This document shows, piece after piece, positions 1-64,000 of a stretch of 64,000 bases of DNA. Origin of the DNA: Antedon mediterranea (Eukaryota; Echinodermata; Crinoidea; Comatulida; Antedonidae). A program made the translations under genes and the position numbers. The stretch is taken from contig NC_092678.1 in the NCBI RefSeq assembly GCF_964355755.1, forward strand, positions 19,254,922 through 19,318,921. The letters run 5' to 3'. Numbering within the stretch: position 1 is the first letter of the stretch; each line of letters begins with the position of its first letter. The notes beneath the pieces were generated by a model. That model made no database searches and was not told the origin of the DNA. It saw only the letters and a list, made by a program, of their open reading frames with translations.

Positions 1-640
1 CTTGCTATGTATGCGTCAAACAAACGGGATTTCACGTCTATAGACATCGTTTTGTGTTCTAGCGACAACTTCAGCTTGTTATATGCCATAGCTGCTAGTG
101 ATTTTCTTCTTTTAATGTCTTTTTCTGTGTCCAAGTTACTACCGAGGTATTTGCATTCTTCCCATTTACTATCTTCTGTTTTACTTTCGTTTATCTTTAG
201 ATTGAATTCTAATTTCTCGGTTACATTTTTCTTTATTTTAGTTATGTGTTCTTTTGAGTCGCTAATAAATGAAATGTCATCCGCATACTGCATCTGGATA
301 TTAAGCTGTTGTATGGGTAGTGGTGTTGTGTTTGCTGATTCGAGTGCCTTTGCTACAGTAGGTAAAGTGTGAACAGTATCGGAGACATACAGTCACCTTG
401 TGGTACTCCTAGTGTAGTAGTAAACAATTTTCCTGTCTGTTTTCCAATTACATTGTTGATGAACATGTGTAGTTCATCATCTTGTAATATATGTGTCAGA
501 TGTCGAATAGAGTATTCCTCCGCACAGTGTCAAATGCACTGGTCATGTCAAGTAGTAGTAATATTATTTCGTAGTTCGATGACGCCTTTTCTGCTAACAA
601 GGCCGCGTATCGCAGAGGACGAAGCACTACCGAACATGTA
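1..640 (-). mobile_element. Non-LTR reverse transcriptase fragment, decayed
   Basis: Translating the minus strand gives reverse transcriptase motifs in the right order: GVPQGDCMSPILF (about 370-410), then YADDISFISDS (about 255-290), then KWEECKYLGSNLD (about 130-175). This is the palm active site (YADD) followed by the conserved region after it. The frame shifts near position 365, between the first two motifs, so it is a relic cut by the window edge. A second, more decayed copy of the same family lies at 58850-59400. The clade cannot be fixed from this piece. Confidence 0.75.
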
Positions 641-677
641 CACCCATGCAAATGTTAGCATAACATGCAATAAAAAA

Positions 678-812
678 ACTATAACCTGGTTAATATACTA
701 TATATCCTGGTTAAAATACTATACCCTGTTTAAAAAACTATAGCCCGTTTAAAAAACTATAACCTGGTTAAAAAACCATAACCTGGTTTAAAAACTATAA
801 ACTGGTTAACTA
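678..812. repeat. 20-bp tandem repeat (ataacctggttaaaaaacta)
   Basis: About seven imperfect copies of an AT-rich 20-bp unit. The array ends a few bases before the splice donor of the KIF15-like exon at 818, so it sits at the start of that intron. Confidence 0.8.
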
Positions 813-817
813 CATAC

Positions 818-3520
818 CATCAATCTCACTAGTAAGCTCTTGGAACTGCTTTTGTAGTCGTTCTTTATGCTTCAATGTTTCTTCTTTTATATTTAAAAAA
901 GTATCCGATGCCTGTAGGGCCTTCAATTCTGATCGTAAGTGCGAGTTCTCCATTGCAAACTTTGCAACGGTTGGGTTATGCTCTGATTGGTGTTTTAGAT
1001 GCCCAATCTCTTTCTGTAGATCCTCCTATTTTGTGATAAGATTTATAAAACATCTTTAAGGCCAATTTACGCAGACGAGAGGTAAAGGTAGCTTGTAGTC
1101 TAAAAATTATTATGCGCATAATCAGAAACGTCATGTGTGTGCATGTGCAACTGTATAAAAAACTACTGAAATTTTATATGTACCACAATTTTTTATGACT
1201 ATTGAAATTAATCGGACTCTGTAGTGATATGCTTAAATATGGTAGTGATATAACATCATCATATCCATATATGGGCACATCACATTTTTTGTCACATAAA
1301 GTTTGATAATGTAGACAGAGCTTAACACTCAGCTTGCCAACAACAATTTCATTCAAACTGCAGAGGAACTCTGAGGAACAATGTTCATTAACTGAAGAAT
1401 GTCTGCAACCAGACATGATACCAGAAGAAGCCTTACAATCCTGTTGTCTCTGTCGTCTAATGTCAATTTCTCCTTCTGCGCTTCTTGAAATCTACTGAGG
1501 GCACTCTCTCGCAACTTAATCACCATCTTGTTTGACATCAGAAAGTTATCCTTTTTTATACACAAGTTCTGAAGCTGTGAAATTTTTCTTGTCAGTGTCT
1601 AAATAGAAAAAAATGTGTATCATGAAAAAGAAATGATTCAGATAGGCAGTGTGGCACTGTAGCTTGGCAGGAAATGTCATTCCTTTTAATCACAAGGTGT
1701 TAGTTCAATACTTTCCTAATCCTTTTCTGTAACTTACAATTGTGAGGAGTTTAGAAAGGATGGGTATTCTTGTAATTGGTGGGTAAATGTTGGATGAGGG
1801 CTAAAGTAAATACAAACTGAGAAGCCTTACTTTGTTAGCCATGTCACTTTTCTCCCACAAAAGCATAGCCCCAAAGAAACATGTCTGCCATTTATTGGTA
1901 TCACAACCCTTAGTAGAAACTGGTGCAATCTCTGCATTTAAAAAAAATAAAATAATTTTTTTATTAATTCATTTAAAATACAACAAAAGTAGTAAGTAAC
2001 ACAAAAATGGATAAATGTTTTTTTTTGTATGGTTTGGTGTTGGCCTGACCTGTGTTATCGACTAGATTAGTGGGGATTACACCAGATGAATATTGACTAA
2101 GCTGATCCTTGAGCCTCTTAATCTCAGCATGTAGCTGTACCACACTACCTTGGGTATCTTGATTTATCACAGCCTATAGGATAAAAAAAACTAATAGATT
2201 AAACAACAGAATGAATAAACGCATTTTTGTATTATTTAAGACTGCCTGCATAAAATGGAAAGTGGTGTACAGAAAATTTACTTTATGTACTTACCCGGTT
2301 TTTAATCATTTTAGCTCTTCTTGCAAAATTCAAAGTTGATATTGTATCACCAATTTGACTAAAAAAACACACCAGAAGACATTGTGTCCGGTAATTTTAC
2401 TCTTTGTAATAATATTTGTTAAGCACACATATTCACCAAAGTGCTCAAGCTTAGTTATTTACCTTGGTAAGGACCTTGGTAAGTTTTTTCCTACCCATCA
2501 TAACTGTACCCATGAAACCAACTTACTGGGTAAATAACTATGTCTAAATGGGCCCTAAAAATGTATTGAAAATAAATATAGCAATGGAAAATAATATTAA
2601 TTATTATTAAATAAAATTAGAGATAAATTACCGAGAACCAGGATGAACATTTGCAATTATAAACGTCTTTGTGTTGCCACCTAATGCATCCTGAAAATGA
2701 TAACAAAAACAATAATTACATAGTTTTTTTGATTTTGGTCTCGACTATTTTTTTCGGTCTTCATTCTAACTAAGTTCATTATTAAAAGTTCAACATACCC
2801 TCAGAAGAAAGCTAAGTTTTGACTCCCTGTATGGCACATATCGATTTTTTCCTTGCCCGATATCAACAAGTGCTGTGATCACGCGGCCTAACACCGACAA
2901 TGATGAGTTAATACTGCCTGCCTCTTTTATTCTTGAACCAACTGCCTGCGTATCCTTCTGACGTTCACTGCCGGCTAAATCCACCATGTGTAGATGAGAT
3001 ACTCGAAGGTTGCTCACGTTTCCTTGTTTTTCCTTAAATAATAAATTTTTTTTAAATAATCAAATAAATTAATAATACATAAAAAAGCTTAAAGACAATA
3101 CTCTTTAGTAGTATTAATTGATACATCAATATCCTATGATAATATTATTTATTTGTCAAGCTCAGTATATCAAAACTCAATGTGATGTTCCCATGTCATA
3201 TCACTACCATATTTAAGCATAAAATTAAGCCCTGTCAACACAATCAATTCAAACTTTATATGACAAAAAAAAGGTGACATGCCCATATATGGACATGATG
3301 ATCTCATATCACTACCATATGTTGGCAAATCTTCTCTTTACATCCGTACTCCACTCAATCTCTCCTGTTTTTTTTATACAAATCTTAATGGAATAAACTA
3401 CATTCATTGCGTAAATATGAATACTATACCTTTTTTTCAATAGATACAGTGAAGATGGCGTGACTCCTAGAACTTTCACGGTTCATTGATGTGGCAGCAA
3501 CTCGACGGTTCAACCATCCT
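818..3520 (-). CDS. KIF15: KIF15-like kinesin (kinesin-12), partial, 8 exons
   Basis: Eight consecutive exons join in frame with GT/AG borders: 3430-3520, 2799-3032, 2632-2690, 2295-2358, 2050-2173, 1831-1931, 1437-1598, 818-1025. The first encodes the switch I region ([13 protein letters not shown]), the second switch II ([14 protein letters not shown]) and SKLSFLLR, the third and fourth the end of the motor ([32 protein letters not shown]). The remaining exons match the KIF15 neck and early coiled coil ([39 protein letters not shown]). KIF15 is a plus-end-directed mitotic motor that backs up Eg5 in spindle assembly. The 5' exons with the P-loop are not visible upstream to about 6.5 kb, and the 3' part should continue beyond position 1. 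The joined piece has no stop or frameshift. It could be a live gene with a very long upstream intron or a 5'-truncated copy. Confidence 0.88.
1200..1330. repeat. MITE-like repeat, partial (family 1)
   Basis: Carries the family signature: a 'tatggtagtgatat' block, a 'ccatatatgggca' block, and an end like 'gtttgat...gtagacagagct'. It sits in the intron between the exons at 818-1025 and 1437-1598 of the kinesin-like gene. Confidence 0.6.
3170..3330. repeat. MITE-like repeat, partial (family 1)
   Basis: Has 'catatcactaccatat' twice and 'gcccatatatggacatgatg', as in the better-preserved copies at 30195 and 41677. It lies in a kinesin intron. Confidence 0.55.
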
Positions 3521-3820
3521 CTACACAAAACCTACAACAAATAATATAAAGTGTTGACATAGCTAGTTTCTAAAGTTATGAATAAAAGTCGTATTCATTT
3601 CTAAAATAAATTTATTAGTAAAAATATGATGAAATTAATTTAAAAAGCTTAAAATGGCTACAATTATACCAAAAATAAAGACTTAACTAAGCTAACATTT
3701 AAAAAAAATGCAAACCAACAAAGGTCAGTAGCATTTTCAAATATTTCTTATGGTATAAATTTGGTAAGTTTCTAAGATTAAAACTAATAATGTATTTATT
3801 TATATAGCACAAATTATGTG

Positions 3821-3842
3821 TATATATATATATATATATACA
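3821..3842. repeat. (TA)n microsatellite
   Basis: A run of TA dinucleotides flanked by an inverted 'tgtg/caca' pair. Confidence 0.8.
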
Positions 3843-3859
3843 CATAATATATAAATCCA

Positions 3860-5215
3860 AAGGCAAATTACTGAAAAAAATGACAATGCTGTGTACTCTA
3901 GTAGCTAGATCAACTTTCGTATGAACTTTGAGGTCCAGAGAATTTGACTTCAGAAATTGGTTTAGGGTGGTCAAACAATCATTTTTGGCTTGGTTACACA
4001 TTTTGAAAATGTGGCGAAAGGTCAAAAGGTCAGGGTCAAAGGTCATAAGACCAAACACCAATATGTCTTAAATCTCAACAACCACTGGTCACAGCGAAGT
4101 AATTTTGGTCTCAAATTGATCAGAAGGTATACATTTATACTCAGTTTAATGGGACATTTTAGTTAAAAATGACCGGAAATGACATTTCTGACCTTTGACC
4201 CACAACCCAGGGCATGTATTTATCTCCGTAACTACTGGTCGTAGACACTTGAATTTGGTTTTAAATATATATTTTGTTATTTGTGACACATTTTGAAAAA
4301 CGTTACAAAAGGTCAAAGGGTCAGGGTCAAGGGTTATATGAACAAATAAATAAAGGTACTTGTATCTCGGCAACCACTGGTCGCAGCAAGTCAATTTTGG
4401 TCTCAAAATGCTCAGAAGGCATGCATTTATATTCCGTCTAATGGGGCATTTTAGTAAACAAGGCCAACAGCCATTAAGTCGCGTGCTACAATGCATAGTG
4501 ATACCGGACCGACATACAGACCGATAGACAGACCAACCGACATAGTGAACTATACTGACCGAAATTACTGAACATGTTTAAAAATGTTGAAATGTTTAAA
4601 AACATTTATATTTTTTTAATTTACACGTGCGTAGCCTGTCACTTTCGACGTGCTCGTATAACGTAATTTCGAGTTGAAAAGTAAGTCAAGAAAACAGAAA
4701 TCGGGCAAAGAGAGTGCGTAATAACATTTAACGCGCAGTGCGCACGCAAAAATATGCGCACTCATGGCAATTTTGTAAACGCTTAAAATTGCCTGAAATG
4801 TACTCTTATTTCATCGAAAATAAATTTTGAAAATGTTAAGCGCGCGTACGCATGCGTTACATGCGCTACGCACGTAATTGTATTGCCATATGATGATTTA
4901 TGCCCTGAAATTTATGAGTACCAAATTTTATTTAATTGTGATTCATGGTTGTGAAGATATGATTACAAACGTGATTTCGTTAAATCGTGCGTAGACCGCG
5001 TAATTTTTTATTGCGCACCGTGAAAACATAACCACATTGATTCCTGGCCATAAGGAATATACTGTGAAAAATTGACCTAGCTAGATTAAACTGATATCAA
5101 GATAAGGTCAGAAAGCGATAAAACGCATAGTGATACCGGACCGACAGACAGACAGACAGACAGACAGACCGACCGACATAGTGAACTATAGAGTCGCTTC
5201 CACGCGACTAAAAAT
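3860..5215. repeat. Interspersed repeat block, internally duplicated
   Basis: Two diverged copies of a segment ('caaccactggtc..cagc' followed by 'cattttagt') start near 4080 and 4370. Two copies of 'gcatagtgataccggaccgac' lie at about 4493 and 5127, the second with a (CAGA)n run and a hairpin-like end 'agtcgcttccacgcgact' at about 5191-5208. Open frames here are short and resemble nothing I recognise. The block fills most of the gap between the kinesin exons and the first monooxygenase relic. Confidence 0.6.
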
Positions 5216-5364
5216 ATAAGGTGGAGGAGCCTAAAAGAAAGCAAAGCTTGTGGTGAATAGGCTCCTCAAAACAAAAATAATATAACACAATTAGAAACTC
5301 CAAAAAAAACAATTTAACTAATATCTTTTCTCTAGCACATAAGTTTAACATGTTGACATAATTA

Positions 5365-5575
5365 CATGTTTATTTGTTTTACTGATTACCTGATACATTT
5401 AATGTTAAATGTAAATAAATGAAACGGTATTGTAGACACAGAAACAAAATGGTAACCAGATTCATTGTCATAATGTTTATTTGTTTTACTGATTACCCGA
5501 TAAATTTACATTTAATGTTAAATTTAACTAAATGAAACGGTTGTAGATACAGTAACAAAATGTAACGGATTCATT
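5365..5575. repeat. Tandem duplication, about 107 bp
   Basis: Two adjacent copies begin 'gtttatttgttttactgatt' and end with 'gattcattg'. The gap from 5580 to 6592 holds no supported gene; it has a poly(A)-like run at about 6509-6533. Confidence 0.7.
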
Positions 5576-6592
5576 GACGTATAATTATATACAGGCCTCG
5601 AATTTTACCGCGGCCACTACTTTTCGGTGCCCTCCCTGTTGGCCTCAATGCCCTCGAAAATGAACAGCACCCACGGCCATTACTGGCCTGGCCCTTTTTT
5701 TTTTTGCTTTGGCCGTGAGTGCCCTTCCTGTACACGCACGCTCTGGTGTAGTCCATTATACGTGTAAAATTAGGACTGTCCACTTTTAGTTATACACGCA
5801 CCTCAACCCGAAGATCGTTGGCAGTATATTATATTTTATCACACCCACCTCAATAATCCAGCCGACAGATCATCAAAAAATCTTTTTTAACAACGTCGTA
5901 CACTAGATTAGCGAACGCGTTTTTTACCCAACTCAATATTATATTTTTTATTTGTAACTGGAATAAAAACTCATTTCTTTATATACTTTCTGTATCTATA
6001 AACCTGTTAAATCTATACATTATTCAATATCCACCCTAGGGAATCCACCTAATATCCATATTAGGGAAGGATACCTAAAAAAGTATATAGTCTAGAAATA
6101 AAGAGCCATAATATACTGTTAACTTTAAAACTGCAATTATTTCTGCAGCGTGCGCAGGGCGTAGTTGTTTTTCCTTCCTCTGAAACATAATGCACTCAAC
6201 AAAATAACAAAAGCAGCATTATTTTAACACATTAGCACACTCAAATAATAAATGGGACAATCTTTGTTCTGTATTGTTCTTTGTAGTTTGTACTGTATGT
6301 TGCATAACAGAACAATTGTATTCAATAATAGACACCCTACTCTACATAAAACTTAATACACCACACCCCAGTCCATATAAGTCAAGGCATAGAGATATTA
6401 TAATATCTCTATTGGTTTTATACTTTTATACAAATTTTAATATTGAGAAAAGGTAAATATCTTTGTAATTCAGCTAAGGCTGCGATAATGATATTGAAAT
6501 AAATGAAATTAAAAAAAAAAAAAAAAAAAAAAAGTTGTTGGTCTTAATGTTGAAAATGCAAAGGATTATAGCATTGGTATAATAATGCTTAC

Positions 6593-6877
6593 CGAAATGA
6601 ATGATGTACCATCAACAACCCAAGCCATCATAATGTCGGCTCCTTTCATTCCTCCATTGCTGTTAAGACCAATCCCAACGTAGCCTGTTGTATTCGCACG
6701 AACCTCGAATATAATTGTATCATCTTCAACTTTGCAAAATAATTGAACGTTTTCCTCGCTATCAAGAAACACATTGTGATTGAATTTCATCTCACCAAAC
6801 ACACCAAGAGTGCAGAAAAAGAAAACCAGAATACGCGACATTATCAACGAAAAAAAAATCGATGAACTTCGTTTCAT
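6593..6877 (-). pseudogene. MOXD1-like orphan exon 1 (copy A)
   Basis: This is a clean first exon: signal peptide (MKRSSSIFFSLIMSRILVFF) and the first part of a DOMON domain, ending at FIS plus a GTAAGC donor. It matches exon 1 of copies B and D closely, but lacks three residues of their leader and has a Cys for the conserved Trp (QLFCKV versus QLFWKV). None of exons 2-13 is found downstream on the minus strand; the next sequence is repeat and then the kinesin exons. It therefore cannot make a complete enzyme and is best read as a relic at the left edge of the array. A TGCGCATGCG palindrome upstream suggests the promoter region was copied with it. Confidence 0.85.
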
Positions 6878-7014
6878 GAACAGTTCAGTAAGATCAGCCA
6901 GTAAGAAGTACAGTAAACAACGTATAAGATTTAACTAACCTTGACAAGCCTTCGGTCTTGATGTTAGTGAGCTTTTGCATCGTGGCGGACGTAGAAGAAA
7001 GGAGATCGAAAAAA

Positions 7015-7024
7015 TGCGCATGCG
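7015..7024. promoter_or_regulatory. NRF1-like palindrome upstream of copy A
   Basis: TGCGCATGCG lies about 138 bp upstream of the exon 1 ATG. The same palindrome is at a similar distance in copies B and D. It resembles the nuclear respiratory factor 1 consensus (GCGCATGCGC); binding is inferred only. Confidence 0.4.
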
Positions 7025-7769
7025 TATTAGCCAAGTATACGTACCAAGTCGAGTAACACGATACAAACAAACGGACAACAGCGGTTTATTTAAATTTAAC
7101 AATGCTTCACGCGGTTCCAAAGACGATACAATAGTAACGTATGATTACTTATGGTCTAATGGCTATAGGTATATTAATATAGGCACTTGATAAATTAACA
7201 AGTAAGAAAATCTTACTTTTTATATATATCTTATTTTTCCGGAGACGCTTGACCTATTAAAACATATTACAAATGTTTTTATATTACCTTACTTTTTGTG
7301 ATAACCGTATTTGTTGAAACGATTCCGTTATGACACAAGGTAAATCATCAACGGTGAACAGTTTAACACCCCCAATTACAAATGCTGTTTCAATTACTTT
7401 TTTTCCAAAAAATTAAAACAACACCTAATGTCAAACTATTAAAAAGACAACGATCGAATGTCGCAATTTGATTTATGCTGCTGAACATTGATCTACTGTG
7501 GTTTTTGAGTTTTATTTACTGATACTAAAAATTGATTGATCTATTTTTTTTCCCTGTGTGTGAGTTTTTTTTATCATGCTTGTTTCTCTTAATTTCCACT
7601 CTTATTCACATATCCATTATAATTGCATAGACATACCCAGCACAAGATTCCGTCATCTTCTCGGGATTATGCCTTCCTCCATAGCCAATTTTTTTAAAAT
7701 TCTCTTTTCTTTTGTCCATCCAACAATCATCATTATCATTATTATTTTACTTAATTAATCTCTTAAATA

Positions 7770-8900
7770 TCTTGGAATCACTTTCGATTTTTCAGGAAAT
7801 TGGGAAAAGGCCAAAGAACAAAATAATACACAGGCTAATAAAGCACTTTTCTCACTAAAATATATAGTATATCAAAAATATGAACATCTACCAGTGAATA
7901 TTTGGAACTACCGTACTTATTTGATGTTAAAATAAACCCAATTATACTGTAGGGTAGTGAAATATGGGGACAACTAAACAACAAAAAAATTGATGATATT
8001 CAAAATAATTTCTGTAGATATGTTTTAGGGGTCGGGAAATAAGCCACAAATGTTTCAATTAGAGGAGAATGTGGACGATTCTCTTTATCAATCGAAAGTG
8101 TACTCAATGTTATCCGTTATTGGGTAAGACTAGTAAATATGAACGAGGACAAATATGCGAAGAAATGTTATAAATCTCAACTTCATAAAGCACAAAATAA
8201 TAGTAATTGTTGGGTAAGCGATGTAAAACATATGTTATGCTCTATTGGTCATGGAAGCATATGGTTTTCACAAAATAATGTCCTTGATAAATTTTATATA
8301 ATTAATAAAATAAAAGAAAGGCTAACCGATATGGAACGCCAATCCTTTCATGAAAGCATAAATATTTCTTCAAAATTAAGATATTATAAAATGTTCAAAA
8401 ACAATTTCGGAGTAGATGGATACTTACTACAGACCCTTGATACTAGATATAAGCGAGCTTTAAGTCAACTAAGACTGGGCAAACTTCAACTAGAGGTAGA
8501 AAAGGGAAGATGGAAAAGAATAAAGCGCAGCAATAGGTTATGTAAAATATGTAATATATGAAGTTGAAGATGAATATCATTTTGTTACGGTTTGCTCTCG
8601 TTACAAGGAAATCAGAAAAAAATTATACCTTCTTTATTTTTTGAAAATCCTAATACTTTTAAATTCTGCCGTTTAATGTCATCACAGGATCCAAAAATTA
8701 TTGATAATCTATCTAAATATATTTATCATGCTTATAAGTTAAGATATATGTTTTGCTTAGAGAACGAAATTAATTAATTAATTTATCTTGTGACCATAAA
8801 TTGCTTTATTTTTCAATGTAATTATTATTTTGTTAATAACTAGGGGCCAAAGGCCTAAAGTAAATAAAGTCAGGCGATAAGCCTGAATGAATGAATTATT
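7770..8900 (+). mobile_element. Non-LTR retrotransposon 3' relic
   Basis: The plus strand keeps the C-terminal part of a reverse transcriptase ORF: 'KYLGITFDFSGNW' near 7770-7800, an 'ILxGSEIWGQL'-type stretch near 7945-7975 and a downstream connection region. The longest open piece is 8139-8561 (140 codons). Stops and frameshifts at about 8040 and 8560 break it. The end carries AATAAAG and a 'gaatgaatgaatt' tail near 8865-8900, which is typical of a LINE 3' end. It belongs to a different family from the intact element at 11.6 kb. Confidence 0.75.
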
Positions 8901-9239
8901 CTTTTACCTCATATCATTTCTGTATTTTATTTTGTATTGTATTGCTATGGAAGAAAATAAATGTTGTTTGAAATGAAATGAAATAGTGAAGGCTCTAAAT
9001 ATATCGTTTATACAAAATATATATTCAAGTGACGTGAAATGAATGATGGTCCAAAATATCTTTTTTTTTCCGATATGCAACGCGCAAGCTCCGCTTTTTT
9101 TTTTTTAAACAAGTTGATCTGCATATGCGTGAGTAGGCCTACAATCGCCAAACGAAAACATTACCGAATGCCGAATGGTATCGAAACACGGAAGAATAGA
9201 TAAATGTGCGCAGAATAATTATGAAGACTAAAGGTAAGA

Positions 9240-9851
9240 TTATATTAACGGTAAAATAGCTAAGATAAACACTGTAAACAAAGATCCCTTTGAACTTGAC
9301 GAACGGGAGCACTTGTTTTCTTCAACAATTTCATTCTGAATGTCAATCAAATTGTCCAAACTTTTGTCTCAACATAACCATATCTTCGCCCCTTTAAGAA
9401 AAATAGTATAATACTTTCTAACAAAATTGTGCCCAATAAGTTTTTAGATAGTAATGTTTTATTTTCTACGGGGTGGAGACATTTATTTTACCAACACAAA
9501 TGCAAAGTGTTGACTGCATATATTAATAGTAACAATTGATCAAATTAGGCCTAGCGCCTACTTTCCATATTCATAATTTTAGAAAAGCTGAAAAGTGTTA
9601 TGAAATCAGAAGGGAAATGTCGTCGATAATTGCAGTCCTAGAATTTCATTTTAAGTATATCCCTCAGGCAAACTGTATATAAACATTATAACCATACCTC
9701 CTCTACAAATTAATCCTCGTGAAATGCATTGTGACCAGAATGGTTTGAACAATAAGACATACGGGGCGCTTCTTTCCACCACTTTCTTAACATATCCACT
9801 CTTTCCTTTGTCCAATCTAACTCTTGTAAAGCTACACGGAAGCTTTTGTTC
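9240..9851 (-). pseudogene. MOXD1-like relic, exons 12-13 only (copy A')
   Basis: Two exons match the last two of copies C, D and E: 9698-9851 (exon 12) and 9240-9391 (exon 13). Exon 12 has an in-frame TAA where the others have GAA (FHED-stop). Exon 13 has lost one base in the VETKSL stretch, so its frame shifts. No exon 1-11 of this copy exists upstream; the next sequence is the 3' end of copy B. It looks like the tail of a gene whose body was deleted. Its distance to orphan exon 1 (2.4 kb) is like other gene-to-gene junctions in the array. Confidence 0.88.
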
Positions 9852-10426
9852 CTAACATCAAGGAAACGGGAAGGAAAATGCTATTATGATAACTTATTAA
9901 CATAAGCGCTAATTTTTTTTCTCTTTTGTGGGGGCAACCCACTTTTATTGCAATGATAAACAATATGGTGATGGTTACAGTATATATGTCTATCTATCTA
10001 TTTATCAATGAATATTTAAGTGATATTACACAGACAGAGGTTAAAAGATTATATAAAATATTTTGATATTGTGTTGAAATCTAGATAAAACAAACATGTA
10101 TACAGAGAAAATTTATATTACAGAGCTAAAACGATATAAAGATTGATATTCAGTATTAAAAAGAGATTCGATATAATATAAATATATATGATAAAATGGT
10201 ATTGCATTATAAGATTATATAGTCAGACTTCAATACAATTTCTGTTCACCTCCTGAAGTATTTACATCCTTTTTTAGTCTTTAAAATAATGTAAAACGTT
10301 TTATAATATTTTATATTTGTGCAATGGTCCAATTAATTTTATTTGGTAAAAGACGAATTATTCTCATGACATTATTTTGGACATTCAGTATTTTGTGTGC
10401 TATTGGATATTTTAAGTTGAACACTA

Positions 10427-13400
10427 TCAATATGTTACGAAAGTGCTATAAATAGATAACATAACGACGATAACTAACGATCCCTTCAAACCGGTGGACT
10501 GAGAACATTTATCTTCAAAAACAATTTCATTCTGAATGTCAATTAAACTTTCCAAACTGCCTGTCTTTATGTAACCATCATCATCAGCCTAAAAAAAACA
10601 ATTTTTAATCGAAAGGTCCATTTTGTGTTAAAGTTAAGAATGTTGGTCATGACATTTCACTTGAAATTGAACATTGAACATATTATGTTAAAGATATATT
10701 GTCCTCCTGAATGGTTATTTTTTAAATTTTTTAAAAAATATGCCATTTTGATGGTGCATAATATTTATTCACTTTGACCAAAAAAATATTTACATGAAAA
10801 ACTGTAATTTAAGCACAAAATAGTAAAATTGGTTGCCATGCCAGCAAATGAGTTTTGTTTAAATTTAACTGTTTGTTTTATTTTTTTCTTTCTTTTATTT
10901 ACCCATAAATATAAAGTAAACATTGTAAGATAAATAAAACATTTTCGTAAGTGAAACATTAGTTTTTTTCTGCGAAAATGAATAACTTTATTAAAACGAA
11001 AAAATAGCCCATTCAAAGTCTGATTTATTAATCTTTGTTTTTCATATTTTTGGGAGACAATACATCTTTAAAGTATTGTTTAAATTGACAGCGGATGCAC
11101 ATGCGTAATTAGCATGTTCTCGTACCTCTTTAGGGAATGCAATGTGACCAGAATAGTTCGTACAATACGAAATACGAGGCGCTTCTTTCCACCATGCCTT
11201 CACAACATCTACTCTTTCCTTTGTCCAGTCAAAATCTTGGAGTGTTTCGCGCAGTGTTTTGTTTCTTTTTTAAAAAAGTAGAGAAAGGAAAAAATACAAT
11301 CAAGCTTTAAACTCTAATAAATGCCTAAAATTATCGCCATGTTACCTAACACATGGAGGAAATATATCCTAATATAAAGCAGTTATTTTAGTTTAAATGT
11401 GATAAGCTGCAAATAATTTTATATAAAATTATATTCTCTCTAAGTAAATTGATTTTTTTTACTGTAGTTTGTTTTTCTCACGAGCGCCAATAGCGGGCTT
11501 TCTGTTGATTTGACTCGAGTAAAGGTATGGCACTCCATATGTTCCACAATAACTAGAATCTTGCGTGTACGATAGCTAGCTCTTAACGTAATTTAAAACA
11601 TATGAAAAGATGGCAATGAAGATAGGGCCGTGAAAATAAAAGACATTTACAGTAACAATATTTTAAACGAAACGTTAAACCTACCGCTCTTATTTGAAAC
11701 TAACAACTCGATTCAAGATGTAACCGGTACAACGGATGTTTTCACTGAAGACTGTTCAATATTTCAAAGACATGGTCTAAGTATTTTAAGTCTTAACATT
11801 GTTTCACTTATAGGTAATTTTGACAATTTTAAACACATTATAGAAAATAATGAAATTGATGTTATATCTTTAAATGAAACTCGCCTTGATTATACTATTA
11901 GTAATAATGATGTACGTATAAATGGCTATGATCTCTATCGTAAAGATCGTAACAGGGAAGGTGGAGGAGTTGCTGTGTACTTAAATCGCAACGGGAAGAC
12001 TACTCATAAGTTAAGACCAGATCTTATGAATGAACATTTGGAAATGTCTATTATTGAAATTAAACAACTAAATTCAAAACCATTCCTCCTTTTATCATGG
12101 TATAGACCCCCAAATTCTGATATGCAGATCTTTGAGAGAATAGAAAAAGTACTAGAGAATGTTGAAAGTACAAATTTAGAATATATGATAATTGGGGATG
12201 TAAATTGTGACACTCATTCTAAAAACCTATCTTGTTATACTAAAAAATTAATTGATATTGCTAAAAATTTTCATCTAACTCAATTAATAACTGAGCCAAC
12301 GAGAATCACAGAAAATAGTAGTACTTTAATAGACCATATTTACACAACAGTTCCTAATAGTATCTCCAAATCAGGTGTTTTACATACAGGTATCAGTGAC
12401 CATTCTGCTATCTATGTAATTGTTGGTAAACAAGAAAAGTGTAAAGCTCATAAGCATAAATATAAAACAAGTAGAAACTACAAACATTTTAATGAAAATG
12501 AATTTAAAAGGGATATTGAAAAAATAAACTGGCAAGAAATTCAACATTATAATGATATTGATGACGCTACATATTTTTTCGAATCTAATTTTCTTAAAAT
12601 TGCTAATGATTATGCCCCGCTAAAAAAGAAGAGGGTGCGAAACAAAACTAGTCCTTGGCTAACAGATGATCTAGTTAGGTCTATGCGTGAGCGTGATGTA
12701 CTAAAAAAGAAAGCATCTAAAACTAATACACCTGAAATGTGGGCTCAATACAAACTAAGTAAAAATAAGGTAAATGCTGAAATAAAGAAATGTAAAAAAG
12801 AATATTTTTCTAAACAATTAGATACAAAAGATTCAAAGAAAATATGGGAAACTTTAAGATATATTGTCCCAGCAAAGAGTATAAACACTGAAATATCAAA
12901 CTTAAAAACAAATGATAACAAACTAACAGCAGACTCTTCTAAAATAGCCAACAATTTAAACAAATATTTTTCTAAAATAGGACCTGACCTTGCAAAAAAC
13001 ATCCCACCAGAAATTCCTAGATTACTTATTGTAAATAATACTAATCAAAGTAGGGACCTACTTAAATTTAGTTTTGTTAATCAGGAATATATTTATAAAC
13101 AATTAAACGCACTCGATGTTAGTAAAGCGACAGGCTTAGATGAGCTTCCAGCTAAAATGCTTAAGTTGGTTATTGATCAAATCGTTGGACCTCTCACTTA
13201 TTTGGTAAATCTCTCACTCTCAACCAGTACTTTTCCAAAAAGATGGAAATGTGCCAAAATATGCCCAGTGTTTAAGGGGGGAGATAGGACTGAAGCTAGC
13301 AACTACAGACCCATATCAATTTTACCGATTCTTTCTAAAATTATCGAGAGGGTTGTATTTGATCAGGTCTATCAATTTATTAACTCAAAAAATATGATTT

Positions 13401-16400
13401 ATGCTTACCAATCAGGATTTCGTCCTAATTTCTCTACTGTATCTTCATTATTAAACATTACAGAAGATTGGATAAATGATATTGATTGTGGGAAGTATAT
13501 AGGTTTAGTCATGCTTGATCTGAAAAAAGCTTTCGACACGGTAGACCATACCATACTTATAGACAAGCTTAAATCATTTAACTTAGATGTCTCTATTATA
13601 AATTGGTTTAAAGACTATCTTTGTGATCGTACGCACTTAACACAAGTAAATGGTGTCCGATCAGATAAATGCTATAGTAATTGTGGAATCCCCCAAGGAT
13701 CAATTTTGGGACCACTCTTATTTATACTTTATGTAAATGATCTACCAAAGCATGTAAATAGTGTACAGATTAGTATGTATGCAGATGATACAGCTCTTTA
13801 CTTTGCATCTTCTGATATAAATGAAGTACTTGCAAAAATTAATGAAGATTTAAAAAAAATCAAATCATGGCTAGCAAGTAACAAGCTTAGTCTAAATGTA
13901 AATAAAACTCAGTGTATGTTTATAGGAACACAACAAAGGCTTGCAAAATTAGCAAACATTGATCTAAATTTAAACATAGACAATGTTCGGCTACAAAGAG
14001 TAAAAAGCTGTAAACATCTAGGTGTTGTTATTGATGAATATTTACTGTGGGATAAACAAATAGATAATGTTAAAAGTAAAGTATTGCCAGGCTTGTACTA
14101 CTTAAAAAAATCTTCAAATCTCGTCCCAAAACATGTATCTTGCTTAATGTATAATAGTATTATCTCTCCACAGTTTAACTATTGTAATATTGTGTGGGGC
14201 AGATCAAATAAAAAAAATACTAATAAACTACAAATGCTACAAAACAGAGCAGCCAAAATTATTACAAAAACAAGGAAATACGACTCAAGTACACAAGCCC
14301 TGCAAAACTTAAACTGGATAAATCTTAATACTCAACTACATAATAATGAAGCCAAAATGTTATATAAAATATTCCATAATCAAGCACCACCATATCTAAA
14401 CGAACTATTTACACCCAAACTAGACACATACAATACAAGATCAAAGGATGTATTAAAATTGGATAAACCCAAAACAGAATATAAAAAAAAAAGTTTTTCA
14501 TATCATGGTGCTAGTTTATGGAATACTCTAAAAAAACCAATGCAAAATGCCACAAATTTGAATACTTTCAAAAAATTATTGGTGTGATTTATTATTTATT
14601 TTGTACTCTTATCACAAATGTAATTAAGGTTTCTGTTCATATATTTTTGTTCTCTAATTTGTTATTTTTAAAATTTGTTATTTTTAAAATTTGTTATTTT
14701 TAAAATTTGTTATTTTTAAATGTGTAATGTACTACTGTTAGTTGATCACGGCCTTGTAGAAGAACACCTTTATGGTGACACAAGCTTTTCCGTGTTAAAA
14801 TAAAGTATTTATTATTATTATTATTATTATTACTCACTTTAGGTCACCTAAGTTAAGATTTTCCTCTAAGGAATCTGGTTGTGGAGCATTGTAACAACTT
14901 TCGGCATTAGCTTTCGGATAGTAAAATAGGAAAGCCAGACACATTTCCTCCGTTGCCGCCAATCCTCCCTAAAACATTCATTTTAAATTACATAATAATT
15001 ATTTTGAACTCCAGTTTTTGAAGTAAAGTTGTGAAGTGTGGTTATGATGCTCCAAGGGTCCTGGGTTCAAGCCCCGTCACATGTCAGAATCTTTTCTAAG
15101 ATTAAATTACAACTTCCCAAAGACTTGTAATAAGACTTTGTTATTTATAACATCTTGTGTGTATGTTTTTCTTGTGAACCTCTGAGGGTCCCTAATGATC
15201 AGCAATTGCTGGATTGATCACGCTCATTAGATATGGTAAAAAAGGAAGCTAAAACACGCTAAGCATGCTTTCCACTATTGTACTAAAATACTCACAGAAA
15301 TAACCTTTGTTCTGTCCATTGTATTATATGTACATTCTACTAATAGATCATCTTCCTGTAAAAAATAAGACAAAACATTTAGATTCTTCTTCTTCTTCAA
15401 GATTTAACAGTCAACTGCACGACATATCCCCTCCTCCAAAGCCTCCATTTACATATCCTTAACCAGTTCTTTACATTCGGTGCATCCAAACACACGTATT
15501 TTACTTTATGTATTCAAAAGTAAAAACATTACCGGCTTTACTATCAAATGATCTTTTAGGTAACGAAATTCTTGGAGATCGAAGTCGTAGGCAGAATCTT
15601 TGGCAATTTCTCCAATGTATTTTCCATTTCTATAATGTGTTGCTCGCATTCCAACTCCTGTAAAACAAATTAATCAAACACATTATCTTGAAAGTGGAAC
15701 TGAACACCACGTAACGGTTGAAAATGGCTGAACCTCAACTCGTGTATTGGGTTTGTGTAATATAATTGAGTTATAAAGTAAAGCTGTGTGCAGCCATTAT
15801 AGTATAGCCAATATATCACAAGTTACATTATTATTTTTCTTTTGATTTTGGTTGTATCATTGTAAAACATTAAAGCAGACTCTTCAATAAAAAAAATTTG
15901 CTAAATAATTACATTTATACACGTTAAAAATGCAGTTACTGCAGTAGAATACTTTTGACATGATACATTAACGTGGTATTCGTAGGCTTGTAAAGGTTTA
16001 TCGCAAATAGCGTGAGCGATGCATGATGGGAAGTGTTTGGGAGCAATAGCGCCACTAACAATATATAAAGTTTTTATTAGACGGTGACGCTATTGCTCCC
16101 AAACCCAATTCCTATCATGCATTGTGCACTGACGTTCCTTGCGAAATCAAGCTATTTGCGATAAACCTTATTATTGTTCACAACTGTTTGTATGGTATTG
16201 GATTTGGATATTATCAGTTGTTCGTTTATAAAATGAAATGTTAAAAACCTGCTAAATGCGCATGTAAAAAGACTGCAAAAACCTTCAATTCGCCTTCTTG
16301 GAGAAACTACAAAATAAAACAAAATATATTTTGAGCATGAATTATTACAACTAAATGGCATTTCAATAACAATATCAACATGCATTTAATAAAGAAAAAT

Positions 16401-19400
16401 AATCCATCTAGATCTAAAATCTAAAAATAATAGTAGGCCTATTATTATAATACTACGTAAATGTATAATGTTATATGCGAAATAAAGGAAAAGAATGAAT
16501 AAATATCTACCTCGGTTAGGCACTTAGAATCGCAGGATCCGTGGACTAGAAACGCCTCCTCTTTTGGCGGGATTGGACCGAATGCAAAAACTGCAGCACC
16601 TACCGTCAGTAAACTCGAATCATATTCACGTATGATTGGAGTGTAATGAATTCGTACACCAGAGTTATCTTTAACCCCTAAAATAAAAGGATACCACCAT
16701 TAGTGGCGAATTTGAGTAGGCCCCTATTGTGGAAAGTGCGAAAGGCACCGACTGCTCGACTTTGTGTTACTTTACTTCGCTTATTTATGAAAGCCTAGGC
16801 GTAAACTTAATATAATAATTAGTTTTTATTCAGATTTCATTCTTTCAATCGTATTGCCATTCACTAATTTGATCAATACTATTACAAGAGAAATGTTCTT
16901 GTCTACTAAAAGATTAGTTAAATGAAAAATTCTAATTGTTAGGTAGGTATGCTATTGATGTTGCTTTTGCTTATGATTTTTATGTTTATTTAGAGATCTT
17001 TGGGGATGTTGCCCATTTCTTAACAAAAGAGCAATACCTGTAAGTAGCTGTGCATTGTCATAGTGCACGGTAAGTTGCAAATACTTGACTGAATCTTCTC
17101 CAGCTATTCTGTAACCAACGTTTTCTGGAAACTCTAAAGACTGAATATTTTTTTAAGAAAATGCTTAAATAATTTTGTTATTTGCATTTACTATTTAAAT
17201 AACTTTATAGAAAACATTCTTATTTATTGACATAAATAAATATGTATTTTAACGGTACTCTATAATGATACCTTTGGGCGGCCATTAAAATACTTTTGCG
17301 AGAACTTTGAAATGCATATAAATCTTCACTTACCCCTCCCCCGATGGCCCATGCATAAATAATTTTCGAACACGAGCTGAATTGGTACATAGCATCAACG
17401 TAGTGCAAACTCCTATTGCCAGTGATGTTTGTAAGCCCATAGCATTCCTTTAGAACTAAGTGATGAACGATTCCTTCATTACCAGGTTGAACGACAGGCT
17501 CAATCTACAATTGATTTGTAAGCACATATACCGTTGGAAAATCTCATTAAAGAGTAGGCCTATTGACAACGGTAGACAAAGGAGACTGGATTACAAACAT
17601 TCTAGGCCTACAAATTTTAGATCTAAGATCAAAAAGGGTTTTTTCCATTTTCTGAAAACAGGAAATGGCGGCTATTTTAGGGGATTTACGAGCACTTTTA
17701 GTATCATTAGACATTCTTTTTGGACCAAAAAAAATAGCTTGTTACCAGAAATGTCCAGGTTCAATCATGTTTAATCTATCTTTAATGTTATATTCTTACC
17801 CGAATTACATGTTGCGGAGTTGCCAGCTCAGGTATTTCATCGTGGTAGGTCCAATATGTAGTGACTTGGTTGTCGGGAACTATTAACTGAAAACATATGA
17901 TTAAATAACGTGTCATTTCAGATAATTGTTCAACATTATGTTTTGTGATAAATAGAGTGAGTTACTATAGAGAGGAAAATTGTGAGAAGCAATATAGTTG
18001 TTATAATAACATATGAGAGAAACTACAGCTATCTTGTAAAACTACATATTCATAATTATTTCAATACAGAAAACAAGAAAGTATATAAGGAGGGCTAAAC
18101 TTATCTGGCACACAATTAAATATTCCTTATAAAGTTGTGTTCAATACAGACAATCGGTACATTGTTTATTTATTTATTTATTTATTTGTTGACCCATTCA
18201 CCTTTGGATCGGTGGCACTCACAGCATGCGGTGCTGTCCAAAAACAAAACATAATTTGAAAAGGAAACCAAAAGAAGGAAAACATAATGAGAAAAAAATA
18301 TAAAACAATTAAACTATATACAAGTACAATAACAATACAACAAAAACAGTCATTGGAAATATTTCAACGAAGACCGTTTCTCCCATGTTTGCATTTTATT
18401 GCTATTTATGGTAAAACTCGAAATATCAAAATGGAGGTACTGTACAGGTAATGTATTTCAGTATCCGTACTCACATTGTCAACCAATATATCAAAACTCT
18501 TCGTCCCTTCCGGCAATTCGGTTAATTTTGACGAAATGACATCGAGAAAAACGACAGATTTAACACCCCGTCGTTGAGGGCCATGATATACTGCAGTCTG
18601 TCCACCATCGGGATCATCTGGGTGGTACGACCAGATTACTCTAACTGTATCAGACTGTGAAATAAAAACTGTTCGTTATGCATGGCTTAATCACTACACT
18701 ATCAAACTAGTGATGTTTCCAAATATGGTAGTGATATGCCCAAATATGGTAGTGATATAACATCATCATGTCCATTATATGGGAACATCACCTTTTTTGA
18801 CACAAAGTTTGATGTAGATAAGCTTCTCCTGAAAAGGAGCGTACCAAAAAGGTTCTGCTGTATTATGGTTAATTAATTAGGCATTATTTCATAATACTAT
18901 TAAATATTGTATTATGTATATATATATATATATATAATTACTCATTCACTATCTAGGAGTGGTTGCAATGTTTGGTGGGGTTGATTGATTGATCCAATAT
19001 CGAGTTTTCTTTTTGGACATCGGTTTAGGTAAGTAAAATAAATTATTTGAGATTTCATGGCAAAATTAAAATAATAATCAATATAATAAAAAAAAAATGT
19101 TCTTTTTAATAACATATACCGGTATGCTACTTTTAGGTAAAATATACTGATATGCTACTGTACAATATAATAAACTGACAATTATAAACAATCATTGGGT
19201 GTTAAGGATCATTTATTTTACACAATACTTACAGTTATATCGTAATCATTGACGTCACAGGTAACCAATTTTCGCTGGTAGCCTATTGTTGTTAGACCAT
19301 CTGATTCACTTCCGTACAATATCTCGTAATCCTCTAGTGCATCAACTTTAGGTTCTTCGTTACCAATGCCGTGTCGATCCTTAAATATAAAATTTTTGAT

Positions 19401-20434
19401 TATAAGCCTAGGTCAACGTATATAGTTTAAGCGATTTGAAAAGGTATTTATTGGATTAGTTTTTATCATAAAGGAAATGAGAGGACACAAGTCATGGTCA
19501 ATTGTGTTTTTTTTATTTCCCTGAGTTTTTTTATTTGTATAGTTCTGCAAATTATACATTATATTGGAAATACTATTATGACTTCTATATCCATGGAATT
19601 TACCAGTAAAAAATATAATTAAAAAATGTAACAATAATGAGAAAAGCGTGGAAATCAACACAGACTTAACCCGGTTGTCCAGAAGAATGAACTTTACCTT
19701 TTTTTAGTTAAACAAATATTTGTACAGAAATCTACTGACTTACTTACAATACATAAATTCGACTCTTAGGAAGCTCTATTCTACGAAATATTCAAATAGG
19801 GACATTACTTACAAAAATTATGGGAAACACTTCTCACTCATTATTACACAATGAATTTATTGTAAATAGATCAGGAAGAGTTAGACCACCACGATCAACT
19901 AATTCACGTTTTAGACTATCTTTTGTTCCAAATGCTATTCATATTTTTAATTCACGATTTAAGATAAGTTTGTAATACCGATGCCTACTTTATAAGGAAA
20001 CCAGATTGAAAATATACTTAATCTGAAGCCAAATCTTTGTTTGTCTTAATGTTGAAAATGATATGACTGACTATATCGTTGCATGTATAAACGTATAGGC
20101 CTTTATTCATGTTTAAAAAAAAACTAGAAATAATTCTTACTGAAATGAATGGTGTACCATCAACAACCCAAGCCATCATGATGTCGGCTCCTTTCATTCC
20201 TCCATTGCTGTTAAGACCAATCCCAACGTAGCCCGTTGTATTCGCACGAACCTCAAATATAATTGTATCATCTCCAACTTTCCAAAATAATTGAACGTTT
20301 TCCTCGCTATCAAGAAACACATTGTGATTGAATTTCATCTCACCAAACACACCAAGAGTGCAAAGCAAGAAAACCAGAGAACGCGACATTATCGTCATTA
20401 TTAACGAAAATAAAATCGATGAACTTCGTTTCAT
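10427..20434 (-). CDS. MOXD1: MOXD1-like copper monooxygenase, copy B (13 exons)
   Basis: Exons: 20141-20434, 19233-19379, 18475-18654, 17800-17886, 17334-17504, 17038-17140, 16511-16677, 16249-16306, 15533-15657, 15296-15355, 14838-14968, 11126-11264, 10427-10588. They join in frame to 607 residues, near the length of vertebrate MOXD1. Order: signal peptide, DOMON domain (exons 1-3), CuH domain with HH (IVHHLVLKEC, exon 5), CuM domain with HxH (LHAHLAG, exon 8) and Met (EEMC, exon 11). The family hydroxylates substrates using copper, ascorbate and oxygen in the secretory pathway; its substrate here is unknown. B is the most divergent copy: exon 12 is five codons shorter than in C and D, its terminal exons differ, and it has TPQHVIR for TPHHVIR. 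A retrotransposon fills intron 11. I chose the ATG shared with D (MKRSSS); an earlier in-frame ATG exists at 20578. Confidence 0.9.
11460..14831 (+). mobile_element. Non-LTR retrotransposon (CR1/L2-like), nearly intact
   Basis: The element lies antisense in intron 11 of copy B. It has a 5' leader, one long ORF (11606-14587) and a 3' end with two unit types: about four copies of a 16-bp 'ttatttttaaaatttg' unit (14656-14720) and an (ATT)n tail after AATAAAG. The tail stops at 14831, directly against the donor of exon 11 (14832-14837). The 5' boundary is approximate. Confidence 0.85.
11606..14587 (+). CDS. Endonuclease-reverse transcriptase of the LINE
   Basis: The open frame encodes about 990 residues. 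The N-terminal endonuclease/exonuclease/phosphatase domain shows SLNIVSL, ISLNETRLD, GGGVAVYL, YRPPNSD, IIGDVNCD and GISDHSAIY, the expected catalytic set. The reverse transcriptase domain follows: NYRPISILP, YQSGFRPNFSTV, LDLKKAFDTVDH, GIPQGSILGPLLF, MYADDTALY and KHLGVVIDE. The product nicks DNA and copies its own RNA at the nick. There are no internal stops, implying recent insertion. No ATG precedes the endonuclease domain in this frame: the frame opens after a TGA at 11603 and the first candidate start is GTG at 11630. Either the ATG has mutated or translation starts unusually. The MYADD box and chromosomal tail suit the CR1/L2/jockey group; clade is not certain. Confidence 0.92.
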   Translation, partial: KDGNEDRAVKIKDIYSNNILNETLNLPLLFETNNSIQDVTGTTDVFTEDCSIFQRHGLSILSLNIVSLIGNFDNFKHIIENNEIDVISLNETRLDYTISNNDVRINGYDLYRKDRNREGGGVAVYLNRNGKTTHKLRPDLMNEHLEMSIIEIKQLNSKPFLLLSWYRPPNSDMQIFERIEKVLENVESTNLEYMIIGDVNCDTHSKNLSCYTKKLIDIAKNFHLTQLITEPTRITENSSTLIDHIYTTVPNSISKSGVLHTGISDHSAIYVIVGKQEKCKAHKHKYKTSRNYKHFNENEFKRDIEKINWQEIQHYNDIDDATYFFESNFLKIANDYAPLKKKRVRNKTSPWLTDDLVRSMRERDVLKKKASKTNTPEMWAQYKLSKNKVNAEIKKCKKEYFSKQLDTKDSKKIWETLRYIVPAKSINTEISNLKTNDNKLTADSSKIANNLNKYFSKIGPDLAKNIPPEIPRLLIVNNTNQSRDLLKFSFVNQEYIYKQLNALDVSKATGLDELPAKMLKLVIDQIVGPLTYLVNLSLSTSTFPKRWKCAKICPVFKGGDRTEASNYRPISILPILSKIIERVVFDQVYQFINSKNMIYAYQSGFRPNFSTVSSLLNITEDWINDIDCGKYIGLVMLDLKKAFDTVDHTILIDKLKSFNLDVSIINWFKDYLCDRTHLTQVNGVRSDKCYSNCGIPQGSILGPLLFILYVNDLPKHVNSVQISMYADDTALYFASSDINEVLAKINEDLKKIKSWLASNKLSLNVNKTQCMFIGTQQRLAKLANIDLNLNIDNVRLQRVKSCKHLGVVIDEYLLWDKQIDNVKSKVLPGLYYLKKSSNLVPKHVSCLMYNSIISPQFNYCNIVWGRSNKKNTNKLQMLQNRAAKIITKTRKYDSSTQALQNLNWINLNTQLHNNEAKMLYKIFHNQAPPYLNELFTPKLDTYNTRSKDVLKLDKPKTEYKKKSFSYHGASLWNTLKKPMQNATNLNTFKKLLV
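15993..16169. mobile_element. MITE, hairpin-forming (copy B intron 8)
   Basis: The ends are inverted repeats (AAGGTTTATCGCAAATAGC at the left and its complement at the right). A second inverted pair, 'tttgggagcaatagcg', lies inside, so most of the 177 bp can fold back on itself. It is inserted between exons 8 and 9 of copy B and not seen at that place in C, D or E. Confidence 0.75.
18160..18370 (-). mobile_element. Possible LINE 3'-end fragment (TTTA)n tail
   Basis: A (TTTA)n run at about 18163-18188 starts a block with no match in the equivalent introns of D, C or E. The run followed by unique sequence is what an antisense LINE 3' end looks like. No coding match is visible. Confidence 0.4.
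18710..18842. repeat. MITE-like repeat (family 1), copy B intron 2
   Basis: Contains 'atatggtagtgatat' twice, 'catcatgtcc' and a right end 'caaagtttgatgtagata'. It matches family 1 copies at 30195 and 34327. Confidence 0.6.
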
Positions 20435-20581
20435 GAACTCTTCAGTAAGATCTGCCAGTGAGAAGTACAGTAAACAACGTAAAAGATTTACCGAACCTTG
20501 AAAAGCCTTCGGTCTTCTGATGTTAGTGAGCTTCTGCATCGTGACGGACGTAGAAGAAAGGAGATCGAAAGATAGCAAAGA

Positions 20582-20591
20582 TGCGCATGCG
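20582..20591. promoter_or_regulatory. NRF1-like palindrome upstream of copy B
   Basis: TGCGCATGCG about 148 bp upstream of the ATG chosen for B, in the same flanking context as in A and D. Confidence 0.45.
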
Positions 20592-20775
20592 TATTAGGCC
20601 AGGATATACTGTTCCGGGCCACTTTAAAAAGGCTAGGTCTTGATTGATTGTGAATGCATTGTGCCGATGCGGGGGAGTTGGGACACAGGTTTAGTTGTTT
20701 CTGTGTCAAGGCTACAATAGAAGAAACTCCAAGACCACTGACAAATCGAAAGCTCCATAAAAATCATTAGCTCTT

Positions 20776-21349
20776 CAGATAATTCAGATAATATTTATTT
20801 AGATAATAATGAATGAATATATACAAAATAGAAAAAAGATATTAAAGTGAACATAGATAAAGCAGTAATTGGTAGTCATTATTATCATGGATCCCTTCTA
20901 GAAGTTAAAAACTTGTCTCGTAGGGACCCATAACAAAACACATTACTAAAAAAATAAAAATAACCTAGAATATATAATTATATAATTTAGGATAAAAAAT
21001 TACAGTATAATAACATAACTAACATCTTCTTTATACAAATTATTTAAATTATATTTCAATAGTTTCATGATAATTATAAATGAAATAACTACCGATATTG
21101 GTAAATGAAAAAAAAAATATGTATACATAAATTATAATTCCAGTATATATATAGTATATACTATATATACATTATATATAGTATAGATTAAAGATTGCAA
21201 TAATAAACAACAAATAATATTTTGTGTAAGACATAAATAGTATATGAGTATAAATAATGATAATAAGCATATTAACTAAGCAGTATAATATTTAGATATA
21301 TAATGATTCTTTAACTTTTTTCGGAAAGTAAATAATGATATTGACGAGA
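20776..21349 (-). mobile_element. Insertion in B/C spacer, possible antisense LINE 3' end
   Basis: The spacer between C and D (38270-38310) reads straight through 'attagctctt' to 'gattaccacttt', whereas here about 570 bp intervene. Read on the minus strand, the insert ends with an ATTCATTCATTATT-type tail after a non-coding stretch, like a LINE 3' end. No coding match is visible. Confidence 0.5.
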
Positions 21350-22224
21350 TTACCACTTTAACATGACCAATGAGCAATGATCTTACAGAAATAACAGATC
21401 AGCATTACCGCATAGAAGAACTACATGCATCATACCAATCTACCCCTCACTCTATGTCTGCATATTATTAAGTCGAGTAACTTGATACAAATAAACGGAC
21501 AATAACAGCGGTTGGTTTAAATTTAACAATGCTTCACGTGGTGCCAAAGACCATACAATAGTAATGAATGATTACGTAATATGGTCCAATAGGTATAGGT
21601 ATATTAATATAGGCAATTGATAAATTAACAAGTAAGAAAATCTTACTTATATATCTTATTTTTCGGAAACGCTTGGCCAATTACAAAATAATTATTACAA
21701 ATGTTGCTATATTACCTCATTTGTGATAGCCGTATTTTTTTTTAACGATAGCGATATGATACAAGGTAAATAAATAGTGAAGGCTCTAACCATGTCGTTT
21801 ATACAAAATATATATTCAAGTGACGTGAAATAATTGATGGGCCAAAATATCTTTTTTTTATTGACCGATATGTAACGTGCAAGCTCCGCCCTTTAAAAAA
21901 AAGTTGATCTGCGCATGCGTAAGTAGATCTACAATCGTCAAACAAAAACATTAACCGAATGGTATAGAAACATAGAAAAATAAATAAATGTGTGCAGAAT
22001 AATTATGAAGACAACATGGTAAATTTAAAGTTATATTTTTATTTTCGAAAATAATTCTCGGATCACCAAATTATATCGACTAATGTTAGGCATAGGTCTT
22101 TTATAATCATGGTTTCATGCAACGTATGTTGAATAGTTGTAATATTTTTGTTGCTTGTGTTTGTAAACATATGCTCCATAACTCAAAAATGTATTGTAGA
22201 TTGAGAAGTATCCTATATATTTAA

Positions 22225-22853
22225 AGCCCCATTCCCTACGTTTTTTAGATCTAATTTAAGATCACAAACTATATTTAATGTAAAAATAATACTATATGGT
22301 CCTATTGCGATAACTTTTTTCGTCTTTAAACGGTTAAAAATGTGAAAAATAAGTCGATTCTAATAATTATAGCGGCCCGCTATAAATCCCAAAATGCATT
22401 GCACGCGGATTGATATTTTTGTTTTTCACCTGTAATTCGTCCACTTTTCGATCGATCGTGAGGCCAAAACAAATGGAAGACTCCTAACTTTTCAGCGAAA
22501 ATACCGGGTTTTCCCCAATTTGTATCAACGGAGTTTGGCAAAAATAGAAAGACAATTAATGCAGCAACTATACAACGTCAGGCTAGGTATATAGCTCGCG
22601 TACGATGTTCGTACGTTACCGATGTTTACCAGCTAGGCCTACAAAACTAAGCCTAGCTAGGCTAGGCCTAAGACCGTCCACGAGAGGTCGATCGCCGCGA
22701 GCTACTTAGGTAGTGCATTGTTTCTCACTTTTTTTTATCATAATTTACCATAAAACGTACATTTAAGACAAGAAATGACATGGTTTAATGTTTTTAAAGT
22801 GATATATATGTATTATTTTCCAAAAAACGTCCAAAATTGCAGGGAAGGGGTCT
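22225..22853. mobile_element. MITE with TTAA-type target duplication
   Basis: About 629 bp interrupt the spacer downstream of C. The matching spacer near 39160-39170 lacks it. TTAA sits on both sides (22221-22224 and 22854-22857), and the ends are imperfect inverted repeats (AGCCCCATTCCCT against AGACCCCTTCCCTGC). TTAA with C-rich ends suggests a piggyBac-type non-autonomous element, although a longer TTTAA duplication is equally compatible. Confidence 0.6.
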
Positions 22854-23388
22854 TTAAGCTTATAGTTTAACGAATTTCTTTTTTCATTTTCTGTTTGTTG
22901 TACGTTTGTGGATATGGATGAAATTTCTGAAAAAGAAATCGAATTGAATTGATAAGTGTGTGTGACCAACCAATGACGACCTTATGTCCTCAATGATGAA
23001 GAAGCTTAACAAAAAAGTATAAGTAAAAAGTGTCATGCATTGGACCTACTTTTAAAGAGTAATAGACAGCATGTTATTGAACTCTATAACAAGATTATAT
23101 AAACGGTAAAATAGCTAAGATAAAAACAGTAAACAAAGATCCCTTTGAACTTGTCGAACGGGAACACTGGTTTTCTTCAACAATTCCATTCTGAATGTCA
23201 ATCAAATTGTCCAAACTTTTCGTCTCAACATAACCATATCGTCGCACCTATAAGAAACATAGTATAATGCCTTCTAACAATTGTACCCAATTCGTTTTTA
23301 GATAGCGAGGTGGCGACCTTTATTTTACCAACGCAAACTGTTGACTGGTAAATATTCTGTATACAAAGATAAATATTAATAGTAACAA

Positions 23389-24973
23389 TCTATATATAAA
23401 TTTACGTAAGGGCAAAATTCGGTAAATCGCGCGTTATTTCTAGAATGTTTACTCGATGGTATATAAAGTTGGTTCGTACTTTCGATACTGATTTTAACCA
23501 CCTGATTTAACCCTGTTTACTTATTAAATTAAGTTAGATAATTAGTTATTGACGATTAAAACAAATTTAGGTTCAACGATTTGCCCCAAAGAGGGGTGTT
23601 TTCCGATCGTGGTATACACTGTCTAATGGATGTCCATCTTGAAAAATACCCGCCACAAAAATGCGAGGAGGCTTCGCATTTTCCTATCTCCTCCTACGAT
23701 AATTGTTTTTAATAGCTGAAAACTGGTTGAACAGCTAAAGTACAGCATCATAATGTTGAAGACAGGCCAATTTTCTTTAAAAAGTATTATTTTGATAGAT
23801 TTAATATACGTTTATACAAATGTATTGATTTGCGATGAATGGAACATTCCAATCTCTGTTCCACAAGTGTCTATTCCCTCAGGCGTCGTAAAGGCAAGTA
23901 CTGTATACTCATAACAGAAATTCGATCCATTTTTTTTTTCAATCTGTGCTGCAGAGGTTGGATATAGATTTTTTTAAACGGATAATGAGCTAGCGTTTTC
24001 AGTCGCCGTATATTACATACAAATCTTTATTATTGTAGTTTGTCCAGCGGTACGTACATTTGAAATCGCCAGTTTTTTAACGCTGAAATTATTATGTATT
24101 CGAGAACCATCTGTGGGCACGACCTAGATGGTACGCGAGCGAAGCGATAATAAAACCTCCTTGGTTTAACACAAGGAGGTAAATTTATGAGCCCTTGGTT
24201 TAACACATACGGTAGGTAAATATATGGGCCCTTTGAGAATAAACTTGCAATACTTTGACAATACTGTAAATACCTATTATAAATAAATAACTATTTTTGG
24301 TCCTCATTTGAATCGAACATTTCTTACTGTGAATGTTCGTACTGTTAGATGTAATATAAAAATATATACAAATAAACTGTATTACCGAGATTGGCGTTAG
24401 GCTCTACTGTTAGATATATAAACACATTATTATATACAAATAAACTTTATACTGACAGTTCCTTCTCAACGTTTGTATTAATTAATAATTACCAATAATA
24501 TAAACGTCGTAGTGGTGTATCGTGACATGTACTTTAATATTTCAATCGATTATGACAGTGACAGTTTTAACAAAGTATTAAATCGCAAATGTTTTACTGT
24601 ATTTAGAGGTATATTATTTAAACATGAACAAAATATTTCGTTACTGAGTGGATAAAGAATATATTTAAAAATTGTTCCTCTTTGTACCTATCCGCTTTCC
24701 CATCCCTCAACTCTAATGTTACATACAAAACACAAATTGGGTTTCTTGAAATGAGTCCAAATCAAAAATGTGGACTCATTTTGTGATAAGTTTCTCCTTC
24801 GGAAGTAATTCCCAGGGTGCTAATTTTAGTTGACTACATAAATCATCGTGTCTATTTATTCGTTTCTGTAAACGACAATGTATTATAGTCCTGCGGTACG
24901 TACATTTGAAATCGCCAGTTTTGTTACGCTGAAATTACTGTGTATTTGCGAACCATCTGTGGGCACAAACTAG
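23389..24973 (+). mobile_element. Helitron-like element (copy C intron 12)
   Basis: Begins TCTATATATAAATTTACG after an A and ends CTAG before a T, the same termini as the Helitron-like insertion in intron 1. Two 3'-terminal segments ('ccatctgtgggcac') occur near 24110 and 24953, so the element may be a chimera or have gained a second end. The A' and E introns show the flanks joined, but about 30 bp of flank is missing here. No Rep/helicase coding sequence is visible, so it is non-autonomous. Confidence 0.6.
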
Positions 24974-27190
24974 TATTCATAATTTTACAAAAGTTTTAAA
25001 CCGATTATAAACGAAAATCAGATTTTTATGAGATTAGAAGTGAAATTTCGTCGGTAATCACAGTCATAGAATTTCATTTAAAGTAGGCCTATATCCCGCA
25101 TGCAAGCTGTATATAAACATTATAACCCTACCTCCTCTACAAATTCATCCTCGTGAAATGCATTGTGACCAGCATGGTCTGTACAGGAAGACATACGGGG
25201 TGCTTCTTTCCACCACTTTCTTAAAATATTCACTCTTTCCTTTGTCCAATATAACTCTTGTAAAGTTTCACGGAAGCTTTTGTTCCTAACATCAAGAAAC
25301 GGGAAGGAAAATGCTATTATGATAACTTATTACCATAAGCGCTAATTTAAAGATGTATTGTCCCTTGAAACACAAAAATTGAAGGTCAAAATATTCTAAA
25401 TTTAAATTGGCCATATCAAAGTAATATTAAAGTTATTCACTTTAAGACAAAAAGTTTACGTTTACATGTAAATTAATTTGATTACATTTCGTCTGGAAAA
25501 TCGTCGCCAGCGAAAGTAAACAAAGATGTCACACCACGAGTATGCATTATGCTTGATGCTAATTAGGATTGTTTACAACTCGTCACGGTTGAGAAGGTGT
25601 TCTCACACAGATCGCGAGGAAGTTTTATGATTATGCATACAGAGTAGCCAAACAATCGCGTTGCATTATGAGATATGTTTTGATCAAAAACTTTGACTGG
25701 AATTCAAAAGTTATTTTTTGAACAAAAAACACGTCTGTATTTCAGTTAAATGATTTTTTTTTTCGACAAATTTTTGGTGAAAGTTAATAAATATTATGAT
25801 ACTTCAAAATGATCCACTTCTTTTTTAAATCTTTTATTTTTTATTTTTTTTGGAATTAGTCAAAGGAATAATACATCTTTAATGTATTCAATTGTTTTTG
25901 TTTATTTGTATATAGAAATGCAGCTTACAATAATTCTCCTAATAAGTATAGGTTCTACATATTATCCGTAAAACGATAATCATGCACTTATGGCGCGTCA
26001 TATTAGTTTCTGGCAAAAATATATCAAAAAGTGATGATTCGCTGTGTGATGCTCGCAAAGAAATATAAAAAAAGCTAAAAAAGACAATAACTAAATAGTT
26101 GTTGGGTTAACTCTGTTTTACCTCCTAATGTAAGAGTTAGGCCTACATTGGTATTACTTATCTAACTTATTATAGCTCGGTAGAGTGTTCAATTATTATT
26201 TACTAACATTCTATAATCGATAAAACTATAACACAGTAATCTGCTTCGAAAGGCATTGTGGGATAGAGTCGGGGTGTTTTAAGTCATGAAGTAGCATGCC
26301 CTCAACATGTTTGAAAGGTAAAACCATCTCTGTAATGTAGAGAACATCCGGGAAGTTTAAGCCCAGGAGCGCATGCTTTCATATTATGAGTTAATTTTGT
26401 ATTCCTGTACATGAGATCTGTAGTGACGGTTTAACGCCCAGTGTAACCTTACGGCCCAGTAGGCCTACTCCCGATACAATATTTCAAATGCAAACAGATA
26501 AGAGATTCTTGTGTTATAGATTCTTTCACAATATGTACGTACGACAAATTTTAAAACATTCATTTGCACTGACGGTAGATTATTGTAAAATCTCGTGGTT
26601 CTTACTTACCAACAAATTCCTTGCTAATAATAATATGATACCATACTTTACATTTTAAAAACAGTGCTCAAATATTACTCACTTTGTGACACCTAAATTA
26701 AGATTTTCTTCTAATGTACTTGGCTGTGGACTACTGTAACATTTTCCAGCATTAGATTTTGGATAGTAAAATAAAAAAGCAAGGCACATTTCTTCCGTTG
26801 TCGCCAATCCTCCCTGAAATTTCAATTAGTATTTGTTTTAATTTTATTATCTAGCAAACGTTGTTTACTAGATTGCAGCCAGCCATTATTGCTCATGGTA
26901 TTCGTCAACAGAATAACATTTTGGCACAGATGGCGTTTTATACATACTAGTTTCGCGAGTTACTAAAAATTACTAAAAAAGATTAAAACTTCTTTATGTT
27001 TTTGTCATACTCACAAAAGTAACATTTGTTCTGCCCATTGTATTGTATGTACACTCTACTAATCGATCATCTTTCTGTACAGTTATATGGAATGAGATCA
27101 GTAAAGTAAGATAATTAGGATTTACTTGCCAAAGTAAATTAATATTTATATTCATAAAACATGTTATTATATATTCTATTATTTTATTAA

Positions 27191-30100
27191 TAGTGTAGGC
27201 TGGTATGTCGTTTATATGAATGTCGTGTATATTTTTTTGTTAAAAGCAAACTTTGACTTTATTTCATATCTTGATAATATAAGGAATGAAAAAAAATATG
27301 TTGCCATTTTTTCAAAAGACATTTAAAGGACCAAATTCAAGATGGCCCCCAACATTCAAATAATCCTATTAAAAATCAGAATATCACCAATAATACAAAT
27401 TATGAATGTGGAACAAGTCCGCTTTGATGGTATTACTGTACCCATTATACAATCCTAACTATGTAAAGCGATAATCTGTCGGCCATCTTGGATTTCAAAA
27501 TGGCCGCCACTAAAAATTAAATTCTTTAAATAATTTTTTTTTAAATATGTGTGCATAAATTGTTGTTTGTACACAATGTTCTAAAATTGTCACTTCTCAC
27601 AGGATTGTAAATTGTAAATATAAGGTTAAAGTTGTCAATGTCCTCTATATAAGATATATAATACCCCACTATGACTATTAAATTAAATAATTGTTCAAAG
27701 TTGGAGTTGCAAAAGTATGGAACAAATTAACAATTTATATCAAATATTCAACAACAATTACGTCTAACTAGAGGGTTAGACCTCTAGTTCGCTCGCTCCC
27801 CTCTAGGAAGTGTAAACGAAGGTTCTCGGAAGGATAATGACTCGGGTAAAAAGGTTTTAGAAGGACGTTCTCCTTGTACGATTTCTGTCGGTTACCATTA
27901 TTGAAAATGCTTGAAATTCGAAAAACTAAACCTACTCTGTTTTACAGTGTCTTAGATGATTAATAACATTTTAAAGTATAGTGTTTATTGTTTTATAGGG
28001 CGGCGGTGAGGAGGCAGAGTTCATTTGAGGGAGATGCTTATTCGATGGAATTTTTTAGTTTTAATAATATCGTAACATTTATAATCAAATAAAATCCTCT
28101 AATAGATATGAAAAGTGGTAAAAAATTATAACAAATGCTTCGTAAATTATAGTTAACAGTGTAATGAATTCTATTATAAATAGTATATACAATATTGTGT
28201 GTATAATTAATGTGGATGGGCGTTTATTAGATAGTTGGGTAGGTGTGGGAGGGGGGGGGGGGGGGTGTAGGCGATTATTATTCAAAGTGATGTTTTATTG
28301 GGGAGGCGTTTATTCAAATAAATACCATCATAATACATTATTTAATTTAAACATCTTTTGAAACTAACTTCCGCGACAGTGTAGGCCGTTTCGGCCCAAG
28401 AAGGAAGATGTTTTAGACGGCTTGCAATATGGGCCCTAATGGGACACAGATAGCCTACAGTTAATCCTGCCAGCTTACTCAATAAAACTCGGCTATCGGG
28501 ATTTTATTTTTTAACTACTGTACCTTCACATGCGCGGTCCGATCCGAAAATAAACAAAAAACTAAAATAGCTATAGCCACTAACGACCAACTTAACTGAA
28601 ACCAGGTAGTTGCAAGGTGAACCTGTGAACTCATCTTGAACCCGGAAATTACTTTGACCGCGTACAATTGAAATTGAGTTGAAAATCTACCGATGAATCA
28701 GAAATTTTGTTTTAAAACTCTTTGTAATAATATTCCTAAGATAGAAATATGGAACTATATCGTAATAGTGAAAACTGTTTTACATTTCGCGGTACACCTG
28801 AGATAGTTCAGGTAGGTATCCAAGGCAGAAATTTGTTCCAAAGTTTTTCCATTGTGCTCGCCTATGTCAGAATTAACCATAATTTATATATAGATTCTAT
28901 TCTTTTCATGAAACTGAAACTTGAAAGGAGACAGGACCACAATATAAAACAAGTGCATTTATACCTTATTGTGAAATCCTGTATAAATATGTTAAATAAT
29001 AAATGCGTTATTGCTATGTAATTCAATGTCTGAACCTTCAGGGCCATAGTCACCAGTATGGTTGGTAAGTTTTCAACCTGTCAACTTTTGGCAGAAGCTT
29101 GAAGGAAATACAGATACAGCTCTGCCTATAAATAACCTTGTAAATGAATGAACTCCTACAGTACTTCTCATCTTCTACAATCTCAACCAATTTCATTAGA
29201 TATGTAGGCCTACCCCCTACAGACAGACCAGCATTATACACTGGTTTGATGAGTGCACAAAGGTGTTTGTTGGCCATGGCATGATGAAATTGGACAGAAA
29301 ATGTTTGAGGCATTGGTAAAAGTCTTGTAGAAGGCAAACTGTCTATATGGGATCGTAAGAAAAAGACGAATATTGGCAAAAAATATATATGACGGTGAAT
29401 ACAGGTGACAAACTTATCAAAGTAAAAGAAGACTGCTATAGAGATTATTTGCCGGTGAAATGAGGTATTTCAGTTATTTTGCCAATTTGTTTCTGAACAA
29501 CGTTGTTGGGAACGCAGATCAGTCTGTGGAAGTTTGATGGATACAGTAGTAGAGAACGAAGGAAGGTCAACTTACTGTATCGCATTCAAGATTAGAAATA
29601 TTTCATTGAAGGACTTTGGCAGAGTTAGTTGTCATTTAACTGAAGAAGTTTATGAGATGTTTTAATATGAAGAAGTGTACTGTCAGTACTGTAGACCTCC
29701 TGATGGTCAACATTTTGTGTTAATCACCATGTTGTTGTCATAAGCATATCATTTTGTATATTTCAATCTAATTTTATTTAACTTATACAAGTTTTAATAA
29801 GAAATTTAACCAATTTTTTTAAAAATGGCCGCCATTTTGTGTCAATCACCAATGTTGTTGTCATAGGCGTATCATTTTATGTGATTTCCATCAACGTCAT
29901 AACTTGCACATGTTTTAATAAGAAATTTAATCCATTTTTAAAAAATGGCGGCCATTTTGAAATTCAAAATGAACTTAAAATATTATTCATAATGGGTGTT
30001 ACTTTGTCCAATATGGTACATTTATTGGATATTTTACGTATTGGCGGCCATCTTGGATTTGACACCCTTAAGCTTTTTTAAAAAAATGGCAACATATTTA

Positions 30101-30191
30101 TTTAATCACATTACATCCTAAAGACACTAAATCAGCTGGAATTTTGCTTTTAACAAAAAAATGACACGAAATTACATAGTGGCCTACACTA
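27191..30191. mobile_element. 3-kb DNA transposon with long inverted repeats, TAA duplication
   Basis: The insertion splits a stretch of intron 9 that is continuous in copy D (about 41675). TAA flanks both ends (27188-27190 and 30192-30194). The ends start TAGTGTAGGC on both strands, and similarity continues inward for about 170 bp through 'ttgttaaaagcaaa' and 'aatatgttgccatttttt'. Inside are a tandem duplication of about 125 bp (about 29700-29960), GGCCGCC-rich repeats and a G-run at about 28248. No transposase is recognised. The TAA duplication fits PIF/Harbinger, but the terminal sequence is not diagnostic. Confidence 0.7.
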
Positions 30192-30194
30192 TAA

Positions 30195-30330
30195 GCTCTC
30201 TCTACACTACCAAACTCTATGCGACAAAAAATGTGATATGCCCATATATGGACACGATGTTGTCGTATCACTACCATATTAGGCACATCACACCTTTTTT
30301 GTAAACTAGTTTGAAAGTGTAGACAGAGCT
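30195..30330. repeat. MITE-like repeat (family 1), copy C intron 9
   Basis: The best-preserved copy. The ends are inverted repeats: 'agctctctctacact' and 'agtgtagacagagct'. The centre holds 'gcccatatatgg' and 'catatatggacac'. Same place in D (41677) and E (51036), so it predates those duplications. Confidence 0.75.
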
Positions 30331-30784
30331 TTACTATACAGCAATAATTAAAGTGACCAAAAAGCCTAAGATAATGTCGTCTAGTTCCTAGGCTGTTTTC
30401 TAAAACTTAGTTATTGGTATAAATATACATATTATGGCATTTAATATAAAAAAATAAGACTACCTAAATAAAATTCAACATAATTTTCTTACTTTTTTTA
30501 AAAAAAGAAAATAATGTTAACATTACCGGTTTTACTATCCAGGGCTCTTTAATGTAACGGACTTCTTGAAGATCAAAGTCATAGGCGGGATCTTTTGAAA
30601 TTTCCCCAAGGTATTTTCCGTTTGTATAATGTGTGACTCGCATTCCAACTCCTGTAAAACGATTAATAAAATAGTGATATTTAATCAAATGAAAAATTCA
30701 TGACAATTTCAAACACTGAGGTAAACAAGAGTTGTTTTTTTTAATTGCTCATTGGGAGTTGTTATGGCACACAACTCGACAGTA

Positions 30785-31080
30785 CAAAAGAAGATGAGAA
30801 GATACAAGAAGGAGAAGAAAGAAGGAATAAGAAAAGAGAAGGGATGAGAACGGAGGAATGAACAAAGAGGAGAGGTATAAATAGAGGGTATGAGACGGCT
30901 GGGATGAGAAGAGATGAGAGTTAAGAAGAAAGTAGAGGTTTAACGAGATGAGGGCCGAGGAGAGAAGAAGGGTGAGAAAAAGGGAAGGGATGAGAATAGA
31001 GAATGAATGAGAATAGAAAACAGATGAAAAGAGAGAGAAGTGATGAGAAGAGAAGAGATGCAAAGCAAAAAGTGAAAAAA
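30785..31080. repeat. Purine-rich tract, copy C intron 8
   Basis: On the plus strand nearly all bases are A or G in repeats such as gatgagaagaga; on the transcribed strand it is pyrimidine-rich. Equivalent tracts lie in D and E. Minus-strand open frames here are an artefact of that composition. Confidence 0.8.
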
Positions 31081-31697
31081 ATATATATAAAAAAAACGTC
31101 AAACCTGCTAAATGTGCATGGAGAACAACAGCAAATATCTTCATGTTGCCTTCTGTAAGTAGCTTCAATATAAAAGTAGGATTTTGAGATTAAAATATCT
31201 AAAATTAAACTAAAATGATTAGAAAAAAATAGAAAGCATGGAACTAAATGTTAAAGGGAAATACAAATTTGGTATGCAATATCTACCTTTTTAAACACTT
31301 TGTAGTACAAGATCCGTAAACTGGAAAAGCATCTTGTTTTGGTGGGATTGGAAAGAATTTTGAAGTTTTCACACCTACCATCAGCATACTTGAATCATAC
31401 TGCTGAATGATAGACGTGTAATAAATTCGAACACCAGAGTTATCGTAAACTCCTAAAAAAACAAAGATTAAACATATCTCAGAAAGATGGTTCATGGAAT
31501 TATGGTTCCGATCAATAATCCTCTGACGACAAGTACAAACAAAAACAAAATTCATTCGTACTTTATTAAAACACTGGCTTGCTACAATAGTATAGCGTAC
31601 ACTTGTCTCTCGTACTTGCAATCAACTCCGAGTACTAATCTTTCTTTTATGCTATTTATGCATTACGTTATTCTAAAAAGTAATCTCGCATTATAAA

Positions 31698-31830
31698 TGA
31701 ATGTAACTGCCGCCATCACAGGATACTGCATAACCGATTATAACTAGCGCCATCACAGAATACTGCATAACAGATTATAACAAGCGCCATCACAGAATAC
31801 AGCATAACAGATTTTAACTACCGTCACAGA
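31698..31830. repeat. 37-bp minisatellite, copy C intron 6 (about 3 units)
   Basis: Units read 'aactagcgccatcacag' then 'aatactgcataacagatt'. Homologous arrays in D and E have more units. Confidence 0.85.
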
Positions 31831-33539
31831 AGACATATTAACAATTCAGCAGCGGATCTGCATTTATAGAAGGTCCATAGGTTCTTTGCTGTCCGTCAGA
31901 CATATAAACAATTTATTCAAACTCAATGAAAAACGATGTATTACCTTTAAGTAACTGTGCATTATTGTAGTGAATTGTAAGCTGCAAAAACTTGACTGGA
32001 TCCTCTCCAGCTATTTTATAACCAACGTTATCTGGAAACTCTAAATGCTGGAATGAACACAATTGGTATTAAGCATAATAAGCAGTCCATTGACAAAGCA
32101 ATAAAATTAGGTACAGTTCCCGTTCAATAACTTACACCGAGGCAATACGTACAGTTTATTCGAGTGAAGTCAGTCATTGGAAAACAACAAGATTTTAGTA
32201 CGAAAGCAAGGACTTACCCCTCCCCCGACAGCCCATGCATAAATCATTTTAGAACACGCACTGTACTTATACATAGCATCAAAGTAGTGCAAACTCCTAT
32301 TGCCAGTGATGTTTGTAAGTCCGTAGCATTCTTTTAGAACTAAATGATGAACGATTCCTTCATTACCAGGCTGAACGATAGGCTCAATCTACAAGAAATG
32401 TCGGTCAAATATTATGTAAGTGTATTTAAACGAAACATTTCTCATTAGAATAATCAGTAAAATGATTAGTCTTTTGAAACACGCTCTAAAAAATAGAATT
32501 GAACTTTGATATCTTCTTCAGTGTTGTTATTCCCCTGAACCATGTAATGATAATTATTATTCTTACCCGAATTACATGATGCGGTGTTGCAAGTTCGGGT
32601 ATTTCACGGTGATTAGCCCAATATGTAGTGGCGGTATCTTCTGGTACAAGGACCTGAAAACATATACAGTACTCAAATAAGTTTCCATAAGTGAGATGAA
32701 AGGGCAGTTATGGTTTGTGAAAAACGTGGATAAAATGTAGGCCTACTCTATGTCTCTTCTAGGAAATTTTATAAATATTACTGCACACTATATGATATGT
32801 AACGTGAATATAAATTTGGTACTAGACTGAATTAAAAAAAACCAGTTAGATTATCTTGTACAGATCTTGTAAAACATGTTTCGTCTCTTAGCTGAACTGA
32901 CTCGGTCTAGAGCAATGACTTTCACGTGTTGACATCATAGAAGGTTCCAAATCATGAATTGTTTTGAGAACATGAACACTGCCAATGTTTTTGTAAATGT
33001 TGTTAAAATGTGAAAGGGAATCGGACTGGAACAACATTTCAAAGTGATGCCATGATGTCAAACATAACACTACAGTACTACTTATTTTCATTATCAGTTA
33101 ATAATAACAGAAAATGACTCGTTAAAGCTCAAACGCACAATAAAGAAACAGTTAAACAACCGATAATGGGAGATATGAATTAAATGAATGAGGGATATAC
33201 CTACGAGACCGTAGACCTACTGGCAAGAGTATAACCTATAGGGAAAGAACATTTGTCTTTATCATATTTCTAGAAGTCAAATAATACAACCGGTCAAATC
33301 CGAAGAATATTACATCTGCATGTATGTATACTTACATTGTCCATTAAAATATCGAAACTGTTAGTGCCTTCCGGTAACTCGTTTACTTTTGACGAACCAA
33401 CGTTAATAAATACCACAGACTTAACACCCCGCCATTGAGGGCCATGGTATACTGCAGTCTGTCCATCATCAGGATCATCCGGATGGTACGACCACATTAC
33501 CCTGACTGTATCAGACTTCGAAATAAAAAAAAATATTAA

Positions 33540-33830
33540 GTCGTGAGGTGATCACGTGTTCCTAGTAATTTGCATAAAGGTGATCCTGGTTCATTATGGT
33601 TTACAGGGTGATTGTGTGTTCCTAGTAAGTTACATAAAGGTGATCGTGTATTCCTAATAATTTGCATAAAGGTGATCCTGGTTCATTATGATTTACATAC
33701 AGGTGATCGTGTGCTTCTATTAAGTTACATAAAGGTGATCGTGTATTCCTAGTAATTTGCATAAAGGTGATCCTGGTTCATTATGATTAACATAAAGGTG
33801 ATCGTGAGTTCCTAGTAATTTACATGTGAT
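33540..33830. repeat. Tandem repeat, copy C intron 2
   Basis: About seven imperfect copies of a roughly 30-45 bp unit built on 'cataaaggtgatc' and 'gttcctagtaa'. A shorter version is in E (about 54776-54890) and a trace in D (about 45510-45550). Confidence 0.75.
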
Positions 33831-34326
33831 CAGGTGCTCTTATGAGTTCGTAACCTTTTGTTAAAATAATAAATGTGTTGGTCAAAATGCAATAATGTAT
33901 AAGAGTTGTTGTTTTATTGGCCATGGATGGTAACGGGAACTCTTCAACAAAGCAAAAGTATAAGAATTCACGTGATGAGATTAACAGTAGATCCATAAGT
34001 CTTGTGACCAGAACTTGGAATAAATAGGTTAAAGTCCATGCCTTTAATACAAATACATATAATTTTCATGATACTAAGCTATATACTATACGATTTTAAA
34101 TAAAAAGACCCTTTAAGTAAAAAGTGAATACCACATACTTACAGTTATATCGTAATCATTGACGTCACAGGTAACCAATTTTCGCTGGTAGCCTATTGTT
34201 GTTAGACCATCTGCTTCACTTCCGTATAACATCTCGTAATCATCTAGTGTATCAACTTTAGGTTCTTCATTTCCAATGCCATGTCGATCCTTAAATTAAA
34301 ATAATTATGTAAAGATGATATAAAAA

Positions 34327-34462
34327 GCTCTGTCTACACTATCAAACTTTATGTGATAAAAAAAAGTGTGATGTGCCCATAATGGACATGATGATGTCAT
34401 ATCATTTCTACATTTGGGAAAATCACACTTTTTTTGTCAAACTAGTTTGATAAGTGTAAGCA
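34327..34462. repeat. MITE-like repeat (family 1), copy C intron 1
   Basis: Begins 'agctctgtctacac' and ends 'gtttgataagtgtaagca', with 'gtgcccataatgg' inside. The same insertion is at 55405 in copy E. Confidence 0.65.
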
Positions 34463-34524
34463 TTATTTGGAAAGCAATAAAGACATACATTGCATAATAG
34501 AAGGAATACTCTTTATTTAATATA

Positions 34525-37500
34525 CTAGATGGTACGCTCGCTTCGCTCGCGTACCATCTAGGTCGTGCCCACAGATGGTTCTCAAATACATAATAATTTC
34601 AGCGTTAAAAAACTGGCGATTTCAAATGTACGTACCGCAGGACAATAATATATGTCGTTTACAGGAACGAATAAATAGACACTGTGATTTATGTACTCAA
34701 CTAAAATTAGCACCCTGGGAATTACTTCCGAAAGAGAAACTTGTCACAAAATGAGACCAATTGTTTAAGTTAAATTTAAACAAACTTAATTTGTGTTTTG
34801 TATGTAACATTAGGGTTGAGGGATGGGGAAGAGGATGGGTGCAAAAACAAAAATTTTTTAAATATATTCTTTTTCCATTTAGTAACGAAATATTAATTGA
34901 ACTTATTCAACCTTATGTTCCTAAGCGGTCTCTGAGATCTAGATGTGAGTCTCTTCTTGCCCATATATGCCTATTTCATCCTTCCACGTTTTATGGAAAT
35001 CATTCATTTTCTTCGGCATCCGTTTCTCTATGGAATGCGTTGCCTATTGAAATCCGTCAGGCTTCTTCAAATCTCTCCTCAAAACCCACCTTTTTCATTT
35101 GTAATTTTCTAAATTGTTCTGTCTTTGTAAAGCGCATTGAGGCTTTCAGCATAATGCGCTATATCAAGTACCAGTTATTATTATTATTATTGTTTTCATG
35201 TTTTACAAATAATATACCACTAAACACAGTAAAACATTGCGATGTACTACTTTGTTGAAACTATCACCGTCCTAGTCGATTGAAATAGTACAGTAGGCCT
35301 ACATGTAACGATACATCCTACCACGTGTAGGCCTATATGTTTGTATAATCTATATATAAATTTACGTAAGGGCAAAAATCGGTAAATCGTGCGTTATTTC
35401 TAGAATGTTTACTCGATGGTATATAAAGTTGGTTCGTACTTTCGGTACTAATTTTAACCACCTGATGTAACCCTGTTTACTAATTAAATTGAGTTAGATA
35501 ATTAGTTATTGACGATTAAAACGAATTTAGGTTCAACGATTTGTCCCAAATAGGGGTGTTTTCCGATCGTGGTATACACTGTCTAATGGATGTCAATTTG
35601 AAAAATACCCGCACACAATAATACGAGGACACTTCGGATTTTCCTATCTCCTCCTACGATAATTGTTTTTAATAGCTGAAAACCGGTTGAACAGTTCGAG
35701 TACAGCATCATAATGTTGAAGACAGGCCGATTTTCTTTAAAAAATGCTATTTTGATACATTTAATATACGTTTTACAAATGTATTGATTTGTGATGAATG
35801 GAACATTCCAAATTATTTGGTTTAACCATAGAGGTATAGATTTAGATTTATGGGCCCCCTTGGAAAATAAACATAAATAGTATTGCAATGCTGTACAATA
35901 CTGTTTAAGGTATTAACCACTTTTGATCGCAATTTGAATCGCAAATTTCTTACTGTGAGTGTTGGTACTGTTAGATATAATATAAACAAATATACAAATA
36001 AACTTTATTACTGTGATTGTGGGTAGGCCCTACTGTTAGATTATAAACATATAATATACAAATAAATAAACGTTATTACTGACAGTTGCTTCTCAACGTT
36101 TGTATTAATTAATAATTTAAAAATATATAAACGTACGTAGTGGTGTATCGTTACATGTACTTTACTATTTCAATCGACTATGACAGTGAGAGTTTTAACA
36201 AAGTATTAAATCGTAAATGATGTTTTACTGTATTTAGTGGTATATTATTTATAGGCCTATAAAACATTAAAAACAATATTTCGTTACTGAGTGGATAAGA
36301 ATATATTTTAAAATGTTTCCTCTTTGTACCTATCTTCTTCCCCCATCCCTCGACCCTTAATGTTACATACAAAACACAAATTGGGTTTATTTAAATGAGT
36401 CCAAATAAAAAAAATTGGACTCATTTTGTTTCTCTCTCGGAAGTAATTCCCAGGGACTAATTTTAGCTGACTACATAAATCATCGTGTATATTTATTCGT
36501 TTCTGTAAACGACAATGTATTATAGTCCTGCAGTACGTACATTTGAAATCTCCATTTTTTTCTCGCTGGAAAATACTGTGTATTCGAGAACCATCTGTGG
36601 TCCATCTAGTGTAAAACAATTTGTGAAAACCACCTCTATTCGGGGAAAATCATAAATTCGATTTAATCGTCAATAAATATTAAATTATCTTTATTATAAC
36701 TCAACTTAATTAGTAGGCCTATATGGTTTTCAATTGTTTCTTAGAGCCAATTCATACTTAAGTTGGTTCCTACCCTACCCACCAAAGTTGTTCTACGTTT
36801 AAGGCATGTGATGTACCGTAGGCCTATCCTCTACTGGTTTTACAACGCTACTAGTGCCAGTGAGGGAAGGGTGATGATGTGGGTGGTTTAACTGCAATAA
36901 TAAAGATTTGTACATAATATACGGCGAGTGAAAACGCTAGCTCATTATCCGTTTAAAAAAAAATTATATCCAACCTCTGCAGCACAGATTGAAAAAAAAA
37001 ATTAATCAAATTTCTGTTATGAGTAGGCCTATACAGTACTTGCCTTTACGACGCCTGAGGGAATAGACACTTGTGGAACAGAGATTGGAATGTTCCATTC
37101 ATCGCAAATCAATACATTTGTATAAACATATATTAAATCTATAAAAATAGTATTTTTTAAAGAAAATCGGCCTGTCTTCAACATTATGATGCTGTACTCT
37201 AGCTGTTCAACCGGTTTTCAGCTATTAAAAACAATTATTGTAGGAGGAGATAGGAAAATGCGAAGCCTCCTCTCATTTTTATGGCGGGTATTTTTCAAGA
37301 TGGACATCCATTAGACAGTGTATACCATGATCGGAAAACACCCCTATTTGGGGTAAATCGTTGAACCTAAATTCGTTTTAATCGTCGATAACTAATTATC
37401 TAACTTAATTTAATTAGTAAACAGGGTTACATCAGGCGGTTAAAATCAGTACCGAAAGTACGAACCAACTTTATATACCATCGAGAAAAAATTCTAGAAG

Positions 37501-37548
37501 TAAGGCGCGATTTACAGCATTTTGCCCTTACGTAAATTTATATATAGA
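34525..37548 (-). mobile_element. Helitron-like element, copy C intron 1
   Basis: Read on the minus strand, the insertion begins TCTATATATAAATTTACG and ends CTAG. It sits between A and T with no target duplication; copy E (about 55590) keeps the uninterrupted site. These are the hallmarks of a Helitron. The 3' end forms a hairpin: GATGGTACGC pairs with GCGTACCATC across 11 bases (about 34528-34558). No Rep or helicase sequence is visible, so it is non-autonomous. A second element of the same family is nested in opposite orientation at 35349-36609. Confidence 0.82.
35349..36609 (+). mobile_element. Nested Helitron-like element
   Basis: Starts TCTATATATAAATTTACG after an A and ends CTAG before a T, on the plus strand, inside the larger element. 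It carries the family body ('ggttcaacgatttg', 'gaccatctgtgg'-type end) but lacks the long terminal hairpin of the host element. Confidence 0.65.
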
Positions 37549-39362
37549 TACTTACAGAACATGCCTATTGATTTGCAAGAAAATGTTAACTTTGTAAAAT
37601 GTTATACCATAAGTAACCTTCTCGGAAATACCGGGCACAACCAGTGGAAAGAAAACGTTCCCTTACCGAAATGAATGGTGTACCATCAACAACCCAAGCC
37701 ATCATGATGTCGGCTCCTTTCATTCCTCCATTGCTGTTAAGACCAATCCCAACGTAGCCTGTTGTATTCGCACGAACCTCGAATATAATTGAATCATCTT
37801 CAACTTTCCAAAATAATTGAACGTTTTCCTCGCTATCAAGAAAAACGTTATGATTGAACGTTTTGTCACCGAAAACGCGTAGAGCGCAGAGCAAAAAAAG
37901 TAGAATACACGTACGCGCCATTATCGGTAATACGAAAACTGCAGGATTGGACAATTATGTACAAGTGCGTGATTTCTTACAGTGTGCAATGTTATACGCT
38001 TGGATTAATCATGATAATCTAGATAAGATACTTCCGATACTGTTTTTTACATTACACTTTTTTAAGAAAATAGGCCTGCATTGTTGCCTATGGGTGATCC
38101 TAAACCGGAAACGTTACATTCATGTAATTGGTCTTGGAGTTCCGATTTAGCCCATAATGTTCAAAGGCTGTATTCTTGAACACATTGGTAACTTCCCTGT
38201 TATGTTTAGTTGTTTCTGAGTCAAGGATACAATAGAAAAACTCCAAGACCGTTGGCAAATCGAAAGCTTCATAAAAATCATTAGCTCTTAACAAGATTAC
38301 CACTTTAACATGACCAATGAGCAATGATCTTACAGAAATAACAGATCAGCATTACCGAATAGAAGAACTACATGCATCATATCAATCTACCCCTCACTCT
38401 ATGTCTGCATATTACTAAGTCGAGCAACTTGATACAAATAAACGGACAACAGCGGTTGATTTAAATTTAACAATGCTTCACGTGGTGCCAAAGACCATAC
38501 AATAGTAATGTATGATTACGTAATATGGTCCAATAGGTATAGGTATATTAATATAGGCACTTGATAAATTAACAAGTAAGAAAATCTTACTTATATATCT
38601 TATTTTTCGGAAACGCTTGACCAATTAACACATAATTATTACAAATGTTGCTATATTACCTCATTTGTGATAGCCGTATTTTTTTAAACGATAGCAATAT
38701 GATACAAGGTAAATAAATAGTGAAGGCTCTAACCATGTCGTTTATACAAAATAACATTTCAAGTGACGTGAAATGATTTATGGGCCAAAATATCTTTTTT
38801 TTATTGACCGACATGTAACGTGCAAGCTCCGCCCTTTAAAAAAAGGTTGATCGCATGCGTAAGTAGATCAACAATCGTCAAACAAAAACATTAACCGAAT
38901 GGTATAGAAACATAGAAGAATAAATAAATGTGTGCAGAATAATTATGAAGACAACATGGTAAATTTAAAGTTATATTTTTATTTTCGAAAATAATTCTTG
39001 GATCACCAAATTATATCGACTAATGTTAGGCATAGGTCTTCTATAATCATGGTTTCATGCAACGTATGTTGAATAGTTGTAATATTTTTGTTGCTTGTGT
39101 TTGTAAACATATGCTCCATAACTCAAAAATGTATTGTAGATTGAGAAGTATCTTATATATTTAAGCTTATAGTTTAACGAATTTCTTTTTTCATTTTCTG
39201 TTTGTTGTACGTTTGTGGATATGGATGAAATTTCCGAAATAAAATAAATCGAATTGAATTGATAAGTGTGTGTGTGTGACCAACAAATATGAGGAAGTAA
39301 AAAGTGTCATGCATTGTACCTACTTAGTAATAGACAACATGTTTTTGAACACTATAACAAGA

Positions 39363-42300
39363 TTATATAAACGGTAAAATAGCTAAGATAAAAACAGTAA
39401 ACAAAGATCCCTTTGAACTTGTCGAACGGGAACACTGGTTTTCTTCAACAATTCCATTCTGAATGTCAATCAAATTGTCCAAACTTTTCGTCTCAACATA
39501 ACCATATAGTCGCACCTTTAAGAAACAGTATAATGCATGCTAAGGCCCATTTACACTATGGCGATAACGATCGACGATAAATAGAAAAACATTCAATTGT
39601 TGTTAACGTAAAACAAAAGAAAATAGAAAGGGTTTCTTTCTAGAACTATAGGATAATCATTTATGCTGTCTTTGATTAAAAAATAAAATAAATTTAAAAT
39701 TTCAATCAAATGATAAATAAAACAAAATCGTTGTATTGTCACAATATTATTGCTTTTACTAATCATGACGTCATGTGAAAATATCATGGTTATCAAAGGA
39801 AGCATAGATGGCTATCCTATAGTTCTAGAATAAAAAACTGCGTAGATTTCTTTAGTTTTATGTATGAAAATTGTATATTTGTCTATTTGTCGTCGATCGT
39901 CATCGTCCTTGTGTAAATGGGCCTTAACAAAAGTTGTGCCCAATAAGTTTTTAGATTTAAGAATGTTGGAATAGGGACATTTTGTATAGACCAACGAAAA
40001 CGCAAAAGTGTTGACAATATTTTGTATACGGATAAATAGATAACAAGTTATGTATGTCTAATCTAATTATGCCTCGCGTCTACTTTCATCTTTATTCATA
40101 ACTTTAGAAAAGTTTAAAAGCCACTATACACGAAATTCAGATTTTAGTTTCATGAGATCAGAAGTAAAATATCGTGGTCGCTAATTGCAGTCATAGAATT
40201 TCATTTTAAGTATATCCTTCATGTAAACTGTATATAAACATTATAAGCATACCTCCTCTACAAGTTCATCCTCGTGAAATGCATTGTGACCAGAATGGTT
40301 TGAACAGTAAGACATACGGGGCGCTTCTTTCCACCACTTTTTTAAAACATCCACTCTTTCCTTTGTCCAATCTAACTGTTGTAAAGCTTCACGGAAACTT
40401 TTGTTCCTAACATCAAGGAAACGGGGAAGAAAACGTTATTATGATAACTTATTACCATAAGAGCTAATTTAATGTATTCAATTGTTTTTGTTTATTTTTA
40501 TTTTTATACAGAAATACAGCTTACAATAATTCTCCTTAAGTATAGGTTCTACATATTATCCGTAAAACGATAATCATGCACATATGGCGCGTCATATTAT
40601 TAGTTTCTGGCAAAAATATATCAAAAAGGGATGATTTGCTGTGTGGTGCTTGCAAAAAATTAAAAAAAAACCTAAAAAAGACAATAACTTAATACTTGGG
40701 CCAACTCTGTTTTACCTCCTAATGGAAGAGTTCGGCCTACTTTGGTATTACTTATCTAACTTATAGCTCGGTAGAGTGTTCAATTATTATTTACTAACAT
40801 TCTATAATCGATAAAACTATAACACAGGAATATGCTTCGAAAGGCATTGTGGGATATAGTCGTGGTGTTTTAAGTCATGAAGTAGCACGCCCTCAACATA
40901 TTAGAAAGGTAAAACCATAATGTAATGTAGAGGATTATATATTATTTTCAATGCAAAATTGACAGACTGGAGATTTTTGTGTATAGGTTTTCTGGCCACG
41001 CCTAAAGTACATACAAATTCATACATACAAAAACATTCATTTGCACTGACTGGTAGATAATTGTAACATTCAATTCCAATCGTAGTTCTTCTTTATAAAA
41101 AGTACCAACAAATTCTTTGTTAATAATATACCGTAACTTGCATTTTAAAAACAGTGCTCAAATATTACTCACTTTGTGACACCTAAATTAAGATTTTCTT
41201 CTAAAGTACTTGGCTGTGGACTACTGTAACATTTTCCAGCATTAGACTTTGGATAGTAAAATAAAAAAGCAAGGCACATTTCTTCCGTTGTCGCCAATCC
41301 TCCCTGAAATTTCAATTAGTATTTGTTTTAATTTTATTATCTAGCAAACGTTGTTTACTAGATGGCAGCCAGCCATTATTGCTCATGGTATTCGTCAACA
41401 GAATAACATTTTGGCACAGATGGCGTTTTATACATAATAATTTCGCGAGCTCACTGCTACTAAAAATAGATTAAACCTTATTTATGTTTTTGTCATACTC
41501 ACATAAGTAACATTTGTTCTGTCCATTGTATTATATGTACACTCTACTAATAGATCATCTTCCTGTAGTTATATGAAATGAAATCAGTAAAGTAAGATAA
41601 TTAAGATTTACTTGCCAAAGTAAATTAATATTTATATCCATAAAACATGTTATTATATATTCTATTATTTTATTAAGCTCTCTCTACACTACCAAACTCT
41701 ATGCGACAAAAAAATGTAATATGCCCATATATGGACATGATGTTGTCGTATCACTACCATATTAGGCACATCATACCTTTTTTGTAAACTAGTTTGAAAA
41801 TGTAGACAGAGATTTACTACAGCAATAATTAAATTGACCAAAAATCATGTGGTAATGTTCTCTAGGTTCTAGGCTGTTTTCTAAAACTTTATTATTGGTA
41901 TATATACATACATATTAGTATGGCACATATGTCTAAAAATCGTCATACTATATCTAAAAAAACAAAACTACCTAAATAAAACTCAACATATTTTTATTAC
42001 CTTTTTTGAAAAAGAAAAAATGGTTAACATTACCGGTTTTACTATCCAAGGCTCTTTTAGGTAACGGACTTCTTGAAGATCAAAGTCGTAGGCGGAATCT
42101 TTTGAAATTTCTCCGAGGTATTTTCCGTTTCTATAATGCGTTGCTCGAATTCCTACTCCTGTAAAAAAAGTAATAGAATCGTGGTATGTTATAATACTGT
42201 TTCATTGACAGTGACAGTTTGATTAAAATTTTAAACATTGAGTTAAACAAGATTTTTTTTTAATAGCTCATTGGAGTTGTTAGGGCACATAACTGGACAG

Positions 42301-45300
42301 TACAAAAGAGGATGAACAGACACGAGAAGAAGTGAGAAAACAGGAGGAATGAGAAAATAGAAGGCATGAAAATGGAGGAGTGAACAAACAGGAGAGGTGT
42401 AAAGAGAGGTTATGAGACGGAGGGGATGAGAAGAGATTAGAGTTAAGAAGAAAGTACAAGTAGCGGTTAGAAGAGAGAAGGGCCGAGGAGAGAAGAAGGA
42501 TGAGAATAGGGGAATTAGTATAGAGAATGAATGAGAATAGAGAAGAGAGGAGGAGATGGAAAGAGAGAAGTGGTGAAAAGGGAGGAGAAAGTGTTGTTTG
42601 ATGCAGTTTTCGTACAAAAAACAACAAACCTGCTAAATGTGCATGGAGAAAAACAGCAAATATCTTCATGTCGCCTTCTGTAAGTAGCTACAATATAAAA
42701 GTACGATTTGGGGATTACATGTATTTAAAAAAATCATTAATAAAAATAGAACACAAAGAACTAAAATCATTCAAAAAGAGAAAACATGAAACTAATGTTA
42801 AGGGAAATAAAAATGTGTTAATGCAATAAATACCTCTTTTAAACACCTTGTAGTACAGGATCCGTAGACAGGAAAAGCATCTTGTTTTGGTGGGATTGGA
42901 AAGAATTTTGAAGTTTTCACACCTACCATCAGCATACTCGAATCATACTGCTGAATGTTAGACGTGTAATAAATTCGTACACCCGAGTTATCGTAAACTC
43001 CTAAAAAAAAACAAAGATTAAACATATCTCAGAAAGGTGGTTCATAGAATTATGGTTCTGATCAATAATCCTCTGACGACAAATACAAACAAAAACAAAA
43101 TGTATTCGTAGTTTATTAAAACGCTGGCTTCCTACAATAGCATAACGTTTACAGGTATCCCATACTTGCAATGAACTTTCTTTTATGCTGTTTATTCATT
43201 ACGTCATTCTAAAACGTAATCATGTGCATGCATAACGGAATGTAACTAGCACTATCACAGGATACTGCATAACCGATTGTAACTAGCGCCATCACAGGAT
43301 ACTGCATAACAGATTGTAACTAGTGCCATCATAGAATACAGCATAACAGATTGTAACTAGCGCCATCACAGAATACTGCATAACAGATTGTAATTAACGC
43401 CATCAAAGAATACAGCATAACAGATTGTAACTAGCGCCATCATAGAATACAGCATAACAGATTGTAACTAGTGCCATCATAGAATACAGCATAACAGATT
43501 GCAACTAGTGCCATCATAGAATACAGCATAACATATTGTAACTAGCGCCATCATAGAATACAGCATAACATATTTGTAACTAGCGCCATCGCAGAATACT
43601 GCATAACAGATTGTAACTAGTGCCATCATAGAGTACAGCATAACAGATTGTAACTAGCGTCACAGAATACATATTAACAATATTCAGTGGCAGATCTGCA
43701 TTTATAGAAGGTCCATAGGTTCTTTGCTATCCGTAAGACATAAGCATATATTCAACAATTTATTCAAACTCAATTAAAAACGATGTATTACCTTTAAGTA
43801 ACTGTGCATTATCGTAGTGAATTGTAAGTTGCAAAAACTTGACTGGATCCTCTCCAGCTATTTTATAACCAACGTTCTCTGGAAACTCTAAAGGCTTGAA
43901 TGAATACAATTGGTATTATTATTAGGCATATAAGCAATACATTGACAAAGCAAGAGCATTAGGTACAGTTCCCGTTCAATAACTTACACCGAGGCAATAC
44001 CTATACAGTTTTTTTTAACCATATGTTAACAGAATATTGAAGTGAAGTCAGTCATTGGAAAACAACAAGATTTTAGTACGAAAGCAATGACTCACCCCTC
44101 CACCGACAGCCCATGCATAAATCATTTTAGAACACGCATTGTATTGATACATAGCATCAACGTAGTGCAAACTCCTATTGCCAGTGATGTTTGTAAGTCC
44201 ATAGCATTCTTTTAGAACTAAATGATGAACGATTCCTTCATTACCAGGTTGAACGATAGGCTCAATCTACAAGGAATGTCGGTTAAATATATGTAAGTAA
44301 ATATAAGTGTGGTTAAACATTTCTCATTAGAAAATATCATAAAAATAACTATTCATTTGAAACACACTAGCCTTACAAACAAAATAGAATCAGTGTTGTT
44401 ATTACCCTTGACACATGTAATAGTCATTTTATATTCTCACCCGAATTACATGATGCGGTGTTGCAAGTTCGGGTATTTCACGGTGATTAGCCCAATATGT
44501 AGTGACGGTATCTTCTGGTACAAGGACCTGAAAACGTATACAGTAATCAAATAAGTGTCCATGAGTGGGATGAAAGAGAAGTTATGGTTTGTGAGAAACG
44601 TGGAGAGAATGTACGCTATGTCTTTGCTAGGAAACTATGATGTTAGGATACATACTTCACACAATGTGAAAAGTAACGAAATATTTATTTGGTTCCAGAG
44701 GTATTTCGTATTTGTTTGTGAAATACTGAATTAAAAACTCCAGTTAGATTATCTTGTACAGTAAAACATGTTTCGTCTCTTAGCTGAACTGACTCGGTCT
44801 AGAGCAAAGACGTTCTCGTGGTGACATCATAGAAGGTTAAAAATCATAAGGTTTTTCGAGAACGTGAACACTGCCAATGTTTTTGTGAATGTTGTTAGAA
44901 TGGGAAAGGAAATCGGACTTGGCAATCTTGATGTGTCTGGGTGATGCTATGATATCAAAAATAATACTACAGTACTACTTATTTTCGTTATCAGTAAAGC
45001 GTGGTTCCCACTAGAACGCAACGCAGCGACGTATCGCAGTGTTGTATAGCGTAATCACACGCAGGCGGGGGCAAACACAATTATTAGAAGGGTATTTGCC
45101 TACGTTGCGTAGATTGCGTTAGTGGGAACCAAGCTTTAATAATAACCGGAAGGAAGGAACATATATGGAATATGGAAGGAACAATTGCCTTCATCATATT
45201 TCCAGAAGTCAATAACAAAACCAGTCAAATCTGAAGAATTATTACATCTGCATGTATGTATACTTACATTGTCCATTAAAATATCGAAACTTGTTGTGCC

Positions 45301-47899
45301 TTCCGGTAATTCGCTTACTTTTGACGAACCAACGTCAATAAATACCACAGACTTAACACCCCGGCGTTGAGGGCCATGGTATACTGCAGTCTGTCTGCTA
45401 TCAGGATCATCTGGATGATAGGACCAGATTACCCTGACTGTATCAGACTTTGAAATTAAAAAAAAATCATTAAGTCGTCTGCAAAATATTTAAAATGTAA
45501 AGCTAGTAATTTAAATAAATGTGATTGCGTGTTCCTAGTAATTCGCATAAATGCAAAAAAAAACAAGCACGAATGTGCAATACTCGGGGTACAGCGAAAG
45601 AAGCTGTATACAGACGTATACAGTTAGAAAGTAAAGAAAAATAGGTTTCGCCAGGGCTCGAACCGGGACCTTCTGCGTCTTAAGCAGACTTGACAACCAC
45701 TACACTACAAAACCTCTTACATTAAAAATGTGGGTTACAGAAAGTGTTTTAATCCATTTAAATTACAAATAAATGGTAATAAGCACAAAGCAAAATAAAC
45801 ATGTGTAAAAGTGATAATTACCGATTACACAAAATAAGTATTTTAAAAAATAATAAAAATAAGATATACTCTGTATAATTATCATATTGCGTATACAGTA
45901 CTTTTCACCATAAAGTTAAAAAAAAAGGTTTCGTCCGGGCTCGAACCAGGTACCTTCTGCGTGTTAAGCAAACGTGATAACCACTACGCCAAGAATCCGC
46001 ATATAACCATATAACTACATAACGCTGTGGTGTGTGTCACACATTGTGGCTTCTTAATTAAACAAATTAATTAACAAAAAATTAAAAATCCGGCTCTATA
46101 GCTTTGAGGACATGTCCCTGTAGTATTTTCATGCCAAATCCCAGCTCAATACTATAACGAATAAGGGAGGAGTAGTACTTTAAAAATCGCACTTTTTACT
46201 CAATAGTGTCCATATGGAGGAAGAGGAGAAAATGAGTAAGTCCTAGACTCGGGTACCCCGAGTAAAAACACGAATGTGCGATACTCGGGGTGCAGCAAAA
46301 GAAGCTGTAATGACGTCATAAGGCGGGATGTGACGTCACATACACATCAATAACCTACCAAATACGGCTATATGGTACCATCTTCGAGACGTCATATGGC
46401 TGCATCCGGATTGAAATCTAAAAATCCGGCTCTATAGATTTGAGGACATGTCCCTGTAGTATATTCATACTAAATCCCAGCTCAATACTACAACTAATAA
46501 GGAAGGAGTAGTACTTTAAAAATCGCACTTTTTACTCAATAGTGTCCAGATGGAGGAGGAGAAAATGAGTAAGTACTAGACTCGGGTACCCCGAGTAAAA
46601 AATGAGTTATATATATATTGTCCATTCAATCTAGAAGTGGTTGTAATTGTGTATGTCGCGATTGAACCAATATCGAGCTTTCTTTTTGGACAAAAGTTAT
46701 TTGAGTCTTCCTGTCAAAATCAATATATAATAATCAATAATTTAATCAATAAAACAAATTATTGTAGGTAAAATATACTGGTATGCTACTGTAAGGTATA
46801 ATAAACTGAGATTTAAAAACAATCATTTAGGTGTTAAGGTTCAATTATTTTACACAATACTTACAGTTATATCGTAATCATTGACGTCACAGGTAACCAA
46901 TTTTCGCTGGTAGCCTATTGTTGTTAGACCATCAGCTTTACTACCGTATAACTTCTTATAATCCTGTAGTGCATCAATTTTAGGTTCTTGGTTACCAATG
47001 CCGTGTCGATCCTTTAATATAAAACTGTTGATTATAAGCCTAGGTCAACGTTTATATATTTTAAGCGACTTAAAAAGGTATTTATTGGATTAGGTTTTAT
47101 CTTAAAGGAAATGAGAGGATACTAGTCATGGTCAAATTTGATTGTATATCATTTTTAACACAGCTTTTTTTTTCATAGTTTTACATATTAGACTATTATA
47201 TTTCTATATGCATTGTTTACCAGTCTAAAATATAATTAAAAACTGTAACAATAATGATGAAAGCGTGGAAAACAATAAAGACATAATTTAAGACTTAACC
47301 AGTTGTCCAGAAGAATATTTTTTTACAGAAATCTACTGGCGCATTTTGACTTACACAATAAATAAATTCAAAAGCTCTGCTTTCATGGAGGATTCTGGAC
47401 TCTTTAGAAGCTCTACTCGACGCAATATGCCAACAGGGACAGTACTTTATAATAAAATCAGATTTAAAATATACGTAATCTGAAGCCAAATCTTTGTTTT
47501 TGGTCTTAATGTTCAAAATGCCATGGATCATAGCATTGGTATGACTTTGACTATATCGTTGCATTTTATAAATTCATGTTTTTATAAGCCAGAAATAATT
47601 CTTACCGAAATGAATGGTGTACCATCAACAACCCAAGCCATCATGATGTCTGCTCCTTTCATTCCTCCATTACTGTTAAGACCAATCCCAAAGTAGCCTG
47701 TAGTATTAGCACGAACCTCGAATATAATATTATCATCTTCAACTTTCCAAAATAATTGAACGTTTTCTTCGCTATCAAGAAACACGTTGTGATTAAATTT
47801 CATCTCACCAAACACAACAAGAGTGCAGAGCAAGAAAACCAGAGTATTCGACATTAGAGTCATTATTAACGAAAACAAAATCGATAAACTTCGTTTCAT
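39363..47899 (-). CDS. MOXD1: MOXD1-like copper monooxygenase, copy D (13 exons)
   Basis: Exons: 47606-47899, 46865-47011, 45268-45447, 44441-44527, 44096-44266, 43792-43894, 42834-43000, 42630-42687, 42034-42158, 41503-41562, 41173-41303, 40253-40406, 39363-39515. They join in frame to 609 residues. Signal peptide (MKRSLSILFSLIM), DOMON domain (exons 1-3), CuH pair in IVHHLVLKEC and His in TIHYNN (exons 5-6), CuM pair in LHAHLAG (exon 8) and Met in EEMC (exon 11) are all present. Exon 1 is of the B type; exon 13 matches C and E and ends in a hydrophobic tail (SLFTVFILAILPFI). Introns hold MITEs, a tRNA-like pair (intron 2), an expanded 37-bp minisatellite (intron 6) and a purine-rich tract (intron 8). 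The gene follows E by 1.2 kb and precedes C by 1.4 kb, each with its own start. Confidence 0.92.
39543..39924. mobile_element. MITE with TA target duplication, copy D intron 12
   Basis: The inverted ends start AGGCCCATTTACAC on both strands, flanked by TA. The equivalent intron in A', C and E is uninterrupted. Size and TA fit a Tc1/mariner-type non-autonomous element. Confidence 0.7.
41677..41812. repeat. MITE-like repeat (family 1), copy D intron 9
   Basis: Same position and sequence as the copy C insertion at 30195, so shared by descent. Confidence 0.7.
42300..42590. repeat. Purine-rich tract, copy D intron 8
   Basis: Plus strand is A/G-rich in gagaagaga-type repeats, homologous to the C and E tracts but of different length and pattern. 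Confidence 0.8.
43240..43665. repeat. 37-bp minisatellite, copy D intron 6 (about 11 units)
   Basis: Eleven units plus a partial one, with 'gcgccatcatag' and 'gtgccatcatag' variants mixed. Expanded relative to C (about 3 units). Confidence 0.88.
44997..45136. mobile_element. MITE, 140 bp, copy D intron 3
   Basis: Ends are inverted repeats beginning AAGC and containing TGGTTCCCACTA, flanked by TA on both sides. The equivalent intron in C lacks it. Confidence 0.75.
45644..45714 (-). tRNA. tRNA-like sequence, anticodon loop AAG (probable tRNA-Val-derived)
   Basis: The minus strand folds as a tRNA: acceptor GGTTTTG with CGAAACC, a GTGTAGTGGTTGTCA D-arm like eukaryotic tRNA-Val, anticodon stem TCTGC/GCAGA with loop TTAAGAC, and GGTTCGAGCCC in the T-arm (one mismatched stem pair). 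It is followed by a T-run, a possible Pol III terminator. An AAG anticodon would decode Leu, but the short variable arm does not suit tRNA-Leu. More likely a tRNA-derived repeat or pseudogene than a working tRNA. Confidence 0.55.
45927..45998 (-). tRNA. tRNA-Val(AAC)-like sequence
   Basis: Minus strand: D-arm GCGTAGTGGTTATCACG and anticodon stem TTTGC/GCAGA with loop TTAACAC, giving AAC (Val). The T-arm is GGTTCGAGCCC and a T-run follows. The acceptor stem has mismatches (GGATTCT against ACGAAACC). A tRNA-derived pseudogene is the safest reading. Confidence 0.55.
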
Positions 47900-48050
47900 G
47901 AACTCTTCAGAAAGATCTGCCAGTAAGAAGTACGGTAAACAACGTAAACGCTTTAACTAACTTTGAAAGGCCTTCGGTCTTCCGATGTTAGTGAGCTTTT
48001 GCATCGTGACGACGGACGTAGAAGAAAGGAGATCGTGATTATAGAAAAAA

Positions 48051-48060
48051 TGCGCATGCG
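48051..48060. promoter_or_regulatory. NRF1-like palindrome upstream of copy D
   Basis: TGCGCATGCG about 152 bp upstream of the D start codon, in the same context as in A and B. Copies C and E, which have a different first exon, lack it there. Confidence 0.45.
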
Positions 48061-49086
48061 TATTAGCCCAGTATACACTGTTCCGGACAACTTACAAAGA
48101 AGGTAGGTCACACTCTATACCTCGACACAGGTTTAGTTGTTTCTGAGTCCAGAAAAACTCGAAGATGTGTAGATCCAAGATAGTGGAAAATCCAAACCTC
48201 CCTAATATTTATTAGCTCTTAACCAGATTACCACTTTAAAATGGTCTTACACAAATAACAGATCAGAATTTACCCAATAGACGTGTTACATGCATCATAC
48301 CAATCTATCCCTCGCTATTTCTGCACATTTCCAAGTCGAGTAACTTGATACAAACAAACGGACAACAGCGGTTGATTTCAATATAGCAATGCTTCATGTG
48401 GTGCCAAGGACGATACAATAATTATTATAGGTATAGGTATATATATATATATATGTATGTATGTATAGAGGCACTTGATAAATTAAAATATATATATATA
48501 TATCTTATTTTCGGAGGCGCTTGACCTATTACAACATATGACAAATGTTTCTATTCTACCTTATTTGTGATAGCTGTATTTGTTGAAACTATTGCGATAT
48601 GAGACAAGGTAAATAAATATTGAAGGCTCTAAATATTTCGTTTATACAAGATATATATTCAAGTGACGTGAAATGATTGATGGTACAAAATATCTTTTTT
48701 TATTAGTATTATTTATAAAATCTGCGCATGCGTAAGTAGGCCTACAATCGTCAAACGAAAACAGTAACTGAATGGTATCGAAACACGGAGAATAGATAAA
48801 TGTGCGCAGAATAATTATGAAGACAAAAGGTAAATTTTAAGTTATATTTAAATTTTTTTAAATAATCCTCTGATCACCAAATTGTATTGACTAATATTAG
48901 GCATAGGTCATAGGACATGGGTTTGGTTTAATAGAAGTGTGTGTGTGTGTGTGTTTGTCCAACCAATGACGACCTTATGTCCTCAATCATGAGGAAGTTT
49001 AACAAAAAGTATAAGTAAAAAGTGTCATACATTGGACCTTCTTTTAAAAAGTAACAGACAGCATGTTATAGAACACTATAGCAAGA

Positions 49087-52000
49087 TTATATAAACGGTA
49101 AAATAGCTAAGATAAACACAGTAAACAAAGATCCCTTTGAACTTGTCGAACGGGAACACTTGTTTTCTTCAACAATTTCATTCTGAATGTCAATCAAATT
49201 GTCCAAACTTTTCGTCTCAACATAACCATATCGTCTCATCTATAAGAAACATATTATAAGTTATAATGCAATTGTGCCAAATAAGTTTTTAGATAGCGAG
49301 GTTTCATTTTCTACGGGGTGGAGACATTTATTTTACCACGCAAACGCAGAGTGTTGACTGGTAAATATTCTGTATACAAAGATCTATTAATAGCAACAAT
49401 TGATTAAATCAGGCATAGCGTCTACTTTCATCATATTCATCATTTTAGAAAATCTTTAAACACATTATTATTATTAACAGGTTTTAGTTTTATGAAATCA
49501 GAAGGGAAAATTTCGCTAATTGCAGTCATAGAATTTCATTTTAAGTATATCCCTCATGTAAACTGTATATAAACATTATAAGCATACCTCCTCTACAAAT
49601 TCATCCTCGTGAAATGCATTGTGACCAGAATGGTTTGTACAGCAAGACATACGGGGCGCTTCTTTCCACCACTTTCCTAAAATATCCACTCTTTCCGTTG
49701 TCCAATCTAACTTTTGTAAAGCTTCACTGAAGCTTTTGATGTTCCTAACATTAAGAAAACGGGAAGGAAAATGCTATTATGATAACTTATTACCATATTA
49801 AGCGCTAATTTAATGTATTCAATTGTTTTTTTTATTTTTATACAAAAATGCAGCTTACAATATAATTCTCCTAGTCTAGGTTCTATAATCCGTAAAACGA
49901 TAATCGTGCACATATGGCGCGTCATATTAGTTTCGGGCAAAAATATATCAAAAAGTGAGGATTCGCTGCGTGAGGCTCGTAAAGAAATATTAACTTGAAA
50001 AAGACAATAACTAGACTTGGGCTAACTCTATTTACCTCCTAATGTAAAAAGCAAGCCTTCTTTTGTATTTCGTATCTAACTTTATTATGCTACTTGCCAT
50101 AACTCTGTTAATTTCACGGCCGGTAGAGTGTTCAATTATTATTTACTAACATACTATAGTCGATAAAACTACAACGTAAGAATCTGCATCGAAAAGCATT
50201 GTGGGATAGAATCGGGGTGTTTTAAGTCATGAATTAGCACGCCCTCTACATATTAGAAAGGTAAAACATTGTCTGTAATGTAGAGGAGATAGACATACGG
50301 GACATTTCGACCCAGTACTTCCAATACAGTAATATATTATTTTCAATGCAAAATTGACAGACAGGAGGTTTTTGTGTATAGGTTTTCTGATAGTATGTAG
50401 GCCACGCCTAGTAAGTACAAATTCATACATACAAAAACATTCATCTGTACTGACTGGTAGATAATTGGATCATTCAAGCGGGGTTCTTCTTTTTAAAAAG
50501 TACAAACAAATTCTTTTTACAGTGCTCAAATATTACTCACTTTGTGACACCTAAATTAAGATTTTCTTCTAAAGTACTTGGCTGTGGAATACTGTAACAT
50601 TTTCCAGCATTAGCTTTTGGATAGTAAAATAAGAAAGCAAGGCACATTTCTTCCGATGTCGCCAATCCTCCCTAAAAAATTGCAATACGGTATTTGTTTT
50701 AATTTTATTATCTAGCAAACGTTGTTTACTAGGTTACAGCCAGCGATTCCTCTTGGTATTCGTCAACAGAATAACATTTTGGCACAGATGGCATTTTATA
50801 CATAATAGTTTCGTGAGCTCACTGCTACTAAAAATAGATTAAACCTTCTTTATGTTTTTGTCATACTCACATAAGTAACATTTGTTCTGCCCATTGTATT
50901 ATATGTACACTCTACTAATAGATCATCTTCCTGCACAGTTATATGAAATGAGATCAGTAAAGTAAGATAATTTATTAAGACTTACTTGCAAAAATTATAT
51001 TCATAAATACATTTTATAATTCTCAGAATTAATAAGTTCTGTCTGTCTCTGCTACACTACCAAACTCTATGTAAAGTGATGTTCCCATATATGGACACGA
51101 TGTTTTCACATCACTACCATATTAGGCACATCACATATTTTTTGTAAACTAGTTTGAAAGTGTAGAAAGAGCTACAGCAATAAATAAAGTTACCAAAAAG
51201 CGTATGATAATGTCATTATAATTTATATTTATATTGTTACTACATGTGTTATTGTTTATTGTAAATGTTTATTCTTATGGTGTTTTTATCCTTAAGGGCC
51301 ACAATGGAAATAAGTTTGACCTTTGGTTACTTTTTTGTGTTACCCTGAATTCATTCTTTGTATTTTTTTTTTTATGTTGTGTTATTTTATGAATTCGAAT
51401 AAAGAAATGAAAATGAAAAAATGTCGTGTAGGTTCTATGCTGTTTTCTAAAACTTAATTATTAGTATAAATATACATATTATGGCACAAGTCTAAACATC
51501 ATCATACAATATCTAAAAAAACTAAAACCAACTATATAAAACTCAACATAATTGTATTAGGCCTACCTTTTTTGAACAAGAAAATAATGTTACATTACCG
51601 GTTTTACTATCCAAGGCTCTTTTAGGTAACGGATTTCTTGAAGATCAAAGTCGTAGGTGGAATCTTTTGAAATTTCTCCAATGTATTTTCCGTTTCTATA
51701 ATGTGTGGCACGAATTCCAACTCCTGTAAAACAAGTAATTGTGTACAATTGTGGCATTTTATCATACTGTTTCGTTGACATTGATAGTTTGATGAAAATT
51801 TTAAAAACATTGTAGTATTTATAAATACTTTTTTTTAAATATCTAAATAACGTTGGTAAGGTAATCAACTGGATAGTTAAAAAAAGGGTTAGAAGAGAGG
51901 AGGGACGAGAAGAGAAGAGAATAGAAAGAATGAGAAGGGAAGGAGTAAACTTAGAGGAAAAGGGAGAAAAGAGGGTACAAGAGGAGAAGAGGGATGAGAA

Positions 52001-55000
52001 GAGCTTAGAAGAGAGGAGAGATGGGTAAGATGAAAGGAGTACTTAGAAGAGAGGATAACTGAGGAGAGAGGAGAGGTGAGTGGAGAGGAGATGAGAGGTG
52101 AGAATAGAGGAGGGATGAAAGGTGAGAAGAAAAGAGGATGAGAAGAGAATGGATGAGAGGAAATAAGAGGAAGGATGAATAGATGAGAAGGAATGATAGG
52201 TGGGGTGAAAAGAGAAGAGAGTTGTGAGAAGTGAGAATGAATGAGAAGATAATTCAGGGAGATTAGAAGAAAAAAATGGGTAAACAGAAAAAAATTGATG
52301 AGAGAAAGCTGTTGGAAGAGAGGAGAGGTGAAAACAGAGGAAAGTTTAGAAGAGGTAATGGGTGATGTTTGATGGTACTGCGACATGTAGTTTGCGTACG
52401 AAGAAAAACAACAAACCTGCTAAATGTGCATGGAGAAAAACACCAAATATCTTCATGTCGCCTTCTGTAAGTAGCTACAATATAAAAGTAGGTTTTTTGG
52501 ATAATTTAAAAAAAAAACTAACAGAAAACATGAAATAATAAGTGATCGCAATATCTACCTCTTTTAAACACCTTGTAGTACAGGCTCCGTAGACTGGAAA
52601 AGCATCTTGTTTTGGTGGGATTGGAAAAAATTTTGAAGTTGACACACCTACCGTCAGCATACTTGAATCATACTGCTGGATATTAGACGTGTAATAAATT
52701 CGAACACCAGAGTTATCGTAAACTCCTAAAACCAAACAAAGAGTAAAAATATCTCAGAAAGATGGTTCCCATCAATATTCCTCTGACGTCAATTACTGAA
52801 TACTGAATACTGAAATGCTTTATTTGTCCATCATCATCATAAAATAACAACAGAAATTCTTCTTGAAGATTGACAATTATTAGTAAAATAATAAATAGAT
52901 ATACAATAAAATATATTATGTACACACACATAATTGCACAAAAAAATATAAGTTATGAAACAAAAAAATTAAAAACAAAAACAAAATGTATTTGTACTTT
53001 ATTAAAACACTGGCTTCCTACAATAGAATAACGTTTACTGGTATCTCGTACTTGCAATGCTGTTTATTCATTACCTCATTCTAAAACGTAATGATGTGCA
53101 CGCATAAATAAATGTAACTAGCGCCATAATAGGATACTGCATAACATATTGTAACTAGCGCCATCATAGAATACAGCATAACAGATTGTAACAGTGCCAT
53201 CATAGAATACAGCATAACAGAATGTAACCAGTGCCATCATAGAATACAGCATAACAGATTGTAACTAGTGCCATCATAAAATAAAGCATAACACAATGTA
53301 ACTAGAGCTATCATAGAATACAGCATAACAGATTGTTACTAGTGCCATCACAGAATAGAGCATAATAGATTGTAACTAGTGCCATCATAGAATACAGCAT
53401 AACAGATTGTAATTAGTGCCATCATAGAATACAGCATGACAGATTGTGACCAGCGTCCCAGAATACATATTAACAATATTCAGTGGCGGATCTGCATTTA
53501 TAGAAGGTCCATAGGTTCTTTGCTATCCGTGAGACATAAAAATATATTCAACAATTTATTCAAACTCAATGAAAAACGATGTATTACCTTTACGTAACTG
53601 TGCATTATTGTAGTGAATTGTAAGTTGCAAAAACTTGACTGGATCTTCTCCAGCTATTTTATAACCAACGTTTTCTGGAAACTCTAAAGGCTGAATAAAT
53701 ACACTTGTTGTTAGCCACTAATTCAACCATTGACAAAAAAACAAGAACATTAGGTACAGTTCCTTTTCAATAACTTAAACCGAGACAGTTATTTTGAAGA
53801 AAACCATACGTTAACAGATTATTCTAGTGAAGTCAGTCATTGGAAAACAACAAGATTTTAGTACGAAAGCAATGACTTACCCCTCCCCCGACAGCCCATG
53901 CATAAATCATTTTAGAACACGCACTGTACTTATACATAGCATCAAAGTAGTGCAAACTCCTATTGCCAGTGATGTTTGTAAGTCCGTAGCATTCTTTTAG
54001 AACTAAATGATGAACGATTCCTTCATTACCAGGCTGAACGATAGGCTCAATCTACAAGAAATGTCGGTCAAATATATGTAAGTGTATTTAAACGAAACAT
54101 TTCTCATTAGAATAATCAGTAAAATGATTAGTCTTTTGAAACACGCTCTAAAAAATAGAATTGAACTTTGATATCTTCATCAGTGCTGTCATTCCCCTGA
54201 CCCATGTAATGATAATTATTATTCTTACCCGAATTACATGATGCGGTGTTGCAAGTTCGGGTATTTCACGGTGATTAGCCCAATATGTAGTGGCGGTATC
54301 TTCTGGTACAAGGACCTGAAAACATATACAGTAATCAAATAAGTTTCCGTGAGTGGGATGAAAGGGAAGTTATGGTTTGTGGAGAGATTGTCTCTGCTAG
54401 GGAAATAGTGGTGTTATATATACTAGAAGTATTTCGTATTTGTTTGTTTGTGGAAAGAACAATTGCCTTCATCATATTTCCAGAAGTCAATAACACAACC
54501 AGTCAAATCTGAAGAAATTTCATCTGCATGTATGTATACTTACATTGTCCATTAAAATATCAAAACTCTCAGTGCCTTCCGGTAACTCGTTTACTTTTGA
54601 CGAACCAACGTCAATAATTACCACAGACTTAACACCCCGCCGTTGAGGGCCATGGTATGCTGCCGTTGTTCTTTCGGGATCATCTGGATGGTACGACCAG
54701 ATTACCCTAACTGTATCAGACTTGGAAATAAAAAAAAATCATTAAGTAGTCTGAAAAATATTTGAAATGTAAAGCTAGTAATTTACATAAATGTGATCGC
54801 GTGTTCCTAGTAATTTGCATAAAATGATGCGTGTTTCTATTAATTTGCATAAAGTTGATTGCGTGTTCCTAGTCATTTACGTAAAGGTGATTTATTTAGT
54901 GTTTATTTGAGTTCGTAACCTTTTGTTAAAATAATAAATGTGTTGGTCAAAATGCAATAATGCATTCGAGTTGTTGTTTTATTGGCCATTGATGGTAACG

Positions 55001-55962
55001 GAAACTCCCCAACAAAGTATAAGAATTCACGTGACGAGATTAACAGTAGATCCACAAGTCTTGTTACCAGAACTTGGAATAAATAGGTTAAAGTCCATGC
55101 CTTTAATACAAATACATATAATTTTCATGATACTAAGCTATATACTATACGATTTTAAATAAAAAGACCCTTTAAGTAAAAAGTGAATAGCACATACTTA
55201 CAGTTATATCGTAATCATTGACGTCACAGGTAACCAATTTTCGCTGGTAGCCTATTGTTGTTAGACCATCTGCTTCACTTCCGTATAACATCTCGTAATC
55301 CTCTAGTGTATCAACTTTAGGTTCTTCGTTACCAATGCCATGTCGATCCTTAAATTACAATCTTTAGTTCGTAAAACTATAATTATGTAAAGATGATATA
55401 AAAAGCTCTGTCTACACTACCAAACTTTATGTGATAAAAAAAATGTGATGTGCCCATAATGGATATGATGATGTGTCATATCATTTGGGCACATCACACT
55501 TTTTTGTCAAACTAGTTTGATAGAGTGTAAGCATTATTTGGAAAGCAATAAAGACATACATAATAGAAGGAATACTCTTTATTTAATATATACTTACAGA
55601 ACATGCCTATTGATTTGTAAGAAATGTTAACTTTGTAAAATGTTATACCATAAGTAACCTTCTCGGAAATACAGGGCACAACCAGTGGAAAGAAATCGTT
55701 CCCTTACCGAAATGAATGGTGTACCATCAACAACCCAAGCCATCATGATGTCGGCTCCTTTCATTCCTCCATTACTGTTAAGCCCAATCCCAACGTATCC
55801 AGTTGTATTCGCACGAACCTCGAATATAATTGTATCATCTTCAACATTCCAAAATAATTGAACGTTTTCCTCGCTATCAAGAAACACGTTGTGATTAAAC
55901 GTTTTGTCACCGAAAACGCGTAGAGCGCAGAGCAAAAAAAGTAGAATACGCGTACGCGGCAT
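49087..55962 (-). CDS. MOXD1: MOXD1-like copper monooxygenase, copy E (13 exons)
   Basis: The most compact copy, used as reference. Exons: 55708-55962, 55202-55348, 54544-54720, 54229-54315, 53881-54051, 53588-53690, 52559-52725, 52417-52474, 51599-51723, 50871-50930, 50541-50671, 49588-49744, 49087-49239; 596 residues. Signal peptide to about residue 18 (MPRTRILLFLLCALRVFG); DOMON domain to about 165; CuH ligands His236-His237 (VHHLVLKEC) and His305 (TIHYNN); CuM ligands His384 and His386 (LHAHLAG) and Met459 (EEMC). Exon 12 has one extra codon relative to C and D (NIKSF). The protein ends in a Ser-rich stretch and a hydrophobic tail (SLFTVFILAILPFI), which may be a GPI-anchor signal. Expected to act in the lumen of the secretory pathway or at the cell surface; substrate unknown. 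An earlier in-frame ATG at 56037 is less likely because C and E share only the inner one by sequence. Confidence 0.93.
51036..51173. repeat. MITE-like repeat (family 1), copy E intron 9
   Basis: Same intron position as in C and D; ends are more worn ('gtctctgctacactac' and 'gtgtagaaagagct'). Confidence 0.65.
51215..51420 (+). mobile_element. LINE 3'-end or SINE insertion, copy E intron 9
   Basis: An ATGTC target duplication lies at 51210-51214 and 51421-51425, and the C and D introns lack the insert. It ends in AATAAAG, an A-rich tail and 'gggccacaatgg'-type sequence typical of a LINE 3' untranslated region. No coding part. Confidence 0.75.
51885..52375. repeat. Purine-rich tract, copy E intron 8
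   Basis: The longest of the three homologous tracts, built of gagaggagag and gatgagaag units. The 165-codon minus-strand open frame here is low-complexity Ser/Leu/Pro and not a gene. Confidence 0.82.
52791..52975 (-). mobile_element. LINE 3'-end insertion, copy E intron 7
   Basis: Read on the minus strand it ends with AATAAAGCATTTCAG and a short repeated ATTCAGT tail, as CR1-like LINEs do. The C and D introns lack it. Confidence 0.6.
53112..53458. repeat. 37-bp minisatellite, copy E intron 6 (about 9 units)
   Basis: Nine units plus a partial one of the same family as in C and D. Confidence 0.88.
55405..55532. repeat. MITE-like repeat (family 1), copy E intron 1
   Basis: Shares position and ends with the copy C intron 1 insertion at 34327. 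Confidence 0.65.
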
Positions 55963-56395
55963 TATCGGTAAAAATATCAACGAAAACTGCAGGACTGGAC
56001 AATTATGTACAAGTGCGTGATTTTTTACAGTGTGCAATGTTATACGCTTGGATTAATCATGATAATCTAGATAAGATACTTCCGATACTGTTTTTTACAT
56101 TACACGTTTTAAGAATATAGGCATGCATTGTTGCCGATGGGTGATCCTAAACCGGAAACGTTAGATTCATGGAATTATCATCAGGTTCATATCTTGGCTT
56201 TATTTGTCTGTCTTGGAGTTCCGATTTAGCCCATAACGTCCGAAGGCTGTATTCTTGAACACATTGGTAACTTCCCTAATATGTTCAGCTATCTAAATGT
56301 CGCCTAATTAAAAGTACACCTTAGATTTAAGATTATTAAACCTTCTTATGGAGTAATGCTAGGCTAGTCAAGTTAAAACGAATAATAACCAAATA

Positions 56396-56665
56396 TTGTC
56401 TAAGTTGATACATGGAGTTGACTCCATGGTTGATAGTTCCCGAATCTACTTTGACGCTTCGGAAGTTCATGATATTATGACACACTTTACTATAGTGTTT
56501 AGTGCCATAGTCATGAGAAAAAGTGGACGTCCGGTGGTTGTTGCAAAAAAAGGGGACATTCTGTATGTGGATCACAGGGTTCTTAAAGGCCTCTGTGAAA
56601 AGGTTACTATACCTTATTTCATAAATTATTTGCTGAATTTTGTTTTCACGATATTAAAAATATGA
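56396..56665 (+). other. Unrecognised 89-codon open frame
   Basis: A plus-strand open frame with a mixed, non-repetitive composition (MVDSSRIYFDASE, GRPVVVAKKGDILYV). I do not recognise a domain, and there are no clear splice partners. It lies just upstream of copy E, on the opposite strand. It may be chance or a relic. Confidence 0.2.
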
Positions 56666-57169
56666 ATTTCGGTATGTATTTACCATTTTATAGGGACGCT
56701 TTTTTTCTTCTGTAACAGGACTTACATTTTACTTCGCGTCTTTGCAAACGTGGTATTAAGATGACGAACCGGCTTAATAATATGTTACACAATATATACC
56801 AAACGTTTCGAAGACCAGACTTATTAGGCCAGGCATATTAGACCAGACATATCGAACCAACCAAAGGGTGTCCGGTATTGAAAGAGTTTACTGTAGTACA
56901 GTCGTATACAAAAAGTATTTTAACGATATTTTTTTGCAAACTTTAACCGTGCTATTACCTTTTTATGTTATTGCTAATCAACATTACAATTTTAAAAAGT
57001 AGGCCCCTATTATGTTTAATGTGGGTTTTATGTAAAATAATGCAAGTTTCTATTGTTTATCTGATATATCAATAAAAACATTTTTTGATTTTTGTATTAT
57101 TCTCATTTAATAATTGGTGGTTCTGTGCTAATATTATCTCTACAACGTTCAATATTACCAGGTTTTCTA

Positions 57170-57313
57170 AACTACAAAATGGCAAACGCTAGAATAACAC
57201 AGAAAACAACGATAAAGAAAGATCCATTTTAACGGATGTACTGAGAACATTTGTCTTCTTCTACAATTCCATTCTGAATGTCAATCAAATTCTCCAAACT
57301 TTTCGTCTCAAGT
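57170..57313 (-). pseudogene. MOXD1-like relic of exon 13 (copy F)
   Basis: The minus strand keeps ETKSLENLIDIQNGIVEEDKCSQ, which aligns with exon 13 of B-E, then stops after a few residues. The start of the exon and its acceptor are gone, and no upstream exons of this copy are seen to the right. It shows that the array once reached further right. Confidence 0.7.
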
Positions 57314-57314
57314 T

Positions 57315-58850
57315 ATTTGAAATGGTACATTCCAATTACAAAGGCTTCGAGTACCACGTGGTGCGGTTCATGACAACTCATCGTCACCGTCTTTATTATG
57401 TAACAGCACTGTATGTGTGCATTTACACTATATTTGGCGAAGTTAAACCTTTTTGACAGGACCAAAATATTTTTTTAAAGGCTGTACACACCAGGACTAG
57501 TTCTATGATGAAAAATTTCAGATTTATTTTGTTTTATGTAGGAAAATGTGTATCTTTTTGTCGACGCGTCGATCATTATCGAACCCACGACCTTCAGATC
57601 ACTAGCCTGGCGTTCATAGGCCTACCTCTCTAGAACACAAAGCTTGCGCTGATGGCTACGGGTTAGATTCGCGCCCAAATAAGCAGCTGGTACTTCACCA
57701 GGATTGCAATTGTTTGTATTTGTAGAGTAGTTTCGCGTCAGGATGTGCCGAGTAATTGGTAAGATGTTTTGCCCTACTCTGGCATAATTTATACTTTATA
57801 TTAAGTACATTGATAATAAAAACACAACTAGTGTAAATGGTCTTTAAAACGAAGTAGATATTTTTACCACATCGTGGCAAAGCATGGAGCATTTACTTAC
57901 AAGCAGGAAAATTAAGGAAAGGAAGTAGAGAGATAGACAACGAGTCTGCATGCAATGATTCTTAAAGGTTGTGAACTATATACAATGTTTCCAGGACAGG
58001 AATGCAATTATACTATACAATCTTAACCCGGAGACATCAATCAATACCGATAATCACTCAATTATAGCAGCTTACAGTTAGTTCTCAAATAAAAACAAAT
58101 TTCTTTTTCTGAAATAATACATAATTAATAAAAAAAAAAAAGAGGGACCCCACTGGAAGCTTAAGCTTTAAAATGTGGGGTCTAGGCAACATAAGTATGA
58201 TAAGAAACATGTAAAAAAAAACAATGATAATGAACAAAAAAAGGCATTTAACTTAACGAATGCAGTCGCTACCGACATTACGTGGTCGATTCACCATGCC
58301 TTAATTACAAAAACAATACAAAAGAATACCTTTATTTAACTCTTTGTTTTCTTCCATGGTTTAACGGATAACTTGGTTAGATAGAACTTCGTCACTATTA
58401 TTGTATATGCATTTCAAGGGTTGAATAGTATAATATAGATAGGGATACATGATGTTACGATCAAAGGCCTACAATGTAGAACTACTTGATGATGGTCCAC
58501 AAAATATGAAAAGGAGTATGCTTTTTACTACTTGCAGATAAAGGAATGAATGGTATGGAACGCAACAAACACCTGTTTACAAATCATGTCTCTTTTTTGC
58601 TCAGACAACACAGGTTGATTGCGCCTGCTCAATTTGCCTTTAGTGATTGGCTCTGTCTAAGAACATGGAAAACAGTATCATTTGTCCATGTTAAGAATGT
58701 AAATCAAGATTAACTTTCAGAACAGTCTGCGGCTTTCATAAAAAGATTGTAGGCCTATATCTACTTAGAATTTTCAGATTGTTGACTTTATTGATGATCG
58801 TTTACACCCACTGGATGATTCGGCTTTATGTATTCTTTCTCCCTTGAAAC
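57315..58850. other. Gene-poor sequence
   Basis: I see no supported gene in this stretch. It contains short AT-rich runs and a poly(A)-type run at about 58130-58141. Confidence 0.5.
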
Positions 58851-59400
58851 GTTTTACGTCATTCCGACATTACGCTTTCCACAATGTTCTGTTTTTTTTT
58901 TTGCGGGATGGTTTGTTATTGTACTAAAGTTTTCCTTTTCAATTTTTTTTAATTTGGTTTTTCTTTTGGTCTTCCTGGTGGCCTTTTTACTGTCCTTCCC
59001 GTTTGTTTCATTTGTTTAATTGGCAGTTCATCTGGTAGTCTAGTCATGTGTTCATATCATTTTAATCTGCTTCGTTTTACTCCATTCTTTTTGTTTTGTT
59101 ATCCTGTATATTTTCGCGTTCTATTTGATATTCATTATCTTTCGCAGCATTTTCCTGAAATATATCTATGATATCCTTTATTATTTTGTTGAGTACACAG
59201 TTTCCTGTTATATAACAATACTAGCTATAGGTCTATGCATCAAACCATCTGCATTTCACATCTGGTATGGACATTGTTTTGTGTTTTAGCGATGATTTTA
59301 ATTTATTATATGCCATAGCTGCTAGTGACTTGTTTTTGTTTTAATGTCTTTTTCTGCCGAGGTACTTGCATTCTTCCCATTTATTTTCTGTGTTTCTTGG
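58850..59400 (-). mobile_element. Non-LTR reverse transcriptase relic
   Basis: The minus strand contains SLAAMAYNKLK-like and KWEECKYLG-like segments with stops and frameshifts. It matches the element at 1-640 closely at nucleotide level (for example 'tatatgccatagctgctagt'). Confidence 0.65.
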
Positions 59401-62400
59401 AAAATTGAATTTATAATTTCACTCTTCCCTGGTAAAATAAAACTAACACACTGCAATACTTTATTTCAGAATATACAGGATTTTAATGAGAACTCCATAC
59501 CTGTATAGAAGTTAACAATACTTATGTTAAGTGACAGTTTTTTGTTTGTTTATCATTTGAACCACTATTCATCATAAAGAAGATGTTTCTACATCGAAAT
59601 GGTAAAAATGTGACAGATTTAAAACTAACAATATCTTAATAACTGTAATAACACTTGGCCTTTGATGTAATGCCATTTTAAGGGACCAAACTGCGTCTAA
59701 CTAAACGCACACATCAAAGCTTTACTTAGTAGGCCTAGAATTTCATCGTGGCTTACAATTCAAAACACCATATAGGCTATTTCATATATCACGTGTTTAA
59801 ATCCACGCAATGTGATTGGGTAATAATCAATCTACAGTTTCCCACCTTCACTTCCCTTGCGGTAAACACACCGCGGCAATAAATATTATAAGCTAAGCCT
59901 ATTTTGTATATCATTGTATACGTGCATGCCCGTAGCCTACGTAGCAATCTGGTGAAACATAGTTTCGAGAGCCTAATACTAAAAAACGTTAAATTGCAAT
60001 AGTGTTGTACAATCCATATAACTATATACCTATATAGTATAGCACATCAGGGAAGAGTTAAATTACATTAGTTAGTAATTTAACTCTTCCCTGAGCACAT
60101 GCTGTAGTAAAAACCAAATTCAGTGTTACAAAACGACAAATAGAAATCCGTTTCAGTTTCGTTAGATTTTAAAGCCGTAACAGTTGAAATGATTAAATTA
60201 GCACGTGGCGAGGTTTGATTATGGCGCGCTTTTCGACATCGCCGTTTCTTTATTATGGTCACATTTAGTTAATATGACGTAGTATTATAATTTCGGGTAA
60301 ATTATGTTAAAAATAAAATAAATTAAAAATGTCAAAAGTTAATGGCGCTCGTGTATGTATGTGAACAATGCTAGGTTAATCCACCCCATGTGGCCAGGTG
60401 CCTATTTTTGGTATATACTTAAATCATTTATAGTAGTACCACTGGGCTTACGTTTGATGTAAATATATCTGAATTCTTAATAACCAATTTGTTTTTATAT
60501 TAAAATAAAGGCAATGAAGTAGGGCCTATAATATAGAATAAAAGTTCGAGTGCCACAATTTGCATGAAGAAAGGGTAGGCCTATTGTGCCTAGAAATGGT
60601 AAAGTAACAAAAACCAATTACAATAAAACACACGTTATCTCCATTTTACAACAACCAATTTAAAATGTTCACATAAAATTAACGTCTATTTTGAAAATAG
60701 GACTTTTAACATCGAAAAAAAGACATAGTGTAGATCTTATTCACACAGTCAGCCCAGGATTTGCGTATCGTGCGAGTCTGGCTTACACTTCGGAGTTTTT
60801 CTAGGCAGTGTGAAACGGGCACACTTTTCTACTTTAGGTAATAAACCAGACATCTAAAAACAAAACTATTACTTCTCAGATTTTGATAGCTTTGCAGTTC
60901 CAACTCACTGCAAACCATTGTCCTAAACCAAACGTTCTTTGTCTAAGCATTAAGAAAAATAATATTTTAGATAATTCCCTACTTGGTTTAATTTTCCGGT
61001 TTTTATTTTCAAATCGGAAAAAAATGACGTGCAATAATAGAATGTTTTAAATTGTCACAAACTTCATATTCCAGCTTAACAAAACTAGATTATAAATATT
61101 AATAAATTAATAATGACGAGAATAAAAATATAATAATAAATCGATAAGAAAAACATATTTTTTTTGTAAATAGCCTACGTTCATACAGCGTACCAAAGTT
61201 TCATGATACGAATCTTTCTTTTAAATCTCTCTTTCAGAACACCTATTTTGGAGACGTCCCTCTTTTGGTCCCGCAGTGTCCCCTTAATACAGGTTTTACT
61301 GTAGTTGTTCGGTCGCGAATTGTCCCCTTAATAGATGTTTCTCTACTGTAATTATGAAACACTGTCCATCAACAGATGTGGGTATTATTGCAAACATATA
61401 TACAGGCGTAAATCATTCAAAACTGTACAGTGATTGGCTGTGTGAACGCACTTACTGAGTGTATGTGCGACCGGTTTATAGCAAACATATTAATAACTAA
61501 AGTGAATCCGGGAATCTCGCATAATGTGACCATGGCTTTATGAGAGTGTATAATTATTGTTTAAACAAATTTGTTGCTGATTTGAAAGAAGGCAGTACCA
61601 TGGAAACAACCACTATGAATCATACATTAAAAATTGATTTAACGGTTGGAAATATCTACATTATAAAAAAAAATAGTTAGAGCATTACATGAAATAAACT
61701 CAATAACTGCCTTTATAATCTCCTTGTACCTGCTCTGCGGTCGGACACATACATTCAGGGCTCTATTTAATCTTTTTCAAGCGTCCACTGGGAAAGTCAA
61801 CTGTAGAATTTATTGGCCCACAATAATCTAAGGACAAACTTGGTACCTAAATGAATTGGTATACAAATGTAGCTAGGAACATTGCATTCCATATTTAAAA
61901 AAGCTGAGCCGAGCTTGAAATGCAAATCCATGTTCAAGTTTAAAGACTAATTATCACCAGGTAACCATTCAATTTATGCATACCAGGTGATTGTTGTTGT
62001 GAATCAAGTATGTTTGTTTTCTCACAATCACATGCAGCATGGAAATATTTCTACTATTTCCCAATTTTATTTTTCATTGCTTTGCGTCGCCAAAAAAAGA
62101 AAGAAAAAATTGTGTGTAAACAAACACAGAAACTTTACAAAAATGTGGATTTACTGGGACCTTTCTTTCTTGAGGGCAGCAGATTCTAGCATCAAAAGTT
62201 AGTTATGTACACTTATAAACATTTTACAAACGATTTAGTAAATTTCATTCAGTTGATATTATTACATAATGGACATGAAAACTATTCTCCAAGTTTTAAA
62301 TTATTCCTGTGAGGAGTTGTGTGAATTGCTGGCTGCTGGCAGAGAATGAAAACAGCTAACGTTAAGATGATGCTGCATACATTTTGGTCCAAGCACGAGC

Positions 62401-62480
62401 TGTAAAAGAACGAAACAGAATCTGAAATTACAAGCTCATTTTCCAATGTCCAGTAAAACACACACAACTTGCCCATTCTT
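59401..62480. other. Gene-poor sequence with one perfect palindrome
   Basis: No gene is supported. A hairpin lies at 60048-60093 (see findings). The sequence is AT-rich, with scattered TAGGCCTA motifs. It could be the distal part of the UBE2N locus, but I did not find that gene's last exon. Confidence 0.45.
60048..60093. repeat. Perfect 19-bp palindrome, 8-nt loop
   Basis: The arms (cagggaagagttaaattac and its exact complement) flank 'attagtta'. Confidence 0.9.
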
Positions 62481-62489
62481 GCCAGTATA

Positions 62490-63262
62490 TTTGGTCCCGT
62501 AATGTTTTGTTTGGCACGGTACGGTCCCTTAATGTTTTGTTTGACATGGTCCCTTAATGTTTTGTTTGGCACGGTCCCTTAATGTTTTGTTTGACACGGT
62601 CCCTTACTGTTATGCTTGACACGGTCCCTTACTGTTATGCTTGACACGGTCCCTTACTGTTTTGTTTGGCATGGTCCCTTAATGTTTTGTTTGACACAGT
62701 CCCTTAATGTTTTGTTTGACATGGTCCCTTAATGTTTTGTTTGACATGGTCCCTTAATGTTTTGTTTGCTATTGTTTCTTAATGTTTTTTTTGACACGGT
62801 CCCTTACTGTTCTGTTTGACACGGTTTCTTAATGTTTTGTTTGACACGGTCCCTTACTGTTTTGTTTGGCATGGTCCCTTAATGTTTTGTTTGACATGGT
62901 CCCTTAATGTTTTGTTTGACATGGTCCCTTAATGTTTTGTTTGCTATTGTTTCTTAATGTTTTTTTTGACACGGTCCCTTACTGTTCTGTTTGACACGGT
63001 TTCTTAATGTTTTGTTTGACACGGTCCCTTACTGTTTTGTTTGGCATGGTCCCTTAATGTTTTGTTTGACATGGTCCCTTAATGTTTTGTTTGCTATGGT
63101 TTCTTAATGGGTTTTTTGACATGGTCCCTTAATGTTTTGTTTGACATGGTCCCTTAATGTTTTGTTTGTCCTTATTCTTAATGTTTTGTTTGACACGGTT
63201 TCTTAATGTTTTGTTTGACACGGTCTCTTAATGTTTTGTTTTACATGATCCCTTAATGTTTA
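62490..63262. repeat. 25-bp minisatellite, about 31 units
   Basis: Units are close to 'cccttaatgttttgtttgac' plus 'atggt' or 'acggt'. Sub-variants (cccttactgt..ggcatggt) recur at about 62649, 62849 and 63025, that is after 8 and 7 units, showing higher-order blocks. The right-hand end merges with the splice donor of the UBE2N exon. Confidence 0.92.
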
Positions 63263-63263
63263 C

Positions 63264-63404
63264 CTGTTTCAAGTGCTTGAGCCTCATTTGATTTCCATTT
63301 TTCAGCTACATCATTAGCAAGTGGGTCATCTGGGTTTGGTGCACTAAGTAATGCTTGAATCGATAGCAAAACTGTCCTGATTTGCAAAGCTGGGCTCCAT
63401 TTAT
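63264..63404 (-). CDS. UBE2N: UBE2N (Ubc13) exon, partial gene
   Basis: One 141-nt exon with AG acceptor and GT donor encodes [38 protein letters not shown] and AQALETG. This is the C-terminal half of the E2 fold of Ubc13, which with a Uev partner builds K63-linked ubiquitin chains. The catalytic-Cys exon should lie beyond the right edge and the last exon to the left; neither is seen here. The match to animal UBE2N is very close. Confidence 0.93.
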
Positions 63405-63509
63405 CTGAAATAATAATTATTATTATATAATTAACATATTTCACAAGTTGCACTTGTTAAATTCATGTATTAATTTCGTTGTAAAACTGATCTGACCTGA
63501 AACTGAACT

Positions 63510-63605
63510 ACGCTATCAAACTAGTAAAGTGTGATGTATCCACATATGGTAGTGATATGCCCAAATATGGCAGTGACATGACATCATCATGTCCATATAT
63601 GGGTC
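63510..63605. repeat. MITE-like repeat (family 1), partial
   Basis: Shows 'actagtaaagtgtgatg', 'atatggtagtgatatgccc' and 'catcatgtccatatatggg', as in other family 1 copies. It lies in the UBE2N intron and is cut off by a different repeat at about 63606. Confidence 0.6.
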
Positions 63606-64000
63606 ATTCCATCTCAGTTCACCCCAAAAAAAATGGAATTTTAAACCCTACCTCTTCCAATTTTGATGAAATTTGGTATATGGGTGATTCATAGCTATTA
63701 AAGCCAAAATTTCAAATTTTAACTTTATCGGACCAACGGTTTTCGAGATATCGCAATTTCAATTTTCGGTTTTTACGCAAAAAAGCGTGCGGCCGTCACG
63801 TTTCAAAGAGATGTATCTCGGGAACTATAGGTTCGATTTTAAAAACAAAGGTATTTTTGTAAAGGGGAGACCATAAGGAACCTAAATATACTAATTGTGT
63901 GTGTTTTATGTTAATTTTAAGTTGAATAAAACGTTGACATATATTTTGACCTTGAAATTGACCCCGTTGAACACACCCGATTTGTTGGTGACTATCACGA
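63606..64000. repeat. Unidentified sequence, probably an interspersed repeat
   Basis: Starts 'cattccatctcagttcaccc' and runs to the window edge without a supported gene. The abrupt join to the MITE-like copy suggests an insertion, but only one copy is in the window. Confidence 0.35.

Follow-up and report, generated by a model that had tools for sequence, protein, structure and literature searches.

A tandem array of DBH/MOXD-family genes in the crinoid Antedon mediterranea, probably remodelled by recombination among its own members

Introduction

Tandem arrays of genes usually obscure their own history through conversion. Copper enzymes of the DBH/TBH/MOXD family are characterised by a DOMON domain, two copper monooxygenase domains and a set of copper ligands, an architecture that is also present in the array described here, and the MOXDs have been described as being without functional characterisation (PMC10244343). 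A lineage-specific expansion of DBH-like monooxygenases, belonging to the same broad class, has likewise been reported in the springtail Folsomia candida (PMC5490193); unlike the present locus, the accessible part of that report lists the expansion of the family without array anatomy or hybrid genes. Within a partial journal coverage that cannot show absence, a MOXD tandem array was not found in the literature.

A parallel for the recombination event itself is the CYP11B1/CYP11B2 chimera of glucocorticoid-remediable aldosteronism, in which unequal crossing-over between adjacent paralogues, often in intron 2, has placed the coding body of one paralogue behind the promoter end of its neighbour (PMC8750845), both features being those proposed for the gene named D below. 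The human chimera is a rare disease allele of a P450 pair, whereas D is a copper monooxygenase copy in a reference assembly and is known from sequence alone. The kind of event, a hybrid arising by unequal recombination, is thus well known, and its record is unusually legible here. In this work, we describe an array of DBH/MOXD-family genes in a 64-kb stretch of the A. mediterranea genome (64,000 nucleotides, hereafter the window, to which all positions refer unless a contig is named), and propose that it was remodelled by recombination among its own members in a two-step history that produced first D and then a second mosaic gene, C, a reading to which we assign a probability of roughly 0.7.

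Layout of the array and gene models

Self-comparison of the window reveals a series of repeated blocks on the minus strand, between about 6.6 and 57.3 kb, bounded by the first exon of relic A (6593) and by relic F (57311). Exon-by-exon modelling resolves the series into four 13-exon genes (E, D, C and B, in the order of transcription) and three relics (A, Z and F), with intron positions and phases identical in the four models and all introns of the GT-AG type (Table 1); models and self-comparison agree with the original prediction of four such genes and three relics in tandem on one strand. Because the copies have 13 exons and kilobases of intron in common, at roughly 75–96% identity, chance is excluded as the source of the array. 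The initial models, with 12 exons, were superseded once exon 10 was recognised, a 60-base coding exon with proper splice sites lying within a conserved 73-base stretch of the former 'intron 9'. This stretch is the sole 'intron' sequence conserved between B and the other copies; a dispersed repeat had been considered as its source and was dropped, the stretch containing the exon.

Table 1. Features of the array, with positions in the window. P1 and P2 denote the two types of front end, and T the type of gene body found in E, D and C.
Feature	Position	Strand	Description
Relic F	57184–57311	−	partial last exon with stop; 20% different from T type, 27% from B
Gene E	49087–55962	−	13 coding exons, intact 596-aa frame; front end P2, body T
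Gene E, exons 1–5	55708–55962, 55202–55348, 54544–54720, 54229–54315, 53881–54051	−	
Gene E, exons 6–10	53588–53690, 52559–52725, 52417–52474, 51599–51723, 50871–50930	−	
Gene E, exons 11–13	50541–50671, 49588–49744, 49087–49239	−	
Ancestral-type junction	48100–48131	−	T tail to P1 upstream DNA (CTAAACCTGTGTC)
Gene D	39363–47899	−	13 coding exons, intact 609-aa frame; front end P1 (B-like), body T (E/C-like)
Join interval, D intron 2	45552–46607	−	B-like/E-like join; intron matches switch partner
Novel junction	38204–38209	−	D tail (T type) meets C upstream DNA (P2)
Gene C	23095–37921	−	13 exons; front end P2, body T
Gene B	10427–20434	−	13 coding exons, intact 607-aa frame; front end P1, divergent body
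B exon 2 and a few flanking bases	19225–19397	−	C/E-like tract; flanking introns do not align with C/E
Relic Z	9240–9915	−	exons 12–13 of a T-type gene and ~64 bases of intron 11
Relic A	6593–6877	−	lone P1-type exon 1, donor site present

In gene C, exon 7 (31287–31452) lacks one base at its 3′ end, and the frameshift leads to a first stop codon within exon 8. C is otherwise free of lesions, and since its later exons are still open in the family frame, the deletion, which sits in an A-rich run, is either recent or a sequencing error. This position and the general proneness to error of arrays of similar copies are what speaks for an assembly artefact, with copies collapsed or mis-joined. Such an origin is nevertheless very improbable: paired copies differ by ~3–20% in their introns and are readily separated, insertions specific to single copies exist, and the window lies deep within one contig (C9) of a 354-Mb, 18-contig assembly.

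Other elements accompany the array. Intron 11 of gene B harbours an open non-LTR retrotransposon frame of 993 aa (11606–14584, plus strand) with endonuclease and reverse transcriptase domains, after which come four 16-base repeats. A dispersed element of ~100 bases is found at 1221–1325 and at about eight other sites in both orientations, several of them in introns of the array, and a 25-base tandem repeat of ~31 copies occupies 62492–63261. The neighbours of the array include a kinesin motor exon (2793–3059) and a reverse transcriptase fragment (3–392), both on the minus strand.

Protein family and relatives in the genome

The products of E and B contain DOMON, Cu2_monooxygen and Cu2_monoox_C domains, all above cut-off (102, 111 and 86 bits in E, and 102, 108 and 86 bits in B, scores that predate the addition of the 20-aa exon 10). 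Their best match among solved structures is human dopamine beta-hydroxylase (DBH; PDB 4zel), followed by PHM, with ~29% identity to human DBH. Alignment to PHM and DBH indicates that all six copper ligands (HH, H, HxH and M) are kept in E, D and B, where the corresponding motifs read HH, HY, HxH and EEMC; C loses the HxH and M ligands, which lie downstream of its frameshift. Judged from their sequences, the products of the array are most probably ascorbate-dependent copper hydroxylases of the secretory pathway.

In a tree built without a MOXD reference, the array copies group together (99.7/100) and are joined to a relative on contig C3 (100/99). All copies of the genome stand apart from human DBH in this tree (80/81), and a place for the array on the MOXD side of the DBH/MOXD family is therefore the likelier one. 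At the sensitivity used, no family exons were found beyond the array, either in the outer parts of the window or elsewhere on contig C9. The nearest relative (C3, 14.44–14.47 Mb) is a single gene, as are others at 25.91 Mb on C3, 6.06 Mb on C8 and 20.22 Mb on C10. A second tandem set, comprising four more distant relatives of which three look alike, is located on contig C8 at 3510995–3565218 (3.51–3.57 Mb), so the family has grown in tandem elsewhere in the genome as well.

Two types of front end

The predicted first exons begin with MKRS in A, B and D, with MPRT in E and with MART in C. Since the MKRS reading arises from an additional in-frame ATG upstream, the homologous starts being MSRS/MSNT versus MART/MPRT, upstream and intron 1 DNA discriminate better between the two types than do the first residues. 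In the upstream DNA, intron 1 and the 5′ part of intron 2, B pairs with D (and A) and C pairs with E, without cross alignment; the sole exception, 87 bases aligning B and C upstream, is the tail of the preceding gene. In the order E-D-C-B-A, the front ends read P2-P1-P2-P1-P1. The alternation of first exons that had been claimed from a first reading of the sequence thus holds from E to B and is broken by A, where P1 stands beside P1, while the companion claim for introns 1 and 2 is borne out fully by intron 1 and by intron 2 in its 5′ part only.

Gene D as a hybrid joined in intron 2

C, D and E are mutually alignable over the final 100 bases of intron 2 and onward as far as the 3′ tail, a region in which the introns of B align with none of them. 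Within intron 2 of D, positions 46608–46864 match intron 2 of B (E-value 2e-35) and positions 45450–45551 match intron 2 of E (92%, E-value 8e-40). Because intron homology changes partner within the gene, D is a hybrid, with a P1 front joined to a T body inside intron 2. The distance between D and B over introns 1–2 is 0.156 (interval 0.121–0.195), and that between D and E over introns 3–12 and the tail is 0.141 (0.123–0.161), the two intervals overlapping; such matched ages at both ends are as predicted by a single crossover in intron 2. Gene D hence has what is expected of an unequal-crossover hybrid, namely different paralogues as 5′ and 3′ partners with one join, and equal divergence on both sides of it.

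At its 3′ end, intron 2 contains a ~32-base repeat in C (33546–33825) and E (54775–54892); D has a single piece of it (45503–45551), whose closeness to the join means that the repeat could have aided the crossover. Intron 6 contains a 37-base minisatellite in C (31704–31820, ~3 copies), D (43230–43659, ~12) and E (53113–53447, ~9), which was not found in B and is an additional marker of the T-type body common to C, D and E.

Gene C and the spacers

Gene C is a mosaic of a different kind. Its distance from E is 0.060 (interval 0.040–0.082) in the front and its distance from D is 0.058 (0.042–0.076) behind, with the change from E-like to D-like located in intron 5 by a change-point analysis (permutation p=0.0005); the front and back introns were picked after the per-intron distance table had been seen, so this age match is a less strict test than that of D. 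In introns 6–8 and 12, C is nearly equidistant from D (0.14–0.16) and E (0.15–0.21). One clean fusion of E and D therefore cannot explain all of C, which calls for additional exchanges or for change within E or D.

The spacers, as an independent line of evidence, carry two kinds of join. A tail-to-P1 join, CTAAACCTGTGTC, is common to the E-D spacer and the C-B spacer (near 20690), and a tail-to-P2 join occurs in the D-C spacer only. At the latter, novel junction, microhomology of a few bases (AAC/AACAT) exists with an upstream site of E near 56288, and tandem copying of an E-D pair would yield exactly such a junction at this place. Such a D-type tail followed by E-type upstream DNA is unique to the D-C spacer and makes the duplication of a two-gene block probable.

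Divergence of gene B and probable conversion tracts

Over exons 3–13, the synonymous distance of B from the other genes is 0.62–0.71, against 0.09–0.13 among C, D and E. The array thus contains two old paralogue types, in accordance with the original prediction that it was not made by copying one gene repeatedly. Exon 2 of B departs from this pattern: B and E differ at 2 of 32 synonymous sites there and at 124 of 296 in exons 3–13 (Fisher test with exact site counts, p=3e-5, uncorrected for the number of exons examined). Mere constraint does not account for the similarity, since the synonymous sites of exon 2 are saturated against the relative on contig C3, and the exon is likely to be a short gene conversion tract. 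Weaker signs of conversion are seen in exons 5 and 10 of B (uncorrected p-values). An apparent similarity of the B 'tail' to C, D and E was disregarded; relic Z falls inside the 1700 bases taken. New hydroxylation products had been conjectured as an outcome of the expansion; the copper ligands are conserved in the intact genes, and by dN/dS (0.23–0.55, purifying change only) the array genes show no surplus of amino-acid replacements.

Two sets of the last two exons lie near B, and the original prediction does not specify which of them it took for a relic. The intact one (11126–11264 and 10427–10588) has an open frame and shows the divergence typical of B as a whole, on which grounds it was assigned to that gene; the other is relic Z, whose exons (9698–9851 and 9240–9391) are of C/D/E-type sequence and contain a stop codon and a 1-base deletion.

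Apparent conversion in B exon 2, and perhaps in exons 5 and 10, together with patchy partner switching among C, D and E (C with E in intron 4; C with D, or D with E, in introns 5–8), would agree with sequential single-gene duplications followed by pervasive short-tract gene conversion, without any large crossover hybrid. Gene D, however, displays one switch rather than many, its similarity to B being full upstream and in intron 1 and absent from every intron from 3 onward and from the tail, and the matched ages at its two ends would have to be a coincidence. We consider such a history improbable and favour a crossover origin of D.

A proposed two-step history of the array

The favoured history starts from an ancestral head-to-tail pair, consisting of X (front P2, body T), now represented by E, and Y (front P1 and a body of its own), now represented by B. 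An unequal crossover between Y and X inside intron 2 would have generated the hybrid D, with a Y front and an X body, between E and B. The E-D pair would then have been copied in tandem, creating the new join at 38204–38209, and the copied pair would later have fused to give C, with an E-like front and a D-like back and with the tail-to-P1 join retained before B. Small conversion tracts, such as that of B exon 2, would have come afterwards. The mosaic structure, the join in intron 2 and the new junction are demonstrated; what we infer is the order of these steps, and crossover instead of a long conversion at the origin of D.

A comparison of 5′ and 3′ topologies had been proposed as the check on an exchange history, and in introns, flanks and distances the two do disagree. 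Exon trees, made before exon 10 was recognised, place C, D and E together over exons 3–12 (96% bootstrap) and C with E in exon 1 (100%). Considered as a decisive test, they were judged too weak for rooting: by themselves they cover too little sequence to fix the root, and introns were used in their place. The argument for D therefore draws on introns and flanks.

The original prediction had combined the duplication of a two-gene block with later exchange. The junction between D and C and the evidence of exchange sustain both elements, but the reading of E-D and C-B as two copies of one block is not supported, B being no copy of D and the distances unequal. In its strict form, one X-Y block would have become X-Y-X-Y (E-D and C-B), and the body of D would then have been converted to the T type. 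The alternating front ends of the four genes, the junction common to the E-D and C-B spacers and the occurrence of conversion in the array (B exon 2) would all suit this scheme. The distances speak against it: B and D differ by 0.148 (interval 0.114–0.189) and C and E by 0.063 (0.039–0.090), more than twofold apart with non-overlapping intervals, and a simple X-Y-X-Y model, in which the Y pair and the X pair should have diverged equally, fails on this inequality. The introns of the B body and the B tail cannot be aligned with D, and a conversion tract of ~7–8 kb, tail included, would be required. Moreover, the tail of D is of the T type where it meets the novel junction, which makes D a hybrid before the copying of the block; B should then be hybrid as well. 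The strict scheme is accordingly unlikely, if slightly less so than the one built on short conversion tracts, and a crossover followed by copying of the E-D pair is preferred.

An older round of block copying may have left remnants at the downstream end of the array. Relic Z, a T-type tail, directly precedes relic A, a P1-type exon 1 for which no further exon was found in 1–6580, and the two together reproduce the X-then-Y order. The E-Z tail distance (0.120 ± 0.019) and the A-B upstream distance (0.092 ± 0.025) are compatible with descent of Z and A from one older X-Y copy, which they do no more than suggest.

Implications

By virtue of its structure, D would make a T-type enzyme from a Y-type promoter. 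It is tempting, if rather speculative, to regard D as a working natural promoter swap, in which the T enzyme came under Y-type control with a Y-type signal peptide, reached a new tissue or stage and was kept by selection; we hold this to be possible and somewhat doubtful. In this array, introns, spacers and one precise junction still tell crossover, block duplication and conversion apart, and the order of events is thereby testable. With three intact paralogues that combine two front-end types with two body types, the array lets regulatory divergence versus catalytic divergence be asked about within this family.
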